This document shows positions 1-64,000 of a DNA stretch of 64,000 bases, one piece after another. The stretch's first letter is position 1. The number at the start of each line of letters is the position of its first letter. The notes beneath the pieces were generated by a model. That model did not search any database. It was given only the letters and a program-made list of their open reading frames with translations, and had not been told where the DNA came from. The position numbers and the translations under genes were made by a program. Source of the DNA: Amycolatopsis solani (lineage in GTDB: Bacteria > Actinomycetota > Actinomycetes > Mycobacteriales > Pseudonocardiaceae); contig NZ_JAWQJT010000002.1 in assembly GCF_033441515.1 (NCBI RefSeq), forward strand, positions 496,001 through 560,000, given 5' to 3'.

Positions 1-192
1 GGCGATCTCGGCCGGGTCCGGTTCGGCGGCGACGTTGATGACGCCGTTGAGCAGGGGCATCGGGGCGCCCGAGACCAGCTCGGCGGTGCCGCCCGCGCCC
101 TCGCGGAAGAAGCCGCCCGGCTGGGTGCCGGCGAACAGCGCCATCGCGCCGAGCCAAGCCCGTGCGGCCCGGTCGGTCGTTCCGTTTTCCAT
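1..192 (-). CDS. N-terminal part of a probable GNAT acetyltransferase (cut by window edge)
   Basis: Reading leftwards from an ATG at 192 gives 64 residues before the window ends. The visible part has RAWLGAMALFAG followed by a segment ending PMPLLNGVIN, which resembles the N-terminal half of some actinobacterial GNAT proteins, where a short substrate domain precedes the acetyl-CoA fold. No acetyl-CoA-binding motif is in view, so the call is tentative. It is divergent from the carboxymuconolactone decarboxylase-family gene at 306, sharing a 113-bp upstream gap. Confidence 0.4.
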   Translation of the reverse strand, partial: MENGTTDRAARAWLGAMALFAGTQPGGFFREGAGGTAELVSGAPMPLLNGVINVAAEPDPAEIA

Positions 193-305
193 CGTGTTCC
201 TTTTCTCTCGTGGTAACGCTGACCGCGCAACCGAGGTCTGTCACACGGCGCGCCCCACCGGTGTCTTGAGGTCGTTCACCCCGCGACACGAGTGAGGACG
301 AAGCC

Positions 306-791
306 ATGGAAACCCGTCTCGACCTGTTCACCACCGAAACCGGCAGCCGGCTCGGCAAGCGGTTCGCCGCGCTCGGCCAGGTCATCGAGCGGTCGCCGCT
401 GCCGGCGGCCACCCGGGAGCTGGTCAGCCTCCGGGCCAGCCAGATCAACGGCTGCGGCTGGTGCATTGACATGCACACCAAGGAAGCGGCGGCCGCGGGG
501 GAGACGGCCGTCCGGCTCAACCTCGTCGCCGCGTGGCGGGAGTCGACCGTGTTCACCGAAGCCGAGCGGGTCGCGCTCGCCGTGGCCGAGGAGGGCACCC
601 GCCTCGCCGACACCCACGAAGGCGTGTCCGACGAAACGTGGGCGCGGATGCGCGAGCACTACGACGACGAGCAGGCCGCCGCACTGGTCGCGCTGGTCGC
701 CCTGATCAACGCGGCCAACCGGCTGGCCGTGCTCGTCCACCAGAAGGGCGGGTCCTACGAACCGGGGATGTTCGCCGCGTTCGGTGAGTGA
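306..791 (+). CDS. Carboxymuconolactone decarboxylase / AhpD-family protein
   Basis: The 161-residue protein carries the AhpD-type redox centre: NGCGWCIDMH, a CxxC followed three residues later by His, near residues 55-65. Known members are alkylhydroperoxidase-like thiol peroxidases or decarboxylases; this single-domain form is usually annotated as a peroxidase-like protein, and its substrate cannot be read from sequence. The ATG at 306 follows GAGGACGAAGCC, an acceptable ribosome site. The 3' end overlaps the convergent MFS gene by 37 bp. Its neighbours (aldehyde dehydrogenase, efflux pump, TetR) suggest a reactive-compound stress setting, but that is inference. Confidence 0.85.
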   Translation: METRLDLFTTETGSRLGKRFAALGQVIERSPLPAATRELVSLRASQINGCGWCIDMHTKEAAAAGETAVRLNLVAAWRESTVFTEAERVALAVAEEGTRLADTHEGVSDETWARMREHYDDEQAAALVALVALINAANRLAVLVHQKGGSYEPGMFAAFGE

Positions 792-2137
792 CGCTTCAGC
801 AGTCCGGCGAGGACGGTGCCGGCCACGAGCACGGGGACGATCGCGAGGAACGCCCCGCCGATGTTCCCGGCCACGTCCTCGCCGAGCAGGGTGCCGAAGA
901 CGGCGACCCCGAACGCGGCGCCGATCGACCTGGCGAAGGTGACCACCGCGCTGGCGGCCCCGATGTCCGACGCCGGCACCGCGTTCTGCGCGGCCGTCAG
1001 CGCGACCATCGGGACCATGCCGATGCCGATCCCGGTGACGGCGAAGTAGCCGATGACGGCGAGCTGCGCGGTGCCGGGCGCCAGCGTGCTCAGCAGCAGG
1101 AGCCCGGCGACGTTCAGCGCCATCCCGGTCAGCAGCACCGGTCGCACCCGCGCCGGGTTCGCCACCCACCGGCCGGCGAACGACTGGCTGACGACCAGCC
1201 CGAGCACCAGCGGCAGCAGGTGCACCCCGGACAGCGTCGCCGACACGCCGTCGACGACCTGCAGGTACGTCGGCAGGTACACCAGGACGCTGAACATCGC
1301 GACGTTGGCGATGAAGCCGACGAGCGCGGCGATGACGACGGTCCGCGAAGCGAACATCGTCAGCGGCAGCACGGGTGCCGCGGCGCGGCGTTCGACCGGG
1401 ATCACCAAGGCCACCAGGACGATCGCCGCCACCGCGAGCGCCAGGGTGCCCGGCGCCGTCCAGCCCCACCGGGGACCGAAGGAGGTGATGAGGACCAGCG
1501 CGGTGGCCGCGCCGGCCAGGAGCAGCGCGCCGGCGTAGTCGATGCGGGCCACCGACCCGCGCCGCGCGGCGGCGGGCAGGGCTCGCGCGGCGAGGACCAC
1601 GGCCACCAGCCCGACCGGCACGTTGACCAGGAACGCCCACCGCCACGAGAGGTGGTCGGTGAACAGCCCGCCGAGCAGCGGGCCGGCGATGCTGGCGACG
1701 CCGTACACCGAGCCGAACCGGCCCTGGTAGCGGCCGCGCTCCGCGGGCGCGGCGATGTCGCCGACGAGCGCGAAGGTCAAGACGATCATCCCGCCGCCCG
1801 CGAGGCCCTGCAGGGCGCGGGCGGCGACGAGCTGGGGCAGGTCCTGGGCGAGGCCGCAGAGCGCGGAAGCGACCAGGAACGCCGTCGTGGCGACGAGGTA
1901 CAGGCGCTTGCGCCCGAGCATGTCGCCGAGCTTGCCCCACAACGGCGTGGCGGCGGTCGAGGCGAGCAGGTAGGAGGCGGTGATCCAGGCGATGTCGCGG
2001 AACCCGCCGAGGTCGGCGGCGATCTTCGGCAGGGCGGTGGCCACGATGGTCTGGTCCAGTGCGGCCAGCAGGACGGCGAGGAACAGGGCGGCCATCGCGG
2101 GGCGCACCGCGGGTCTGGCGGGGGTGTCGAGGCTCAT
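755..2137 (-). CDS. MFS multidrug efflux transporter, DHA2 (EmrB/QacA) type
   Basis: The 460-residue protein is an integral membrane drug/H+ antiporter of the 14-helix family. Family features seen are LDQTIVATALPKIAADLG in the first helix, WGKLGDMLGRKR in the loop between helices 2 and 3 (motif A), and FGSVYGVASIAGPLLGG (the motif C region). The start at 2137 overlaps the stop of the upstream aldehyde dehydrogenase in an ATGA, so the two are translationally coupled. The C-terminal end overlaps the convergent gene at 306-791. The probable regulator is the divergent TetR gene at 3758. The exported compound is unknown; coupling to an aldehyde dehydrogenase hints at a toxic aldehyde or aromatic. 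Confidence 0.88.
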   Translation of the reverse strand: MSLDTPARPAVRPAMAALFLAVLLAALDQTIVATALPKIAADLGGFRDIAWITASYLLASTAATPLWGKLGDMLGRKRLYLVATTAFLVASALCGLAQDLPQLVAARALQGLAGGGMIVLTFALVGDIAAPAERGRYQGRFGSVYGVASIAGPLLGGLFTDHLSWRWAFLVNVPVGLVAVVLAARALPAAARRGSVARIDYAGALLLAGAATALVLITSFGPRWGWTAPGTLALAVAAIVLVALVIPVERRAAAPVLPLTMFASRTVVIAALVGFIANVAMFSVLVYLPTYLQVVDGVSATLSGVHLLPLVLGLVVSQSFAGRWVANPARVRPVLLTGMALNVAGLLLLSTLAPGTAQLAVIGYFAVTGIGIGMVPMVALTAAQNAVPASDIGAASAVVTFARSIGAAFGVAVFGTLLGEDVAGNIGGAFLAIVPVLVAGTVLAGLLKRHSPNAANIPGS

Positions 2138-3594
2138 CGTTCTTTCTTTTCCGGCACGGTGATGGTCTTGTATTCGGTGTAGGTGCCGAGGCCGACGGCG
2201 CCGTATTCGCGGCCGAGGCCGCTGGCCTTGAAGCCGCCGAACGGGCCGTCGAAGCCGATCGGCGCGCCGTTGACGGTGATCGTCCCGGTCCGGATGCGGC
2301 GCGCGAAGGCCAGCGCGTGCGCCGGGTCGCCCGACCACACCCCGCCGGACAGGCCGTATTCGGAGTCGTTGGCGATGCGGGCCGCGTCGTCCTCGTCGTC
2401 GTAGGGGAGCACGACCAGCACCGGGCCGAAGATCTCCTCCTGCGCGATGCGCATCGACGGGTCGACGTCGGCGAACAGCGTGGGCGTGACGTAGTTGCCC
2501 GCTTCCAGTCCCGCCGGGACTTCCGCGCCGCCGGTGACGAGCCGCGCGCCTTCCTCGACGCCGGTGCGGATGTAGTCGAGCACGCGCTGCTGCTGGTCCC
2601 GGCGGATCATCGGGCCGATGAACGTCTTCTCGTCGGCGGGGTCGCCCACCGGCAGCGACTCGACCAGGTCCTTCAGGCCGGCGACCACCTCTTCGTAGCG
2701 GCTGCGCGGCGCGAGGATCCGCGTCTGCGCGATGCACGATTCGCCGTTGTTGAGCAGGGAGCCGAACTTGACGCCCTGGATCGCCGCGCCGAGGTCGGCG
2801 TCGGGCAGGAACACGACGGCGGACTTGCCGCCCAGTTCGAGGCTGACCCGCTTGAGCTGCTCGCCGGCCAGCGACGCGATGCGGCGCCCGGCGCGGGTCG
2901 ACCCGGTGAACGCGATCTTGTCGACTCCCCTGTGCTTCACCAGGTGCTCGCTGGTCTCGCGGTCCGCGGGCAGCACGCTGACGACGCCCTCGGGCAGGCC
3001 GGCTTCCGCCAGCAGGTCCGCGAGGAGGCTCATGCTCAGCGTGTTCTCCGGGGAGACCTTGAGCACGACGGTGTTGCCGGCGAGCAGCGCCGGGATGATC
3101 TTGGCCAGCGCCGAGGAGAACGGCGAGTTCCACGGGATGACGGCGGCGACCACCCCGACCGCTTCCCGCCGCACGACCGACCGGAACGGCGCGGCCGGGT
3201 CCGACGGCTCGAGGCGCTGCTCCCAGCCGAACTCCTCGGCCGCCTTGAGGTAGGCGTTGGCCTGCCGGGTCAGGCCGGGCTGGCCGGCCTTGGTGAACCA
3301 CAGCGCGGAGCCGTTTTCCGCCGAGATGAGCGCCGCGATCTCGTCGGCCCGCTGCTCCCGCAGCCGGGTCAGCCGCCGGATCACGGCGATCCGCTCGGCG
3401 GGAGCCGTCCGCGGCCACGGCCCTTCGTCGAACGCCCGCCGGGCGGCCGCGACGGCCCGGTCGACGTCGGCGGGCAGCGCCTGCACCGCGCGGCCGAGCA
3501 CCGAATTGTCGTGCGGGGAAACGATGTCGAGCGGTTCGGTGCTGCTCGGGCTGGTCCACGAGCCGCCGACGAAGAGCTGGTTCCGGGTGATCAC
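2134..3594 (-). CDS. NAD(P)+-dependent aldehyde dehydrogenase
   Basis: The 486 residues match the normal ALDH-superfamily length. Visible landmarks are PWNSPF (oxyanion Asn in the substrate tunnel, about residue 155), FTGSTRAG (nucleotide-binding turn), ELGGKSAVVF containing the general-base Glu, NNGESCIAQTR with the catalytic Cys near residue 287, and EEIFGPVLVV. It should oxidise an aldehyde to the acid in the cytoplasm; the substrate is unknown. It is the first gene of a two-gene unit with the efflux pump, overlapping it by 4 bp, and is divergent from the TetR gene at 3758 with a 163-bp gap. Confidence 0.9.
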   Translation of the reverse strand: MITRNQLFVGGSWTSPSSTEPLDIVSPHDNSVLGRAVQALPADVDRAVAAARRAFDEGPWPRTAPAERIAVIRRLTRLREQRADEIAALISAENGSALWFTKAGQPGLTRQANAYLKAAEEFGWEQRLEPSDPAAPFRSVVRREAVGVVAAVIPWNSPFSSALAKIIPALLAGNTVVLKVSPENTLSMSLLADLLAEAGLPEGVVSVLPADRETSEHLVKHRGVDKIAFTGSTRAGRRIASLAGEQLKRVSLELGGKSAVVFLPDADLGAAIQGVKFGSLLNNGESCIAQTRILAPRSRYEEVVAGLKDLVESLPVGDPADEKTFIGPMIRRDQQQRVLDYIRTGVEEGARLVTGGAEVPAGLEAGNYVTPTLFADVDPSMRIAQEEIFGPVLVVLPYDDEDDAARIANDSEYGLSGGVWSGDPAHALAFARRIRTGTITVNGAPIGFDGPFGGFKASGLGREYGAVGLGTYTEYKTITVPEKKER

Positions 3595-3621
3595 TGCGTG
3601 CCTCCTGCGTCGTCTTCTGTC

Positions 3622-3631
3622 ACATCAATGT
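3622..3631. promoter_or_regulatory. Small inverted repeat in the ALDH/TetR divergent gap
   Basis: ACATCAATGT is an ACAT-N2-ATGT dyad 27 bp before the aldehyde dehydrogenase start, in the only AT-richer patch of this gap. It is a possible TetR operator, but the arms are short and no second copy was found. Confidence 0.25.
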
Positions 3632-3757
3632 AGCACTTACTTGGATGAAGCGACGCAGATGTGAGGCGGTGCACAGAGTTACCAGAGCAGGAGGCGATGG
3701 TCTCAGCGGTGTGGCGGTTACCGATCTGAAGGCGACAGCGGAGCGTATGTTGAGGGG

Positions 3758-4303
3758 GTGAGAGCTGACGCCGCGCGCAACCTCGAACTCCTCCTGACCA
3801 CGGGCGCCCGCATGCTCGCCGACGACCCGGCCACGAGCATCGCGGCGATCGCCGCCGCGGCCGGCGTGGACCGCCGCACGGTGTACCGCCGCTTCACGGG
3901 CCGCGAGGAGCTCCTGGCGGCGGTGTACGAGGCCCGCCTGGACGCGATCGAGGCTGCGATCGAGACGGCCCGGCTCCGGGAAGCCCCGGTGCCGGTGGCG
4001 CTGCACCGGTACGTGGAGGAGATCGTCGGCGTCAACCGCAAGTGGCCCGCCGAGCTGGCGATGATGCGCACGGACCCGGAGATCTGGACCCGCCGGCAGC
4101 GGTCGGTGGAGGAGGTGGACCGGTTCTTGCAGCGGGCCACTGACGAAGGGGTGCTCCGGGACGGGGTGCCGGAGCGGTGGCCGGGCAACGTGCTCGGCCA
4201 GCTGGTGCACTTGGCGACGCGCGAGATGCCCGGGTTGAGCGACGCCCAAGCGGCCGACGTCATCGTGGACACGTTCTTGCGCGCGTTCGGCACGGACCGC
4301 TAG
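3758..4303 (+). CDS. TetR/AcrR-family transcriptional regulator
   Basis: The 181-residue protein begins at GTG 3758. The N-terminal helix-turn-helix is clear: ATSIAAIAAAAGVDRRTVYRRF, a standard TetR recognition segment at about residues 28-50, followed by a variable helical ligand domain. It is divergently placed from the aldehyde dehydrogenase/efflux operon, the usual layout for a repressor of its neighbour. The ligand cannot be predicted. It is followed 15 bp after the stop by a strong hairpin. Confidence 0.88.
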   Translation: MRADAARNLELLLTTGARMLADDPATSIAAIAAAAGVDRRTVYRRFTGREELLAAVYEARLDAIEAAIETARLREAPVPVALHRYVEEIVGVNRKWPAELAMMRTDPEIWTRRQRSVEEVDRFLQRATDEGVLRDGVPERWPGNVLGQLVHLATREMPGLSDAQAADVIVDTFLRAFGTDR

Positions 4304-4318
4304 CCCCGGCGCCCGAGC

Positions 4319-4371
4319 GTCGCGAATGACTCATTGGGGACCTCCCATGTCCCGAATGAGTCATTCGCGAC
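4319..4371. terminator. AATGACTCATT-family hairpin 3' of the TetR gene
   Basis: Arms GTCGCGAATGACTCATT (4319-4335) and its exact complement at 4355-4371 flank an inner GGGA/TCCC stem and a short loop. It begins 15 bp after the TetR stop and fits an intrinsic or bidirectional terminator, without the U-tract typical of low-GC species. It belongs to the seven-member family described in the findings. Confidence 0.7.
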
Positions 4372-4462
4372 GGTGCAGGCCCCCGCCCCCGCCCCGCCCC
4401 GCTGCCGCCGGTGTTCGCGGCCCGCCTGAGCGCGGGGGCCGCCGGTCGGTCACCATGGTGCG

Positions 4463-4897
4463 GTGCCCGAAACCCCCGGCCTGCTGTACCTGGTGAAACA
4501 GCTCGAGCTCGCCGTGCGGGCCCGGCTCGACGAGGTGCTGCGCCCGGTCGCGCTCACGCCCTTGCAGTACACCGCGCTCACCGTGCTGGAGCGGCGCTCG
4601 GGGCTCACCACCGCCGAGCTCGCGCGCAACTCGTTCGTCACCGACCAGGCGATGGCCGACATGGTGGTCGCGCTGGAACGGCGGGGTTTCATCGCGCGCG
4701 ACGGCGATCCGCGCGACCGGCGGCGGCGGGTGATCCGGCTGACCGGCCCCGGCGGCGAGGTCCTCGACCGCGTCCGCGACGACGTGACCGCGCTCGAACA
4801 GCGGATGCTCTCGCAGCTGGACATCGGGGACGCCGCCCGCTTCCGCGAGTACGTCGTCGCCTGCCATTCGGCGCTCTCGGACCGGCCGTCCCACTGA
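4463..4897 (+). CDS. MarR-family transcriptional regulator
   Basis: The 144-residue protein starts at GTG 4463. It has the winged helix layout of MarR proteins: LTPLQYTALTVLE, then TTAELARNSFVTDQAMADMVVAL (recognition helix region) and the wing DGDPRDRRRRVIRLT with the conserved DPRDRR turn. It should act as a dimeric repressor released by small phenolic or lipophilic ligands. A perfect 7-bp dyad, GTACAGG-AAA-CCTGTAC, begins five bases after its stop and just before the next gene, so the secreted hydrolase at 4949 is the probable target. Confidence 0.88.
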   Translation: MPETPGLLYLVKQLELAVRARLDEVLRPVALTPLQYTALTVLERRSGLTTAELARNSFVTDQAMADMVVALERRGFIARDGDPRDRRRRVIRLTGPGGEVLDRVRDDVTALEQRMLSQLDIGDAARFREYVVACHSALSDRPSH

Positions 4898-4901
4898 ATA
4901 A

Positions 4902-4918
4902 GTACAGGAAACCTGTAC
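4902..4918. promoter_or_regulatory. Candidate MarR operator
   Basis: GTACAGGAAACCTGTAC is a perfect inverted repeat (7-bp arms, 3-bp spacer) 31 bp before the ATG of the hydrolase at 4949 and directly behind a MarR gene. MarR operators are typically palindromes of this size, so it is a good operator candidate for the downstream gene. Confidence 0.6.
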
Positions 4919-4948
4919 ATCTCTCGATCGCCGTGGCACCCTGCCCGC

Positions 4949-6295
4949 ATGGGCATGCGCAGGTGGTACGGCCGCGTGATCGCACTGGCCGCTTCGATCG
5001 TGACAGCGCTCGGCCTGACCGCGGGCGTCGCCGCCGCGGCCGGGCACCACACCGGGCAGCTGCCCGACGGCGCCACCTGGGTGGCCGACGTGCCGGCCGC
5101 CTGGAACGGCACGACCATCCTCTACAGCCACGGCTTCGGCCCGCTCACCGCGCAGAACGCGCCGGACGCCGCGACCAGGGACGCGCTGCTCGCCGACGGG
5201 TACGCGCTCGTCGGGTCCTCCTACAGCGGCCCGTCGTGGTGGGCGCTCGCCTCGGCCGTCGACGACCAGTTCGGCGCGCTGGCCGCCCTCGAGCGGATCA
5301 CCGGCCACCCGCGGCGCACGATCGCGTGGGGCACGTCGATGGGCGGGCTCGTCAGCGCGCTCGAAGCCGAAACCCCGCGCCTCGACGGCGTGCTCAGCAC
5401 GTGCGGCCTCGTCGCCGGCGCGCTCAACCTGAACGCCTACCAGCTGCACGGCGAATACGCGCTCGCCCGCCTGCTCGCACCGGGACAGGACATCAAGCTG
5501 GCCGGCTTCGCCAGCGCGGACGAAGCGAGCGCGTCGGCGGCGGCCTTGACGCAGCTCGCGACCGACGGCCAGGCCACCCCGGCCGGGCGCGCCCGGATCG
5601 CGCTGGCCGCCGCGTTCCTGAACGAGGCGGGCTGGCTGACCGGCCCGACGCCGCCGGCGCCTACCGACTACGCGGGCCAGGAAGTCCAGCAGCAGCAGGA
5701 ACTCGCGCAGTTCGTGCTCGGGTTCGTGGTGACCGGCCGCTACCAGATCGAGCTCGCGGCGGGCGGCAACAGCGCGGTCACCGCGGGCGTCGACTACCGG
5801 GCTCTCCTGACCGGCAGCAGTCACGCCCGCCAGGTCCGCGCCCTGTACCGGGCGGCCGGGCTCGACCTGGACGCCGACCTGACGGCGCTGACCCGCGACG
5901 CGGACATCCGGCCGGACCCGAAGGCGGTCCACACTCTCGCGCGGACGTCGATGGTGACCGGCCGGCTGCGCGTCCCGGCGCTCGACATCCACACCACCCA
6001 CGACCAGCTCGTGCCGGTGGAGCAGGAGGACTGGTACGCCGGCCAGGTCCACCGGGCGGGCCGCGCCGCGCTGCTGCGCCAGGCGTACGTCGGGACGACG
6101 GGCCACTGCGCGTTCCGGCCGTCGGAAAGCATCGCCGCGTTGCGGGCGCTGGAGTCGCGCATCGAGTCCGGGCGCTGGGGCGCCGTCGCGGAACCGGAGC
6201 GGCTGAACGAAGCCGCCGCCGCGCTGGGGGAGGCGGGACGGTACGTCCGGTTCGACCCGCCGCGGTTGACCGGCGGGCTCAGCGCTCGCGGTTGA
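4949..6295 (+). CDS. Secreted alpha/beta-hydrolase
   Basis: The 448-residue protein opens with a Sec signal peptide (MGMRRWYGR, a hydrophobic stretch, then VAAAAG). The catalytic nucleophile is in GTSMGG (about residue 130), a Gly-x-Ser-x-Gly elbow. A charge-relay Asp is likely in HDQLVP and the His in TTGHCAF near residue 390. The protein should be an exported esterase or peptidase; the substrate is unknown. The preceding MarR gene and palindrome suggest ligand-controlled expression. The last 17 bp overlap the convergent gene 6279-7976. Confidence 0.8.
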   Translation: MGMRRWYGRVIALAASIVTALGLTAGVAAAAGHHTGQLPDGATWVADVPAAWNGTTILYSHGFGPLTAQNAPDAATRDALLADGYALVGSSYSGPSWWALASAVDDQFGALAALERITGHPRRTIAWGTSMGGLVSALEAETPRLDGVLSTCGLVAGALNLNAYQLHGEYALARLLAPGQDIKLAGFASADEASASAAALTQLATDGQATPAGRARIALAAAFLNEAGWLTGPTPPAPTDYAGQEVQQQQELAQFVLGFVVTGRYQIELAAGGNSAVTAGVDYRALLTGSSHARQVRALYRAAGLDLDADLTALTRDADIRPDPKAVHTLARTSMVTGRLRVPALDIHTTHDQLVPVEQEDWYAGQVHRAGRAALLRQAYVGTTGHCAFRPSESIAALRALESRIESGRWGAVAEPERLNEAAAALGEAGRYVRFDPPRLTGGLSARG

Positions 6296-7976
6296 CCGCG
6301 CTGATCGTGTCCTGAAGTCGTTGCCGCGCGGTCGAAAGGCCGTCACGCGGTGCGGTCGCCGGTGCCGCTTCCGGCTCGCCCGCCGGGCCGGCGACGGGGA
6401 AGACTTCCTTCTCGCCCGGCAGCGGGACACCCGGGCAGATGGTCGCCGCCGGGCGGGCGGCGCCGAGGTAGAACCCGTTCACCAGATCGTCCACACAGGA
6501 ATTGCCGCTCACCGCGTATTGGCCGTGGAACGGCGATTCCGCCACCGAGACCATCGGGACACCGGCCGCGCGGGCCGCCGACTCGGCCTGTTCGTAGCCG
6601 GTCTGCGGGTCGAACTCGCCCTGGACGACCAGGACGTTCTTGGCGGCGTCCGGCGGCAGCTTCGGCAGCTCGTGGCGGGGGAGCTCGGACCAGTAGCCGC
6701 ACGCCTCGCTGAGGCCGTACGCCCAGCCGAACAGCGGGTACGCCGGACCCTGCAGGTCGCTGAGCAGCTTGTACCAGCCCGAATTCCGCGACGGCTGGTC
6801 CGCGCACGCCACCGCCAGCCGGGTGCCGGGGACGTCGGCGTAGTCGGCCTCGGGCGCCGCGAGCGTCCGCACCACGCCCGCGGTGGTCAGCGCGGCGGCC
6901 GGGACGCCGAACACCGCGCGCGAGACGTCGTCGAGGTCCTCCCGCAGCGCGGCGGGCGGCGGGGCGGCGGTGCCGTCGAGCGCGGCCGCGCCCTTGGTGA
7001 GGATGAGCGCGCCGGTCAGCCACTGGCGGGTGCTGCCGTTGCCGACGAAGACGCGGTCGAAGATGTCCGGCGACACGCCCTCGCGCTTGAAGAACGCGCG
7101 CAGCCGCTCCCACTTCGCCCGGACCTGGCCGGCGGTCTTGCCGAGCTGCTCGGGGAAGCGGCGGGCCAGCCAAGGCGCGTAGACGTCCTCGAACTGGCGC
7201 TGGTCGATCTTCGGGAACGCCTCGAACGCGGCCTGAAGGCGGCCCTCGAAGTTCACGCTGGAGTCGAGCACGAACTTGCCGGCGTGGTCCGGGAACAGCG
7301 ACGCGTACTTCGCGCCCAGCCAGGTCCCGTAGGAAAAGCCCAGGTAGTTCAGCTTTTCGTCCTTCAGCAGCGCGCGGATCAGGTCCATGTCGTGCGCGGT
7401 CTGCCAGGTGGTGACGTAGGGCGCGATCGCGTCGCTCTGGCACGCCTCGGCCACCGCCCGCGGCGCCCGCTGGTGCTGCTTGATGCTGCCGGCCGAGCGG
7501 TCGCGGGCATCGAGGTCGTCGGCCTGCGGCAGCCGCCCGACGGGCACCCGGCAGACGAACCCGGCGTCGTCGCCGCCTTCCTGGCCGGTGCCGCGCGGGT
7601 CCATGCCGACGAGGTCGAAGTGCTCGTTCAGCGACGGCTCCAGCCCGGCCAGCACGCCGGCGAGCGAAGTGCCCTGGCCACCGGGCCCGCCGGGGTTCAC
7701 CAGGATCGCCCCGCGCCGGCTCCCGGTGGCCGCGGCCCGGCTGATCGCCACCTGGAGATCGGAGCCGGCGCCGGGCGCGGCCCAGTCCCGGGGGACGGTG
7801 ATCCGCGCGCACTGCGTGGGCTGCGCTTCGATCCGCTTGGCGAACGGGCAGCCACCCCACGACACCTGCTGCGTCAGGTACGGCGCCAGTGGATCGGGCG
7901 TGGTCGCGGCGGCCGGCGCCGTCGTCACCACCAGCACCGAGACGGCCACCGCCAACCCTGCCCGGGACGTTCGCAC
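6279..7976 (-). CDS. Secreted S33-type tripeptidyl/prolyl aminopeptidase
   Basis: The 565-residue protein has an N-terminal signal peptide ending near TAPAAAT, then the layout of Streptomyces tripeptidyl aminopeptidases (peptidase family S33, TAP-like C-terminus). Key pieces are VNPGGPGGQG (oxyanion loop), GFSYGTWLG with the nucleophilic Ser, GEFDPQTGYEQAE with the acid, and SPFHGQYAV with the His. Several cysteines, for instance GNSCVDD, probably form disulfides. It should release N-terminal peptides outside the cell. It ends convergently with the previous hydrolase, overlapping it by 17 bp. Confidence 0.85.
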   Translation of the reverse strand: MRTSRAGLAVAVSVLVVTTAPAAATTPDPLAPYLTQQVSWGGCPFAKRIEAQPTQCARITVPRDWAAPGAGSDLQVAISRAAATGSRRGAILVNPGGPGGQGTSLAGVLAGLEPSLNEHFDLVGMDPRGTGQEGGDDAGFVCRVPVGRLPQADDLDARDRSAGSIKQHQRAPRAVAEACQSDAIAPYVTTWQTAHDMDLIRALLKDEKLNYLGFSYGTWLGAKYASLFPDHAGKFVLDSSVNFEGRLQAAFEAFPKIDQRQFEDVYAPWLARRFPEQLGKTAGQVRAKWERLRAFFKREGVSPDIFDRVFVGNGSTRQWLTGALILTKGAAALDGTAAPPPAALREDLDDVSRAVFGVPAAALTTAGVVRTLAAPEADYADVPGTRLAVACADQPSRNSGWYKLLSDLQGPAYPLFGWAYGLSEACGYWSELPRHELPKLPPDAAKNVLVVQGEFDPQTGYEQAESAARAAGVPMVSVAESPFHGQYAVSGNSCVDDLVNGFYLGAARPAATICPGVPLPGEKEVFPVAGPAGEPEAAPATAPRDGLSTARQRLQDTISAVNRER

Positions 7977-8075
7977 CGCAGTTCCCCTTCGTCGCGCACT
8001 GGCGGGAATCCAAGCACGACGGGCGGGGGAGCAGCAGCTCGAAGATCGAGATTGAGCTCGAACCGGTGAACCGGC

Positions 8076-8543
8076 TCAGGCGCGGTACGGCCCGTGGTGG
8101 CCGAGGTCGGGGCTCACTTCCGGGGCCCGCCCCTCCTGGCCCGGCACCGGGGTGACGGTGGGGTCGGTGAGCGGTTCACCACCGGTCCGCTCGGCCTCGC
8201 GCTCCTGGAAGCGGGCTTCGACGATCCGGTCCTGGCGGCTGCGGGCCAGCACCGCGAGCGTGAGGACGTGGACGACGGCCAGCAGCAGCAGGAAGACGCC
8301 GATCCGGCCGACAAGCGCGGAGGCCGATCCCGACCATTGCGGGCCGACCACCGACAGCAGCGCCAGGACACCGAACGCGACCAGGTGGAAGACGGTCACC
8401 ACCGGCCACGCCATCGAGCCGGTCCCTTCGCCGCCGTCCGGGCCGGGCAAGGACTGGCGAGCGCCCCGGTAGAGCACCTGGCCGTCGGCGAGCACGATGA
8501 CCAGTCCGATGATCAGGAAGCCGGTCAGATCGTTGTCGGGCAT
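8076..8543 (-). CDS. Small three-helix membrane protein, paralogue of the gene at 35403
   Basis: The start chosen is ATG 8543, because GAGGAGGAGCG directly precedes it; the upstream GTG at 8561 would put that site inside the gene. The 155-residue protein begins with a membrane segment containing GLVIVLADGQVLYR, has two more hydrophobic segments, and ends with a soluble tail TPVPGQEG..PDVSPDLGHHGPY. The gene at 35403-35867 has the same plan (LVFIDGQIIYR, TPVPGQAG, PDVSPTLENRSPY), so they are paralogues. No function is known. A GGGTAC box lies upstream at 8575-8580, but without a clear -35 GTTT. Confidence 0.75.
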   Translation of the reverse strand: MPDNDLTGFLIIGLVIVLADGQVLYRGARQSLPGPDGGEGTGSMAWPVVTVFHLVAFGVLALLSVVGPQWSGSASALVGRIGVFLLLLAVVHVLTLAVLARSRQDRIVEARFQEREAERTGGEPLTDPTVTPVPGQEGRAPEVSPDLGHHGPYRA

Positions 8544-8574
8544 CGCTCCTCCTCGTTTCACGGCTTACGGCGGA

Positions 8575-8580
8575 GTACCC
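8575..8580 (-). promoter_or_regulatory. Possible SigF/SigB-type -10 box (weak)
   Basis: On the minus strand GGGTAC lies 31 bp before the ATG at 8543. The paralogous gene at 35403 has a perfect GTTT-N16-GGGTAT promoter, which makes this -10 credible, but no GTTT-like -35 is seen at the right spacing. Confidence 0.35.
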
Positions 8581-8680
8581 GGCCGGGCCGGTCGTCCGCC
8601 GCGATTCACCGGTACGAGTGACACCGGCCGGCCTGCTCACCCCCGGGAATCAAACCCGGCCGCCGAGCGCTGAAAGGGGG

Positions 8681-9703
8681 GTGAAGAAGATAGGCTTCCT
8701 GTCGTTCGGCCACTGGTCGCCGGGCGCGCATTCGGAGACCCGCACGGCCGCCGACTTCCTGCACCAGTCGATCGACCTCGCGGTCGCGGCCGAGGAGCTC
8801 GGCGTGGACGGCGCCTACTTCCGCGTGCACCACTTCGCGCGGCAGGCCGGCAGCCCGTTCCCGCTGCTCTCGGCGATCGGGGCGCGCACTTCGAAGATCG
8901 AGATCGGCACCGGCGTCATCGACATGCGCTACGAGAACCCGCTGTACATGGCCGAGGAGGCCGGCGCCGCCGATCTCATCTCCGGTGGCCGGCTCCAGCT
9001 CGGCATCAGCCGGGGATCCCCCGAGCAGGTCGTCGACGGCTGGCGCTACTTCGGCTACGCCCCGGCCGAGGGCGAGACCGACGCCGACATGGCGCGGCGG
9101 CGCACCGAGCAGTTCCTCGAGGTGCTCGGCGGCGAGGGCTTCGCGGAGCCGAACCCGCGGCCGATGTTCGCCAACCCGCCCGGGCTGCTGCGGGTCGAGC
9201 CGCACTCGGAAGGGCTGCGCGAGCGCATCTGGTGGGGGTCCGGCTCGAACGCGACCGGCGTCTGGGCCGCGAAGCTCGGCATGAACCTGCAGAGCTCCAC
9301 GCTCAAGGACGACGAGACGGGCGAGCCGCTGCACGTCCAGCAGCGCAAGCAGATCGAGGCGTACCGCGAGGCGTGGCGGGAGGCGGGCCACACCCGCGAG
9401 CCGCGCGTGTCGGTCAGCCGCAGCGTCTTCGCGCTGACCACCGACCTCGACCGCGCCTACTTCGGCCGCGACCGCCACTCCCGCGACCAGGTCGGCATGA
9501 TCGACGAGAACACCCGGGCGATCTTCGGCCGCTCGTACGCCGCGGAGCCCGACGAACTGGTGCGGCTGCTGAAGGAGGACGAGGCCGTCGAGGCCGCGGA
9601 CACCCTGCTGCTGACCGTCCCGAACCAGCTGGGCGTCGACTACAACGCCCACGTGCTGGAGGACATCCTCACCCACGTGGCACCCCAGCTCGGCTGGCGC
9701 TGA
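8681..9703 (+). CDS. LLM-class flavin-dependent oxidoreductase (luciferase-like)
   Basis: I start at GTG 8681 (VKKIGFLSFGHW), preceded by GAAAGGGG, rather than the longer frame from 8618. The 340-residue product has the bacterial luciferase-like TIM-barrel pattern: the beta-strand 1 opening KIGFLSF, then IEIGTGVIDMRYENPLYMAEEA and LISGGRLQLGISRGSPEQV, typical of FMN-dependent monooxygenases of this family. It probably uses reduced FMN to hydroxylate or desulfonate a small organic molecule; which one is unknown. It is convergent with the alginate lyase gene, with a strong hairpin between them. Confidence 0.88.
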   Translation: MKKIGFLSFGHWSPGAHSETRTAADFLHQSIDLAVAAEELGVDGAYFRVHHFARQAGSPFPLLSAIGARTSKIEIGTGVIDMRYENPLYMAEEAGAADLISGGRLQLGISRGSPEQVVDGWRYFGYAPAEGETDADMARRRTEQFLEVLGGEGFAEPNPRPMFANPPGLLRVEPHSEGLRERIWWGSGSNATGVWAAKLGMNLQSSTLKDDETGEPLHVQQRKQIEAYREAWREAGHTREPRVSVSRSVFALTTDLDRAYFGRDRHSRDQVGMIDENTRAIFGRSYAAEPDELVRLLKEDEAVEAADTLLLTVPNQLGVDYNAHVLEDILTHVAPQLGWR

Positions 9704-9709
9704 CCGGAA

Positions 9710-9735
9710 GGCGGCCCGGTGGCGGCCGGGCCGCC
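9710..9735. terminator. Bidirectional hairpin between convergent genes
   Basis: GGCGGCCCGG (9710-9719) pairs with CCGGGCCGCC (9726-9735) around a 6-base loop, directly between the stops of the LLM oxidoreductase and the alginate lyase. Confidence 0.7.
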
Positions 9736-9739
9736 ACCG

Positions 9740-10504
9740 TCAGCCGTGGGAAACGTTCAAGCCGTAGAACGCGACTCGTGCGCCCTTCGTCGTGCTGTCC
9801 GAAGAGGACTGGTTGTACGAGCCGGCCTTGAAGTACTGCTTGTACGCCTTGAACGACGACGGGATGCTGTAGTGCGTGGTGCTGCCGTTGACCGTGAGGT
9901 CGATCGTGTTGCCCCCGGAAATGCCGATCGTGTAGGTCCACGTCTTGCCGAGCGAGACGTGGCCGACGGTGTGCGGCGTCTGCCCGCCGTCGGGTGAGTT
10001 CTCCGTGCCCAGCACGATGTCGCCGCTCGCGCGGTAGTACAGCTCCAGCAACGGTTTCGTCGACGAGCCGCCGGTGCCCAGGTGCACCTGGCCGACGCAC
10101 ACGTTCGACGTCACCGACACCACGCGCAGCGTCGCGCTGAGCTTGTGCGACCCGCTCAGCGACCAGTTCGCCGCGGACCCGTCGCGGTTCATCTCGCGCA
10201 GCTCCGACCGCGCGTAGTTCGAATTCGGTGTGGTGACGCCCTTTTCCGGCGCCCAGAAGGTCATCGCGCCGTCGCGGGTGTCGGTGTAGAAGTAGCTGTC
10301 CTGGAAGCCGTTCGCGCCCTGCAGGCGGGACGACGAGATCGTGGTCGGCTTCCCGGGGGAGCCGACCGGCTCCTGCAGCTGCCAGACCGAGAGGTCGAAG
10401 TTGCCGCCCGGGGCCACGGACGGGTCCGCCGCCACGGCGGGCAACGCGGTGGCCGCGGCCAGGGCCGGGACCGCCAGCAGGACGAACAAGGCACGCACGC
10501 GCAT
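9740..10504 (-). CDS. Secreted polysaccharide lyase family 7 alginate lyase
   Basis: The 254-residue protein has a signal peptide (MRVRALFVLLAVPALAAATALPAVAA) followed directly by a PL7 domain. The three PL7 hallmark segments are present: RSELRE (residues about 95-100), QVH in place of the usual QIH, and YFKAGSYNQ near residue 220. These carry the catalytic Arg, Gln/His and Tyr. The enzyme should cleave alginate or a related glucuronan by beta-elimination outside the cell. There is no carbohydrate-binding module. It stands alone, convergent with the gene at 8681. Confidence 0.88.
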   Translation of the reverse strand: MRVRALFVLLAVPALAAATALPAVAADPSVAPGGNFDLSVWQLQEPVGSPGKPTTISSSRLQGANGFQDSYFYTDTRDGAMTFWAPEKGVTTPNSNYARSELREMNRDGSAANWSLSGSHKLSATLRVVSVTSNVCVGQVHLGTGGSSTKPLLELYYRASGDIVLGTENSPDGGQTPHTVGHVSLGKTWTYTIGISGGNTIDLTVNGSTTHYSIPSSFKAYKQYFKAGSYNQSSSDSTTKGARVAFYGLNVSHG

Positions 10505-10756
10505 CGTGGGTGTCCTTTCGCGATGGGGACACTGCACCATTCGTTCACGGACGTGAATAAATGGTCTGGACAACCCGGCGGCGTGGGCCCACGGTAGGAC
10601 GGCGATCACCGGTTGTCAAGATCTTCGGCCGGAGTCGGGGGATCGAGGCAGACCCCGCCGGATCAGGGGGCAACGCGGCGGCGGGCCGGACATCCTGGGG
10701 TTACGTTCGGATCATCGACGGATTCGACACGCATTCCGCGGAAAGGAGCCGGAGCA

Positions 10757-11218
10757 ATGGGGAACGGAACCAGAAAAGCCTTGCTGACCACGGCCGCGGC
10801 GGCCGCGCTGACCTTGTCCGCGGTCACGCCCGCGAGTGCGGCACCGGCGACCAGACACTGCGTCCTGAACGCCGGAACCGGTGTGCAGCAATGCTCTTCG
10901 AGCCGGGCCGCGCTGACCGCGCGGGCGGACGGGGACGTCGTGCAGGGCACTTTCTTCGACGGCCCGGACTACACGGGGAACTCGCTGACCATCACCGGCC
11001 CGGAATTGTGCAAGAAGGACGGCTGGGTGAATTGGCAGTTCGACCTCGGTGACGATTGGAAGAACAAGATCACGTCCGTGCAGCCGTGGGGCAACTGCTG
11101 GATCTGGCTCTACCCGGAGCCGAACCTCGGCGGCGACCGCGACGGACCGTTCAAGGAGAACACCGGCAACGTCGGGTCCTTCATGGACGACCGGACCCAA
11201 TCCATCGGCTTCAGCTGA
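10757..11218 (+). CDS. Secreted beta/gamma-crystallin-like protein (I36-inhibitor type)
   Basis: The start at ATG 10757 follows AAAGGAGCCGGAGCA. The 153-residue protein has a Sec signal peptide ending PASAAPA, then one crystallin-type module of two Greek keys: GTFFDGPDYTGNSLTI then WKNKITSV, and IWLYPEPNLGGDRDG then DDRTQSIGF. The N/D-N/D-x-x-S/T-S calcium-site pattern is only partly kept. Streptomyces metalloproteinase inhibitors of family I36 and calcium-binding crystallins share this fold, so protease inhibition or Ca binding are both possible. It lies 26 bp before the aerolysin-like gene and is probably co-transcribed with it. Confidence 0.7.
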   Translation: MGNGTRKALLTTAAAAALTLSAVTPASAAPATRHCVLNAGTGVQQCSSSRAALTARADGDVVQGTFFDGPDYTGNSLTITGPELCKKDGWVNWQFDLGDDWKNKITSVQPWGNCWIWLYPEPNLGGDRDGPFKENTGNVGSFMDDRTQSIGFS

Positions 11219-11244
11219 GCCACCGCACGGCAAGGAGTGACCGC

Positions 11245-11862
11245 ATGACCAGCAAGCGCATGACGTGGATGGCGACCGGCCTCGGCCTGGTGACCGCCGC
11301 CGGCCTCGTCCTGACCGCCCCGGCCGCGTCCGCCGACGGCGGGCCCACCGCCCGCGAACTGCTCGACAAGTGCGACAACGGCACGGACTCGTGCGTGTTC
11401 CACCCGGCCGGCCCGCCGGAGGAGCACACCGGCGCCGGGCACCAGGTCGGCGAGGCCGCCTACAACTGCACGCAGGACTTGCAGCGCAGCACCGTGAACT
11501 GGTCCGACACCACGGGCGAGTCGAACAGCTTCGGCGTGTCCCTGTCGGCCGAATACGGGTTCTCGGAAGTGTTCAAGGTGTCCATCGAGACGTCTTACCA
11601 GCACACCTGGGAGTCGTCGCACACGGAGGGGCAGGCGACCAACGTCGACGTCCGCCCGGGCGAGAAGGGCTGGGTGGAGCGGGCGCCGAAGATGCAGAAG
11701 GTGCACGGCACCTACGAAATGCACTTCCCCGACCGCTTCTACGACCACTACATCTGGTACCAGGACTTCGACGCGGACGGCCCGGTCCCGGGCTCATCGG
11801 GTGACATCACCCAGCACACGGCGGCGATGACGGACCAGGAACGCGCCGAACACTGCGGCTGA
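11245..11862 (+). CDS. Secreted protein with an aerolysin/MTX2-like beta region
   Basis: The 205-residue protein has a signal peptide (cleavage near ASADGG) and a small Cys-containing N-terminal part (LLDKCDNGTDSCVF). The central half alternates Ser/Thr and hydrophobic residues: SNSFGVSLSAEYGFSEVFKV then SIETSYQHTWESSHTEG, followed by VRPGEKGWVERAP. This is the pattern of the stalk and pre-stem strands of aerolysin/ETX-MTX2 pore formers, though the protein is short and lacks an obvious receptor domain. A Cys near the C-terminus (EHCG) could pair with an N-terminal Cys. Homologues in other actinobacteria are, as far as I recall, uncharacterised. The function is inferred from fold resemblance only. 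Confidence 0.55.
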   Translation: MTSKRMTWMATGLGLVTAAGLVLTAPAASADGGPTARELLDKCDNGTDSCVFHPAGPPEEHTGAGHQVGEAAYNCTQDLQRSTVNWSDTTGESNSFGVSLSAEYGFSEVFKVSIETSYQHTWESSHTEGQATNVDVRPGEKGWVERAPKMQKVHGTYEMHFPDRFYDHYIWYQDFDADGPVPGSSGDITQHTAAMTDQERAEHCG

Positions 11863-11960
11863 CGCGTCCGTGCAGGCCACGTTCACGGACCGAGTGTCCA
11901 GGGCTCCGGCGAAGTCGGAGGTCGACGCGGCGGATCGTGGCATCGGCGGGCTCGCCCGAT

Positions 11961-12013
11961 GTCTTGAATGACTCATTCAGGTCGCCGGAGGTCCTGAATG
12001 ACTCATTCAAGAC
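11961..12013. terminator. AATGACTCATT-family hairpin 3' of the aerolysin-like gene
   Basis: Arms of 21 bp at 11961-11981 and 11993-12013 (GTCTTGAATGACTCATTC and on) match with a single mismatch at the central C/G of TGACTCA. It sits about 100 bp after the stop at 11862. Confidence 0.6.
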
Positions 12014-12072
12014 TTCGCGGGGCCGCTCGAGCCGGCCCGCCTCCCGCGCACCGAGCGGCGGCTTGCCGAAGG

Positions 12073-12133
12073 CGAGGTCGCGAATGACTCATTCGGGACC
12101 TCCAAGGCCGCCAATGACTCATTCGCGACCTCG
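12073..12133. repeat. Second AATGACTCATT-family inverted repeat
   Basis: Arms CGAGGTCGCGAATGACTCATT (minus its last base, 12073-12092) and the complement at 12114-12133 match with one central mismatch. It is a tandem neighbour of the element at 11961-12013, the only place in the window with two copies in one gap. Confidence 0.6.
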
Positions 12134-12285
12134 CTCGAACTGCCCACCCCGCCGGCCACCGGTGAAGCGAGCCGGGACCGGTGACTTTGCCGAAGCCCTG
12201 GACCGAGTGTCCGCGAACGTGGCCTGCACGACCACGGCCGATTTCCGCCAGCGGAACGTCCCCTGTGGACGGCACGATCGACCAC

Positions 12286-13008
12286 GTGAAGACGGAAACC
12301 CCTGCGCACACGGCCATCGAGCCGGGCATCCTCTACTTCGGCACCCCGGTCGTGCTCATCTCCAGCAGCAACGAAGACGGCTCCGCCAACCTGGCCCCCA
12401 TGTCCTCGGCCTTCTGGCTCGGCTGGCGTGCGATGCTCGGGCTCGGCGCCCGCTCGAAGACCACCCGAAACCTGCTCCGCACCGGCGAATGCGTGCTCAA
12501 CCTGCCCTCCGACGCGCTCGCCGGAGCCGTCGACCGGCTCGCGCTGACCACCGGGTCCGATCCCGTGCCGGACGGCAAGCTCAAGCGGGGGTACTTCCAC
12601 GTCGCGGAGAAGTTCGAGCGGGCCGGGCTCACGCCCGTGGCGTCCGAAACCGTTGCGCCGCCGCGGGTTGCCGAATGCCCGGTTGCCATGGAGGCCGTCC
12701 TGGAGGCCGTGCACCCGGTGGCAGGCGACGACGAACGGCAGCGCGGCGGGATCGTCGCGATCGAGGTGCGCGTGCAGCGCGTCTTCGTGCACGAAAACAT
12801 CCGGGTGGCCGGCAGCGACGACCACATCGACCCGGATCGGTGGCGGCCGCTCATCATGAGCTTCCAGAAGCTCTACGGCCTCGGCCCGCAGGTCCACCCC
12901 TCGACGCTGGCCCGGATCCCCGAGCGGCTCTACCGGGGCCCGGACATCGACCGCGCCCGCGGGGTCACGTCGCGGTCAGCCGTGCCGGCCGGGGAGCGAG
13001 CGTCCTGA
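12286..13008 (+). CDS. Flavin-reductase-like (FMN-binding split barrel) protein
   Basis: GTG 12286 gives 240 residues beginning VKTETPAHTAIEPGILYFGTPVVLISS. The sequence then reads NEDGSANLAPMSSAFWLGWRAMLGLG, with TRNLLRTGECVLNLPSD, the usual pattern of the flavin reductase-like / DUF447-type FMN split barrel where conserved Asn/Leu residues line the flavin. It may be an FMN-dependent oxidoreductase or an FMN reductase partner; the partner is not evident nearby. No strong ribosome site is visible, so the start could be a little off. It is flanked upstream by the paired hairpins. Confidence 0.75.
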   Translation: MKTETPAHTAIEPGILYFGTPVVLISSSNEDGSANLAPMSSAFWLGWRAMLGLGARSKTTRNLLRTGECVLNLPSDALAGAVDRLALTTGSDPVPDGKLKRGYFHVAEKFERAGLTPVASETVAPPRVAECPVAMEAVLEAVHPVAGDDERQRGGIVAIEVRVQRVFVHENIRVAGSDDHIDPDRWRPLIMSFQKLYGLGPQVHPSTLARIPERLYRGPDIDRARGVTSRSAVPAGERAS

Positions 13009-13183
13009 TCCCGGTCACACCGGACGAATCCGGCACTGGTTCGCGGCGAAGCGGCGGTCACCGCGGCCGCCGACCGGAACCAGCGCCCCGGCGGCCGTGA
13101 GCCCGCGCCCGGCGGATCCGTGTTCGCATGCCCGTCCGAAGGCCCCGGGAATACCGCGGCCGCCGCCCGGCGTAGGTCCTGGG

Positions 13184-14107
13184 GTGAGCGACTTGCGGAT
13201 TCTGGTGGTGGGCGCCGGCGCGACCGGCGGGTACTTCGGCGGACGGCTGCTGCAGGCCGGCCGGGACGTCACGTTCCTCGTCCGGCCGGGCCGGGCGAAG
13301 GTGCTGCGGGACAGCGGCCTGCGGATCGTCGGGCTCGGCGAGGACACGGTGCTCGAGCCGCCGCTGGCCGAGACCGGGACGCTCGAGGAGACCTACGACC
13401 TCGTGCTGCTCGCGGTCAAGGCGACCGGCCTCGCCCCGGCCATCGACGATTTCGCCCCCGCGGTCGGCCCGGGCACGCTGGTCCTGCCGTTCCTCAACGG
13501 CCTCGCCCACGTGGACGCCCTCAGCGCCCGGTTCGGCGAGGGCGCCGTGCTCGGCGGCGTCGCCAAGGTGATGACCACGATCGACGACGACGGCGCGATC
13601 CGACGGCTGGGCCCGCTGCAGCACCTGGCCTACGGCGCCCGCACCGAGCCCGCCCCGCCGCGGCTGGCCGACGTCGACGCCGCGCTGAACGGCGCCGGGT
13701 TCCCCGCCGTCCTCAGCGGCCGGATCACCGAGGCGATGTGGGCGAAATGGGTGTTCATCGCCGCGATCGGCGCGGTCAACAGCCTGCTGCGCGGCACGAT
13801 CGGCGAGGTCGTCGCGGTGCCGGGCGGCGCGGAGTTCGCCGAAGCCGTGGTGGCCGAAGCGGCCGCCGTCGCCGAAGCCGCCGGGTACCCGGTGCCGCAA
13901 GCGGACCTCGAAGCGACGCGCAAGACCGTGACGGACCCCTCGACGGTGGGATCTTCGCTGTACCGGGACCTGCTCGGCGGTCACCCGGTCGAGGGGGAGC
14001 AGATCTTCGGCGATCTCACCGCGCGTGGCCGCGCGCTCGGGGTGGCCACGCCGCTGCTGGACCTCGTCAGCCTGCAGTTGCGCGTCCACCAGCACCGCAT
14101 CGGGTGA
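13184..14107 (+). CDS. Ketopantoate reductase (PanE/ApbA) family protein
   Basis: GTG 13184 gives 307 residues. The N-terminal Rossmann motif is GAGATGGYFGGRL, the NADPH-binding signature of this family; KATGL is the catalytic-Lys region, FLNGLAHVD the Asn-containing loop, and KWVFIAAIGAVNSLLRGTIGE the start of the helical C-terminal domain with its conserved Asn. The classical reaction is 2-dehydropantoate to pantoate in CoA biosynthesis, but paralogues acting on other 2-oxo acids are common in actinobacteria, and no pantothenate genes lie nearby. I therefore give the family, not a gene name. Confidence 0.85.
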   Translation: MSDLRILVVGAGATGGYFGGRLLQAGRDVTFLVRPGRAKVLRDSGLRIVGLGEDTVLEPPLAETGTLEETYDLVLLAVKATGLAPAIDDFAPAVGPGTLVLPFLNGLAHVDALSARFGEGAVLGGVAKVMTTIDDDGAIRRLGPLQHLAYGARTEPAPPRLADVDAALNGAGFPAVLSGRITEAMWAKWVFIAAIGAVNSLLRGTIGEVVAVPGGAEFAEAVVAEAAAVAEAAGYPVPQADLEATRKTVTDPSTVGSSLYRDLLGGHPVEGEQIFGDLTARGRALGVATPLLDLVSLQLRVHQHRIG

Positions 14108-14260
14108 ACCGGTCACCGACGGCGCTTTGCCCGCGCAGTACCGGGGATCGTGGTCTTTCGGGCATCGGCGTGGCGGTGCCGTCACGGCCACTTCCAGCAC
14201 TGCTACTCTTCGTAAGGGTACTTGCTTGAAGGTTTGACGACGAAGAATCGGCGAGGGGAA

Positions 14261-15103
14261 ATGGCGGAGCGGTTCGAGTTCGTCCTCGGGGTCGTCGAAG
14301 CTCTCGTAGTCGGCAGGGCGACGGGCGGAGACGTCCGGCGGTACCCGCTGCGAGCGGGCAACCTGCCGGCCGACCCGGTGCGGTTCGTGCGGGTCGCGCG
14401 GCAGGTGTACGACGCGCTCGAGGAGCGGCGGCTGTCGGTTTCCGGCGAGCTGCACCCCGGCGTGCGCACGGCGTTCGAGCTGCTCGCCGAGCCCCGGGTT
14501 TCGGTTGCGGTGAGCGGGATCGACGGCCTCGGCGCCGACGTCGCCGTGCTCGTGGTCACCGACGGCGCGCAGGCGCTCGGCATCACCCAGGCCCCGGACA
14601 CCGACGAACTGCTGTTCTCGCTGTTCGCGGACGAGGAGCTCGTCGAGGTCGTCACGGGCGTGCTGCCCCCGGCCCCGGCCGCGACCACCGGCAAGCACGT
14701 CGTGCACCGCGCCGCCGGGCGCGAAGTGTCGGCCATGACGGCGAAGCGCATCGCCGACGCCGAGTTCGAGGAAGAAGAAACCGACGCCTTCGGGATGATC
14801 GAGGTCAAGGCCGTGGTGCGGCCGGGCCGCCGCCCGCCGGCGCGGAAGCCCTCGGACGTCGCCGTGCTCGAGCGCGTGCTCGCCGAACCCCGGCTGGGCG
14901 GCGGCCACATCGCCGTCACCGCGCAGGGGCGCCGCGGCGAGCGCGTCGCGGGCGAACCGCTGAGCTGGCTCGACACCGCCGACGGCCGCTACCTCGTGCA
15001 CACGACGACCGGCGAGGCCGGTGAACTGACCGCGGAATACGTACCGGCCGGGCGGGCCGACCTCGCCCGCGCGATCCGCGACGCCATCGCCGCGGTGTAC
15101 TGA
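14261..15103 (+). CDS. ESX-associated EspG-family chaperone
   Basis: ATG 14261 follows GCGAGGGGAA; the upstream TTG frame at 14222 is not needed. The 280-residue protein begins MAERFEFVLGVVEALVV and ends AIRDAIAAVY, with mixed alpha/beta content and the central motif AVSGIDGLGADVAVLVV. This matches the EspG family, cytosolic chaperones that hold PE-PPE dimers of type VII secretion systems until delivery to the EccC ATPase. The next genes encode the likely clients. It is the first gene of a five-gene operon ending at 18473. Confidence 0.7.
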   Translation: MAERFEFVLGVVEALVVGRATGGDVRRYPLRAGNLPADPVRFVRVARQVYDALEERRLSVSGELHPGVRTAFELLAEPRVSVAVSGIDGLGADVAVLVVTDGAQALGITQAPDTDELLFSLFADEELVEVVTGVLPPAPAATTGKHVVHRAAGREVSAMTAKRIADAEFEEEETDAFGMIEVKAVVRPGRRPPARKPSDVAVLERVLAEPRLGGGHIAVTAQGRRGERVAGEPLSWLDTADGRYLVHTTTGEAGELTAEYVPAGRADLARAIRDAIAAVY

Positions 15104-15123
15104 CCGGAAAGGGAACAGTCCTG

Positions 15124-15591
15124 ATGACGGAAGAGACCCAGGCGATGGCCCAGGCTCTCCAGGCGACGGCGCAGATGCAGACCGCGACCGAACCCGCCCA
15201 GAAGGCGATGGCCGCGGTGCGCGTCGGGCTCGCCGGCGCCCAGCTGAAGCGGCTCGCGCAGACCGGCGGCTTCGCCATCGACGACACCACGGGCAACCAG
15301 CTGATCGAGGCCCTCGAAGGCGTGCTCGAGTCGCTCGAGCAGCGCTGGGCGAACCTGCAGCGGCTGCACGACGCGCCGGCGATGAGCCGCACCGCGACCG
15401 GCCAGTGGGTCTCCGCGCACATGGTGAGCACCGCCGCCGACGAGAACGGCCTGGTCACCCAGCTGCAGGCGGCCCGCCAGGAGTTCCCCACCTACATCGA
15501 GGCCATCAAACTGGCCAAGCAGAACTACAAGTCCCGGGAAGAGACCACGCGCACGACGCTGACCTCGCTCCCGACCGCCGACCAGAGCTGA
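15124..15591 (+). CDS. Probable type VII secretion substrate, PE-like partner
   Basis: The 155-residue protein is wholly helical in appearance, begins MTEETQAMAQALQATAQMQ and has no signal peptide. Near its C-terminus QNYKSREE contains YxxxE, the type VII export signal (YxxxD/E) normally located after the helical hairpin. It sits between an EspG-like gene and a PPE-like gene with only 20 bp and 8 bp gaps, the position a PE protein takes. It has no true PE motif, so it is best seen as a functional analogue. The start ATG 15124 follows GGAAAGGGAACAGTCCTG. Confidence 0.6.
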   Translation: MTEETQAMAQALQATAQMQTATEPAQKAMAAVRVGLAGAQLKRLAQTGGFAIDDTTGNQLIEALEGVLESLEQRWANLQRLHDAPAMSRTATGQWVSAHMVSTAADENGLVTQLQAARQEFPTYIEAIKLAKQNYKSREETTRTTLTSLPTADQS

Positions 15592-15599
15592 GGGAGACC

Positions 15600-17573
15600 G
15601 TGGCACCCACCGCCGAGTCCGTCTCGGACCCGTCGTCCCCGGACTACAACCCGCGTAGCCCGCTCTACGACGTGACGGCCGATTCGTCGTCGAAGTACTA
15701 CGTCGGGCCGCTGAAGACGGACAACCTGCCCTCGGGCGACGAGATCCGCGAGATGGCCACCCAGCAGATCGACGACGAGATCCGGGCCGGCTGGCTCGGC
15801 CCGGCCGTCGACCCGGTGCTGCGCGACAAGAAGATCCAGGAGCTGTACCAGCAGCACCTCGACGCGGCCCGCCACGGCCTCGACGAGGGCCTCACCATGC
15901 GTGAGAACGGCGGTGCCCCGAGGACCCTGTGGGCCAACGCCAGCCACGAGCAGATGAACGACGCCATCACCCAGGACGCCAACCCGGCGACCGTCGCGGA
16001 GACGTCGGAGGAGTGGGTCTCGGTCGGCAACGAGCTGGGCACGCACCAGAAGACCCTGGGCGACGCGATCAACGCGAGCACCAGCAACTGGCAGGGCGAC
16101 GCCGGTGACGCCGTCCGCGAGCACCTCGCCGGCGTCGGCAAGTGGCTGGGCGCGACCGCGCAGGGCGCGTCGCTCGCCGGCCGCCAGCAGGAGATCCACT
16201 CGCAGGCGCTCAACGAGACCCAGCGCCAGATGGTCGCGAACCCGCCGGTCCAGTTCGACCTGCAGAGCACCAACCAGCGCCTGATGTCGATGACCGACCC
16301 GGTGCAGTACGCCGCGGCGGCCGGCGAGGCCATGCAGACCTACCGGGCCCAGACGGCCGCGCGCGACCACGCCGCGCAGATCATGACCCAGTACGACGAG
16401 ACCATCGGCTCGGCGGTCGCCACGCCGCGGTTCCCGGCCCCGCCGAAGCTGCCGACCGCCACCGCTTCGCGTCAGCTGGCCGGCACCCGGCCCGACGGCA
16501 GCGCCGGGGCGGGCGGCGCGCAGCCGCTGCTGGCGCGCGACGGGATGAACCCGGCGCTGGACCCCACCGCCTCCGGCCGCACCCGGGCCGACCTCGACGC
16601 CGCCGGGCTCGGTGGCGCGGGTGGCGCGGGCGGCCCCGGTGCCGGCGGGGCCGGCATCCCCGGCGGCGGCTCGGGCATCCCGGGCGGCGGCTCGGGCTCG
16701 GAGGGCTCGGGCTTCTCCGGCAGCGGCATCCCCGGTGGTGGCAGCGGCGGCGGCTCCGGCTTCTCCGGGGCCGGCATCCCGGCCGCGAGCGGGGGCGGCG
16801 GCGCCGGCGGTTCGGGCTTCAGCCCGTCGTCGATCCCGAACATCCCCGGCGGCAGCTTCACCGGCTCCGGCATCCCCGGTTCGTCGGTCCCCGGCTTCGA
16901 CGACTCGACGACTTCGTCCGGCTTCTCGCCGTCCGGGATCCCGTCGAGCGGCGGCCCGGGCGGGGGCGGCTACACCCCGCCGTCGATCCCGAACATCCCG
17001 GACATCCCCGGCGGCGGCAGCACCGGCATCCGCGGCGGCAGCCCGATCCCCGGGTTCACCCCGCCCGGCATCGACCCGATCACCGGGCTGCCCACCGGCA
17101 CCGGCCCCGGCGGCATCCCCGGCGGTGGCAAGCTGCCCACCATCGGCCGCGGCGGCGGCATCAACGGTGAGAGCATCGCGAGCCGGCTCGGCGGCATCGG
17201 TGGCGGCGGCGCCGGGGGCGGGTCCCTCGGCGGCATCGGCGGCGGTGGCTCGGGCGCCGGCGGCGGTTCGGGTGTCGGCGGTGGCGTGCGCGGCACGGGC
17301 GCGGGCAACCTGGCCGGCGGTGCCGCGTCCGGCGCGGCCGCGGAGGCCGAAGCCGCGGCGGCGCGCAACGCGGGCATGGCGGGCAAGGCCGGCGCGGCCG
17401 GTTCGCCCGGCATGGGCGGCATGGGCGCCGGTGCCAAGGGCGGCAAGGGCGACAACGACAAGGAACACAAGGCGGCCGACTACCTCGAGAGCGACGACCC
17501 CAACTTCTTCGCGGGAGAGCAGGTCGTGGCACCCCCGGTGATCGGCGACTGGAAGAACCAGGATTGGAAGTGA
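15600..17573 (+). CDS. PPE-like type VII secretion substrate with Gly-Ile-Pro-rich tail
   Basis: The start is GTG 15600 (MAPTAESVSDPS), nine bases after the previous stop and behind GAGGGAGACC. Residues 1-300 are helical and include NWQGDAGDAV near residue 164 (a WxG turn) and NPPVQFDLQ. Residues 337-600 are low-complexity Gly-Ser-Ile-Pro, with many GIPGGGSG-type repeats, and the protein ends with a non-repetitive segment, DPNFFAGEQVV then GDWKNQDWK. At 657 residues it resembles PPE proteins with long glycine-rich tails. It is presumably exported as a dimer with the 155-residue neighbour under EspG chaperoning. Its role outside is unknown. Confidence 0.65.
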   Translation: MAPTAESVSDPSSPDYNPRSPLYDVTADSSSKYYVGPLKTDNLPSGDEIREMATQQIDDEIRAGWLGPAVDPVLRDKKIQELYQQHLDAARHGLDEGLTMRENGGAPRTLWANASHEQMNDAITQDANPATVAETSEEWVSVGNELGTHQKTLGDAINASTSNWQGDAGDAVREHLAGVGKWLGATAQGASLAGRQQEIHSQALNETQRQMVANPPVQFDLQSTNQRLMSMTDPVQYAAAAGEAMQTYRAQTAARDHAAQIMTQYDETIGSAVATPRFPAPPKLPTATASRQLAGTRPDGSAGAGGAQPLLARDGMNPALDPTASGRTRADLDAAGLGGAGGAGGPGAGGAGIPGGGSGIPGGGSGSEGSGFSGSGIPGGGSGGGSGFSGAGIPAASGGGGAGGSGFSPSSIPNIPGGSFTGSGIPGSSVPGFDDSTTSSGFSPSGIPSSGGPGGGGYTPPSIPNIPDIPGGGSTGIRGGSPIPGFTPPGIDPITGLPTGTGPGGIPGGGKLPTIGRGGGINGESIASRLGGIGGGGAGGGSLGGIGGGGSGAGGGSGVGGGVRGTGAGNLAGGAASGAAAEAEAAAARNAGMAGKAGAAGSPGMGGMGAGAKGGKGDNDKEHKAADYLESDDPNFFAGEQVVAPPVIGDWKNQDWK

Positions 17574-17577
17574 GTTC

Positions 17578-17922
17578 ATGACGGCGGCCGGCTTCGAGGT
17601 CGAACCGGACGAACTGGTCGCGCACTCGAGTCACGTCGAGAGCCTGGTCGACCGGCTCAACACGGCCTCCGCGGCAGCCGACACGGCGATGTCGGACCAC
17701 GCCTACGGACTGCTGTGCGCGTTCCTCCCGCCGATCATCCGGCCGACGGGGGAGAAGGCGAAGGAGGCGCTGACCGCGTCGATGGAGGGCGTGCGCGGGC
17801 TGGCGGACAACGTCAAGACGGCCGCGCAGTCCTACCGCGATGGTGAAGAGGCCAACGCGCAGCCCTTCGAAAAGCAGCTCACGGCGTCGCCGCGGACGGC
17901 GGAAGCGAGGACGAACGCATGA
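17578..17922 (+). CDS. EspC-like / WXG100-type secretion substrate
   Basis: The 114-residue protein has no signal peptide and forms a likely helical hairpin (EPDELVAHSSHVESLVDRL then MEGVRGLADNVKTAAQSY). Directly after the second helix QSYRDGEEAN gives YRDGE, a YxxxE type VII signal. This is the layout of EspC/DUF2580 proteins encoded beside ESX substrates. It begins four bases after the PPE-like stop and its own stop overlaps the next start by 4 bp, so it is in the same operon. Confidence 0.7.
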   Translation: MTAAGFEVEPDELVAHSSHVESLVDRLNTASAAADTAMSDHAYGLLCAFLPPIIRPTGEKAKEALTASMEGVRGLADNVKTAAQSYRDGEEANAQPFEKQLTASPRTAEARTNA

Positions 17923-18473
17923 CCGGCGCGAACGGGCTCGGGGACCTGATGCGGGACCCCGACGAGACGATCCGCCGGATGGACGACTGGGCGGCCGGGT
18001 TCGCGGCGAAGGCCGAGCGCTACCAGGCCGCGCAGGCGGAGACCGAACGGCTGCGGCTGACCTCGACCAGCTCCGACGGCGCGGTCAGCGTCACCGTCGG
18101 CGCCGACGGCACGGTCACCGACCTGACGTTCTCCAACAAGGTCAAGTCGTTCCCGCTGGAGGAGCTGTCCCGGGCCATCCTGACCACCATGCGGCGGGCG
18201 CAGTCCGGCATCGCCGAGAAGGTGGCCGGCGTGATGACCGAGCGGCTCGGCGACGAGGACCGCGAGACCCGCACGGCGCTGCTCGACACGCTGCGCGGCC
18301 GGTTCCCCGACCCGGACGAGCCGGACGAGCCGCAGCCCCCGGCTTCGCCGGACCCCGTCCCGCCGGCCCCCTCGGGTGGCGCGGCGGTCCCGCCGTCGCC
18401 GTCGGCTCCGCAGGCTTCACCGCCGCCGCGGCGGCGCCCCGACCCGGTCGAGGACGACAACAACCCCTGGTGA
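17919..18473 (+). CDS. YbaB/EbfC-family DNA-binding protein with Pro-rich tail
   Basis: The 184-residue protein has a YbaB/EbfC core at residues about 25-115: a long helix (FAAKAERYQAAQAETERL), the strand pair VSVTVGADGTVTDLTF, then a helix LEELSRAILTTMRRAQ. The remaining 65 residues are Pro/Asp-rich. Stand-alone YbaB is a nucleoid-associated protein; versions with extra tails are commonly encoded in actinobacterial type VII secretion loci, where their role is unclear. The start overlaps the EspC-like stop in ATGA. It is the last gene of the operon. Confidence 0.75.
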   Translation: MTGANGLGDLMRDPDETIRRMDDWAAGFAAKAERYQAAQAETERLRLTSTSSDGAVSVTVGADGTVTDLTFSNKVKSFPLEELSRAILTTMRRAQSGIAEKVAGVMTERLGDEDRETRTALLDTLRGRFPDPDEPDEPQPPASPDPVPPAPSGGAAVPPSPSAPQASPPPRRRPDPVEDDNNPW

Positions 18474-18558
18474 CGGTGGCCAGGTCAGCCGCGCGAGTAC
18501 GGCTGACCTGCCCCGTTCGGGGCTCGACACCGGCGCGCCGGGCGACGACACTGGGCCG

Positions 18559-19101
18559 ATGACCGGCCTGATCACCGGTAGCCGTGTCCGGCTGCGGCCC
18601 GCCGCCGCCCCGGACGCCGCCCGGTTCGAGGAGATCCTGTCGCACCCCGAAGTCGCCCGCTGGTGGGCCGACGCCGAGGAGCCGGTGGCCGCCCAGGTGT
18701 CCTACTTGCTGGACCCGGACGAGGGCACCACGACCTACGCGATCGAGCACGACGACGTCGTCGTCGGTATCGAACTCGCCTTCGAGGAAGCGGATCCCCA
18801 GTACCGGCACGCCGGCATCGACATCGCGGTGCACCCGGACTGGCAGGGCCGCGGCCTGGGCTCGGACGCCATCCGGGCGCTGGCCGAGCACCTGTTCTCC
18901 GTGCGCGGGCACCACCGGGTGGTGATCGACCCCGCCGCGGACAACGACGCCGCGATCAAGCTCTACCAGTCCCTCGGCTTCCGGCCGGTCGGCCGGATGC
19001 GCTCCTACGAGCGCGGGCCCGACGGCAGCTGGCACGACGGGCTGCTGATGGACCTGCTCGCCGAGGACCTGGTCCCGACGGCCGCTCTCACGGGTTCGTG
19101 A
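18559..19101 (+). CDS. GNAT acetyltransferase, AAC(6')-like
   Basis: The 180-residue protein opens RVRLRPAAAPDAARFEEIL and contains GIDIAVHPDWQGRGLGSDAIRAL, the acetyl-CoA pyrophosphate-binding loop (Q/R-x-x-G-x-G), then VIDPAADNDAAIKLYQSLGFRPVG. This order matches the aminoglycoside 6'-N-acetyltransferase-like GNAT branch. Whether it acetylates an aminoglycoside or another amine is unknown. Its stop overlaps the next transporter gene (GTGA at 19098-19101), so the two are coupled. Confidence 0.8.
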   Translation: MTGLITGSRVRLRPAAAPDAARFEEILSHPEVARWWADAEEPVAAQVSYLLDPDEGTTTYAIEHDDVVVGIELAFEEADPQYRHAGIDIAVHPDWQGRGLGSDAIRALAEHLFSVRGHHRVVIDPAADNDAAIKLYQSLGFRPVGRMRSYERGPDGSWHDGLLMDLLAEDLVPTAALTGS

Positions 19102-20375
19102 CCACCGGCGCGGACGCGACCCGGCAGCTGAGACGGGTCGCCGTGGCGAGCGCGGTGGGGACCACCATCGAGTGGTACGACTACTTCATCTACAGCACGG
19201 CGACGGCGCTCGTGTTCGGCAAGCTCTTCTTCACCACGCTGTCGCCCGCCTCCGGCACCCTCGCCGCGTTCGCGACGCTCGGGGTCGGCTTCCTGGCCCG
19301 CCCGGTCGGCGGGATCCTTTGGGGCCACTTCGGCGACCGCGTCGGGCGCAAGGCGATGCTGGTGCTGTCCCTGCTCCTGATGGGCGTGGCCACGGTCGGC
19401 GTCGGGCTGCTGCCGACGTACTCCGCGATCGGGGTGTGGGCGCCGATCCTGCTGCTGGTCCTGCGGCTCCTCCAGGGGCTCAGCGCGGGCGGCGAATGGG
19501 GCGGGGCGGCGCTGATGGCGGTCGAGCACGCGCCGGAGGGCCACCGCGGCCGCTACGGCGCCTTCTCGCAGATCGGCGTCCCGGCCGGGCTGATCCTGGC
19601 GCAGCTGATGTTCTTCGTCCTCGGCCGGTCCATGACCGACGCGCAGTTCGCGTCGTGGGGCTGGCGGGTGCCGTTCCTGGCGAGCATCGTGCTGGTCGTC
19701 GTCGGCCTGGTGATCCGGCTGCGGATCGAGGAGAGCCCGGTGTTCGCGCGGTTGCGGGACTCCGAGGCCCGCAGCAGCCGCCCGATGGTCGAGGTGCTGC
19801 GCGAGCGGCCGCGGGCGCTGCTGGTGGCGTCCGGCAGCTTCATCGCGAACACCGCCATCGGGTACATCTTCCTGGCGTACCTGCTGTCCTACGGCACTTC
19901 GGTGCTGAAGATCGACCGCACCACGTTGCTCGTGGTGGTGATCGTCGGCAGCGTGACGTGGCTGGTGAGCATCCTCGTCTCGGCGGCGTGGTCGGACCGC
20001 GTGGGCCGCAAACCGGTGTACCTGGCCGGGTCCGTGCTGCTGGTGCTCTGGCCGATCCCGTTCTTCCTGCTGGTGGACACGCGCGTGACGGCGTTGCTGC
20101 TGCTGGCGGTGGTCGTGCTCAACATCGGCCTCGGCGCGACCTACGGGCCGCAGTCGGCGCTGTTCGCGGAGCTGTTCGAGCCGCGCTACCGCTACAGCGG
20201 AGCGTCGTTCTCGTACGCGGTCGGCGCGGTGCTGGGCGGCGGCTTCGCGCCGTCGATCGCGGTGGCGCTGCAATCCGCCACCGGGACTTCGCTTTCGGTG
20301 TCGCTCTACCTGGTGGCGGTGGCGGTGCTGAGCCTGGTCGCGGTGCTGTTCATCCCGCGCTCACAGCCGGTCTAG
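19098..20375 (+). CDS. MFS transporter, metabolite:H+ symporter (MHS) family
   Basis: The 425-residue protein has twelve predicted membrane segments and the MHS hallmarks: GTTIEWYDYFIYSTATALVF in helix 1, FGDRVGRKAMLVLSL in the loop 2-3, QGLSAGGEWGGAALM in helix 4, and WSDRVGRKPVYL in the mid-protein loop. Known members (ShiA, KgtP, ProP, CitA) import shikimate, oxoglutarate, betaine or citrate with protons. The substrate cannot be read. It starts at GTG 19098 inside the end of the acetyltransferase gene and overlaps the convergent SGNH gene by 15 bp. Confidence 0.85.
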   Translation: MTTGADATRQLRRVAVASAVGTTIEWYDYFIYSTATALVFGKLFFTTLSPASGTLAAFATLGVGFLARPVGGILWGHFGDRVGRKAMLVLSLLLMGVATVGVGLLPTYSAIGVWAPILLLVLRLLQGLSAGGEWGGAALMAVEHAPEGHRGRYGAFSQIGVPAGLILAQLMFFVLGRSMTDAQFASWGWRVPFLASIVLVVVGLVIRLRIEESPVFARLRDSEARSSRPMVEVLRERPRALLVASGSFIANTAIGYIFLAYLLSYGTSVLKIDRTTLLVVVIVGSVTWLVSILVSAAWSDRVGRKPVYLAGSVLLVLWPIPFFLLVDTRVTALLLLAVVVLNIGLGATYGPQSALFAELFEPRYRYSGASFSYAVGAVLGGGFAPSIAVALQSATGTSLSVSLYLVAVAVLSLVAVLFIPRSQPV

Positions 20376-21581
20376 GCGGATGGCGGCGGCCATCCGCTCG
20401 TAGCCCGCGTCGCCGGGGTGGAGGTGGTCGCCGGAGTCGTAGGCCGGCAGCAGGGTGAGCGGATCGGCGGGGTCGCGGACCGCCGCGTCGAAGTCGGCGA
20501 CGGCGTCGAACACCCCGCTGGTGCGGATGAACGCGTTCACGGCCTGGCGCGTCGCTTCGAGCGTTTCGTCGTAGACGCGCCAGCCCTTGAACGGCGTGAG
20601 CGTGGCGCCGACGACCCGGATGCCGCGTGCGTGCGCCTGTGCCACCAGCTGGCGGTAGGCCGACGTGATCGCGCCCGGATCGGTCTGGTGCGGGTCCTGC
20701 TGGATGTCGTTGATGCCTTCCAGCACGATCAGCGTCCGCACGCCGCCGACGCCGAGCACGTCGCGGTCGAACCGGGACAGCGCGTTCTGGCCCGCGCCGG
20801 ACCCGGGCACGTCGAGCAGCAGCCGGTTGGCGCTGATGCCCGCGTTCAGCACCCCGAACCGGCCGTGCAGCCGGTCGGCGAGGTAGTCCGGCCAGCGGTG
20901 GTTCGCCCCGGACTGCGAGCCGACGCCGTCGGTGATCGAATCGCCCAGCGCGACGATCGTGGCCTCGGCCCCGCCCTGGACGTCGACGCCGGAAACGTAG
21001 TGCCAGACGGAAGTCTGCTCGGTGTAGGGCGCACCGGACTCACTGGCGGCGAAGTCGCCCGCCCGGGTGAAGTACGACGTCTGCGCGGCGGCCGGGTGGT
21101 AGGTGACCGGCCCGGACTTCGTCGGGACGTAGGTCGTCACGAGCAGGTTGGCGTCGGCGGGCACCCGCAGGTCGGCGGGGTCGCTGAGCGCTTCGGCCCC
21201 GGCGGGCACGACGACGCCGGGCGCCCCGCCGAACGTGAGCGACCGCAGGGTGCCGGGCACCGCGTCCGGCCCGCTGCCCTGCACGGCGATGGTGACGTGC
21301 CCGAAGGTGAGGGGCGTGGCCCCGAAGGCGTTGGAGAGGTGGACGCGAGCGCGCCCGCCGCCGGCGCTGGTGTGCACGACGTTGCGGATCGAGAAGCCCG
21401 GGTAGCCGTCCGGCGTGTTCGCCACGGCGGACGCGGGAGCCGCGGCCCAGGTCCCGACCCAGCCGCCGACGGCGTGCTGCGCGAGGTTCGGGAGAGCGCT
21501 TTCCGGATTCGCGCTCCCGGACGTCGTGAGCAGACCGAACCCCGCCAGGATGGCCGCGCCCACGGCCAGAAAGCGTCGCAT
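20361..21581 (-). CDS. Secreted SGNH/GDSL hydrolase
   Basis: The 406-residue protein has a signal peptide (MRRFLAVGAAILAGFGLLTT) and an N-terminal beta-rich domain with WVGTWAAAP. The SGNH catalytic blocks follow: VALGDSITDG (block I Ser, about residue 215), AGISANR (block II Gly), LEGINDI (block III Asn) and GDHLHPGDAGY (block V with Asp and His). It should be an extracellular esterase on acetylated polysaccharide, lipid or rhamnogalacturonan. The N-terminal extension is usual in actinobacterial homologues. It overlaps the MFS gene convergently by 15 bp. Confidence 0.87.
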   Translation of the reverse strand: MRRFLAVGAAILAGFGLLTTSGSANPESALPNLAQHAVGGWVGTWAAAPASAVANTPDGYPGFSIRNVVHTSAGGGRARVHLSNAFGATPLTFGHVTIAVQGSGPDAVPGTLRSLTFGGAPGVVVPAGAEALSDPADLRVPADANLLVTTYVPTKSGPVTYHPAAAQTSYFTRAGDFAASESGAPYTEQTSVWHYVSGVDVQGGAEATIVALGDSITDGVGSQSGANHRWPDYLADRLHGRFGVLNAGISANRLLLDVPGSGAGQNALSRFDRDVLGVGGVRTLIVLEGINDIQQDPHQTDPGAITSAYRQLVAQAHARGIRVVGATLTPFKGWRVYDETLEATRQAVNAFIRTSGVFDAVADFDAAVRDPADPLTLLPAYDSGDHLHPGDAGYERMAAAIRLDRL

Positions 21582-21662
21582 GCACTCACGGTGTCTCCCT
21601 TGCGCCCAACCAGGGACCGCTGATCAGGTGAGGGAACCGGACAAGATCCCGGACAGCGAGGG

Positions 21663-21703
21663 GCGGGCCCGTCCGGGATTCTGGGGATGCCGGACGGGCC
21701 CGC
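21663..21703. repeat. GC-rich inverted repeat upstream of the SGNH gene
   Basis: GCGGGCCCGTCCGG (21663-21676) and its exact complement (21690-21703) flank a 13-base loop, about 80 bp before the SGNH start. It may attenuate read-through or act as an operator. Confidence 0.45.
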
Positions 21704-21924
21704 GCGAGGTGGCCGTTGCCGCGACGGCCGCTCGCCGGGGCGCCCGGTCCCGACCGGGCGGAGGCTGGCCCGGATCGTTGCATCGTGGCGACCCCGGAGG
21801 GCGGTGCGAGACGCCCTCAACCAGAGCACGGCCCCGGCCCCGCCGCGGTTCAGTCCGCCCGCCGATTTCTCGCGTCCCTGCTGTGCCAGGCCGCCTCACG
21901 CTCCGATGGCCGGCGCCGAACGAC

Positions 21925-21971
21925 GTGAATGACTCATTCCTGTCGTCGGACGACAGGAATGAGTCATTCAC
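21925..21971. terminator. Perfect 22-bp AATGACTCATT-family hairpin
   Basis: The 22-bp arms (beginning GTGAATGACTCATTCCTG) are perfectly complementary around a 3-base loop, the longest uninterrupted stem in the window. It lies 36 bp beyond the stop of the minus-strand gene 22007-22270, as a terminator would. Confidence 0.7.
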
Positions 21972-22006
21972 TGCATTCGGTCGGGACGGACGGCGGTCCC
22001 GGAAGG

Positions 22007-22270
22007 TCAAGCGGCGGCGGGAAAGCCGCCCAGGGCGCGGTGGCCGGCGTCGGTCAGTTCCGCCGGGGCCCACTGGCCCGGTGCCGGGGTGCCGATCGCG
22101 CGGATCAGGCCGGCGTGGAAGAGGTCGTGGGCGGTGTTCTGGTCGCAGCACGACAACCCGTCGACGCGGAGATCGGGTTCGCAGCTGCAGCGGAGCTCGG
22201 CGCGACCGTCCGCGATCGCCTTGAGCATGGCGATCGCGCGGCGGCTCAGCGCGTTCGGGTAGGGGGACAT
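22007..22270 (-). CDS. Small Cys-containing protein, unknown function
   Basis: ATG 22270 follows GAAAGG and gives 87 residues beginning MSPYPNALSRRAIAMLKAIADGR. The core LRCSCEPDLRVDGLSCCD has four cysteines in CxC...CC spacing, which could bind a metal or be redox-active. The end TPAPGQWAPAELTDAGHRAL looks like the wing of a winged-helix domain, so a metal-sensing regulator is conceivable but unproved. I do not recognise a named family. It is divergent from the fucosidase gene across a gap rich in inverted repeats. Confidence 0.6.
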   Translation of the reverse strand: MSPYPNALSRRAIAMLKAIADGRAELRCSCEPDLRVDGLSCCDQNTAHDLFHAGLIRAIGTPAPGQWAPAELTDAGHRALGGFPAAA

Positions 22271-22403
22271 CGGTCTGGCCTTTCGGTGCGGCTGGTCTTG
22301 GCGCGAGTGCTGCAGCTCGTCACTGGGGACCACGCACCGGCTGTGAGCGAGGTTCACTTCGATCGCCTCTTGACACCGCGAGACCCAACGAGCAGGGTCA
22401 GTC

Positions 22404-22483
22404 ATCGGATGAATCAGCTCCACCTTCGACAGAACGGCCGACTAGGGGCGAACTCTGTCGTCATTCCGCCGTAGTCATCCGAT
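22404..22483. promoter_or_regulatory. Nested inverted repeats before the fucosidase gene
   Basis: An outer pair (ATCGGATGA at 22404-22412, TCATCCGAT at 22475-22483) encloses an inner pair (CGACAGA at 22427-22433, TCTGTCG at 22454-22460). They lie in the divergent gap, the outer right arm ending 13 bp before the ATG at 22497. This could be an operator pair or a structured leader. Confidence 0.45.
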
Positions 22484-22496
22484 CCCTGGAGGTTCA

Positions 22497-24848
22497 ATGA
22501 CGACCTTCCCTCGCCGACACGCGCTCGGCATCGCCCTGGGTGGTGCCGTGGCGCTGAGCGCCGCCGGCCGCACCCCGGCCGGCGCCGCCAGTCCCGTGGA
22601 CGCCGCCGCCGACAACGCGGGCACGCCGATCGTCCCGCCGCCGCCCCCCGTTCCCGTCGCGCTCGACCCGTGGTTCACCAACGACGGCATCGACAGCGCG
22701 TCCGCCACCGGTGGTGACTTCGACGGGTCCGGGTACACCTTCCCGGCCGAGCACCTGCCCGCCGGGCAGACCGCCACCGTCGGCGGGGTGCCGTTCAAGC
22801 TCGGCTCCGCGGCCGCCGGGGCGAAGAACAACATCGCCGCCACCGGGCAGCGGCTCGACCTGCCGAAGGGCCGGTACTTCGTCGCGTACTTCCTGGTCGC
22901 CGCCAGCTACGGCACGACCGGCGGCACCGCGACCGTGCACTACGCCGACGGCACCACCAGCACCGGTTCCCTCTCCGGTCCCGACTGGTACACCGGCAAC
23001 GGCGCCCTCGTCTCGCCGTTCCGCTACGCACCCGGCGGCGTCGTCGACCAGAACCCGGTTTCGCTGGCCACCGGCCAGGTCTGGGTCGACCCGGCCCGCG
23101 AGGCCGTCGCCGTGACCCTGCCGACCACGGCGAACCCGGCGCCGAACGTCTCCAGCCTGCACGTCTTCGCGCTCACCCTGCAGCCGGTCGCGGTGGGCCG
23201 CTCGGCGCTCGTGCTCGACGGCCGGTCGACGGCGAACCTGCTCACCGACGGTGGCCCGCAAGCCGCCGAAGCGACCGTCGTCAACGCCGGCACCGTGTGG
23301 CTCGGCGCCCGCGACCTGGTCACCGTCACCGTCGACGTCCCCGGCGGCCGGACCACGGTCCCGGCGAACATCCGCGCGCTGGCGCCGGGGGAGCAGGCGA
23401 CCGTGCGCCTCGGGCTCGCGCCGAACACGTCCGTCCCGCCCGGCACCACGACCACCGGCCAGATCCGCGTCACCGCCGGCCGCGGCACCCTCGCCACGCA
23501 GCAGGTGCCGATCACCCTCGGCGTTCCGGACTTCCGCCCGACCGACGCCTCGCTCTCGACGCACCGGGCGCCGTACTGGTTCACCGACAGCAAGTTCGGC
23601 ATCTTCATCCACTGGGGCGTGTACGCCGTGCCCGCGTGGGCGCCGGTCGGGCAGCAGTACGCCGAGTGGTACTGGCAGAACCAGCAGGACCCGAACGGCG
23701 CGACTTACGCCTACCACAGGGAAAAGTACGGCGAGGACTTCGCCTACGACGACTTCATCCCGCTGTTCACCGCGAAGGAGTTCGACCCGCGTGCCTGGCT
23801 GAACCTGATCGCCGACGCCGGTGCCGAATACTACGTCCTGACGTCCAAGCACCACGACGGCTTCGCGTTGTGGGACACCAAGGTCAGCGACCGCAACTCC
23901 GTCAAGCTCGGCCCGAAGCGCAACGTCATCGCCGAGCTGTTCGCGGCGTCCCGGAAGTACACCCCGCAGCTGCGCAACGGCCTGTACTTCTCGCTGCCCG
24001 AGTGGTTCAACCCGGACAACCCGTGGATGGGCCACACGCCGCGCAACCCCTACACCGGCGCGCCGCTGCCCTACACCGGGTACACCGCGGGCAAGGACTT
24101 CGTCCGCGACTACCAGGCGCCGCAGGTGCTCGAGCTGATCTCGGAGTTCGACCCGGACGTGCTGTGGTTCGACATCGGCGGCGTCAACGACAGCCGGACC
24201 GTGCTCACCGAGTACTTCAACCGCGCGAAGAACCGCAAGCGCCCCAAGGACGTCACCTACAACGACCGCGGTGGCATCCCGGACCACGACTTCACGACGC
24301 CGGAGTACACGACGTACCCGAACACCGTGGTGGCGAAGTGGGAAGCGAGCCGCGGCCTCGACCCGTTCTCCTACGGCTACAACCGCGCGACCCCGGACGA
24401 CCGGTACATGACGGCCGAGGAGGTCGTCCGCACGCTCGTCGACATCGTCTCGAAGAACGGCAACTTCCTGCTCGACATCGGCCCGGACTTCGACGGCACC
24501 ATCCCGGCCGTGATGCAGCGGCACCTGCGTGACACGGGCGCGTGGCTGAAGGTCAACGGGGAAGCCGTCTACGGCACGACGTACTGGTCGCGGATGGCGC
24601 AGCTGGGCGACCTGCGGTTCACGGTCAAGCAGAACGAGGCCTTCTACGTCCATTCGCTCGCCGCGCCGGGCAGCAGGCTGGTGATCGACGCGCCGGTGCC
24701 GATCCGCGCCGGCGATCGCGTGACGATGCTGGGCCACCGCGGGAACCTGCACTGGACGGTGGAAAACGGCTCGCTGGTGATCGACGTCCCGGCCGCGGCG
24801 CGGCAAGCCGGCCGCTACGCGTGGGTGTTCAAGATCGCCTGGAGCTAG
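22497..24848 (+). CDS. Tat-exported GH29 alpha-L-fucosidase
   Basis: The 783-residue protein starts at ATG 22497 behind CTGGAGGTTCA. FPRRHALGIALGGAVAL is a twin-arginine signal. Residues about 50-350 form beta-rich accessory domains; the GH29 barrel follows from YWFTDSKFGIFIHWGVYAVP, then SKHHDGFALW, and LWFDIGGVN, whose Asp is the expected nucleophile of the retaining mechanism. It should release fucose from plant, algal or animal glycans outside the cell. The stop overlaps the convergent pobA-type gene by 4 bp. No fucose catabolic genes are beside it. Confidence 0.88.
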   Translation: MTTFPRRHALGIALGGAVALSAAGRTPAGAASPVDAAADNAGTPIVPPPPPVPVALDPWFTNDGIDSASATGGDFDGSGYTFPAEHLPAGQTATVGGVPFKLGSAAAGAKNNIAATGQRLDLPKGRYFVAYFLVAASYGTTGGTATVHYADGTTSTGSLSGPDWYTGNGALVSPFRYAPGGVVDQNPVSLATGQVWVDPAREAVAVTLPTTANPAPNVSSLHVFALTLQPVAVGRSALVLDGRSTANLLTDGGPQAAEATVVNAGTVWLGARDLVTVTVDVPGGRTTVPANIRALAPGEQATVRLGLAPNTSVPPGTTTTGQIRVTAGRGTLATQQVPITLGVPDFRPTDASLSTHRAPYWFTDSKFGIFIHWGVYAVPAWAPVGQQYAEWYWQNQQDPNGATYAYHREKYGEDFAYDDFIPLFTAKEFDPRAWLNLIADAGAEYYVLTSKHHDGFALWDTKVSDRNSVKLGPKRNVIAELFAASRKYTPQLRNGLYFSLPEWFNPDNPWMGHTPRNPYTGAPLPYTGYTAGKDFVRDYQAPQVLELISEFDPDVLWFDIGGVNDSRTVLTEYFNRAKNRKRPKDVTYNDRGGIPDHDFTTPEYTTYPNTVVAKWEASRGLDPFSYGYNRATPDDRYMTAEEVVRTLVDIVSKNGNFLLDIGPDFDGTIPAVMQRHLRDTGAWLKVNGEAVYGTTYWSRMAQLGDLRFTVKQNEAFYVHSLAAPGSRLVIDAPVPIRAGDRVTMLGHRGNLHWTVENGSLVIDVPAAARQAGRYAWVFKIAWS

Positions 24849-26029
24849 TGGTCGGCGTCCTTGCCGATGTAGAGCTCCGCGAACGCCGCGGCCGCGGCGG
24901 GCGAACCCAGCAGGCGGCGCATCCGGGCTTCCGCGATGCGTGCCGCGAACGGGTTGTCCGCCGTGGCCGCGGTGTGGTGGAAGATGTCCGACAGCCACAG
25001 GGAAAACTCCTGGTACTGCCACACCAGCGGCAGGCACGCGGCGGAATACCCGGCCAGCCGCGCGGGATCGCCCGCGTAGTGCGCCTGGAACGCCTCCGCG
25101 AGCAGGAAAGCGTCGTGCAGGGCCAGGTTCATGCCCTTGGCCGCGATCGGCGCGACCAGGTGCGCCGACTCGCCCGCGAGGTACAGCCGGCCGTACGCCA
25201 TCGGCTCGACGACGTAGTTGTGCATGTCGAGGACGCGCTTCTCGAACAGCCGTCCCTCGACGATCGGGCCGTCCGGCACCGCGAGCCGGGCCTGCAGTTC
25301 GCGCCACACGCGCTCGTCGGGCCAGTCCGCCTCGGTCTCGCCGGCCGCCGTCTGCAGGTAGAACCGGGTGACGTCGGGCGTGCGGGCCATGTGCGCGCCG
25401 AAACCGCGCGGGTGGATGCCGAACAGCACGCCGTCGGCGGACGGCGGGGCCTCGGCGAGCAACGCCAGCCAGCCGATTCCGTAGTCGTGGTGGGCTTTCA
25501 CGGTCGATTCCGCCGGCAGGTACCCCTGGGTGACGCCGCGGGCGCCGTCGCAGCCGGCGACGAAGTCGCAGTCGAGGCGGTGCGCACCCTCGGCGGTGCG
25601 GAACGTGATGGCGGGGGAGTCCGACGCGAGGTCGTGCAGCTCGACGTCCGAGACCTCGAAGACCGCCTCGCCGCCCGCGTCGGCGTACTGCGCGACCAGG
25701 TCGGTGACCAGGAGCTGTTGAGGGTAAACGAAATGCCGCTGCCCGGTGAGCTCGCCGTAGCGGAAGGTGTGCCGCCGCCCGGCGAAGCGGAACTCGAACT
25801 CCGCGTGCTGGGGCGCTTTCGCGACGAGTTGCTCGCCCAGGCCGCGTCGCTCGAGCCCGCGGACCGCCCACTCCTCGATGAACCCGGCCCGCGGCCGCTG
25901 CTCGACGAACGCCCGGCTTTCCCGCTCCAGCAGCACGCAGGCGATGCCCGCCCGCCGCAGCAGGTTCGCCACCGCGAGTCCGGCCGGGCCCGCCCCCACC
26001 ACGGCCACCGCCGTGCGCCTCGCCACCAT
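24845..26029 (-). CDS. pobA: 4-hydroxybenzoate 3-monooxygenase (p-hydroxybenzoate hydroxylase)
   Basis: The 394-residue flavoprotein has the FAD GAGPAGLAVANLL motif at residue 10, QRPRAGFIEEW, the DG motif CDGARG near residue 165 for NAD(P)H, and GESAHLVAPIAAKGMNLALHDA, the second FAD motif in the form typical of PobA. It converts 4-hydroxybenzoate to protocatechuate in aromatic catabolism. No pobR regulator or protocatechuate ring-cleavage genes are adjacent. It lies 24 bp downstream of the glycosyltransferase gene on the same strand. Confidence 0.87.
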   Translation of the reverse strand: MVARRTAVAVVGAGPAGLAVANLLRRAGIACVLLERESRAFVEQRPRAGFIEEWAVRGLERRGLGEQLVAKAPQHAEFEFRFAGRRHTFRYGELTGQRHFVYPQQLLVTDLVAQYADAGGEAVFEVSDVELHDLASDSPAITFRTAEGAHRLDCDFVAGCDGARGVTQGYLPAESTVKAHHDYGIGWLALLAEAPPSADGVLFGIHPRGFGAHMARTPDVTRFYLQTAAGETEADWPDERVWRELQARLAVPDGPIVEGRLFEKRVLDMHNYVVEPMAYGRLYLAGESAHLVAPIAAKGMNLALHDAFLLAEAFQAHYAGDPARLAGYSAACLPLVWQYQEFSLWLSDIFHHTAATADNPFAARIAEARMRRLLGSPAAAAAFAELYIGKDADH

Positions 26030-26053
26030 GCGCCCGAGGGTAGCGCGAACCGT

Positions 26054-27547
26054 TCAGTAGTAGTGCCGCAATCGCGGCCACGCCGTCGACCACGGCTCGG
26101 TCAGGGTGCACAGCGAAAGGACGACACCGTTCTCGTCGTTGTCCACCCCGCCTTCGGTGAAGTGCTTGGCGATCGCGCGGCAGCCGGTGATCAGCCCGGC
26201 GGCGGGCGAGTCGCGGTCGAGCCGCCCGATCAGCAGCACCGGCCCGACCAGCCGGTCCGGCGGCGGGCCCCAGTCCGCGTAGGACATGTGCGCGGAGTAC
26301 GGCTGGGGGAGCCCCAGCTCGGGACCGTAGCGCTCGATCGCCCCGGCCTCCCCGTAGTTGCCGGCGAGGATCACCGCGGTGTCCCGCTCGGTGGCCGGGA
26401 TCCGCTGCCACGCGCCCGCCACGCTGCCCGCGAAGTCCGGCCAGCCGACCTGTTCGCCGGGTTCCTTGTTCAGCGCCAGCAGGACGCCGTCGAGCGACGG
26501 CGGCGGCACCACGGGGAGTCCGATGAGGACGGACACCGCGACGCAGACCGCCGTCGCCGCACCGGTGAGCACCCGCCGGATCGCCCGGCCCCGGCCCAGC
26601 CACCGCAGCACCGGCTCGGCGCCGAGCGCCACCAGCGGCAGCAGCAACGGGATCGAGTAGTACGGCTTCCCGCCCACCGCCAGCAGTTCGAGGCAGACCA
26701 CGGGGTAGGCGATCGCGAGGGCGCGCGCCCAGCGCAGCCCGGGCTCGCGCCACGGCCGCACGAGCCCGGCGATCCACACCGGCACCAGCACCGGCGAGAG
26801 CAGGACCAGCTGCATCGGCACGAACAGCACGCGGTTCTCGGTGCCGTCGTCCTCGCTGATCCCGCCGGCGACGGTGAGCATCGGCCAGCCGTGCGCGGCC
26901 TGCCAGGCCACGACGGGCGCGGCGAGCACGGCGGCGACCCCGATCCCGGCGGCGAGCCACCACGACCGGAACACCCGCCGCGGCCCGGCGACGGCCACGC
27001 CGACACCGAGCCCGGACAGCAGGAGCAGCACCAGCCACTTGTTCGCCAGCCCGAGCCCGGCGGCGGCGCCGACCGCGAGCCACCACCGGCCGTCGCCGGT
27101 GCGCAGCAGCTTGAGCCCGAACAACGCGATCAGCGACCACAGCAGCAGGTCCGCGGAGTTGGTGGCCAGCATGTGCGACACGACCAGGACGTAGGACGAC
27201 AACGCCGTCGCGAGCGCGGCGAAGAGCTGGACCCCGCGCCCGCCACCGAATTCGCGGGCGATCAGCGCGACGACCACGACGGTCGCCAGGCCCAGCAGGG
27301 TCGCGACCACCCGCAGGCCGGACGGTGTTTCGCCGAACAGCGCCGTCGACGCGCGCGCGAGCCACGGCGTGATCGGCGGGTTGTCGACGTACCCCCAGTC
27401 CGGGCGGCGGCCCGCCGCGACGAAGTACAGCTCGTCGCGGTGGAACCCGTACCGGCCGGACAACGCGGTCAGCACGACCGCCTGAACGGCGACGACGATC
27501 CCCACCGGCAGCGCGGCGAACCGCGGCCGCCCTTGGCTGTCCCCCAT
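26054..27547 (-). CDS. ArnT/PMT-type membrane glycosyltransferase (family 39)
   Basis: The 497-residue protein has about ten hydrophobic segments. The first extracytoplasmic loop [28 protein letters not shown] contains the Asp-Glu pair typical of GT39/PMT_2 enzymes, which transfer sugars from polyprenyl phosphate. The soluble C-terminal part has [14 protein letters not shown], common in this family. The acceptor is unknown. ATG 27547 was chosen because the frame upstream runs through the decarboxylase gene without a start site. It is probably co-transcribed with the decarboxylase (41-bp gap). Confidence 0.8.
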
Positions 27548-27588
27548 GACAGTCTCCCCTCGGCGTGCCCGGATGCTACGCCGGGGGG

Positions 27589-28881
27589 TCACGCCTGTGG
27601 GAGCGCTCCGACGAATTCGCCGCCCGCGTCCGCGACCAGCTCGGCCAGTGTCTGTGCGCGGCGGATCGGGGTGAACCGGACGTCGCCGCGCTCGGACACG
27701 GTGAAGCCGTGCACGGCCGGGCGGGGCAGCGTGTTGTAGGCGTAGTGCGCGCCGAAGTAGTACGCGCCGGTGTCGTGGGCGACGACGAGGTCGCCCGGCT
27801 CCAGCAGCGGCAGCGGCCGTTCGCGGGCGAGGAGGTCGCCGGCGAAACACAGCGGACCCGCGATGTCCTGCGGCACCGCGGGTCCGGTCTTCGGGGTGCC
27901 GTCGGGGTGGAGCGCGGTCAGCCGCAACGGCCAGTGCTCCGGCTGGAGCACGGTGCGCGCGGCCACCTGGGCCCCCGCGTGCGTGACGGCGATGGGCCGC
28001 CCGCCCGCGACCTTCGTGTACTCGACGGCGCTGACCAGGAACCCGTTCTTGGCCAGCAGGGACCGGCCGAACTCGGTGACGAAGTCGTAGCGGCCGTCCG
28101 CGAGGGCCGGCACTCGCGCCAGCAGCGTCGCGACGTAGCCGGCGTAGGTCGGCCCGGCGTCGTCGGAGGTGAAGTCCACCGGCAGGCCGCCGCCGAGGTC
28201 GATGCTGGTGACCTGCCGGTACCCGGCTTCGGCGTTGATCTCCTCGGCGAGCTCGTGCACCGCGGCGACACCGTCGGCCATCAGCTCCGGCGGGCAGCCC
28301 TGCGAGCCGACGTGGACGTGCAGCCGCGTCAGCCACGGGCGGCGCGCGAACGCCGCCTTCACGAGCGCCCGGTCGTCCCGCAGGGGAACGCCGAACTTCG
28401 ACGTCGTGGTCGCGGTGCTGGTGTCGCCGATCCGGCCCGCGCCGACCTGGGGGTTGATCCGCAGGCCGAGCACCGACCGCGGGGCGGGCCCGGCGAGGCC
28501 GTCGAGCCGGGCCAGCTCCTGGAAGTTGTCCGCGTTGATCGCGGTGCCGGCGGCGAGGGCGTGCGCGAGCTCGGCGGTGGTCTTGGCGGGGGAGTCGAGG
28601 ACCAGCCGCGGGCCGCGGACCCCGGCGGCCTCGGCGACCGCCGTCTCGCCGGGGCTCGCGACCTCGGCGTCGACCCCGAGCTCGCCGAGGTACCGGAGCA
28701 GCGGCGCGAGACCGCACGCCTTGACGGCGATCGTGTGCTGGACGCGGCCGAGGGGCGCGAAGGCCTTCGTCAGGTCTTCGACGGCTTCGCGGATCCCGGC
28801 CAGGTCGACGAACCCGGCCATCGGGTCGGCGAGGTGGTGGCCGGCGGCGAGGGCGCGGAGCTTGCGTTCGGTGCGGTTCAC
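27589..28881 (-). CDS. PLP-dependent decarboxylase, LysA/ornithine-decarboxylase fold (group IV)
   Basis: GTG 28881 sits 1 base from CCTGGAGGC and gives 430 residues. Fold-type III features are HTIAVKACG (PLP Lys, about residue 55), [17 protein letters not shown] for phosphate binding, [11 protein letters not shown] (EPGR in classical LysA), and [14 protein letters not shown] with the active-site Tyr. It should decarboxylate a diamino acid or a carrier-bound glutamate-like substrate; the substitution of EPGR by EFGR and the non-biosynthetic context argue against housekeeping diaminopimelate decarboxylase. It is divergent from a LysR gene. Confidence 0.8.
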
Positions 28882-28938
28882 GCCTCCAGGACAGCGCGTG
28901 CGAGTGGCGCCGGTCCAAGACTTCCTCCTTCTGATGTC

Positions 28939-28953
28939 ATAGGGCGGGCCTAT
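28939..28953. promoter_or_regulatory. Candidate LysR box
   Basis: ATAGG-GCGGG-CCTAT is a perfect dyad of the T-N11-A form in the 81-bp gap between the decarboxylase and the LysR gene. This is the standard LysR-type binding layout for controlling both divergent genes. Confidence 0.65.
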
Positions 28954-28962
28954 AGTGGCTGG

Positions 28963-29835
28963 GTGGACCTGCGCCGATGGCACTACTTCGCCGTGCTCGC
29001 CGAAGAGATGCACTTCACCCGCGCGGCCGCCCGGCTCTTCGTGTCGCAGCCGTCGCTGAGCCAGCAGATCCGCGCGTTCGAGGCGGAGCTGGGCGTCACG
29101 CTGCTCGATCGCTCGGGCCCCCGGTTCACGCTCACGGAGGCGGGCCGCGTCGCGGCGGCGGAGGCCCGCGAGCTGCTCGACCGCCTGGACCGCGCCCGCG
29201 GCGTCATCACGGCGACCGGCCGAGGCGACACCGGGCGGCTGCGGATCGCCTACACGCGCTCGGCGCCGGGGCCCCTGGCCGGCGACCTGGTCGCGGCCTT
29301 CCGCGCGCGGTACCCGGAGGTTTCCCTGGCGCTGGAGACCGGCTGGACGAGCTTCAACCTGAACCGGCTCCTCGCCGGGGAGATCGACCTGGGGTTCGTG
29401 CGGCCGCCGGTCGACGTCCCGGGCATCGAGGTCGCGGTGGTCGGCTCGGAGGAGGTGCTGCTCGCGCTGCCGTCCGGGCACGCGCTGGCCCGCCGCCGCG
29501 GCCGGCTGCGGCGGGCGTGGATCGCGGCGGAGCCGGTGGTGTTCTGGCCGCGCGAGAACGGCCCGGGGCAGTACGACGCGATCAGCGCCCAGGTCTGGCC
29601 GGGCGGGGTCCCGCCGATCGTGCGCGAGGAGCCGGAGGACGAGCAGCTGATGCGCGCGGTCGCGGAGGGAGCGGGCATCGCGGCGGTCCCGGAACACCGC
29701 GCACGCGCCCTGCGACGTCGCGGGGTGGTGCTGCGGCGGCTGGAAGACCCGGTACCGCGGATCGACCTGGGACTGGCGTGGCGCGCGGGCGCGCTTTCCC
29801 CGGTGGTGCGCGGGTTCGTGGCGCTGGCCCGCTGA
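28963..29835 (+). CDS. LysR-family transcriptional regulator
   Basis: GTG 28963 gives 290 residues. The N-terminal HTH reads LRRWHYFAVLAEEMHFTRAAARL, then FVSQPSLSQQIRAFEAELGV, textbook LysR. A two-lobed effector domain follows (GRLRIAYTRSAPG, EIDLGFVRPP). Its position, divergent from the PLP decarboxylase with a T-N11-A palindrome between, makes that gene and its downstream glycosyltransferase the likely targets. Confidence 0.9.
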   Translation: MDLRRWHYFAVLAEEMHFTRAAARLFVSQPSLSQQIRAFEAELGVTLLDRSGPRFTLTEAGRVAAAEARELLDRLDRARGVITATGRGDTGRLRIAYTRSAPGPLAGDLVAAFRARYPEVSLALETGWTSFNLNRLLAGEIDLGFVRPPVDVPGIEVAVVGSEEVLLALPSGHALARRRGRLRRAWIAAEPVVFWPRENGPGQYDAISAQVWPGGVPPIVREEPEDEQLMRAVAEGAGIAAVPEHRARALRRRGVVLRRLEDPVPRIDLGLAWRAGALSPVVRGFVALAR

Positions 29836-29867
29836 AAACTCGTGGACGCCGTCGCTAGTCTGGTCCG

Positions 29868-30302
29868 ATGGGGACGATCAGGCAGGTTCAGATCACGTTC
29901 GACTGCGCGGAACCCGAGCGCGTCGCCCGGTTCTGGTGCGAGGTGCTGGGGTACGTCGTCCCGCCCGCACCGCCCGGGTTCGAGACCTGGGCCGACTTCG
30001 ACCGCTCGCTGCCGGCCGAGCGCCAGGGCGCGGCGTTCGCCTGCGCCGACCCGACCGGCGTGGGCCCGCGGCTGTTCTTCCAGCGCGTTCCCGAAGGCAA
30101 GGTCGTCAAGAACCGGGTCCACGTCGACGTCCGGGTCGGCACCGGGCTGAAGGGCGCCGAGCGCCTCGCCGCGCTGGAGGCCGAGCGCGACCGGTTGATC
30201 GCGCTCGGCGCGAGCCACTTCCAGACCTTGTACGCCGACGAGTACAACGAGTCCTGCATCGTGATGCAGGACGTCGAGGGCAACGAGTTCTGCTTGGACT
30301 GA
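29868..30302 (+). CDS. VOC-superfamily (glyoxalase-like) protein
   Basis: The 144-residue protein opens MGTIRQVQITFDCAEPERVARFWCEVLGY, the first half of a paired beta-alpha-beta VOC module, and ends YNESCIVMQDVEGNEFCLD, the second-half metal-side strand with a conserved Glu. Members bind a metal and act as glyoxalases, dioxygenases or resistance proteins; single-domain actinobacterial ones are mostly uncharacterised. The ATG at 29868 lies 32 bp after the LysR stop. A cloverleaf-like repeat follows its stop. Confidence 0.82.
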   Translation: MGTIRQVQITFDCAEPERVARFWCEVLGYVVPPAPPGFETWADFDRSLPAERQGAAFACADPTGVGPRLFFQRVPEGKVVKNRVHVDVRVGTGLKGAERLAALEAERDRLIALGASHFQTLYADEYNESCIVMQDVEGNEFCLD

Positions 30303-30308
30303 CCGCCA

Positions 30309-30397
30309 AAGCGCCCCAATGTGGCCTTGGGTGCGTCTGACGCACCCAAGGCGGCCTTCGGTGCGTCAGACGCACCGAACGCCACATTGGGGCGCTT
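30309..30397. terminator. Cloverleaf-like double hairpin between convergent genes
   Basis: Outer 17-bp arms (AAGCGCCCCAATGTGGC at 30309-30325 and its complement at 30381-30397) enclose two perfect inner hairpins, 30325-30351 (13-bp arms) and 30357-30379 (11-bp arms), both carrying GTGCGTC/GACGCAC at the tip. It fills the 113-bp gap between the stops of the VOC gene and the gene at 30416, as a two-way terminator would. Confidence 0.65.
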
Positions 30398-30415
30398 GAG
30401 CCGGACCGGGGGAGC

Positions 30416-30964
30416 TCAGCGGTCGCCGAGGGCCATCCGGACCGCCGCCACCACCTCCGGGTGACCCAGCGGCAGCGGCGGGGGCACCCGGTCGTCCGGG
30501 CCGGCGCTGCTCGACGCCACCACCCGCACCACCGTGCCCGCCTCCCGCAGGCTCGCCACGGCGTCCTCGTGCTCGGCCAGCCAGGCCTCGTTCGCCGCCA
30601 TCGCGTCGCCGGTCGTGAGGAACGCGTCCGAGGCCGGGTCGACCAGGAGGAGCTGGGCCGCCGCGCCCGGGTGGCGTTCGGCCAGCTGGAGTGCTTCCGA
30701 CGCGAACGGGCCGCTCGCCACCACCGTGATCTCCGGGTCGGCCGGGCCGGCGTCGCCGAGGAGGTCGTCGGCTTCGGTGCGGGCGCCGCCGGTCGGGAGG
30801 CGGCACCAGAAGATCGCGCGCCGCTCGGCCAGTGGCCGCCAGCTGGCGGGCAGTTCGTCGTGCTTCGCGGCGCCCGCCGGGTCGAGGACGATCACCTTGG
30901 CACCCGCCGGGTCGCCGGCGATCACCACGGACGGGCCTTCGGAGCGCAGGGGTTCGGCGGCCAT
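30416..30964 (-). CDS. Uncharacterised 182-residue protein, possibly a degenerate alpha/beta-hydrolase
   Basis: The protein starts MAAEPLRSEGPSVVIAGDPAGAKVIVLDPAG and contains strand-helix pairs such as EITVVASGPFASEALQLAERHPGAAAQLLLVDPAS. The order resembles an alpha/beta-hydrolase in which ASGPFAS takes the place of the nucleophile elbow, but the G-x-S-x-G is lost and no catalytic His is obvious. No function is assigned. Its ATG overlaps the NDH-2 stop by one base (TGATG), so it is translated from the same stress-type operon. Confidence 0.6.
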   Translation of the reverse strand: MAAEPLRSEGPSVVIAGDPAGAKVIVLDPAGAAKHDELPASWRPLAERRAIFWCRLPTGGARTEADDLLGDAGPADPEITVVASGPFASEALQLAERHPGAAAQLLLVDPASDAFLTTGDAMAANEAWLAEHEDAVASLREAGTVVRVVASSSAGPDDRVPPPLPLGHPEVVAAVRMALGDR

Positions 30965-32265
30965 CAGGAATCCTTTCCACGGCGGGGGAGTTCCGGCGAA
31001 TCCGTGTCGAGCGGGACCGCTCCGGACCGGACGAGTCCCAATTGGACGGTCTGGCGGCCGGTCAGCCGCTCCAGGAGCCAGTCCGCGGCCGTCCGCACCC
31101 GGTTCCCGGGCATCGCCATCAGGTGGTACGCGCGCGTCACGGCCTTCGCCGGGAGCCCGGACAGCGGGATGTGCAACGGGTTCGCCGCGGCGGCACCGGC
31201 GCCGAGGTCGACGACGAAGCCGAGGTCGTGGTGCCGGTAGGTCCCGGCCTGGCCGTAGCCGAGCGACGCCGCGACGTTGCGCCCGGCGAGCTTGCCCTGC
31301 CGCTCGGCGTGCTGCGCCGTCATCGCGGTGTACTGGCCGGGGCGGGTGAGGTCCGGGACGGCGGCGGCGTCACCGCAGGCGAACACGTCGTCGCGGCCCG
31401 GCACGTTCAGCCGCTCGGTGACCACCAGCCTGCCCTTCGCCGTCTCGAGGCCGATCTCCGCCACCAGCGGGTCCGGCCGCACGCCGACGCACCACACGAG
31501 CGTGCGGGTGGGCACCGGGTCGCCGTTCGTCAGCGTCACGCCCTTGGCGTCGGCGTGGTCCACCGACGTCTTCATCAGCACCTCGACCCCGCGCGAGCGC
31601 AGCACCCGGTCGGCGGTCCGCCCGAGCCGCTTGTCCAGTTCGGGCAGCACGCGCTCGGCGACGTCCAGCAGCAGCCAGCGGATCCGCTGCCCGTCGAGCT
31701 CGGGGTGGCGCGCGGCGAGCGCGGCGGTGAACGCCGGGCCCTGCGCGGCCACCTCGGTCCCGGTGTAGCCCGCGCCGACCACCACGAACGTGCAGCGCGC
31801 GTCGCGCTCGGCCGGGTCGTCCGCCGCGGCGGCCAGTTCGATCTGCCGGGTGATGTGGTCGCGCAGGTACAACGCTTCCGGCACGCCGCGGAAGCCGTGC
31901 GCGTACTCGGGGACGCCGGGGATCGGCAGCAGCTTGTTGACGCTGCCCGCGGCGAGCACCAGCCGGTCGTACCGGATGCGGTGCTCCTGGTCCTCCGGGT
32001 CGGTGTAGACGACGGCGCGGGCGTCGAAGTCGACGCCCGTCGCCTTCCCCAGCACCAGGCGGACGCCGGGCAGGGTGTCGGGGATCGACACCGCGACCCG
32101 CCGCGGGTCGAGGATCCCGGCCGCCACTTCCGGCAGCAAGGGCAGGTAGAGGAAGTAGTCCGTCGGGTTCAGCACGACGACTTCGACGTCTTCGCCGGCT
32201 TCTCCGCGCAGGCTCTTCGCCGCGTGGTACCCGGCGAAACCGCCGCCGACGATCACGACTCGCAT
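30964..32265 (-). CDS. Type II NADH dehydrogenase-like FAD oxidoreductase
   Basis: ATG 32265 follows GAAAGGGG. The 433-residue protein starts with the FAD motif VIVGGGFAGYHAAKSL, has the NADH motif VVVGAGYTGTEVAA near residue 165, and GRDDVFACGDAAAVPD near 300, the order of non-proton-pumping NDH-2 enzymes that pass electrons from NADH to quinone at the membrane face. The classical membrane-anchoring C-terminal helices are not obvious, so a soluble relative is possible. It is preceded by GTTT-N15-GGGTAA, a SigF/SigB-type promoter. Confidence 0.83.
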   Translation of the reverse strand: MRVVIVGGGFAGYHAAKSLRGEAGEDVEVVVLNPTDYFLYLPLLPEVAAGILDPRRVAVSIPDTLPGVRLVLGKATGVDFDARAVVYTDPEDQEHRIRYDRLVLAAGSVNKLLPIPGVPEYAHGFRGVPEALYLRDHITRQIELAAAADDPAERDARCTFVVVGAGYTGTEVAAQGPAFTAALAARHPELDGQRIRWLLLDVAERVLPELDKRLGRTADRVLRSRGVEVLMKTSVDHADAKGVTLTNGDPVPTRTLVWCVGVRPDPLVAEIGLETAKGRLVVTERLNVPGRDDVFACGDAAAVPDLTRPGQYTAMTAQHAERQGKLAGRNVAASLGYGQAGTYRHHDLGFVVDLGAGAAAANPLHIPLSGLPAKAVTRAYHLMAMPGNRVRTAADWLLERLTGRQTVQLGLVRSGAVPLDTDSPELPRRGKDS

Positions 32266-32303
32266 GGATCCCCTTTCCTCGCTCTGACCTGGTCGTCCTC
32301 CGA

Positions 32304-32328
32304 TTACCCGAGGTCGGGGCGGGGAAAC
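32304..32328 (-). promoter_or_regulatory. SigF/SigB-type promoter of the NDH-2 operon
   Basis: On the minus strand GTTT (32325-32328), 15 bp, GGGTAA (32304-32309), 38 bp before the ATG at 32265. The box matches the known mycobacterial SigF / Streptomyces SigB consensus. Confidence 0.7.
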
Positions 32329-32335
32329 CCGCGGG

Positions 32336-32363
32336 TTGACCTCTCGGCACAGGCGCGTACGGT
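32336..32363 (+). promoter_or_regulatory. Possible housekeeping promoter of the STAS gene
   Basis: TTGACC, about 16 bp, TACGGT lies roughly 70 bp before the ATG at 32432. Unlike its neighbours this gene has no GGGTA box, so it may be expressed by the vegetative sigma factor. Confidence 0.4.
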
Positions 32364-32431
32364 CAGGGTGTTGGCTGTTGTTCAGACACGTGCTCCGGTC
32401 AGCGCCCCTGCACGCTGCGAAAGGGAGCGCC

Positions 32432-32800
32432 ATGCACGACATCTTCCGAACGGTTTACGAGCCCGCGGGCTTGACCGCTACCACGACCGAGCGTCCGGGC
32501 GGGGTCCGCGTCGTCACCTTGGTGGGCGACATCGACGCCGCCACCGTCGGAACCCTCGACGAAGCCCTCGCCGAGGGCGGGCCGATCATCGTCGACCTGA
32601 CGCGGGTTGCCTTCCTCAGCTGCGCCGGCGTCCGGTCGCTGCTGGTGGCGAACGACCGCACCGACCTCGCCGTCGTCGTCGGCGGCCACGCGGTGTCGCG
32701 CTCGCTGGAGGCGACCGGCGCCGACCTGGTGCTGAAGGTCCACCCGCGGGTGGGTCCGGCGCTCGCCGGTCTCACGACCGAGCCCGGCCGGGAGGCGTGA
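32432..32800 (+). CDS. STAS-domain anti-sigma factor antagonist-like protein
   Basis: ATG 32432 follows AAGGGAGCGC. The 122-residue protein is a single STAS domain: VRVVTLVGDIDAATVGTLDEAL, then IIVDLTRVAFLSCAGVRSLL. In SpoIIAA/RsbV proteins the phosphorylated Ser lies in the D-S-S-G segment; here the aligned segment reads SCAG, so Cys replaces that Ser and phosphorylation control may be lost. It lies within the island that also encodes the anti-sigma kinase and SigF, so it may be an input to that switch. The DUF4235 gene is convergent. Confidence 0.8.
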   Translation: MHDIFRTVYEPAGLTATTTERPGGVRVVTLVGDIDAATVGTLDEALAEGGPIIVDLTRVAFLSCAGVRSLLVANDRTDLAVVVGGHAVSRSLEATGADLVLKVHPRVGPALAGLTTEPGREA

Positions 32801-32825
32801 CCGCCCGGCGGCCACGCCTCCTGCC

Positions 32826-32838
32826 GTCCACTGTGGAC
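32826..32838. terminator. GTCCACTGTGGAC palindrome between convergent genes
   Basis: A perfect 6-bp-arm palindrome between the STAS stop and the DUF4235 stop. The same 13-mer recurs at 46292 and, inside a gene, at 61250. Confidence 0.4.
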
Positions 32839-32847
32839 TGAGCCGGG

Positions 32848-33111
32848 TCAGTCGTCCGGCCAGTCGCCGGTCGCCTTGCGGTAGCCGACCGCACCCGCTC
32901 GTTCCGTGGCCGCCTTGACGGCGGCGAAGATCGCGCCCTGCACCGCCGCCGCGATGACCACCTGCTGCCAGGTGTAGTCGCGGTCGGTGGCGTCGGGCGC
33001 GTCTTCTTCGCCGGCCACCCGCTTCCAGACCTGCTTGAAGGCCTGGCCGGCGAGGATGCCGCCGAGGGCACCCACCACCCAGCTCAGCGGCTTGTACAGC
33101 ACCTTGTTCAC
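32848..33111 (-). CDS. DUF4235 small membrane protein
   Basis: The 87-residue protein MNKVLYKPLSWVVGALGG has a hydrophobic N-terminal segment with Gly zipper spacing, a charged middle (RVAGEEDAPDATDRDYTW) and a second hydrophobic segment (VVIAAAVQGAIFAAVKAATERAG truncated here). This is the DUF4235 pattern, a family common in actinobacteria without known function. It is the last of three overlapping genes (4-bp overlaps at 33108-33111 and 33413-33416) behind a SigF-type promoter. Confidence 0.8.
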   Translation of the reverse strand: MNKVLYKPLSWVVGALGGILAGQAFKQVWKRVAGEEDAPDATDRDYTWQQVVIAAAVQGAIFAAVKAATERAGAVGYRKATGDWPDD

Positions 33112-33416
33112 GAGTCTTTCCTCCGTCGCGTGATCAGGCGGATCACGATCAGCAGCCCGAGCACACCCGCGAACACCGGCACCGGGTTGGCCCGGACCGC
33201 GTCGGCGCCCTGGCGGAACTTGACCGCGGTCGGCTCGTTCGTCACCTCGGCGACCTTCGCGGTCGCCACGTCGAGCTTCTCGTCGACGTTCTCCTTGACC
33301 CTGTTCTTCACGTCGAGCTTCTGCCCGAGCGCTTCCAGGGTCTCGGTGAGCTCCTCCCGGGTGGTGTCCCGGTCGAGGCGCGCCTCCTCGGCGTTCTTCG
33401 GGAAGTCGCCGCTCAT
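33108..33416 (-). CDS. DUF3618-type membrane-anchored protein
   Basis: The 102-residue protein begins MSGDFPKNAEEARLDRDTTREELTETLEAL, the conserved DUF3618 segment, continues as an amphipathic helix (LDVKNRVKENVDEKLDVATAK) and ends with one membrane helix (VPVFAGVLGLLIVIRLI) and basic residues. Members are thought to sit at the membrane and often accompany holin-like and DUF4235 proteins, as here. The function is unknown. Confidence 0.8.
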   Translation of the reverse strand: MSGDFPKNAEEARLDRDTTREELTETLEALGQKLDVKNRVKENVDEKLDVATAKVAEVTNEPTAVKFRQGADAVRANPVPVFAGVLGLLIVIRLITRRRKDS

Positions 33417-33826
33417 GTCCGCACCCCCTGCTTCACGGTGTCCACGTCTTCGCGGACGCCGGTGATCGCTTCCTCGGGTACCGGCGGCACCGCCTGGGTC
33501 ACTTCCTTCTTGCCCACCAGCGCCGCGATCCCCGCGATGAGGAACAGCGCGACCGCGACGAGCACGGCCGCGAGCCAGCCGGGCAGGACCAGCGCGAGCG
33601 CCAGCACGGCGGCCGCGACCAGCGTGCCGGCGCCGAACAGCGCGAACAACCCCGCCGCGCCGAACAACCCGGCGCCGACGCCCATCTTCTTGCCCTTGCG
33701 CTGCAGTTCGAAGACCGCGAGCCGCATCTCGTCCCGGACCAGTCGTTTGACTTCGCCGGTCAAGTCCGTCACCAGTTCGCCGACGGAACGGTCCGCCGCC
33801 GGTTTCTCGTTCACTTCTTCGATCAC
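33413..33826 (-). CDS. Phage-holin-3_6-like (Actinobacterial holin-X) membrane protein
   Basis: GTG 33826 follows GAAGGAGGTGTTCC. The 137-residue protein has a cytoplasmic helix with VGELVTDLTGEVKRLVRDEMRLA and two adjacent long membrane segments (GLFALFGAGTLVAAAVLALALV and LAAVLVAVALFLIAGIAALVG). The name comes from distant holin resemblance; a true lysis role is unlikely because it is a chromosomal stress operon gene. It leads the three-gene unit with DUF3618 and DUF4235. Confidence 0.78.
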   Translation of the reverse strand: MIEEVNEKPAADRSVGELVTDLTGEVKRLVRDEMRLAVFELQRKGKKMGVGAGLFGAAGLFALFGAGTLVAAAVLALALVLPGWLAAVLVAVALFLIAGIAALVGKKEVTQAVPPVPEEAITGVREDVDTVKQGVRT

Positions 33827-33853
33827 GGAACACCTCCTTCGCCTGGCCGCCGG

Positions 33854-33879
33854 GTACCCGGCTCACGGCCGGGTCAATC
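33854..33879 (-). promoter_or_regulatory. SigF/SigB-type promoter of the holin-like operon
   Basis: Minus-strand GATT (33876-33879), 16 bp, GGGTAC (33854-33859), 28 bp before the GTG at 33826. The -35 is one base off GTTT. Confidence 0.6.
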
Positions 33880-33886
33880 ACGGCGC

Positions 33887-33912
33887 GTTTTGCCCGCGGA
33901 ACGACCGGGTAG
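33887..33912 (+). promoter_or_regulatory. SigF/SigB-type promoter of the SRPBCC gene
   Basis: GTTT (33887-33890), 16 bp, GGGTAG (33907-33912), 33 bp before the ATG at 33946. It is divergent from the promoter at 33854-33879, only 7 bp away. Confidence 0.7.
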
Positions 33913-33945
33913 CCGGGGAATTCCACCATCGACCAGGAGGAGTGC

Positions 33946-34407
33946 ATGGGCACGATCACCGAAATCGTGGACGTGGAAGTCCCCGTTTCCACCGCGTACA
34001 ACCAGTGGACGCAGTTCGAGGAATTCCCGCGGTTCATGGAAGGCGTCGAAGAGATCCGCCAGGTCGACGCCACCCACACCCATTGGGTGACGCGCTTCGG
34101 TGGCGTGACGCGCGAATTCGACGCGACGATCACCGAGCAGCACCCCGACGAGCGGGTCGCGTGGACGTCCGATTCCGGTCCGGACCACGCCGGCGTCATC
34201 ACCTTCCACCGCCTCGGTGACGGGCACACGCGCGTCACCGCGCAGATGGACATCGACCCGGAGGGGTTCGCCGAGAACGTCGCCGACAAGCTGGGCGTGC
34301 TCGACCGCCGGGTCAAGGGCGACATGAAGCGGTTCAAGGAGTACATCGAGCAGCGCGGCCGCGAGTCCGGCGGCTGGCGCGGTGAAGTGGACCGCCCGGG
34401 GAAGTAA
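33946..34407 (+). CDS. SRPBCC/START-like protein (polyketide cyclase family)
   Basis: ATG 33946 follows AGGAGGAGTGC. The 153-residue protein begins MGTITEIVDVEVPVSTAYNQWTQFEEFPRFMEGVEEI, the first strand and helices of the SRPBCC lipid-binding fold, and ends with the long C-terminal helix LGVLDRRVKGDMKRFKEYIEQR. Such proteins bind a hydrophobic ligand or act in membrane stress; the ligand is not predictable. It is probably a single-gene SigF-type unit. Confidence 0.83.
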   Translation: MGTITEIVDVEVPVSTAYNQWTQFEEFPRFMEGVEEIRQVDATHTHWVTRFGGVTREFDATITEQHPDERVAWTSDSGPDHAGVITFHRLGDGHTRVTAQMDIDPEGFAENVADKLGVLDRRVKGDMKRFKEYIEQRGRESGGWRGEVDRPGK

Positions 34408-34457
34408 CCCGATCGGGGTGAACGGGCACGGCGGGGCGGTGACAGCCGCTCCGCCGT

Positions 34458-34483
34458 GTTTCGCGTCCGGAAACCACGGGTAG
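34458..34483 (+). promoter_or_regulatory. SigF/SigB-type promoter of the aldo/keto reductase gene
   Basis: GTTT (34458-34461), 16 bp, GGGTAG (34478-34483). Only 9 bases separate the -10 from the ATG at 34493, so transcription would begin at or next to the start codon. Confidence 0.75.
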
Positions 34484-34492
34484 GCCGCATCC

Positions 34493-35332
34493 ATGACGAC
34501 CACCGACACCGACGTTCCCACCGTCGAGCTGAACAACGGCGTGCGGATCCCGCAGCTCGGGTTCGGCGTTTTCCAGATCCCGCCGGAAGAAACCGCGCAA
34601 GCCGTGCGGACCGCTCTCGAAGCGGGCTACCGCCACATCGACACCGCGCAGATGTACCGGAACGAAGAGGGTGTCGGCGCGGGGATCGCGAAGTCGGGCC
34701 TGAACCGCGAAGACGTCTTCGTCACGACGAAACTGGCGAACGACGCGCACGGCCACGACAACGCGATCACCGCGCTGGAAGGCAGCCTGCGGCGGCTCGG
34801 TTTCGACCACGTCGACCTGTACCTGATCCACTGGCCGTTGCCGCACAAGGAGAACTACGTCCGCACCTGGCAGGGCTTCGAGGAAATCCTGCGGGCGGGC
34901 AAGGCGCGCGCGATCGGCGTGTCGAACTTCCAGCCGGCGCACCTCGACCGGCTCGCCGAGGAAACCGGCACCGTGCCCGCGGTCAACCAAATCGAGCTGC
35001 ACCCCGCGCTGCAGCAACCCGAACTGCGCGCCTACCACCGAGAGCACGGCATCGCGACCGAGGCGTGGAGCCCGCTCGCGCAGGCCGAAGTGCTCGGCGA
35101 CCCGGTGCTCGCCGACCTGGCGGGCAAGCACGGGCGGACGGCCGCGCAGGTGGTCCTGCGCTGGCACCTCCAGCTCGGGAACATCGTGATCCCGAAGTCG
35201 GTGTCGCCCGAACGGATGCGGGAGAACATCGACGTGTTCGGCTTCGAGCTGGACGACGAGGACATGGCCGCGATCGGCAAGCTCGACGCCGGACGGCGCA
35301 CCGGACCGGACCCGGACGCTTTCACGGGGTGA
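34493..35332 (+). CDS. Aldo/keto reductase
   Basis: The 279-residue protein has all AKR signatures: GFGVFQIPPEE near the start, EAGYRHIDTAQMY with the catalytic Asp and Tyr, TTKLAND (Lys), LYLIHWPLP with His, GVSNFQPAHL, and IPKSVSPERMRENI for NADPH binding. It matches the 2,5-diketo-gluconate reductase / morphine-dehydrogenase-like branch, reducing aldehydes and ketones with NADPH in the cytoplasm. It is probably translated from a leaderless mRNA, because the GGGTAG -10 ends 9 bases before the ATG and no ribosome site exists. Confidence 0.9.
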   Translation: MTTTDTDVPTVELNNGVRIPQLGFGVFQIPPEETAQAVRTALEAGYRHIDTAQMYRNEEGVGAGIAKSGLNREDVFVTTKLANDAHGHDNAITALEGSLRRLGFDHVDLYLIHWPLPHKENYVRTWQGFEEILRAGKARAIGVSNFQPAHLDRLAEETGTVPAVNQIELHPALQQPELRAYHREHGIATEAWSPLAQAEVLGDPVLADLAGKHGRTAAQVVLRWHLQLGNIVIPKSVSPERMRENIDVFGFELDDEDMAAIGKLDAGRRTGPDPDAFTG

Positions 35333-35339
35333 CCGAGGC

Positions 35340-35365
35340 GTTTCCCTGCGCGACACGACGGGTAT
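35340..35365 (+). promoter_or_regulatory. SigF/SigB-type promoter of the membrane protein gene
   Basis: GTTT (35340-35343), 16 bp, GGGTAT (35360-35365), 37 bp before the ATG at 35403: an exact consensus match. Confidence 0.75.
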
Positions 35366-35402
35366 CCCTCCGGCAAGGTCCCCCTGGAAGGAGCAACCCG
35401 GC

Positions 35403-35867
35403 ATGACCACGAACGCGTATCTGTCGTTCCTCGCGATCGGCATCGCGCTGGTCTTCATCGACGGGCAGATCATCTACCGCAGCGGCCGCCGCTACCTGGA
35501 GAACTCCTACGGCGATCCGGCGGCGGGTGCTTCGATGACCCGCCTGGTCACGGTGCTGTTCCACCTGGCGACGCTGGGTGTACTGGCGCTGATCTCGACC
35601 ATCGACATGGGCGGCAGCGACCTGCCGGGTGTCGTCGGCCGGCTCGGCGTGCTGCTGCTGATCCTCGCGATCGCCCACGCGATCACGCTCGGCGTACTGG
35701 CCCGCATCCGCGGCGAGCAGGAGGTCGAGGCGGTCGTCCAGCGCGGCGGGCGGCGGCAGCGGGTGGAGCCGCAGACCCCGACGGTGACGCCGGTACCCGG
35801 CCAGGCCGGTCAGTACCCGGACGTCAGCCCGACGCTGGAGAACCGGTCCCCGTACTCGGCCCAGTAG
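35403..35867 (+). CDS. Small three-helix membrane protein, paralogue of 8076-8543
   Basis: ATG 35403 follows CTGGAAGGAGCAACCCGGC. The 154-residue protein begins MTTNAYLSFLAIGIALVFIDGQIIYRSGRRYLEN, has further hydrophobic segments (LVTVLFHLATLGVLALI and VLLLILAIAHAITLGVLA) and a soluble tail with TVTPVPGQAGQYPDVSPTL. It shares this plan and tail with the gene at 8076-8543. Function is unknown; the consensus SigF-type promoter suggests an envelope stress role. Confidence 0.78.
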   Translation: MTTNAYLSFLAIGIALVFIDGQIIYRSGRRYLENSYGDPAAGASMTRLVTVLFHLATLGVLALISTIDMGGSDLPGVVGRLGVLLLILAIAHAITLGVLARIRGEQEVEAVVQRGGRRQRVEPQTPTVTPVPGQAGQYPDVSPTLENRSPYSAQ

Positions 35868-35875
35868 GGAGCGCC

Positions 35876-36676
35876 TCAGCCCTCGGCCGCCGGGAGGTCG
35901 ATCTCGGTGTGCCGGGTGGCGAGGGTGTGCGCGAGGTCCGCGAGCTTGACGTTCAGCTCCTGGGACGTGCGTCGCAGGACGTCGAAGGCTTCGTCGGCCG
36001 TGATGCCGCGGCGCTGCATCAGGATGCCCTTCGCCTGGCCGATGACGTCCCGGCTGTCCACCGCGCGCCGCAGGTGCTCGGCTTCCAGGTCGGCCGCGGC
36101 GACGGCTTCGGTGTGGGCGAGCGCCAGCGACGCGTGTGTGGCCAGCAGGAGCGCGCTGTCGATGGCTTCGCGGTCGAACGCGCCCGGCGTCCGCGAGTAG
36201 ATGTTGAGCGCTCCCGACAGGCGCGGCGGGCGGGCGTCCGGGACGAGGGCCGTCGCCAGCACCGAGTGGTAGCCGTGCCGGGCGGTGGCCGGGCCGAACG
36301 ACGGCCACCGCGGGTCGCGTCCGACGTCCTGTGACCACCCGACGGCCGGGCCGTCCGGGCGGGCCGATTCGACGCACGGGCCTTCGCCGTGGTCGTACTG
36401 CAGCTGGTCGAGCACCAGGGCCACCGGGTCGGTCTCGACCGGCGTGTGGAACCGGCCGTCGGGGTCGCGCAGGGTGACGCTGACCAGGTGGGCGTCCGGG
36501 ACGATCGCGACCGCGGCGCCGACGACGAGCTTGAGCACGCCGCCGACGGTCGGGGTCACGTCGAGCAGCGTCCGCGTGAGGTCGGCGAACTGCGCCGCCA
36601 GCGGCCCGGGCGCCCGGACGCCGTCCTGCCCGAACGAGATCCGGTCCCGGGCCCACTCCTCTTCGCTGACGCTCAT
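35876..36676 (-). CDS. GAF-ANTAR regulator
   Basis: ATG 36676 gives 266 residues. Residues about 25-185 form a GAF sensor (DQLQYDHGEGPCVESARPDG, GALNIYSRTPGAFDREA). The C-terminal ANTAR domain reads DSRDVIGQAKGILMQRRGITADEAFDVLRR, with the conserved AKGILM and Ala-rich helices; ANTAR domains bind dual-hexaloop RNA to prevent termination. The sensed signal and RNA target are unknown. It starts 8 bp after the hemerythrin stop, so the pair is one SigF-type operon. A paralogue is at 41783. Confidence 0.85.
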   Translation of the reverse strand: MSVSEEEWARDRISFGQDGVRAPGPLAAQFADLTRTLLDVTPTVGGVLKLVVGAAVAIVPDAHLVSVTLRDPDGRFHTPVETDPVALVLDQLQYDHGEGPCVESARPDGPAVGWSQDVGRDPRWPSFGPATARHGYHSVLATALVPDARPPRLSGALNIYSRTPGAFDREAIDSALLLATHASLALAHTEAVAAADLEAEHLRRAVDSRDVIGQAKGILMQRRGITADEAFDVLRRTSQELNVKLADLAHTLATRHTEIDLPAAEG

Positions 36677-36684
36677 CCGTCCAT

Positions 36685-37227
36685 TCAACCTGATGCCGAT
36701 GCGCCCTCGCCGCGCCCGGGCTCGCGCAACGCCGTCCGGGCGCGGTCGACGAAGCCCGGCCCCGGCCACAGCTGCTCGGCCGCCGGTACCCGGTCGGCCA
36801 GGTCCGGGTGGGGCACCGTCGGAGCGGCGTCCCGGGCTTCGAGGACCTCCCGGCCCAGCGCGGTCCGCCGTTCGGGCGAACACCGGCGCCGGACCTCGGT
36901 CACGGCCGCGGGTCCTTCGTCGCGGACGTGCCGCCGGACCGCGCGGATCAGCGCGCTCAGCAGCAGCTCGAACCGGGTCTCCTGCGGGCCAGCGCCTTCG
37001 ATCTGCCGCATCAGCCGCTCGGCTTCGGCGAGGTCGCCTTCGCCGTCGATGAACTCCTCCTCGGCCACGGCGTGCCGGACCAGCTCCGCGATCAGGTGGT
37101 CCGAGAGTTCCTTGCGGTTCTCCGGGCTGCCCTGGCCGAGTTCGAGCTCGGTGGCGAGCCGGTCGAGCTCCCGGTGGTCACCGGCGAGGACGATCGTCAG
37201 GTCGGTTGCGGGCTGGCTGCCGTTCAT
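36685..37227 (-). CDS. Hemerythrin-like HHE-domain protein
   Basis: The 180-residue protein opens with LTIVLAGDHRELDRLATEL, has HLIAELVRHAVAEEEFI (HxxxE) and ALIRAVRRHVRDEGPAAV (HxxxE), the spaced His/Glu pattern of HHE cation-binding helical bundles. Members bind a di-iron centre and sense or carry oxygen or NO, or protect against oxidative stress. The C-terminal 60 residues are a Pro/Arg-rich extension. It leads a two-gene unit with the GAF-ANTAR gene. Confidence 0.82.
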   Translation of the reverse strand: MNGSQPATDLTIVLAGDHRELDRLATELELGQGSPENRKELSDHLIAELVRHAVAEEEFIDGEGDLAEAERLMRQIEGAGPQETRFELLLSALIRAVRRHVRDEGPAAVTEVRRRCSPERRTALGREVLEARDAAPTVPHPDLADRVPAAEQLWPGPGFVDRARTALREPGRGEGASASG

Positions 37228-37264
37228 GCACGCTCCTGGTCCGGGCTCGGGGTTTCCGGGACGG

Positions 37265-37289
37265 ATACCCGCTGCTCGCGCGCCGAATC
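37265..37289 (-). promoter_or_regulatory. SigF/SigB-type promoter of the hemerythrin operon
   Basis: Minus-strand GATT (37286-37289), 15 bp, GGGTAT (37265-37270), 37 bp before the ATG at 37227. It is back to back with the promoter at 37293. Confidence 0.65.
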
Positions 37290-37292
37290 CCC

Positions 37293-37318
37293 GTGTCGGC
37301 CGGTCGCGCGCCGGGTAT
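37293..37318 (+). promoter_or_regulatory. SigF/SigB-type promoter of the CYTH-CHAD gene
   Basis: GTGT (37293-37296), 16 bp, GGGTAT (37313-37318), 35 bp before the ATG at 37354. Confidence 0.6.
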
Positions 37319-37353
37319 GCAAAGAGGAGAACCGGACTCCAGGGAGGACGACC

Positions 37354-38850
37354 ATGGCGGCGCCGTCGTCGGTGATCGAGCGCGAACGCAAGTACGAAAT
37401 CCCGGCGGGCAGCGGCGTGCCCCGGCTGATCGGCGTCGCGGGCGTCGTGACGCAGGACGACCCGGTCGAGCAGATCCTCGACGCCTCCTACTACGACACG
37501 AAGACCTTCCGGCTCGCCGCGGCCGGCATCACGCTGCGGCGGCGGGTCGGCGGGCACGACGCGGGCTGGCACCTCAAGCTGCCGGTGTCCGCCGACGAGC
37601 GGCAGGAGATCCAGCTCCCACTGGGCGCGGACGTGCGGAAGGTGCCCGGCCGGCTCCGGCGCCTGGTGCGCGCGTACACGCTGGGGGAGAAGCTGGTCCC
37701 GGTCGCGCACCTGCGCACCGACCGGTTCGCCCACCGGCTGGCGGCCGCCGACGGCCGCACGGTGGCGACCCTCACCGACGACCACGTGACCGGCGAGGCA
37801 GGCGGGGAGACCGCGCGGCTCGACGAGTGGCGCGAGCTGGAGCTGGAGCTCGACCCGGACACCGAACCGGGCCTGCTCGAGGACTTCGACCGCGCGCTGG
37901 CCGAAGCCGGCGCCTCGGCGTCGCCGTGGTCGTCGAAGCTCCGCCGCCTGGTCGGCGACCGCGTCCCGGCGCCGCCGCGCCCCGGCAAGAAGCCGTCGGC
38001 GGGAGACGTCGTGCTGGCGTCGCTGCGCGAGCACGTGGCCCGGTTGCGCCGCGCGGACGTCGGTGTGCGGCTCGACGTCGAGGACTCCGTGCACCAGATG
38101 CGCGTCTCGGCCCGGAAGCTGCGGAGCACGCTTCGCACCTTCGGGTCGGTGCTCGACGGGAAGAAGACCGCCGGCCTGGCGGCCGAGCTGCAGTGGCTCG
38201 GGCAGCAGCTGGCCCCGGCCAGGGACACCGAAGTCACCGAGGAGCGGTTGCGCGCACAGCTCGACGAGCTGCCGGGCGAGCTGGTGTTCGGGCCGCTGCG
38301 CCAGTTCCTGACCCGCTACTTCGCCCGCGAGGCGGAGGAGGGACGTACACGGGCGCTGACCGCGTTGACCGGCAAGCGCTACTTCGCGCTCCTGCGGGCG
38401 CTGGACGCCTTGGTCACGGACCCGCCGTTGACCGCGAAGGCACGCAAGCCGGCGAAGGCCGGGCTGCGCAAGCCGCTGCGCAAGGCGGCGGGCAAGCTGG
38501 CCCGCGCGGAGGCGGCGACCCACGGCCTGACGGGCCAGGAGCTGGAACGGGCGCTGCACGACGTCCGGAAGAAGGCGAAGCGGGCCCGGTACGCCGCCGA
38601 CACGGTGAAGCCGGTGGCCGGCAAGAAGGTGCGGAAGTGGCGCCGTGACGTGAAGGCGGTCCAGGAGACGCTCGGCGCGCACCAGGACACCGTCGTCGGC
38701 CGGGAGGTCCTGCACCACCTCGCCATCGCCGGGCACGGCGAGGGGCAGAACACGTTCACGTTCGGGGTGCTGTACGGCCGCGACGCCGAGCGGGCGGAGC
38801 GGCTGCGGAAGCTGTTCGAGAAGCAGTGGCGGCGGCTCCGGAAGGGGTGA
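37354..38850 (+). CDS. CYTH-CHAD domain protein (polyphosphate-related)
   Basis: ATG 37354 follows AGGGAGGACGACC. Residues 1-200 are a CYTH domain with the ExExK motif in ERERKYEI and Arg/Lys-lined strands (ITLRRRVGG, WHLKLPV). Residues 225-498 are a CHAD domain rich in conserved His/Arg/Lys: EDSVHQMRVSARKLRSTLRTF, PARDTEVTEERL, LHDVRKKAKRARYAADTV. CYTH proteins hydrolyse triphosphates and CHAD binds inorganic polyphosphate granules, so a polyphosphate role under stress is likely. A 28-bp palindrome separates its stop from the convergent sigF gene. Confidence 0.87.
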   Translation: MAAPSSVIERERKYEIPAGSGVPRLIGVAGVVTQDDPVEQILDASYYDTKTFRLAAAGITLRRRVGGHDAGWHLKLPVSADERQEIQLPLGADVRKVPGRLRRLVRAYTLGEKLVPVAHLRTDRFAHRLAAADGRTVATLTDDHVTGEAGGETARLDEWRELELELDPDTEPGLLEDFDRALAEAGASASPWSSKLRRLVGDRVPAPPRPGKKPSAGDVVLASLREHVARLRRADVGVRLDVEDSVHQMRVSARKLRSTLRTFGSVLDGKKTAGLAAELQWLGQQLAPARDTEVTEERLRAQLDELPGELVFGPLRQFLTRYFAREAEEGRTRALTALTGKRYFALLRALDALVTDPPLTAKARKPAKAGLRKPLRKAAGKLARAEAATHGLTGQELERALHDVRKKAKRARYAADTVKPVAGKKVRKWRRDVKAVQETLGAHQDTVVGREVLHHLAIAGHGEGQNTFTFGVLYGRDAERAERLRKLFEKQWRRLRKG

Positions 38851-38854
38851 CCGC

Positions 38855-38882
38855 GCGGCGGCCGGCCCGGGCCGGCCGCCGC
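38855..38882. terminator. Perfect 28-bp palindrome between CHAD and sigF genes
   Basis: The G/C-only sequence centred on CCCGGG at 38866-38871 is self-complementary for 14 bp per arm, placed exactly between two convergent stops. It is probably a two-way terminator. Confidence 0.7.
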
Positions 38883-39674
38883 CTAACCTTCTCCGGTCAG
38901 CTTGCCGCGCAGCTGCTCGAGGGTCTGCGACAGCAGTCGCGAGACGTGCATCTGGGAAATGCCGACGCGGTCGGCGATCTGGGTCTGGGTCAGCCCGCCG
39001 AAGAACCGCATGACCAGGATCGCGCGTTCGCGCTTGGGCAGTTCCTGCAGCAGGGGCTGGAGGGCCTCGTGGTTCTCCACCATGGCCATCTCGTGGTCCG
39101 GTTCGCCCATCGTGTCCGCCAGCGACAGCGCCTCGGCGTCGTCGTGCACGGGCTTGTCGACCGACAGCGCCTGGTACGCGTTGCCCGCCATCAGGCCTTC
39201 GCGCACTTCGTCGACGTCCAGGCCCAGGTGCTCGGCCAGTTCCGTCGGGGTCGGGGCCCGGCCGAGGCGCTGCGAGAGCACCGCCGAGCCCTGGCTCAGG
39301 GACAGGTGCAGTTCCTTGAGCCGGCGCGGGACGCGCACCGACCAGCCGGTGTCGCGGAAGTGGCGCCGGACCTCGCCCATGATCGTCGGCACCGCGAAGG
39401 ACAGGAAATCGTGGCCGCGGGTCGGGTCGAACCGGTCGACCGCGTTGATCAGGCCGATCCGGGCCACCTGGACCAGGTCCTCGCGGGGTTCGCCGCGGCC
39501 GGAGAACCGCGTCGCGATGTGCTCGGCGAGCGGCAGCAGCTCGGTCACGAGCTTGCTCCGGACGACGTCCCGCCGCGGGTCGTCGGCGTCGAGCTCGCCC
39601 AGCTCCTCGAACAGCGGTTCGCAGTGGGCGTATTCGTCCGGGCGGTGGAGGACGGTTTTGCGCTCGCCGCTCAC
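38883..39674 (-). CDS. sigF: General-stress RNA polymerase sigma factor, SigF/SigB family
   Basis: GTG 39674 gives 263 residues. Region 2 reads LLPLAEHIATRFSGRGEPREDLVQVARIGLINAVDRFDPTRG with the core-binding and -10 reading segment (DFLSFAVPTIMGEVRRHFRD). Region 3 is LSQRLGRAPTPTELAEHLGL and region 4 ends LTQTQIADRVGISQMHVSRLL, the -35-binding HTH. This is the group-3 SigF/SigB type controlled by an RsbW-like kinase; the gene overlaps the anti-sigma gene in GTGA. Its expected promoter, GTTT-N15..17-GGGTA, occurs before many neighbours and before its own operon. Confidence 0.9.
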   Translation of the reverse strand: MSGERKTVLHRPDEYAHCEPLFEELGELDADDPRRDVVRSKLVTELLPLAEHIATRFSGRGEPREDLVQVARIGLINAVDRFDPTRGHDFLSFAVPTIMGEVRRHFRDTGWSVRVPRRLKELHLSLSQGSAVLSQRLGRAPTPTELAEHLGLDVDEVREGLMAGNAYQALSVDKPVHDDAEALSLADTMGEPDHEMAMVENHEALQPLLQELPKRERAILVMRFFGGLTQTQIADRVGISQMHVSRLLSQTLEQLRGKLTGEG

Positions 39675-40180
39675 GCGCTCGTTCCCGGGTTGAGGACCAG
39701 CTCGATCGTGACGATGCCCGCGCCTCCACCGGGGAGGACGTCGCAGTGCGCGGTCACCGACCGGCTCAGGGTGGTCAGGACGTGCCAGCCGAACGTGCGG
39801 TCGCTCGGCGGGCGCGGGTCGGTCGAGCGGGTCGAGACGACCACGTGCAGCCCGTCGACGGCGAGCCGGAAGCGGCACTGCAGCTGCGACCCCAGCTCGG
39901 CGAGCTGGACCAGCTGCGCGCAGGCCTCGTCGACGGCCATCTTCGCGTCGGCGATGGCGTCCAGCCCGAAGTCCGCGCGCGAGACCACGCCGTGCGTGAG
40001 CATGCGGACCAGGGGGATCTGCTCCGCCATCGCGGGGAGCCGCAGCTCGACGAGCTCGTCGAGCATCTCGTCGACGGTCGGTTTGCCGCCGGACGAGCCA
40101 CTTTCTTTTTCTTCCATGCTGGAGGTACTACCCATCTGGGCGAAGGCCGACACCGGTGGTTGGGGGGTTTCGGCCGTCAC
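39671..40180 (-). CDS. rsbW: RsbW/UsfX-like anti-sigma factor kinase
   Basis: The start is given at GTG 40180, because its GTGA overlaps the stop of the preceding gene; an internal ATG at 40117 behind a possible promoter is the alternative (148 residues). The GHKL ATPase fold is seen in KMAVDEACAQLVQLAELG (N-box region, with Gln where many kinases have Asn) and TFGWHVLTTLSRSV, matching the mycobacterial SigF anti-sigma factor UsfX (AVDEVCTRL, SWHVLTAL, from memory). It should sequester SigF until an antagonist binds it. The stop overlaps the sigF start by 4 bp. Confidence 0.82.
   Translation of the reverse strand: MTAETPQPPVSAFAQMGSTSSMEEKESGSSGGKPTVDEMLDELVELRLPAMAEQIPLVRMLTHGVVSRADFGLDAIADAKMAVDEACAQLVQLAELGSQLQCRFRLAVDGLHVVVSTRSTDPRPPSDRTFGWHVLTTLSRSVTAHCDVLPGGGAGIVTIELVLNPGTSA
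40128..40153 (-). promoter_or_regulatory. Possible internal SigF-type promoter in rsbW
   Basis: Minus-strand GTGT (40150-40153), 16 bp, GGGTAG (40128-40133), 10 bases before an internal ATG at 40117. It could give a shorter, leaderless rsbW-sigF message for autoregulation, or be chance. Confidence 0.4.
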
Positions 40181-40506
40181 CGGCCCAGCGCCCGTTCGAG
40201 TTCCTTCTTCGACATCTTCGAGCGGCCGTCGATGTTCTTCTTCTTGGCTTCGTTGTAGAGCTGGTCCTTCGTCGGCCCGCCCGGGCCCTTGCGGTTGCCC
40301 GACCGCTCGCCGCCGCGCTGCTGCGGGGACTTGTCCCGCAGGGACGTCTTGCTCGCCTGCCGGGACTCGCCCGCCTGCGCGCGGTTCTTGTTCACCGTCC
40401 GGGCCGCGATCTCCTCGGCCCGCTTGGTGCTCGCGCCACGGTCCTCGGCCGAGTCCTTGATGTGTTCGTACTGGCGTTCACGTTTGCCGCTCCACGACTG
40501 AGGCAT
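40177..40506 (-). CDS. Small basic protein with Rho-N/SAP-like C-terminus
   Basis: ATG 40506 gives 109 residues: MPQSWSGKRERQYEHIKDSAEDRG, then AEEIAARTVNKNRAQAGESRQASKTS, a charged low-complexity middle and GPTKDQLYNEAKKKNIDGRSKMSKKELERALGR. The end matches the Rho N-terminal/SAP-type helix-extended-helix that binds nucleic acid. Homologues are often labelled plasmid stabilisation protein without evidence. It heads the rsbW-sigF operon (GTGA overlap at 40177-40180) under a consensus SigF promoter. The Ku gene at 43573 ends with the same motif. Confidence 0.75.
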   Translation of the reverse strand: MPQSWSGKRERQYEHIKDSAEDRGASTKRAEEIAARTVNKNRAQAGESRQASKTSLRDKSPQQRGGERSGNRKGPGGPTKDQLYNEAKKKNIDGRSKMSKKELERALGR

Positions 40507-40534
40507 GGCTGCTCCCTTCGCCTTTCGATCCCGG

Positions 40535-40559
40535 ATACCCACTTGATCTCCCGGCAAAC
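40535..40559 (-). promoter_or_regulatory. SigF/SigB-type promoter of the rsbW-sigF operon
   Basis: Minus-strand GTTT (40556-40559), 15 bp, GGGTAT (40535-40540), 28 bp before the ATG at 40506. An exact consensus match, implying autoregulation of sigF. Confidence 0.75.
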
Positions 40560-40573
40560 GTCGTCTGCGCGCG

Positions 40574-40598
40574 GTTGCCCACCGCATCGGCCGGGTAC
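40574..40598 (+). promoter_or_regulatory. SigF/SigB-type promoter of the F420-type LLM gene
   Basis: GTTG (40574-40577), 15 bp, GGGTAC (40593-40598), 28 bp before the ATG at 40627. It is divergent from the sigF operon promoter 14 bp away. Confidence 0.6.
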
Positions 40599-40626
40599 GC
40601 CACGGGCTGACGGAGAGGAGGCACCG

Positions 40627-41589
40627 ATGCGGATCGGCTACACGCTGATGACCGAGCAGACCGGGCCGAACGAGCTGGTCCGGTTCGCCGCCGGGGCGGA
40701 AGCGGCCGGCTTCGACTTCGAGGTGATGAGCGACCACTACTCGCCGTGGCTGGCCGAGCAGGGCCACGCGCCGTACGCCTGGAGCGTGCTGGGCGCGGTC
40801 ACCCAGAGCACTGAGCGCGTCGAGCTGATGACCTACGTGACCTGCCCGATCATGCGCTACCACCCGGCTGTGGTGGCGCAGAAGGCGGCGACCGTGCAGG
40901 CGCTGTCGGCCGGCCGGTTCACCCTGGGGCTCGGCGCGGGCGAGAACCTCAACGAGCACGTCGTCGGCCGCGGCTGGCCGCCGGCCAACGTCCGGCACGA
41001 CATGCTCGCCGAGGCCCTGCAGATCATCGGCGGCCTGTTCGACGGCGGGCACTTCGACTACGAGGGCAAGCACTTCCGCGTCGACTCCGCGAAGCTGTGG
41101 GACCTGCCGGAGAAGCGGACGCCCATCGCCGTCGCGGTGTCCGGCTCGCAGTCGGTGCGGCGGTTCGCCCCGGTCGCCGACGCGATGGTCGCGGTCGAGC
41201 CGAAGGTGGAGCTCGCCCGCGAATGGGACGCGACCCGGCTCGGGCCGCCGACCCGCAAGATCGCGCAGCTGCCGGTCTCGTGGGGCCCCGACCGCGACGC
41301 CGCGGTGAAGCGCGCGCACGAGCAGTTCCGCTGGTTCGCCGGCGGCTGGAAGGTCAACGCCGAGCTGCCGGGCCCGGCCGGGTTCGCCGGCGCGACGCAG
41401 TTCGTCCGCGAGGAGGACGTCGCGGGCTCCATCGCCTGCGGCCCGGACGTGGAGCCGATCGTCGAAGGCGTCCGCGAGTTCGAGAAGGCGGGCTTCACCG
41501 ACGTCGCGCTGATCCAGATCGGCGGCGACCAGCAGGAAGGCTTCCTCGACTTCGCCGAGAAGGAGCTGCTCCCGGCCCTGCGCGGCTAG
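40627..41589 (+). CDS. F420-dependent LLM-class oxidoreductase (G6PDH-like branch)
   Basis: ATG 40627 follows GAGAGGAGGCACCG. The 320-residue TIM-barrel protein reads MRIGYTLMTEQTGPNELVRFAAGAEAAGFDFEVMSDHYSPW, then TYVTCPIMRYHPAVVAQKAATVQALSAGRF and LGLGAGENLNEHVVG, the pattern of the F420-dependent glucose-6-phosphate dehydrogenase-like TIGR03557 group. It should use coenzyme F420 with an alcohol, sugar phosphate or xenobiotic; the substrate is unproved. SigF-type control fits a redox-stress function. Confidence 0.87.
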   Translation: MRIGYTLMTEQTGPNELVRFAAGAEAAGFDFEVMSDHYSPWLAEQGHAPYAWSVLGAVTQSTERVELMTYVTCPIMRYHPAVVAQKAATVQALSAGRFTLGLGAGENLNEHVVGRGWPPANVRHDMLAEALQIIGGLFDGGHFDYEGKHFRVDSAKLWDLPEKRTPIAVAVSGSQSVRRFAPVADAMVAVEPKVELAREWDATRLGPPTRKIAQLPVSWGPDRDAAVKRAHEQFRWFAGGWKVNAELPGPAGFAGATQFVREEDVAGSIACGPDVEPIVEGVREFEKAGFTDVALIQIGGDQQEGFLDFAEKELLPALRG

Positions 41590-41617
41590 CCCGCGCCCGG
41601 TGTAGTCCACTTCGGAC

Positions 41618-41639
41618 CGGCCGTTGCTCCGAACGGCCG
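41618..41639. terminator. Hairpin 3' of the F420-type LLM gene
   Basis: CGGCCGTT (41618-41625) pairs with AACGGCCG (41632-41639) around a 6-base loop, 29 bp after the stop. Confidence 0.6.
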
Positions 41640-41782
41640 TGTGGCGCGCCATCGTGGTGACCGCTTGCGCCCGTGCCGATCGCGATGCAGTAATCTCGCG
41701 TCGGACCCGTTAAAGCGCTAGCGGCCCACTAGTGGCGCGCGCCCGGGTCCTCCCTGGTGTAAGAGCGCCCTGAGGCAACAGG

Positions 41783-42532
41783 ATGAAGGGCGTCAACCAG
41801 ATGATGGGCGGCCACGAGCAGCTCACCGCACGACTGGACGAAGTCACGGTCGCGATGGAGTCGCTGACCGCGATGCTGGACACCGAGCTCGACCTCGGTC
41901 AGATGCTGCAGGCGGTCTGCGACCACGTGGTGCACGTGGTGCCGGGAGCGGACATGGCGAGCATCACCCTCGTACGCGACGGCGTACCGGAAACGGTGGC
42001 GAGCACCGACCAGCGAGCGGTCAACTTCGACCGCGAGCAATACCGCATCGGCGACGGCCCGTGCCTGCGCGCCGCCGAGACCGGCCAGCCGGTCCGGGTC
42101 GGCGTCGGCGCGGTGGGCGACCTGTGGCCCCAGTTCGTGACGGCGGCGGAGCAACTGGGCGTGGCCAGCTTCCTGGCGGCCCCGCTGACGGTGGACGAGG
42201 ACATGTCCGGCGCGGTCAACCTGTTCGGCTTCGGCGAGCACGGTTTCAGCGAGCTGAGCACGAAGATCTTGGAGCTGTACACGGCCACGGTGGTGTTCGG
42301 CTTGCGCAGCGCCCGCCGGTACCTGGCGGCCCGCGATGTGGTCGATCAGCTGAACCGGGCGCTGGAGACCCGTGCGGTGATCGACCAGGCCAAGGGGATC
42401 CTGATGGCGGCGCACCGGATCACGGCGGAGGAAGCGTTCCAGCGGCTGGTGAAGCGGTCGCAGGACGGGAACCGGAAACTGCACGAGGTCGCGGCGGAGT
42501 TCGTGGCCGCGGTGGCAACGACGACGGCTTAG
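41783..42532 (+). CDS. GAF-ANTAR regulator (second copy)
   Basis: ATG 41783 follows TGAGGCAACAGG. The 249-residue protein has an N-terminal coiled segment (EQLTARLDEVTVAMESLTAML), a GAF domain (residues 35-180, with YRIGDGPCLRAAETGQPVRVGV and GAVNLFGFGEHGFSEL) and an ANTAR domain (ETRAVIDQAKGILMAAHRITAEEAFQRLVKRS). It resembles the gene at 35876 in order but differs in the coiled start. It should bind RNA hexaloops in response to an unknown ligand. No GGGTA box precedes it, unlike most neighbours. Confidence 0.85.
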   Translation: MKGVNQMMGGHEQLTARLDEVTVAMESLTAMLDTELDLGQMLQAVCDHVVHVVPGADMASITLVRDGVPETVASTDQRAVNFDREQYRIGDGPCLRAAETGQPVRVGVGAVGDLWPQFVTAAEQLGVASFLAAPLTVDEDMSGAVNLFGFGEHGFSELSTKILELYTATVVFGLRSARRYLAARDVVDQLNRALETRAVIDQAKGILMAAHRITAEEAFQRLVKRSQDGNRKLHEVAAEFVAAVATTTA

Positions 42533-42916
42533 GTTTGAGCCGCGCGGCTCGGCCGGCCAAGCCCGGCCGGCCGCCGCGGCCCGGCAGTCCCGAGTCCTGC
42601 TGGCCATCCGTGTGGCGGCCCGTCAGCCGAGTCCGCGGCGGCCCGCTGGTCGAGTCCGCGGCCCGTCGGCCGAGCGCCGCCAAGCGGGCCCTCGGCGGCG
42701 GCCGGTTCCGGCCCGGGGTTCCCCTCCTGGACTCCGCCGGCCCGGGTTCGGCCGTCGGCAGGCAGCCCCGAGCCGGCCCCGAGTCCCGCCGGCCGCCTAC
42801 AACGTCCCGCAGACCAGCCACCTCCTGCCGTGGCCAGGCTGCCCTGAAGGGGACGTTCAAGGCATCACACGCCAGCAACGTCCCCTTCACCTCACCACAT
42901 GCCCTGAACGTCCCCT
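42533..42916. other. Non-coding convergent gap
   Basis: These 384 bp between the GAF-ANTAR stop and the zinc-ribbon gene stop hold G/C-rich sequence with repeated CGAGTCCGCGGC-like pieces and, at the right end, a 22-bp inverted repeat (42844-42920). No gene with a ribosome site is supported. Confidence 0.55.
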
Positions 42917-42920
42917 TCAG
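42844..42920. terminator. GAAGGGGACGTTC-family inverted repeat
   Basis: Arms CTGAAGGGGACGTTCAAGGC(AT) at 42844-42865 and the complement at 42899-42920 match with one mismatch; a third partial copy (AACGTCCCCTTCA, 42877-42889) lies in the loop. The right arm overlaps the stop of the zinc-ribbon gene. It is a different element family from AATGACTCATT but in the same 3' position. Confidence 0.55.
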
Positions 42921-43126
42921 CCCGCGGGGACCTCGTCCGGGGGAGCGTCGGGCTCGGCGGCCGGTTCCGGGCGGCTGCGGCCGAGCTGGCAGGTCGTGCA
43001 CACCAGCGTGCGGCCGAGCACCGTCCCGTCGTCCGCGACGACCTGCGCCACGTGCATCGTCGGGAAGCCGCAGACCTCGCAGGGGAGTGAGCCGCTCTCG
43101 CGGCTGATGCGGATCTGGGTGCCCAT
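42917..43126 (-). CDS. Small zinc-ribbon protein
   Basis: ATG 43126 follows CAGCAGGAGGTCG. The 69-residue protein has CEVCGF at residue 16 and CTTCQL at residue 43, two CxxC knuckles separated by a beta-hairpin (TMHVAQVVADDGTVLGRTLV), the plan of a rubredoxin-like or zinc-ribbon domain; a Pro-Glu-rich tail follows. It probably binds Zn and may touch nucleic acid or protein. A weak GGTAG box upstream is not convincing as a SigF promoter. Confidence 0.7.
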   Translation of the reverse strand: MGTQIRISRESGSLPCEVCGFPTMHVAQVVADDGTVLGRTLVCTTCQLGRSRPEPAAEPDAPPDEVPAG

Positions 43127-43246
43127 TCGACCTCCTGCTGTGACGTGGGTCTCACCTACCTTGCCGTCTCCTGGGCCTTCACCGGGCGAATTCACTCGGT
43201 CGGCCTAACGTTCGCTGTCTCCGGAGTCGCGTCCGGTGCCTCCTGT

Positions 43247-43270
43247 GTTTCAGGGAGCGATCCGGGGTAA
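43247..43270 (+). promoter_or_regulatory. SigF/SigB-type promoter of the 64-residue gene
   Basis: GTTT (43247-43250), 14 bp, GGGTAA (43265-43270), 44 bp before the ATG at 43315. The spacer is one base shorter than usual. Confidence 0.5.
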
Positions 43271-43314
43271 TCGGCCGGCGAGACGCACTGGCGGATGCCC
43301 GGAGGGGAGCGGAG

Positions 43315-43509
43315 ATGCGAGACAAGCGGAACGACCTGCAACCGGTGGCGGACCTTCTCCTGGAGGGCCTCGACACACCGGAGCAGGAACGCACCCGGCA
43401 CAAGGCGGCGCTGGCCGTCGCCGCTCAGGCCAAGGACCCCGAGGACTGCGCGCGGCTGCTGGAGATGCTCGGCCTGCACCGCCCCGGCCGCGCCAGCGAG
43501 GTCGCCTGA
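43315..43509 (+). CDS. 64-residue helical protein, unknown function
   Basis: ATG 43315 follows GGAGGGGAGCGGAG. The protein reads MRDKRNDLQPVADLLLEGL, then RHKAALAVAAQAKDPEDCARLLEML, two or three amphipathic helices with one Cys. No named family is recognised. The good ribosome site and SigF-type upstream box support it as a real stress gene. The Ku gene follows 63 bp later with its own promoter. Confidence 0.65.
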   Translation: MRDKRNDLQPVADLLLEGLDTPEQERTRHKAALAVAAQAKDPEDCARLLEMLGLHRPGRASEVA

Positions 43510-43524
43510 CCTTCGTCACGCTGA

Positions 43525-43550
43525 GTTTCGAGAGGCCGCCACACGGGTAT
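43525..43550 (+). promoter_or_regulatory. SigF/SigB-type promoter of the Ku gene
   Basis: GTTT (43525-43528), 16 bp, GGGTAT (43545-43550), 22 bp before the ATG at 43573: an exact consensus match. Confidence 0.75.
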
Positions 43551-43572
43551 CGCTGCTCGTGAGGAGGTCGAC

Positions 43573-44478
43573 ATGGCGAGACCGGTGTGGAGCGGCGCGC
43601 TGAGCCTGGGGCTGGTCACGGTCCCCGTGGAGCTGTACCCCGCGGTGGCGGACCACACGATCCACTTCCACCAGTTCGAACGCGGCACGTCGGACCGGAT
43701 CCGCAACCGCCGCGTCAACGAGCGGACCGGCGACGAGGTCGGGCAGGACGAGATCGTCAAGGGCTACGACCTCGGTGGCGGCGACCACGTGCTCGTCGAG
43801 CCGGACGAGCTGGACGAGATCGCGCCCGAACGGTCCCGCCGGATCGACATCGAGCAGTTCGTCGAGCTCGGCGACATCGACCCGTGGTTCTTCGACAAGA
43901 CGTACTGGCTCAAGCCGGCGAAGGAGGACTTCGCCAAGGCGTACGGCCTGCTGCTGCAGGCGATGGACCGCAGCGAGAAGGCCGGCATCGCGAAGTTCGT
44001 GCTGCGCGGCAAGGAATACCTCGCTGCGATCCGCGCCGGTGAAGGCGTCATGGTGCTCAACACCCTGCACTTCGTCGCGGACCTCCGGAAGCCGGCGGAC
44101 GTCATGGGCGAGCTGCCCGAGGTGCCGAAGCCGCGGCCGAAGGAGCTCGACATGGCGCTCGCGCTGGTCGACGAGATGACCGCGCCCTGGAAGCCCGAGG
44201 ACTACCGCGACGAGTACTCGAAGCGCGTCGAGGAGCTGGTCAAGGCCAAGCAGGCGGGCAAGGAGATCACGCACGAAGAGGAGCCGGAGGCCTCGGCCGA
44301 CGTCGTCGACCTCTTCGAGGCGCTGTCGCGCAGCGTGAAGAACCGCAAGAAGCCGGCCAAGCAGGAACTCGCCGAGCTGTCCAAGGCCGACCTGGAAAAG
44401 CTCGCTCGCGAGCAGGGCGTCAAGGGCCGCTCGAAGATGACGCGCGCCGAGCTGGAGAAGGCGCTGAAAGCCTCGTGA
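43573..44478 (+). CDS. ku: Non-homologous end-joining protein Ku
   Basis: ATG 43573 follows GTGAGGAGGTCGAC. The 301-residue protein starts MARPVWSGALSLGLVTVPVELY, the standard bacterial Ku opening, with IHFHQFERGT, EYLAAIRAGEGVMVLNTLHFV and DEYSKRVEELVKAK, the ring-forming core. The C-terminus (ELSKADLEKLAREQGVKGRSKMTRAELEKALKAS) is a Rho-N/SAP-type extension beyond the minimal Ku. It should bind DNA ends as a homodimer and recruit LigD, which is not in this window. It is paired with UdgX convergently and has its own SigF promoter. Confidence 0.92.
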   Translation: MARPVWSGALSLGLVTVPVELYPAVADHTIHFHQFERGTSDRIRNRRVNERTGDEVGQDEIVKGYDLGGGDHVLVEPDELDEIAPERSRRIDIEQFVELGDIDPWFFDKTYWLKPAKEDFAKAYGLLLQAMDRSEKAGIAKFVLRGKEYLAAIRAGEGVMVLNTLHFVADLRKPADVMGELPEVPKPRPKELDMALALVDEMTAPWKPEDYRDEYSKRVEELVKAKQAGKEITHEEEPEASADVVDLFEALSRSVKNRKKPAKQELAELSKADLEKLAREQGVKGRSKMTRAELEKALKAS

Positions 44479-44482
44479 CCGG

Positions 44483-45094
44483 TCAGCCGAGCAGCTTGCC
44501 CGCCGCCTTCAGATCCGCCACGAAAGCCGCGTAGGCCTCGTCCCGGTCCGGCGCCCGCAGCACCGCCGACGGGTGCACGGTCGCCATCGCGGCCGGCGCC
44601 CCGGGCAGGTCCAGCGGCTCGCCCCGGTGCCGGGTGAGCCGGAAGTCCGGGCCCAGCAACGACTGCGCGGCCGTCGCACCCAGCAGCAGCACCAGGTCCG
44701 GGCGCACCGCGCGCAGTTCCGCCAGCAGCCACGGGCGGCACGCGACCACCTCGGTGCGACCCGGCTTCTGGTGGATGCGGCGCTTCCCCTCGCGCTTGAA
44801 CTTGAAGTGCTTCACCGCGTTCGTCACGTACAGTGACTGCCGGTCGAAGCCCGCTTCCTCGAAAGCGCGGTCCAGCAGTTTGCCCGCCGGGCCGACGAAC
44901 GGCTCGCCCGCCACGTCCTCCTTGTCGCCCGGCTGTTCGCCGACGACGAGGACCTTCGCCCCGGCCGGGCCTTCGCCGAACACGGTCTGCGTGGCGTCCT
45001 GGTACAACGCGCACCCCTGGCACCCGGCCGCCGCCGAGCGCAGGCGGCCGAGGTCGGTGGTGTCCGGTGGCTCGGCACCGCGGGAATCGGGCAT
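44483..45094 (-). CDS. udgX: UdgX-type uracil-DNA glycosylase superfamily protein
   Basis: ATG 45094 gives 203 residues. The family-4-like core has GCALYQDATQTVFGEGP, the [4Fe-4S] region cysteines (CQGC), VGEQPGDKEDVAGEPFVGP (motif A), and TVHPSAVLR (motif B). The insertion KREGKRRIHQKP is the R-loop diagnostic of UdgX, whose His forms a covalent bond with uracil-containing DNA. It therefore probably binds and shields uracil-DNA rather than turning over. It ends 4 bp from the convergent Ku gene. Confidence 0.88.
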   Translation of the reverse strand: MPDSRGAEPPDTTDLGRLRSAAAGCQGCALYQDATQTVFGEGPAGAKVLVVGEQPGDKEDVAGEPFVGPAGKLLDRAFEEAGFDRQSLYVTNAVKHFKFKREGKRRIHQKPGRTEVVACRPWLLAELRAVRPDLVLLLGATAAQSLLGPDFRLTRHRGEPLDLPGAPAAMATVHPSAVLRAPDRDEAYAAFVADLKAAGKLLG

Positions 45095-45104
45095 GTCCCC
45101 GGAA

Positions 45105-45130
45105 GTTCCCGGTGCGCCGACGGGCCAAAC
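45105..45130 (-). promoter_or_regulatory. Near-consensus SigF/SigB-type promoter of udgX
   Basis: Minus-strand GTTT (45127-45130), 16 bp, GGGAAC (45105-45110), one base off GGGTAC, about 10 bp before the ATG at 45094. Confidence 0.5.
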
Positions 45131-45155
45131 GACTGACCGGCGCCCACGCGGGTAC
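45131..45155 (+). promoter_or_regulatory. SigF/SigB-like promoter of the malic enzyme gene
   Basis: GACT (45131-45134), 15 bp, GGGTAC (45150-45155), only 9 bases before the ATG at 45165, implying a leaderless message. The -35 is weak. Confidence 0.5.
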
Positions 45156-45164
45156 CCGGCCGCC

Positions 45165-46292
45165 ATGACGCGCAGCCGAGGCAAAGTGGAAGTGGCGGTC
45201 CGGGTCGCCCTGGACACCCCCGAAGACCTGGCCGAGCACTACACGCCCGGCGTCGCGGACCAGGCGGAGCAGGTCGCCGACGACCCGTCGGTGCTCGGCC
45301 GCGAGACGGTCAAGGCCAACTCGGTCGCCATCGTCTCCGACGGGTCCGCGCTGCTCGGGCTCGGCGACCGGGGCCCGGCCGCCGCCCTGCCGGTGATGGA
45401 GGGCAAGGCGGCCCTGCTCAAACGCTTCGCCGACGTCGACGCCTGGCCGATCTGCCCGGTCAGCCGCGAACCGGACGACCTGGTCCGCACGGTGAAGGAC
45501 CTCGCGACGTCGTTCGGCGCGATCAACCTCGAAGACATCGCCGCCCCGCGCTGCTTCACCGTCGAACGGCGGCTGCACGACGAGCTCGACATCCCCGTCT
45601 TCCACGACGACCAGCACGGCACCGCGGTCGTCGTGCTCGGCGCGCTGCACAACGCGCTCAAGCTGACCGGCCGCGCCCCGGACGGGACGTCGGTCGTCAT
45701 TTCCGGCGCCGGCGCGGCGGGCAGCGCGATCGCCCGGCTGCTGCTGCGGGCCGGCTACCGGTCCGACGGGATCGTCGTCTGCGACCGCGAAGGCGCCCTG
45801 CACGAGGACCGCGACTTGACGGGGGAGAAGGGCTGGCTCGCGGAGAACACCAACGCGGGCGGCACCACCGGCTCGCTGAAGGACGCCCTGCGCGGCGCGG
45901 ACGTCTTCATCGGCGTCAGCACCGGCGGGCTCTTGGCGCCGGACGACGTCGAGGTCATGGCCGAGCGCGCGATCGTGTTCGCGCTGGCCAACCCGGACCC
46001 GGAGGTCGACCCGGCCGCGGCCGGGCGGCACGCGGCGGTCGTCGCGACCGGGCGCAGCGACTTCCCCAACCAGATCAACAACGTGCTGGCGTTCCCGGGG
46101 ATGTTCCGCGGCCTGCTCGACTCGGGCGCGCCGCGGGTGACGCCGCAGATGCTGCTCGCGGCGGCGCACGCGCTCGCGGACGTCGTGGGGGAGGACCTGG
46201 AGCCGGGGCGGATCGTCCCGAGCGTGTTCGACGAGTCGCTGGTGCCCGCGGTGGCCGAGGCGGTGACGGGCGCGGCGAAGGCCGCCGGCTAG
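45165..46292 (+). CDS. NAD(P)-dependent malic enzyme
   Basis: The 375-residue protein has AEHYTPGVAD (active-site Tyr), VKANSVAIVSDGSALLGLGD, PVMEGKAALLKRFADVDAWPI with the catalytic Lys, INLEDIAAPRCF and FHDDQHGTA (metal-binding Glu/Asp), then the Rossmann GAGAAGSAIARLLL and ANPDPEVDP. This is the short bacterial malic enzyme that decarboxylates malate to pyruvate. It lacks the phosphotransacetylase-like extension of MaeB. No ribosome site is visible; the GGGTAC box 9 bases upstream suggests a leaderless, stress-controlled message. Confidence 0.88.
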   Translation: MTRSRGKVEVAVRVALDTPEDLAEHYTPGVADQAEQVADDPSVLGRETVKANSVAIVSDGSALLGLGDRGPAAALPVMEGKAALLKRFADVDAWPICPVSREPDDLVRTVKDLATSFGAINLEDIAAPRCFTVERRLHDELDIPVFHDDQHGTAVVVLGALHNALKLTGRAPDGTSVVISGAGAAGSAIARLLLRAGYRSDGIVVCDREGALHEDRDLTGEKGWLAENTNAGGTTGSLKDALRGADVFIGVSTGGLLAPDDVEVMAERAIVFALANPDPEVDPAAAGRHAAVVATGRSDFPNQINNVLAFPGMFRGLLDSGAPRVTPQMLLAAAHALADVVGEDLEPGRIVPSVFDESLVPAVAEAVTGAAKAAG

Positions 46293-46304
46293 TCCACTGT
46301 GGAC
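46292..46304. terminator. GTCCACTGTGGAC palindrome between convergent genes
   Basis: Same 13-mer as at 32826, starting at the last base of the malic enzyme stop and 7 bp from the convergent DUF3040 gene stop. Confidence 0.4.
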
Positions 46305-46311
46305 CAGCGGG

Positions 46312-46614
46312 TCACGGCGCGGCCGGTGCGGCGTCGTCTTCGGTGGCCTCGCGGGCCGATTCGGCGCGGGCGATGTGCCACGCCACCAGCGCGCCCGCGC
46401 TCACCGTGCCCCAGAGCACGAGTGCGGCGTCCTTGGCGAACAGGCCGACGAGCAGCATCACGACGGCGGTGACGTCGCAGAGCACCAGCAGCAGGTTCCA
46501 GCGCCTGAGCCCGCGCAGCTTGCGCCCGGTGAAGGCGGCGGCGAACGCGGGGTCGCTGGCCTGCAGCTCCGCTTCGATTTCGCGCAGCGCGTGGTGTTCT
46601 CGCTCCGGAAGCAT
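46312..46614 (-). CDS. DUF3040 membrane protein
   Basis: ATG 46614 follows GCCAGGAGGACCCC. The 100-residue protein begins MLPEREHHALREIEAELQASDPAFAAAF, the conserved DUF3040 segment, and has two membrane helices (WNLLLVLCDVTAVVMLLVGLF and ALVLWGTVSAGALVAWHI). These proteins are common, small and uncharacterised in actinobacteria. GGGTAC upstream suggests the same stress regulon. Confidence 0.83.
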   Translation of the reverse strand: MLPEREHHALREIEAELQASDPAFAAAFTGRKLRGLRRWNLLLVLCDVTAVVMLLVGLFAKDAALVLWGTVSAGALVAWHIARAESAREATEDDAAPAAP

Positions 46615-46644
46615 GGGGTCCTCCTGGCCTCGGCTACCGGAGTG

Positions 46645-46669
46645 GTACCCCCTCCGCGCCCGTTCAATG
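46645..46669 (-). promoter_or_regulatory. Weak SigF/SigB-like promoter of the DUF3040 gene
   Basis: Minus-strand CATT (46666-46669), 15 bp, GGGTAC (46645-46650), 30 bp before the ATG at 46614. Confidence 0.45.
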
Positions 46670-46685
46670 CGGCCTTCGCGGGAAA

Positions 46686-48452
46686 TCAGTGGTTGTCGCG
46701 GGGAATGCCCTTCGTCTCGGCGATCCGCTGGTACGCGACGGCCGGGCGCAGCACCATGCCGTCGCAGAGCTGGTCGACCATCGACCGCTGGATCTCCTGC
46801 CACGGCGTCTGCGCCGCCGGCACCGGGTAACCGCCCGCCTCGGCGAGCTCCTTGTGCCGCAGCGCGAGTTCCTCGTCCGGGATCAGGACGTCGGCGGTGC
46901 CCGCGGCGAGGTCGATCCGGACCCGGTCGCCGGACCGCAGCACGGCCAGCCCGCCACCCGCCGCGGCTTCGGGGGAGGCGTTGAGGATCGACGGCGAGCC
47001 GGACGTGCCCGACTGGCGCCCGTCGCCGAGGCACGGCAGCTCGTGCACACCGCGTTTGATCAGCTCGGCGGGCGGGCGCATGTTCACGACCTCCGCGGAA
47101 CCCGGGTAGCCGAGCGGGCCGGTGCCGCGCATCACCAGCAGCGAGTGCTCGTCGACGCCGAGGTCCGGGTCGTCGATGCGGGCGTGGTAGTCCTCCGGGC
47201 CGTCGAACACGACCGCGGTGCCCTCGTAGACGCCGCCGGCCAGGTAGCGGCGCCGGAACTCCGGGGAGATGACGCTGGACTTCATGATCGCCGCGTCGAA
47301 GAGGTTGCCCTTGAGGACGAGGAACCCGGCATCCTCGGTGAGGGCCGTGCCGAACGTGCGGATGACGTCCCGGTCGCCGGCCTCGGCGTCGCGGCAGTTC
47401 TCGCCGAGCGTGCGGCCGTTGACCGTGCGGGCGTCTTCGTGGATCAGCTGGTGGCGCATCAGCTCGTGCACGACGGCCGGGACGCCGCCGGCGCGGTGGA
47501 ACTCCTCGCCGAGGTACTTGCCCGCGGGCTGCAGGTCGACCAGCAGCGGGACGTGGTGGCCGAGCCGCTGCCAGTCGTCGAGGGGCAGGTCGACGCCGAT
47601 GTGCCGGGCGATCGCGCCGATGTGGATGGGCGCGTTGGTCGAGCCGCCGATGGCCGAGCTCACGACGATGGCGTTCTCGAAGGCCTCGCGCGTCAGGATG
47701 TCCGACGGCTTCAGGTCTTCGCGCACCAGCTCGACGATCCGCAGCCCGGTGCGGTAGGCCATCCGCGCCCGGTCGCGGTGCGGTGCCGGGATGGCCGCGC
47801 AGCCGGGCAGGCTCATCCCGAGCGCTTCGGCGAGCGCGTTCATCGTGGAGGCGGTGCCCATGGTGTTGCAGTGCCCGGGCGACGGCGCTGAGGAAGCGAC
47901 GAGCTCCATGAATTCGGCGTCGTCGATCTCCCCGGCGGCGAGCAGCTCGCGGGCCTTCCAGACGATGGTCCCGGACCCGGTCCGCTCGCCGTTGTGCCAG
48001 CCGTTGAGCATGGGGCCGCCGGACAGCACGATGGCCGGGATGTCGACGGTCGCGGCGGCCATCAGGCACGCGGGGGTGGTCTTGTCGCAGCCGGTGGTCA
48101 GGACGACGCCGTCGATGGGGTAGCCGTAGAGCGTCTCGACGAGGCCGAGGTAAGCGAGGTTCCGGTCGAGGGCGGCGGTCGGGCGCTTGCCGGTCTCCTG
48201 GATGGGGTGGACGGGGAACTCGATGGCGATCCCGCCCGCTTCGCGGATGCCTTCGCGGGTGCGGTCGGCGAGCTGCAGGTGGTGCCGGTTGCAGGGGGAC
48301 AGGTCGGAGCCGGTCTGCGCGATCCCGATGATCGGCTTGCCGGACTGCAGTTCCTCCCGGGTGAGGCCCCAGTTCATGTACCGCTCGAGGTAGAGCGCGG
48401 TCATCCCGGGGTCGGCGGGGTTGTTGAACCAAGCTTCGCTGCGCAGTCCCAT
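46686..48452 (-). CDS. IlvD/Edd-family sugar-acid dehydratase
   Basis: ATG 48452 ([22 protein letters not shown]) is preferred to the GTG at 48512, which adds 20 poorly conserved-looking residues; neither has a strong ribosome site. The 588-residue protein carries the Fe-S cysteines in [22 protein letters not shown] and [13 protein letters not shown], and the C-terminal [16 protein letters not shown] motif. The wording [15 protein letters not shown] and RYMN region fits the L-arabinonate / D-xylonate branch rather than branched-chain dihydroxyacid dehydratase. It likely makes 2-keto-3-deoxy sugar acids in plant-sugar catabolism. Confidence 0.82.
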
Positions 48453-48802
48453 ACCGGCCAGTCTGTCAATGGCGGCCCGGGAATGCACGCCCTTGACGGG
48501 AGCTTCCGGCACCCCGAAGCTGTCATTGTGACTACGGCCGGCGGCGCCGCGTCAAGGCGGGAAAGATGCCTTGACCCGGCGCCGTCGGCCGTGTTTCGGC
48601 TTCGGATCGGGGTGCGGGGGGTCTGGGTCCTCGTCGGTGTCCGTTCTCGTGGGTGCCTGCGATCCTTGGTGGCCGGCCAAACGACGTGAATGACTCATTC
48701 ATGTCGTCTGGTGACAGGAATGAGTCATTCACGTCGTGCGAGACCGGGCGTGCGGGACGTGGCGGCCACCCGCGCCGGTGGCCGCCACGAACCCCCACGG
48801 GC
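48453..48802. other. Non-coding gap between dehydratase and bglC
   Basis: These 350 bp lie upstream of the dehydratase start and downstream of the bglC stop on the minus strand. They hold the hairpin at 48681-48737; I see no other gene. Confidence 0.55.
48681..48737. terminator. AATGACTCATT-family hairpin 3' of bglC
   Basis: Perfect 20-bp arms (ACGACGTGAATGACTCATTC at 48681-48700 and its complement at 48718-48737) around a 17-base loop, 66 bp beyond the bglC stop at 48803. It ends the ceb operon. Confidence 0.7.
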
Positions 48803-50209
48803 TCAGCCCAGGCCGTTCATCCCGATCACCCGGGAGTACCACTGCGCGCTGCGCTTCAGCGTGCGGACCTGGGTCTCGTAGTCCACGTGGACCAGCCCGA
48901 ACCGCTTCGCGTAACCCTCGGCCCACTCGAAGTTGTCGAGCAGCGACCAGTAGAAGTACCCGCGCAGGTCCACCCCCGCCGCCAGGGCGTCGTGCGCGGC
49001 TCGCAGGTGGGAGTCGAGGAAGGCCACGCGGTCGGTGTCGACGATGTCACCGCCGTCGCCGACGACGTCCGGGTAGGCCGCGCCGTTCTCCGTGATGTAC
49101 AGCGGGACCGGGCGGTAGCCGCGGTGGACCTGCAGCAGCGACTCCGTCAGGCCGGCCGGCTGGACCTCCCAGCCCGAGTCCGTGCGCGGGGCCGCCGGGT
49201 CCGGGACGAAGTGGACGTCGCCGGCGCCCACCCACTCCGGGCCCGCCGGTTCGCTGTCCGGCACCGGGCGGCCCGCGACGCGGTAGTCGCGGTAGTAGTT
49301 CACGCCCAGCCAGTCGACGTGCGCCGCGATGATCGCCGCGTCCTCCTCCCGCACCACGTCCCCGAGCCCGAACGGCGCGAGGTCGGCGACCAGGTCGTCC
49401 GGGTAGCCGCCGCGCAGCACGGGGTCGAGGAACAGCCGGTTCTGCAGGCCGTCGATGCGCCGGGCCGCGGCGACGTCGGCGACGTTCGCCGGGTCGTGCG
49501 GGGTGACCGGGTACAGGTTCAGCGTGATCCCGGCCGGGACGCCCGGGGCGTGGCGGCGGATGGCGTCCATCGCCAGGCCGTGCCCGAGCAGCAGGTGGTG
49601 GGTGGCCGCGACGGCCGCGGGGTGGTCCGTGCGGCCCGGCGCGTGGATGCCGCCCGCGTAGCCCAGCATCGCCGCGCACCACGGCTCGTTCAGCGTCGAC
49701 CAGCTGGCGACGCGGTCGCCGAGGCGCTCCAGCACCGTCTCGGCGTACTCGGCGAAGCGGTACGCGGTGTCCCGCGAGGTCCAGCCGCCCTTCTCCTCCA
49801 GTGCCTGCGGCAGGTCCCAGTGGTAGAGCGTCGCCCACGGCTGGACGCCCGCCTCCAGCAGGCAGTCGACCAGCCGGTCGTAGAAGGCGAGCCCGGCGGC
49901 GTTCGGCTCGCCGCCGTCGGGCCGCACCCGCGGCCAGGCCAGCGAGAAGCGGTAGGCGCCGAGCCCGAGGCGCCGCATCAGGGCGACGTCTTCGGTGTAC
50001 CGGCGGTAGTGGTCGGCCGCCGGGTCGCCGGTGTCGCCGCCCACGACCGCACCCGGACGGCGCGCGAAGACGTCCCAGACCGAGTCGGTGCGACCGTCGG
50101 CCGTGGTGGCCCCTTCCACCTGGAACGCCGCGGTGGCGGCGCCCCAGACGAATCCGGGCGGGAACATCAGCGCGGTCTCCGCCCGAACGGCGTCGGGATG
50201 TACGGACAT
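48803..50209 (-). CDS. bglC: GH1 beta-glucosidase, cytoplasmic
   Basis: ATG 50209 follows AAAGGGTGAAC, 2 bp after the cebG stop. The 468-residue protein is a full GH1 barrel without signal peptide: FPPGFVWGAATAAFQVEG, LYHWDLPQAL, STLNEPWC (acid/base Glu, about residue 175) and YITENGAAYPD (nucleophile Glu, about 365), ending WSLLDNFEWAEGYAKRFGL. It should split imported cellobiose to glucose. The order cebE-cebF-cebG-bglC matches the Streptomyces cellobiose operon. Confidence 0.92.
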   Translation of the reverse strand: MSVHPDAVRAETALMFPPGFVWGAATAAFQVEGATTADGRTDSVWDVFARRPGAVVGGDTGDPAADHYRRYTEDVALMRRLGLGAYRFSLAWPRVRPDGGEPNAAGLAFYDRLVDCLLEAGVQPWATLYHWDLPQALEEKGGWTSRDTAYRFAEYAETVLERLGDRVASWSTLNEPWCAAMLGYAGGIHAPGRTDHPAAVAATHHLLLGHGLAMDAIRRHAPGVPAGITLNLYPVTPHDPANVADVAAARRIDGLQNRLFLDPVLRGGYPDDLVADLAPFGLGDVVREEDAAIIAAHVDWLGVNYYRDYRVAGRPVPDSEPAGPEWVGAGDVHFVPDPAAPRTDSGWEVQPAGLTESLLQVHRGYRPVPLYITENGAAYPDVVGDGGDIVDTDRVAFLDSHLRAAHDALAAGVDLRGYFYWSLLDNFEWAEGYAKRFGLVHVDYETQVRTLKRSAQWYSRVIGMNGLG

Positions 50210-50211
50210 GT

Positions 50212-51069
50212 TCACCCTTTCACGGCACCTTGCATGATCCCGGCCACGATCTGGCGGCCGAGGAGGACGAAGACGATGAGGATCGGGATGGTGGCCAGGG
50301 TCGTGCCGGCCAGCACCAGCGAATAGTCGACGTAATAACCGCTCTGGAGCTTCTCCAGCGCGACCTGGACGGTCGGGTTGCCCGCGTCCAGCACGACGAG
50401 CGGCCACAGGAAGTCGTTCCAGGACGTCATGAACGTGAACATCGCGAGGATCGCCGCGGCCGGGCGCACGGCGGGCAGGCAGACGTTCCAGAAGATCCGG
50501 ATCATGCTGCAGCCGTCGACGCGCGCGGCCTCGATGAGCTCGTACGGCAGAGCGTCCACTGTGTACTGGCGCATCCAGAACACGCCGAACGCGGTGACCA
50601 GGTTGGGCACGATCACCGACTGCAGGCCGCCCGCCCAGCCGAGTTCCGACATCGCGATGAACAGCGGGATGATGCCGAGCTGCGTCGGCACGGCGAGCGT
50701 GACGACGATGAACACGAACATCCCGTTGCGGCCCTTGAACCGCAGCTTGGCGAAGGCGAACCCGGCCAGCGACGAGAACAGCACCGTCGTGAGCGTGACC
50801 GTGCCGGACACGATGACGCTGTTGGCCAGTGCCTTCCAGAACGGGACGGTGTCGAACACCCGGGCGGCGTTGGCGAAGAAGTTGCCGCCGGGGACGAACG
50901 GCGGGATGCGCTCGGTGAGCATCCCGTTGTCGCGGCTGGCCACCAGGAACGACCAGTAGAACGGGAACAGCGAACCCAGCACGAAGATGGCGAGCACGAT
51001 GTACGTCGCCTTGCGGGGTTTCCCGAGCGTGGCGACGGACTTCCGCAGTCCACTCTGGAGCGTCGTCAT
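50212..51069 (-). CDS. cebG: Cellobiose ABC transporter permease CebG
   Basis: The 285-residue protein has six membrane segments and the permease loop ELIEAARVDGCSMIRIFWNVCLPAVRP, the EAA motif that contacts the ATPase, as in MalG-type subunits. The start overlaps the CebF stop (ATGA at 51066). There is no ATPase gene in the operon; Streptomyces ceb and similar systems share the general MsiK ATPase encoded elsewhere, presumably also here. Confidence 0.88.
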   Translation of the reverse strand: MTTLQSGLRKSVATLGKPRKATYIVLAIFVLGSLFPFYWSFLVASRDNGMLTERIPPFVPGGNFFANAARVFDTVPFWKALANSVIVSGTVTLTTVLFSSLAGFAFAKLRFKGRNGMFVFIVVTLAVPTQLGIIPLFIAMSELGWAGGLQSVIVPNLVTAFGVFWMRQYTVDALPYELIEAARVDGCSMIRIFWNVCLPAVRPAAAILAMFTFMTSWNDFLWPLVVLDAGNPTVQVALEKLQSGYYVDYSLVLAGTTLATIPILIVFVLLGRQIVAGIMQGAVKG

Positions 51070-52055
51070 TTCTTCTTCACCGCCGGGGTGCGTGCCAGCC
51101 GGCCGGTGAGGAAGAAGTTCACCAGCGCGATGAGCACGATGATCACGAACAGCACCCAGGCGATCGCCGAGGCGTAGCCGAGGTTGTAGTTCTCGAACGC
51201 CGACTGGTACAGGTACAGCGTCACGGTCTGGAACTGGTTGGTCGAACCGCCGTTGTTCGACCCGGGCAGGGCGTCGAACAGCTTGGGTTCGGTGAAGATC
51301 TGCAGGCCGCCGATCGTCGAGGTGATGGTGACGAAGATCAGCGTGGGCTTCAGCAGCGGCAGGGTGACGGCGGTGAACCGGCGCCAGGTGCCCGCGCCGT
51401 CGATCAGCGCCGCCTCGTGCAGTTCCTTCGGGATGGCCTGCATGGCCGCCAGCACGATCAGGGCGTTGTAGCCGGTCCAGCGCCAGTTGACCATGATCGC
51501 GATGGCGACGTGGCTGCCGAAGCGGCTGGCCTGCCAGTCGACCGGGTCCAGCCCGATCGTCTGCAGCACCCCGTTGATCAGCCCGTACTTGGGGCCGAAC
51601 AGGTTGGCGAAGATGATGCCGATCGCGACGAGGCTGGCGGCGTACGGCAGCAGGATGCCGACGCGCCAGCCGGTCGCGCCGCGCAGCCGGGCACCCAGCA
51701 ACGCCGCCAGCAGCACCGCGATGATGAGCTGCGGGACGCTGGAGAGCAGGAAGATGCTGACCGTGTTGGTCAGCGCGTTCCAGAACTGGCTGTCGGCGAA
51801 CAGCTCCTTGAAGTTGTCGAAGCCGATGAATTGCGGGTCGTCGTCCCCGGCTTTCCACTTGAACATCGAGACGTACGCGGTGTAGAGCAGCGGGAACAGC
51901 CCGACGATCCCGAACACGATGAAGAACGGTGCGACGTAGAGGTACGGCGATACCTTGACGTCCCACCGGCTCAGCTTGTGCCGGAAGGTGGGCCGGGGAG
52001 ACGTGCGCTCCCCGGCCTTGCTCCCTTCCGGCGCGACTTTGTCGATGACGGTCAT
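51066..52055 (-). CDS. cebF: Cellobiose ABC transporter permease CebF
   Basis: The 329-residue MalF-type permease has an initial cytoplasmic segment, then six membrane helices (YLYVAPFFIVFGIVGLFPLLY first) and the EAA loop ELHEAALIDGAGTWRRFTAVTLPLLKP. It forms the channel with CebG for CebE-delivered cello-oligosaccharides. It begins 5 bp after the cebE stop and overlaps cebG by 4 bp. Confidence 0.88.
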   Translation of the reverse strand: MTVIDKVAPEGSKAGERTSPRPTFRHKLSRWDVKVSPYLYVAPFFIVFGIVGLFPLLYTAYVSMFKWKAGDDDPQFIGFDNFKELFADSQFWNALTNTVSIFLLSSVPQLIIAVLLAALLGARLRGATGWRVGILLPYAASLVAIGIIFANLFGPKYGLINGVLQTIGLDPVDWQASRFGSHVAIAIMVNWRWTGYNALIVLAAMQAIPKELHEAALIDGAGTWRRFTAVTLPLLKPTLIFVTITSTIGGLQIFTEPKLFDALPGSNNGGSTNQFQTVTLYLYQSAFENYNLGYASAIAWVLFVIIVLIALVNFFLTGRLARTPAVKKK

Positions 52056-52060
52056 CTTGG

Positions 52061-53359
52061 TCAGCGGGTGATCTTCTTCGCCTGGTCGACCAGTTGCTGC
52101 CAGCCGTCCGCCGCCGACTTGCCCTGTTCGACCGCCTGCAGTGCCGGGCTCGAGGCGTTCTCCTGGATCTGGCCGTCACCCGGGCCCTTGTACTGCGGCT
52201 TCTGGACCTTCTTGGCCTGCTCGGCGAACAGCTCGCCGACCTTCGCGCCGCCGAAGTAGGCGTCGGTCTGGCTCAGCAGCGCGGGGTCCGACAGCGCCTT
52301 GACCTGGCTCGGGAAGGTGCCCTTGGCCTGGAACGCCTTGATCTGCTGCTCCGGCGCGGTCAGCCACGCGGCCAGCTCGGCGGCTTCCTTCGGGTGCTTC
52401 GACTGCGTGGGCACGGTCAGGTACGAGCCGCCCCAGTTGCCGCCGCCGCCCGGGAAGGCCGCGGTGACGGCCCACTTGTTCGCGTTCTCCGGGCCGGCCT
52501 GCTCCTTGATCACGCCGAGCATCCACGCCGGGCACACCTTGGTCGCGAACGCGCCCTGCTTGAAGCCGGTGTTCCACTCGTTGCTGAACGCGGTCAGCTT
52601 GGCCGACTCGCCCTTGGCGACGGCGTCGGTGACCTTGGTCCAGGCGTCCTTGATGCCCTGGTTGCCCTCGACGGCGAGCTTGTCGTCGCTGCCGATGTAG
52701 CCCTGGGGGAGCTGGTTGACCATGGCGTTGAAGTTCTGCGCGGCCGAGTCGAACCAGGCCTTCTTGGTCTTGGCGGAGTAGTCCGCGCCGGCGGCGAAGT
52801 AGCTGTCCCAGGTGGCGAACAGCGGCTTGACGGCCTCGGGGTCGTCGGGCAGGCCGGCGGCCTTGAACATGTCCTTGCGGTAGCACATGGCGAGCGGGCC
52901 GATGTCGGTCCCGTAGCCGATGACCTTGCCGTCCTTGGTCTTGGCGGCGTCGTACTTCCAGCCGAGCCAGCGGTCGGGGGAGGCGTCGGCGGGCCCGATC
53001 TTGCTCAGGTCGTTGAACTTCGAGCCCTTGTCGAGGACGTCGGACAGGTGGCCCTCTTCCACCGCGGCGACGTCGGCGAGACCCGAGCCGGCGGCCAGCT
53101 TGGTGATGAGGTCCTGGTGGTAGGGGCCACCCTGGCCGGTCTTGCGGTGGGTGATCTTGATGTTCGGGTGCAGCCGCTCGTACTCCGGGATGAGTGCCTC
53201 GTAGCCGAACTCGGTGAACGTCGACAGCGTGAGCTCGACGTGCTCGTTCGGGTTCGCGGCGGCCGGCGTCTGGTCACCACCGCTACCGCAGGCCGTGGCG
53301 CCGAGCGCCGTCATCGTGATGCCCAGTGCCAGGACCAGGCCGTTCCGGATCGTTCTCAC
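52061..53359 (-). CDS. cebE: Cello-oligosaccharide-binding lipoprotein CebE
   Basis: GTG 53359 lies 10 bp after AAGGTGG. The 432-residue protein has a lipoprotein signal (LGITMTALGATACGSGG, lipobox Cys about 24) and a family-1 solute-binding body: VELTLSTFTEFGYEALIPEYER, GGPYHQDLITKLAAGSGLADV, IGYGTDIGPLAMCYRKD. It should capture cellobiose and longer cellodextrins at the cell surface. A perfect CebR operator lies 54 bp upstream. A close paralogue is at 62857. Confidence 0.9.
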   Translation of the reverse strand: MRTIRNGLVLALGITMTALGATACGSGGDQTPAAANPNEHVELTLSTFTEFGYEALIPEYERLHPNIKITHRKTGQGGPYHQDLITKLAAGSGLADVAAVEEGHLSDVLDKGSKFNDLSKIGPADASPDRWLGWKYDAAKTKDGKVIGYGTDIGPLAMCYRKDMFKAAGLPDDPEAVKPLFATWDSYFAAGADYSAKTKKAWFDSAAQNFNAMVNQLPQGYIGSDDKLAVEGNQGIKDAWTKVTDAVAKGESAKLTAFSNEWNTGFKQGAFATKVCPAWMLGVIKEQAGPENANKWAVTAAFPGGGGNWGGSYLTVPTQSKHPKEAAELAAWLTAPEQQIKAFQAKGTFPSQVKALSDPALLSQTDAYFGGAKVGELFAEQAKKVQKPQYKGPGDGQIQENASSPALQAVEQGKSAADGWQQLVDQAKKITR

Positions 53360-53413
53360 GTGTCCAACCACCTTGTTGACGGGAATGAGCGCTCTCACTG
53401 CTGGGAGCCCGAT

Positions 53414-53429
53414 CTGGGAGCGCTCCCAG
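53414..53429. promoter_or_regulatory. CebR/CelR operator of the ceb operon (perfect)
   Basis: CTGGGAGCGCTCCCAG contains TGGGAGCGCTCCCA, the published CebR/CelR site of Streptomyces and Thermobifida, exactly. It lies between cebE and cebR. TTGACA on the minus strand at 53462-53467 gives a good -35 upstream of it. Confidence 0.9.
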
Positions 53430-53493
53430 GTGTCGCAGAGTCTGCTGGGGGGCCTCACCGGTGTCAAGGGGTCGTAACCGGAGCGTTTCCTGC

Positions 53494-53507
53494 GAGGAGC
53501 GCTCCCG
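53494..53507. promoter_or_regulatory. Secondary, imperfect CebR-like site before cebR
   Basis: GAGGAGCGCTCCCG keeps the GGAGCGCTCC core (11 of 14 bases match the operator) and lies 67 bp before the cebR start, so it could serve autoregulation. A weaker copy with AGCGCT is at 53385-53398. Confidence 0.45.
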
Positions 53508-53573
53508 GACGTCATCCGGCTTGCCGGTTAAGCTGTCCGCGTCAGGGTGGTTGCGGGAGCGAGGGCGGTAGGT

Positions 53574-54605
53574 GTGGGGCCTCGATCAGGGGATGAAGAG
53601 CGGCCGACGCTGGAGGACGTCGCGGCGTTCGCCGGCGTGTCGCGGTCGACGGCGTCGCGGGCGCTGAACGACGACGCCTACGTCAGCGCGGCGGCGCGCG
53701 AGAAGGTCCAGGCCGCGGCCCGTGACCTGGGCTATTCCCCGAACCAGGCGGCCCGCTCGCTGGTCACCCGCCGCACCGGCGCGATCGCCGTGGTGCTCTC
53801 CGAGCCGGAAGCCCGGCTCCTCGACGACCCGTACCGGACGTCGGTCATGCGCGCCGGTTATCGCGAGCTCGCCGACATCGGCCGCCAGATGGTGCTCATC
53901 TTCAGCGACACGCGCGAGGACCTCGGCAAGACCGTCCGGTTCCTCGAGGGCGGCCACGTCGACGGCGCGCTGGTGTTCGCGCCGCACCGCGCCGACCCGC
54001 TCCCCAAGGCCCTGCGCCTGCTGCGCATCCCGGTGGTGTTCGGCGGCCAGGCAGCCGGCATCCGCCGCGGCGTCCACGTGGTCGACTTCGACAACGAAGG
54101 CGGCGCCCGCCTGGCGGTGGAACACCTGGTGGCGGCCGGTCGCCGTCGGATCGGGACGATCGCCGGCCCCCAGGACCAGAGCGCCTCGATCGACCGCCTC
54201 GCCGGCTGGCGCAAGACCCTCCTCGACGCCGGCCTCGACCCGGCCGACCTGGCCGAAGAGGCCGACTTCACGCTGTCCGGCGGCGCTTCGGCGATGTCGG
54301 CCCTGCTCGCCCGCCACCCGGACCTCGACGCGGTGTTCGTCGCGAGCGACATGATGGCGGTGGGCGCACTGCGCACCCTGGACGCAGCCGGCCGCCGCAT
54401 CCCGGCCGACGTCGCGGTGGTCAGCTTCGACGACAACGCAACCCTGGCCCCGGCGATGGACCCGCCGCTGACGTCGGTGCACCAGGACCCGCGCGAGCAG
54501 GTCCACGCGATGGTCGAGACGCTGCTGCAGCTGCTCGACGACCAGAGCTTGAAGCCGCGGCAGCAGGTCTTGCCGGTCTCGTTGGCGGTGCGCGCCTCGA
54601 GCTGA
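53574..54605 (+). CDS. cebR: LacI-family repressor CebR/CelR
   Basis: GTG 53574 gives 343 residues (an earlier GTG at 53547 is possible). The HTH PTLEDVAAFAGVSRSTASRALN and hinge YVSAAAREKVQAAARDLGYSPNQAARSL are standard LacI. The ligand domain follows, with FDNEGGARLAVEHLVAAGRR and PLTSVHQDPREQ. Its position, divergent from cebE with the exact CebR palindrome between, makes it the cellobiose-responsive repressor of cebEFG-bglC and probably of the cellulase operon at 55296. Confidence 0.9.
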   Translation: MGPRSGDEERPTLEDVAAFAGVSRSTASRALNDDAYVSAAAREKVQAAARDLGYSPNQAARSLVTRRTGAIAVVLSEPEARLLDDPYRTSVMRAGYRELADIGRQMVLIFSDTREDLGKTVRFLEGGHVDGALVFAPHRADPLPKALRLLRIPVVFGGQAAGIRRGVHVVDFDNEGGARLAVEHLVAAGRRRIGTIAGPQDQSASIDRLAGWRKTLLDAGLDPADLAEEADFTLSGGASAMSALLARHPDLDAVFVASDMMAVGALRTLDAAGRRIPADVAVVSFDDNATLAPAMDPPLTSVHQDPREQVHAMVETLLQLLDDQSLKPRQQVLPVSLAVRASS

Positions 54606-54677
54606 GGGCCGCTCTGACGCTCCCGGCTCCCTGGCCCTCGCTCCGGGCACCTCGCACCGGTCACGGGGCCGCGGCGA

Positions 54678-54734
54678 AGGTCGCGAATGACTCATTCGGG
54701 ACCGCGGAGGTCCCGAATGAGTCATTCGCGACCT
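54678..54734. terminator. Perfect 24-bp AATGACTCATT-family hairpin 3' of cebR
   Basis: Arms of 24 bp (AGGTCGCGAATGACTCATTC and four more bases, 54678-54701; complement 54711-54734) match perfectly around a 9-base loop, 72 bp after the cebR stop. Confidence 0.7.
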
Positions 54735-54900
54735 GGGGCCGCTCGCCTGGGGGCCGCTCGACCTGGGCCGCCGGGTCTGGGGTCGCCCGACCTGGGTGGA
54801 GCCGCCCGCGGGGCTCGGCGCGGCTCAAGAGCCCGCCGCGCGGCCGCGACCTGGGCCGCTTGACCTGGGGCCGCCCGATCTGCGAGCGCCCGACCTGTGC
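54735..54900. repeat. Imperfect CCTGGGCCGC-type short repeats
   Basis: About ten variants of GACCTGGGCCGC / CCTGGGGCCGC / CGCCCGACCTG occur in tandem with uneven spacing. They look like decayed simple repeats next to the hairpin. Confidence 0.4.
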
Positions 54901-55206
54901 GGACCCGTCCGTCCACCCGGCGTGGCCCCGGAAGCACCCCAAGCGGCCGTTCGGCCGCACCCCAACCCCACCCATCCCGCACCCGCCGCCCAACGTGCGG
55001 TCTCAGCGGACGCCACCCTTCCGGCCGAGATGTACGCCTTCGGCGCTAAACGCCGTTTCCTCACCGCTCCAAGTAACCGCCAGGCTAAGCCAAACGAGTG
55101 AAACCCCCACTATCGGGTAGAGCTGTTCAGGAGTGTTCAGCGAGCCGCCGTTCGCCGCGCGCGCAGAAGTGACGTCCGTGGCCGACGTGTCCTTCTGACT
55201 CGATTC

Positions 55207-55236
55207 TTTACATCCAGGTTTCCGGCTGGCTACCGT
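55207..55236 (+). promoter_or_regulatory. Candidate promoter of the cellulase operon
   Basis: TTTACA (55207-55212), 18 bp, TACCGT (55231-55236), 59 bp before the GH48 ATG. The CebR-type operator begins 7 bp downstream of the -10, where it would block initiation. Confidence 0.55.
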
Positions 55237-55243
55237 CTGCGCC

Positions 55244-55257
55244 TGGAAGCGCTCCCA
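55244..55257. promoter_or_regulatory. CebR/CelR operator of the cellulase operon
   Basis: TGGAAGCGCTCCCA matches TGGGAGCGCTCCCA in 13 of 14 bases, 38 bp before the GH48 start. Confidence 0.82.
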
Positions 55258-55295
55258 GATCGCTGGCTCCCTACGGACAAAGGAGTTCCGCAGCC

Positions 55296-59769
<4,474 letters not shown>

Positions 59770-59795
59770 CCCGACAACACGAAGGAGCACACTCG

Positions 59796-61604
59796 ATGAA
59801 GAGTGAATTCTGGTCCCCGAAGAGGAAGGTGCGGCTCGCCGCGGCTTCCTCGGTGACGGCCGCCGCGGTCGTCGCGGGGCTCTTGGTGGCCGGCGGCAGC
59901 CCGGCGACCGCCGCCACGGGCTGCAAGGTCACCTACACCGTCAACCAGTGGGACACCGGCTTCACCGCGAACCTCGCCGTGACCAACCTCGGCGACGCGG
60001 TGTCGAGCTGGGACGTCCAGTGGGACTTCGCCGGCAACCAGCAGGTGCAGCAGGGCTGGAGCGCGACGTTCAGCCAGTCCGGCAAGCACGTGAGCGCGAA
60101 GAACCCGTCGTGGGGCGGGAACCTGGGGTCGAACGCGACGGCGAGCTTCGGCTTCAACGGCTCGTACTCCGGCACCAACGCCGTTCCGACGTCGTTCTCG
60201 CTCAACGGCACGGTCTGCACCGGCAGCACCGGTGGGCCGACCACCACGCCGACGACGCCGACCACCCCGACGACACCCACCACCCCGACGACGCCCACGA
60301 CCGTGACCACCACGCCGCAACCGGGGACCCACGTGGACAACCCGTACGCGGGCGCGAAGGGGTACGTGAACCCGGACTGGTCGGCCTCGGTGACCGCCGC
60401 GGCCGCGGCCAAGGGCGGCACGCTCGGCGCGCAGATGGCCAAGGTGGCGAACACGTCCACGGCCGTGTGGCTGGACCGGATCGCGGCGATCGAGGGCACG
60501 TCGAGCGCGCGCGGCCTGCGCGGGCACCTCGACGCGGCGCTGGCCCAGGTGAGCGGCGGCACGCCGGTGACGATCCAGATCGTCGTCTACGACCTGCCGA
60601 ACCGCGACTGCGCGGCGCTGGCGTCCAACGGTGAGCTGCAGGCGGGCTCGGGCGGCCTGGCCCGGTACAAGAGCGAGTACATCGACCCGATCGCGTCCAT
60701 CCTTTCGGACTCGAAGTACGCGCCGCTGCGGGTCGTGGCGGTCGTCGAGCCGGACTCGCTGCCCAACCTGATCACCAACACCGCGACGGCGAAGTGCGCC
60801 GAAGCGCAGTCCACCGGGGCGTACACCCAGGGCATCCAGTACGCGCTGAACAAGCTGCACGCGATCTCCAACGTCTACAACTACCTGGACATCGCGCACT
60901 CGGCGTGGCTGGGCTGGGACAGCAACTTCCAGCCGTTCGTCAACCTGGTCAAGCAGACCCTGCAGGGCACGACGGCCGGGGTGAACAGCATCGACGGCTT
61001 CATCAGCGACACGGCGAACTACACGCCGCTGACCGAGCCGAACCTGCCGGACTCGAGCCTCAACGTCGGTGGCCAGCCGCTGCGGTCGGCGACGTTCTAC
61101 CAGTGGAACCCGTACTTCGCCGAGGTGCCGTTCGCCACGGCGATGTACAACGCGTTCGTGTCGGCGGGCCTGCCGAGCGGCATCGGCATGCTGATCGACA
61201 CCTCCCGCAACGGCTGGGGCGGCTCGGCGCGGCCCAGCGGCGCGTCGGGGTCCACTGTGGACAGCTACGTCAACTCCGGCCGGATCGACCGGCGGCTGCA
61301 CCGCGGCAACTGGTGCAACCAGAGCGGAGCCGGCCTCGGCGTGCGGCCGACGGTCGCGCCCGCGTCGCACTTCGACGCCTACGTCTGGATCAAGCCGCCG
61401 GGTGAGTCCGACGGCGCGAGCTCGCAGATCCCGAACGACGAAGGCAAGGGCTTCGACCGGATGTGCGACCCGACCTACCACGGCAGCGACCAGGCGAACG
61501 GCGGCAACCTGACGGGTGCCCTGCCGAACTCGCCGCTGTCCGGCAAGTGGTTCCAGGCCCAGTTCGAGGAACTGGTCCAGAACGCCTACCCGCCGGTGCA
61601 GTAA
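59796..61604 (+). CDS. Secreted GH6 cellobiohydrolase/endoglucanase with N-terminal CBM2
   Basis: ATG 59796 follows GAAGGAGCACACTCG. The 602-residue protein has a long signal peptide ending SPATAAT, a CBM2 (about 42-141; VNQWDTGFTANLAVTN, QQGWSATFSQSG), a Thr-Pro linker (about 145-175) encoded by ACGCCGACC-type codon repeats, and a GH6 domain (IVVYDLPNRDCAALASNGEL, VVEPDSLPN with the catalytic Asp, DTSRNGWGG). It should release cellobiose from non-reducing ends, complementing the GH48 enzyme. A 13-bp hairpin closes the operon. Confidence 0.92.
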   Translation: MKSEFWSPKRKVRLAAASSVTAAAVVAGLLVAGGSPATAATGCKVTYTVNQWDTGFTANLAVTNLGDAVSSWDVQWDFAGNQQVQQGWSATFSQSGKHVSAKNPSWGGNLGSNATASFGFNGSYSGTNAVPTSFSLNGTVCTGSTGGPTTTPTTPTTPTTPTTPTTPTTVTTTPQPGTHVDNPYAGAKGYVNPDWSASVTAAAAAKGGTLGAQMAKVANTSTAVWLDRIAAIEGTSSARGLRGHLDAALAQVSGGTPVTIQIVVYDLPNRDCAALASNGELQAGSGGLARYKSEYIDPIASILSDSKYAPLRVVAVVEPDSLPNLITNTATAKCAEAQSTGAYTQGIQYALNKLHAISNVYNYLDIAHSAWLGWDSNFQPFVNLVKQTLQGTTAGVNSIDGFISDTANYTPLTEPNLPDSSLNVGGQPLRSATFYQWNPYFAEVPFATAMYNAFVSAGLPSGIGMLIDTSRNGWGGSARPSGASGSTVDSYVNSGRIDRRLHRGNWCNQSGAGLGVRPTVAPASHFDAYVWIKPPGESDGASSQIPNDEGKGFDRMCDPTYHGSDQANGGNLTGALPNSPLSGKWFQAQFEELVQNAYPPVQ

Positions 61605-61610
61605 CGATTT

Positions 61611-61649
61611 CCGGGCCGGGCGGTGCCGCGCAGCCGCCGCCCGGCCCGG
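61611..61649. terminator. Hairpin closing the cellulase operon
   Basis: CCGGGCCGGGCGG (61611-61623) pairs perfectly with 61637-61649 around a 13-base loop, 6 bp after the GH6 stop and 7 bp before the convergent acetyltransferase stop. Confidence 0.7.
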
Positions 61650-61656
61650 TCTCCAC

Positions 61657-62175
61657 TCACAGGTTTTTGCGGAAACTCAGCCGGTCCAGGCCCGGCCCGT
61701 CGTAGTCGGGCTGGACCGGCAGACCTTCGAACTCTGTCGGCCCTGGTTCGGTGACGAACCCCATCCGGGTGTGGAACGCGTGCGAACCCTTGTTCACCGG
61801 CGACGTGATCGCCCGGACCACCGAGCGCCCGTGCTCGCGGCTGTAGGCGAAGAAGCGCTCGTACAGCGCCGCCCCCAGGCCGCGCCCGCGCTCGGCGGGA
61901 TCGACCCCGACGAAGTGGATGTAGCTCTCGGCCGGCCGCGACGGCGAGAGGAACCCGATCAGGAACGCGACGATCCCCTCGTCGCCGGTCACGAGGAAGC
62001 TGCTGCCGGTGAAGTGCTGGAACATGAGCTTCGGCAGGAGCAGGGCCCGTTGACGGGAGCCTTCGTCACCACCGAGCCCACCCCACCACCGATCGAGGAC
62101 GGCGAGCACGGGCAGGTGGTCATCCGGCCCGGGGCGGCGGACGCGGTGGCCGAGGATCGGGTCGAGGTCGCTCAT
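61657..62175 (-). CDS. GNAT-family acetyltransferase
   Basis: ATG 62175 gives 172 residues. MSDLDPILGHRVRRPGPDDHLPVLAVLDRWWGG is followed by FVGVDPAERGRGLGAALYERF, the acetyl-CoA loop (R-G-x-G-L-G), and PVNKGSHAFHTRMGFV. Substrate unknown. It faces the cellulase operon but is unlikely to be functionally tied to it. Its upstream side is a long repetitive non-coding tract. Confidence 0.85.
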   Translation of the reverse strand: MSDLDPILGHRVRRPGPDDHLPVLAVLDRWWGGLGGDEGSRQRALLLPKLMFQHFTGSSFLVTGDEGIVAFLIGFLSPSRPAESYIHFVGVDPAERGRGLGAALYERFFAYSREHGRSVVRAITSPVNKGSHAFHTRMGFVTEPGPTEFEGLPVQPDYDGPGLDRLSFRKNL

Positions 62176-62778
62176 GGCGGCCACCTTGCCCGGCGGGGTG
62201 GGCGGGCGCGACCGGGTTTCGCCGCGGCCCACGGTGGTGACGGGGTCGCAGCGGCTCGCGGTGGTGGCCTGGCCGGTGGCTCGCCCGGCGGTGTTCTGGC
62301 CGCGGCTCGCGGTGGTGGTGTCGCGGCGGCACGCGGTGGTGGCCCGCCTGGCGGCAAGTCGCCCGTTGCTGGTGCTGGTGCTGGCATGGGTGGCACGGGC
62401 CGTGGCTCGACTGGCGGTGGTCTCACTGTGGCTCGCGGTGGTGGCCTAGGTGGCGGTGGTGTCGCGATGGCTCGCGGTGGCGGCCCGGGCGGTGCCTCGC
62501 CCGGCGGGGGTCTCGCCGCGGCTCGCAGTGGTGGTGTTGCGATGGCTCGCGGTGGCGGTCCGGCCGATTGCTCGCGCGGCGGTGGTCTCGCCGCTGCTCG
62601 CGGTAGTGGTGTTGCGGCGGCTCGTGACGGTGGCCGGGGCTGTGGCTCGCCGGGCACTGGTGGCCGCGCAGTTCGTCGTGCTGGCCGCGCTCGTGGTGGG
62701 GACCCGGCGCGCGGTGGTGTGGCCGCGGCTCGCGGTGGCGGCCACCTCGGCGTCGACTCACCCGGTGCCGGTGCCGCC
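62176..62778. repeat. Degenerate ~25-bp tandem repeat tract
   Basis: A G/C-rich tract built on variants of GGCTCGCGGTGGTGGTGTCG. Spacings of the GGCTCGC core are 24-27 bp, often in a 51 + 24 pattern (62253, 62304, 62329; 62470, 62521, 62545, 62570, 62596, 62620). All reading frames look repetitive and none has a ribosome site, so I treat it as non-coding. One frame would encode a Gly-Ala-rich AARGGG repeat. Confidence 0.55.
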
Positions 62779-62826
62779 AATGACTCATTCGCGACCTCCC
62801 AGGTCCCCAATGAGTCATTCGCGACC
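62779..62826. terminator. Diverged AATGACTCATT-family element 3' of the second CebE-like gene
   Basis: AATGACTCATT (62779-62789) and AATGAGTCATT (62809-62819) pair, but the outer arms have diverged. It lies 31 bp beyond the minus-strand stop at 62857. Confidence 0.5.
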
Positions 62827-62856
62827 CCGCCCGCCCGGCCCGCCCCCGCCCCCGGC

Positions 62857-63999
62857 TCACTTCACGAGCTGGTGCACCCCGATCAGCACCTGCTGCCAGA
62901 CCGCGGCCGGGTCGGCGCCCTGCTCCACCGACTTGAGCGCCGGCGCCACCACCGTCTCCTGGATCTTGCCGTCGCCCGGGCCCTTGTACTGCGGTTTGCC
63001 GACCTTCTGCGCCTGTGCGACGAAAACCTGCCCGCTCAGCGCGCCGCCGAAGTAGCCGTTCATCTCGCTGAGCAGGTCGGGGGAGGTGAAGGCGTCGACC
63101 TGGCTGGGGAAGTTGCCGCTCACCCGGAACGCGTGCAGCTGCTGCTCGGGCGCGGTCAGCCAGGCGGCGAGCGCGGCGGCCTCCTTCGGGTGCGCGCTCT
63201 TGGCGGGGACGGTCAGGTACGAGCCGCCCCAGTTGCCGCCGCCGTTGGGGAAGGCGTCGGTGATCGCCCACTTGCCCGCGTTGCCCAGCCCGGCCTGCTG
63301 TTCGATGACGCCCAGCATCCAGGACGGGCAGACCTTCGTCGCGAACGCGCCCTGGCGCAGGCCGTTGTTGCCGTCGTCGGCGAACGCCGTGAGCCCCGCC
63401 GACTGGCCCTGCTTCACCGCCGTGGTGACCTGGTTCCAGGCGTCGTGCAGGGCGGCGTTGGTCTCCAGCGTCGACCGGTCGTCGCGGTCCAGGTAGCCGA
63501 CCGGGAGCTGGTTGACCATGGCGTTGAAGTTCTGCGCCGCGGAGTCGAACCACGCCTTGCCCTTCGAGCGCTTGACGTACCGCGCGCCCGCTTCGAAGTA
63601 GCTGTCCCAGGACGCGAACATCGTCTTCACCGAGCCCGGATCGGTGGGCAGGCCCGCGGTTTCGAGCAGGTCCTTGCGGTAGCACATGGCGAGCGGGCCG
63701 ATGTCGGTGCCGTAGCCGATGAGCTTGCCGTCCTTGCTGCGGCCCGCTTCGTACTTCCACTCCAGCCACCGGCCGGGCCGGACGTCGGCGGGCCCGGCCT
63801 TCGCCAGGTCGGTGAACTTGCCCGCCTGCGCGAGCACGTCGGAGAGGTGGCCTTCCTCGACGGCCTGGATGTCCGCGAGGTCCTGGCCGCTCTGCAGCTT
63901 GGCCAGCAGGTCCTGGTGGTAGGGCCCGCCCTGCTCGGTGCGGACCTGCCGCACGGTGAGGCCGGGGTGGGTGAATTCGTAGCCGGGGATCAGGTCCTC
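62857..63999 (-). CDS. CebE-like sugar-binding protein, N-terminus beyond the window edge
   Basis: The 381 visible residues lack the signal peptide and first strand. They align well with CebE: EDLIPGYEFTHPGLTV, GGPYHQDLLAKLQSGQDLADI, IGYGTDIGPLAMCYRKD, AWFDSAAQNFNAMVNQLP, GGGNWGGSYLTVP and PQYKGPGDGKIQE are shared almost word for word. It is thus a second cellodextrin- or beta-glucan-binding protein, probably leading or ending another ABC operon to the right. Diverged positions suggest a different oligosaccharide length or linkage. Confidence 0.85.
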   Translation of the reverse strand, partial: EDLIPGYEFTHPGLTVRQVRTEQGGPYHQDLLAKLQSGQDLADIQAVEEGHLSDVLAQAGKFTDLAKAGPADVRPGRWLEWKYEAGRSKDGKLIGYGTDIGPLAMCYRKDLLETAGLPTDPGSVKTMFASWDSYFEAGARYVKRSKGKAWFDSAAQNFNAMVNQLPVGYLDRDDRSTLETNAALHDAWNQVTTAVKQGQSAGLTAFADDGNNGLRQGAFATKVCPSWMLGVIEQQAGLGNAGKWAITDAFPNGGGNWGGSYLTVPAKSAHPKEAAALAAWLTAPEQQLHAFRVSGNFPSQVDAFTSPDLLSEMNGYFGGALSGQVFVAQAQKVGKPQYKGPGDGKIQETVVAPALKSVEQGADPAAVWQQVLIGVHQLVK

Positions 64000-64000
64000 G

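Follow-up and report, generated by a model that had tools for sequence, protein, structure and literature searches.

Does a SigF-type sigma factor of Amycolatopsis, a genus known for its antibiotic producers, command a stress regulon packed around its own gene, and is such a regulon self-contained? The question arises from the window, a 64,000-nucleotide stretch of the genome of the soil bacterium Amycolatopsis solani, in which a sequence-only reading had proposed both. The evidence set out below argues, with a probability of about 0.8, that the island is a genuine part of a SigF stress regulon and probably controls its own sigma operon.

The promoter boxes carry this interpretation. Seven exact matches to GTTT-N14..17-GGGTA occur in the window (0.16 expected), all at 32305-43549, and none of 100 shuffled windows reached that number. 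Six have N15 or N16 spacing, precisely the count first given. The seventh, before the gene for a 64-aa protein, has N14; given that a GTGT-N16-GGGTA form at 43245 occurs in 6/9 genomes counted, that form is probably the true box. When the best box was sought before 21 gene starts (20 island starts and the adjoining IlvD), 13 had a box matching at least eight of nine positions, compared with 0.53% of 130-nt segments drawn at random from the rest of the sequence and 1.6% of shuffled upstream sequences. Boxes are perfect (9/9) before NDH-2, SRPBCC, aldo/keto reductase, small membrane protein, chaB-like, 64-aa protein and Ku genes, and reach 8/9 before the holin operon, hemerythrin, CYTH-CHAD, F420 enzyme, udgX and rsbW. 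Two more starts, malic enzyme and DUF3040, have 7/9 with full GGGTA. The proposal of boxes before at least twelve units is thus borne out, as is that of weaker boxes before udgX (8/9, with GGGAA), malic enzyme and DUF3040. No upstream box at 8/9 or with full GGGTA precedes STAS, two GAF-ANTAR genes, a 69-aa protein, sigF or IlvD; the STAS gene lacks a clear box of its own, the best being 7/9 with an imperfect -10 in 4/4 genomes. Judged by pattern, placement and conservation, the boxes are predicted promoters of the SigF/SigB type.

Table. Features of the island in window coordinates. Genome counts are box conservation among tblastn matches of at least 45% identity with the alignment starting in the first 25 residues, Amycolatopsis solani included.
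Feature	Position	Strand	Evidence
NDH-2-like pyridine nucleotide-disulphide oxidoreductase	30964..32265	-	Pfam Pyr_redox_2 3.7e-49; NDH-2 name from the sequence-only reading
NDH-2 box	32305..32328	-	GTTT-N15-GGGTA, exact; 8/9 or better in 5/11 genomes
STAS-domain protein, candidate anti-sigma antagonist	32432..32800	+	Pfam STAS 1.6e-8
Putative operon Holin-X (PF07332), DUF3618, DUF4235	32848..33826	-	domain search
Holin-like operon box	33855..33879	-	GATT-N16-GGGTA; score 8 in 9/10 genomes
SRPBCC box	33887..33911	+	GTTT-N16-GGGTA; exact in 8/9 genomes; reversed control 8/9 in 2/9
SRPBCC gene	33946..34407	+	
Aldo/keto reductase box	34458..34482	+	GTTT-N16-GGGTA; exact in 4/4 genomes
Aldo/keto reductase gene	34493..35332	+	
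Small membrane protein box	35340..35364	+	GTTT-N16-GGGTA; exact in 7/8 genomes
Small membrane protein gene	35403..35867	+	
GAF-ANTAR gene, following hemerythrin	35876..36676	-	
Hemerythrin gene	36685..37227	-	
Hemerythrin box	37266..37289	-	GATT-N15-GGGTA; 4/4 genomes
CYTH-CHAD box	37293..37317	+	GTGT-N16-GGGTA; 4/4 genomes
CYTH-CHAD protein gene	37354..38850	+	
sigF (SigF-A), SigB/SigF-type sigma factor, 263 aa	38883..39674	-	NCBIfam, Pfam, trees
rsbW anti-sigma factor	39671..40117	-	4-nt overlap with sigF; kinase motifs not recognisable
rsbW box	40129..40153	-	GTGT-N16-GGGTA, 8/9, 11 nt before rsbW
Small Lys-rich "chaB-like" protein	40177..40506	-	head of rsbW-sigF operon; name by place only
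chaB-like-rsbW-sigF box, putative operon promoter	40536..40559	-	GTTT-N15-GGGTA, exact
F420 LLM enzyme box	40574..40597	+	GTTG-N15-GGGTA; score 8 in 8/8 genomes
F420 LLM enzyme gene	40627..41589	+	TIGR03557 over cut-off
64-aa protein box	43245..43269	+	GTGT-N16-GGGTA, or GTTT-N14 from 43247; at least 8 in 9/9 genomes
64-aa protein gene	43315..43509	+	
Ku box	43525..43549	+	GTTT-N16-GGGTA, exact
Ku gene	43573..44478	+	Ku PF02735 1.2e-48
udgX gene	44483..45094	-	UdgX TIGR03914 268 bits
udgX box	45106..45130	-	GTTT-N16-GGGAA; same box in 6/6 genomes; reversed control 8/9 in 1/6
Malic enzyme weak box	45131..45154	+	GACT-N15-GGGTA, 7/9; at least 8 in 0/2 genomes; 7/9 also in G003
Malic enzyme gene	45165..46292	+	
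Gene named DUF3040	46312..46614	-	name from the sequence-only reading alone
DUF3040 weak box	46646..46669	-	CATT-N15-GGGTA, 7/9; GCTT-N16-GGGTA in G003, G024, G029

Conservation was followed in 16 congeners and four other genera of the order, and then in six congeners (G001, G010, G016, G020, G032, G034), a non-random sample picked by SigF identity, contig size or gene proximity. Against 12 congeners, identity is 93.5% in the -10 (402/430 cells), 85.5% in the -35 (294/344 cells) and 66% in the spacer (891/1346 cells). Most island units keep their boxes in relatives, where the reversed motif used as a control scores 8/9 in three cases altogether (SRPBCC and udgX); NDH-2 is without an 8/9 box in 6/11 genomes. 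Around 80 named SigF loci, with flanks of up to 10 kb, there are 125 exact boxes versus 7 reversed. Locus content varies strongly between species. Within 20 kb of the SigF-A ortholog, G008, G011, G025, G027, G028 and G033 retain of the island rsbW-sigF and at most NDH-2 or a single GAF-ANTAR gene, and the rsbW or chaB-like box is conserved even at loci without most of the island genes. A transposase-like fragment was seen by eye in the locus of G019.

SigF-A is of the SigF type, as had been proposed: it exceeds the curated cut-offs of NCBIfam SigF NF005514 (382.5 bits, cut-off 372) and of TIGR02980 for SigBFG (297 bits, cut-off 234.35), falls below those of SigB TIGR02941 and sporulation SigF TIGR02885, and carries Pfam Sigma70 r2/r3/r4. 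In midpoint-rooted trees of SigF-type sigmas only, it falls in a group with mycobacterial and Rhodococcus SigF (100/99; 95/99) that also holds several Amycolatopsis paralogs; tblastn rows entered the trees with any stop sign replaced by X, as happened once in G029's extra SigF. RsbW-type kinases carry an N-box ExxxN and a G1 motif DxGxG. In the island's RsbW the N-box Asn is absent (EACAQ), no DxGxG-like motif was seen by eye, and HATPase_c_2 is matched at only 28 bits (2.4e-6; cut-off 27.4), leaving a kinase unsupported. The closest PDB chains, 8ih8_C (E 5.9e-10) and 8jzt_B (E 6.8e-10), are labelled "Anti-sigma-F factor RsbW". Hence, of the "anti-sigma kinase" originally described, the anti-sigma factor is supported, through these relatives and the overlap with sigF, and the kinase is not; the protein is predicted to be a non-kinase anti-sigma factor resembling UsfX/RsbW1. 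Upstream, the chaB-like protein has no Pfam or NCBIfam match. Its box is exact in 9/10 genomes with a chaB-like homolog, Amycolatopsis solani included, and the rsbW box, which the initial list had lacked, reaches 8/9 in 10/16 genomes, including six whose locus is without nearly all of the island. The order of a small boxed gene, rsbW and then sigF is the arrangement of an autoregulated chaB-rsbW-sigF operon. Because two conserved boxes lie in it, the putative chaB-like-rsbW-sigF operon is probably autoregulated.

The boxes with their placement and conservation, the identity of the sigma factor and the gene neighbourhoods are direct observations; from them we infer the operons, the inducing stress, release through STAS proteins, feedback, and SigF-A as main reader. 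In unstressed cells, the adjoining non-kinase-type RsbW would hold SigF-A. A stress signal would act on STAS-domain antagonists, with kinase and phosphatase encoded elsewhere, and SigF-A would be freed, allowing SigF-RNA polymerase to initiate at the GTTT-like/GGGTA promoters. The boxes before chaB-like and rsbW would provide positive feedback on the rsbW-sigF operon, and the 13 other island boxes (11 strong, 2 weak) would switch on genes with redox, envelope, phosphate and DNA-end-repair functions. Dozens more promoters elsewhere would respond likewise, including those of a second island, island B, which has no SigF/SigB-type gene.

Whether clustering itself binds these functions into one package, as first suggested, is a separate matter. 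The package of box-bearing genes comprises NDH-2, SRPBCC, aldo/keto reductase, membrane protein, chaB-like, holin operon, udgX, F420 enzyme, Ku/NHEJ and an envelope-glycan half. SRPBCC lies within 15 kb of SigF-A in 19/34 congeners, SigF-A being assigned by tree for part of the rows and by identity for the rest. Ku and SRPBCC away from any sigF were found in many congeners, and Ku is still boxed in 17 of these, 10 of the 17 being on draft-genome contigs without a SigF match, where the true distance is uncertain. Of 33 Ku matches, three were left out of the box check; the box is present in 20/30 orthologs checked, and 10/30 have none at 8/9. Ligase-like and polymerase-like genes follow Ku in G003 and G024. 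That a single driver serves every Ku gene was rejected, as a box of at least 8/9 precedes only 1/3 Ku genes of Amycolatopsis solani. The link between the functions is the promoter, and clustering is extra. The clustering might reflect an integration or rearrangement hot spot collecting stress genes rather than selection for co-regulation, with promoters working equally well elsewhere. The displaced genes, the boxed Ku among them, the strongly variable locus content and the transposase-like fragment lend this some weight. However, SigF-type genes from several lineages have this gene set next to them, which random collection would not predict, and a hot spot is the less probable account, though a serious one.

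Package genes adjoin non-orthologous SigF paralogs in some congeners (G001 and G033, with smaller parts in G004, G010, G012, G020 and G025), and the G033 genes away from sigF-A (NDH-2, AKR, SRPBCC, udgX, membrane protein, Ku, holin) keep their boxes. Orthology of the G033 package sigma with SigF-A was rejected (p-AU 2.6e-42; group named after an earlier tree). The chances are about even that the package can exchange its neighbouring sigma for another without losing its promoters; SigF paralogs would then compete for one common set of these.

Genome-wide, 100 exact GTTT-N14..17-GGGTA matches occur in 10.28 Mb, 7 of them in the sigF island, against 13 for the reversed pattern and 27 for spacing N18-21, none of the latter in the island; by the spacing control, background may account for as much as roughly a quarter of the genome total. 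Seven boxes in 11.2 kb never arose in 20000 random placements. With two identical boxes on contig C1 merged (99 of 100), 65 exact boxes stand no more than 150 nt ahead of a predicted gene start, 7 of them in the sigF island; starts were predicted by a home-made codon-score caller that had the island genes as its training set and recovered them, though it moved the starts of Ku and malic enzyme. The concentration of hits in the sigF island is thus genuine, yet it is not unique: island B (C2:1843660-1881449), 1.3 Mb away, holds 12 exact matches, ruling out a single island. No SigBFG match at E 0.001 was found there, which excludes a hidden SigF/SigB-type gene. With 93/100 exact boxes elsewhere, island B, and a second SigB/F-type sigma at C1:868350, "self-contained" cannot be upheld.

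This second sigma raises the alternative that the boxes are genuine but that it is their main reader, or that both sigmas share them. It exceeds the TIGR02980 cut-off, adjoins a kinase-like HATPase protein (ELVTN) and is surrounded by three boxes (GTTT-N16-GGGCA twice, GATT-N16-GGGTA). Given this sigma and the cross-reading of promoters by S. coelicolor SigB homologues (PMC8346170), a box cannot tell which sigma reads it, and at least island B, having no SigF/SigB-type gene, is read in trans. Yet it is about SigF-A that the boxes gather, and the SigF-A operon itself has conserved ones, whereas the 20-kb surroundings of the C1 sigma hold only 3 predicted genes with an 8/9 box, which makes this alternative unlikely and favours SigF-A as the probable main reader. 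Chance, conceivable for a short, degenerate, GGG-rich motif in a genome of ~72% GC, is ruled out for the island as a whole by reversed, shuffled, spacing and random-placement controls and by footprinting and retains a negligible probability, although single weak boxes (malic enzyme, DUF3040) could be chance.

The locus offers a defined, testable SigF regulon outside mycobacteria, and it places the DNA-end-joining gene Ku under a candidate general stress promoter. Should the package indeed swap one sigma for another with its promoters intact, nature would have set up an experiment on how paralogous sigmas share or take over a regulon. The cross-recognition among Streptomyces SigB homologues prompts the same question. 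A search of titles and abstract openings, with subscription journals mostly outside it, found no published description of this Amycolatopsis island.

Known systems provide several precedents. The SigF-type sigma, the GTTT-N15/16-GGGTA box with its spacing and the chaB-rsbW-sigF layout resemble the M. smegmatis SigF regulon, where chaB (MSMEG_1802) precedes rsbW-sigF and the SigF promoter lies about 1 kb upstream of sigF (PMC4694148). In an M. smegmatis sigF mutant, 28 genes from MSMEG_1758 to MSMEG_1804 (sigF counted) are down in both phases; by their tags they adjoin sigF, and SigF targets beside sigF are therefore already visible in those data (PMC4694148). Targets there include hemerythrin, oxidoreductases, a carboxylate-amine ligase and a type I topoisomerase, while Ku, udgX, CYTH-CHAD, Holin-X, NDH-2 and the F420 enzyme do not occur by name in the part of Table 1 covered, which has many unnamed hypotheticals (PMC4694148). 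Unlike in M. smegmatis, the Amycolatopsis targets are split over two islands and stand beside different SigF paralogs by species. Similarly, a kinase-featureless RsbW beside sigF, a kinase-like RsbW elsewhere and STAS proteins recall mycobacterial partner-switching, in which M. smegmatis RsbW1, beside sigF, showed no kinase activity (PMC7693655, PMC10950880). Ku and ligase genes under an alternative sigma are known from Bacillus subtilis, where SigG controls ykoU/ykoV for NHEJ (PMC5124664); SigG is a sporulation sigma, whereas the Amycolatopsis Ku lies near a SigF-type box. Finally, the S. coelicolor SigB homologues present the same promoter class as the boxes, as the sequence-only reading had said of Streptomyces SigB, with several paralogous sigmas and promoters read by several of them (PMC8346170).

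The stress-gene island (window 32304-46669), which surrounds a chaB-like-rsbW-sigF operon, and its promoters are real. Within a genome of 10.28 Mb in 4 contigs, where the window spans C2:496001-560000, the exact box GTTTN{14,17}GGGTA occurs 7 times in the 64-kb window against 0.16 expected, always at 32305-43549. When the 130 nt upstream of each of 21 gene starts were searched for their best box, scored out of 9, 13 starts had one of 8 or 9, while at least 8/9 was reached by 0.53% of random segments outside the island and 1.6% of shuffled upstreams; the malic enzyme and DUF3040 boxes score 7/9 each with a full GGGTA, and the box 11 nt 5' of rsbW is new relative to the sequence-only reading. 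The start codon lies 10-45 nt after the -10 end in 15 of 15 boxed units. Forty kb around the best SigF match were also taken from 20 relatives (16 congeners and 4 of other genera) for comparison of upstreams. In pairwise alignments with 12 congeners, box columns being set by A. solani (G000), identity held in 402/430 cells of the -10 and 294/344 of the -35, with 891/1346 in the spacer and 67-70% in the flanks. Given this conservation and the excess of exact matches, the boxes proposed from sequence are confirmed. All 7 exact boxes stand at matching places in relative G003. The STAS, both GAF-ANTAR, 69-aa protein and IlvD genes have no box of at least 8/9 in any genome compared, and the reversed motif reached that score in 3 cases in total (SRPBCC 2, udgX 1). 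Terminator-like intergenic inverted repeats were seen by eye at two places in the window.

Positions of features, and genomes (G000 included) with a box of at least 8/9
Feature	Position	Genomes
64-aa protein box		9/9
F420 enzyme box		8/8
chaB-like box		9/10
Holin operon box		9/10
SRPBCC box		8/9
Membrane protein box		7/8
udgX box		6/6
AKR box		4/4
Hemerythrin box		4/4
CYTH-CHAD box		4/4
rsbW box	40129-40153	10/16
NDH-2 box		5/11
Ku box		3/4
DUF3040 box		3/4
sigF's own box		2/21
Malic enzyme box		0/2
STAS protein	32432-32800	
Inverted repeats	30308-30397; 48680-48740	
Second island (12 exact boxes)	G000:C2:1843660-1881449 (L031-L033)	
Second SigBFG match	C1:868350	
Three near-identical boxes	G000:C1:3322770-3323219	
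Repeated 25-mer	G000:C1:3772509; C3:1451245	
LigD_N protein gene	G000:C2:1270831	
LigD, last of gene run	G000:C2:1954072	
LigD, other	G000:C2:1660600	
G033 box-rich 75 kb	G033:C1:2535001-2610000 (L093-L096)	
G001 exact box starts	922377; 922902	

Genome-wide, the exact box has 100 matches versus 13 for the reversed pattern and 27 for spacing N18-21, so that up to about a quarter of the 100 may be background. Distinct matches number 99, and 65 of them are placed at most 150 nt upstream of a predicted gene start: 7 in the island, 11 in a second island and 47 elsewhere. Neither 7 boxes in 11.2 kb nor 12 in 37.8 kb, the densities of the two islands, occurred in 20000 random placements. The concentration anticipated by the sequence-only reading therefore holds, but it is not unique, and a "self-contained" regulon is contradicted by the boxes elsewhere and by a second island in which the SigBFG model finds no match. 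Genome-wide, that model gives two matches over its cut-off, one being the island sigF. The second island encodes a GCS2-type ligase, ATP-grasp, topoisomerase IB, epimerase, glycosyltransferase, carbamoyltransferase, dehydrogenase and STAS proteins, envelope-glycan functions among them; it lies 1.3 Mb from sigF in A. solani, and its genes lie some 30-70 kb from the sigF ortholog in G018 and G007. Around 80 named SigF loci (flanks up to 10 kb) there are 125 exact boxes versus 7 reversed, with 0-3 per locus in 77 of the 80, 6 and 5 in the two nearest Amycolatopsis and 5 in Rhodococcus maanshanensis; boxes near sigF are thus general and the dense island is not. In the genome-wide list, the gap between box end and predicted start codon is 4-11 nt for 14 of the 65 upstream boxes (10-11 nt for 12 of them), which suggests nearly leaderless transcripts; many M. 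smegmatis SigF targets are also listed, in the part of the source consulted, with the box 8-11 nt before the start (PMC4694148). One strand of C1 carries three near-identical exact boxes within 450 bases. An identical 25-mer, GTTTACAGCGTGGACTACCAGGGTA, occurs twice in A. solani and also in G003, G007, G018, G025 and G033, and is probably conserved coding sequence, a false-positive class for the pattern.

The island sigma passes the NCBIfam cut-offs of SigF and SigBFG, and its closest named SigF records, from A. iheyensis and Amycolatopsis sp. MtRt-6, are 97% identical. With its Amycolatopsis orthologs it forms a tree group, SigF-A, with support 96/96 (17 rows) and 90/85 in another tree (10 rows). 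RsbW had been called an anti-sigma kinase; its nearest PDB chains are the anti-sigma-F RsbW 8ih8 and 8jzt, and it does not look kinase-like, lacking ExxxN and any visible DxGxG-like motif. A second HATPase protein, at the C1 sigma, has ELVTN. The usual phosphorylation site of RsbV-type proteins is Ser; in the island STAS protein a Cys (LSCAGV) seems, by eye, to occupy that position. According to the part of the source consulted, the kinase in M. smegmatis is RsbW2 and not RsbW1, the one adjoining sigF (PMC7693655).

Over 20 kb each side of the SigF match, content ranges from a nearly full gene set (G003, G024, G029) through a reduced core (G007, G014, G018, G019, G030) to rsbW-sigF, accompanied at most by NDH-2 or a GAF-ANTAR gene (G008, G011, G025, G027, G028, G033); G032 has a fuller version over some 22 kb, and the nearest homologs in G004 and G012 (66-69%) fall outside SigF-A. 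Of 34 congeners, 20 carry SRPBCC no more than 15 kb from a SigF-type gene (SigF-A by identity in 19, not in G001), and among the 33 with a Ku match, 12 have Ku no more than 10 kb from one (SigF-A in 8, another in 4). Of 30 Ku orthologs checked, 20 have a box scoring 8/9 or better no more than 200 nt away; 3 of these 20 are near a SigF gene (G003, G029, G033), 7 are at least 0.57 Mb from one, and the contigs of the other 10 give no SigF match. In the G024 group, five relatives hold Ku inside the island without its own box; in G024 it follows a box-bearing 64-aa gene by 28 nt. Ku is followed in G003 and G024 by genes that sequence reading names ATP-dependent-ligase-like and LigD-polymerase-like, which are absent between Ku and udgX in A. 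solani (window 44479-44482). Elsewhere in A. solani, exact boxes precede the LigD_N protein gene (50 nt) and a STAS-like gene preceding a LigD-polymerase-like gene (69 nt), and GTGT-N16-GGGTA heads a gene run ending in LigD; no 8/9 box precedes either of the two remaining Ku genes or the other LigD.

What is unexpected, on the sequences of a non-random set of relatives, is that a single promoter-bearing gene set stands beside different SigF paralogs. In G033, genes of both islands share one 75-kb stretch around a SigF paralog pair 62-65% identical to SigF-A, and its own SigF-A ortholog has no package (box-bearing island) genes within 20 kb. Boxes of 8 or 9 precede NDH-2, AKR, SRPBCC, udgX, the membrane protein, Ku and the holin gene there; the chaB-like and GAF-ANTAR boxes score 7 at most, and the F420 enzyme box, at 97 nt, has a faulty -10. 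By sequence reading, a catalase-like gene and an antiporter-like operon of several subunits also seem to lie in the stretch. Membership of the G033 package sigma in SigF-A was rejected (p-AU 2.6e-42 when forced into the group). In G001, none of whose SigF matches exceeds 64% identity, NDH-2, GAF-ANTAR, membrane protein, SRPBCC, AKR, chaB-like and alcohol dehydrogenase genes surround two SigF genes that share a clade with the G033 pair (support 100/99); exact boxes stand directly 5' of SRPBCC and AKR. Smaller package parts adjoin other SigF paralogs in G010, G012, G020, G004 and G025. The package may have moved, the sigma may have been replaced, or both sets may have been separately assembled.

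Given that promoters are common to several SigB homologues of S. coelicolor, according to the part of the source consulted (PMC8346170), SigF-A can be named as the putative reader of the island boxes. In M. smegmatis, the part consulted of another study reports 28 genes from MSMEG_1758 to MSMEG_1804, the last being sigF itself, down in both phases in a sigF mutant, under the same class of box as in the Amycolatopsis island (PMC4694148); on that account, the clustering of a SigF regulon next to its sigma gene has a precedent.
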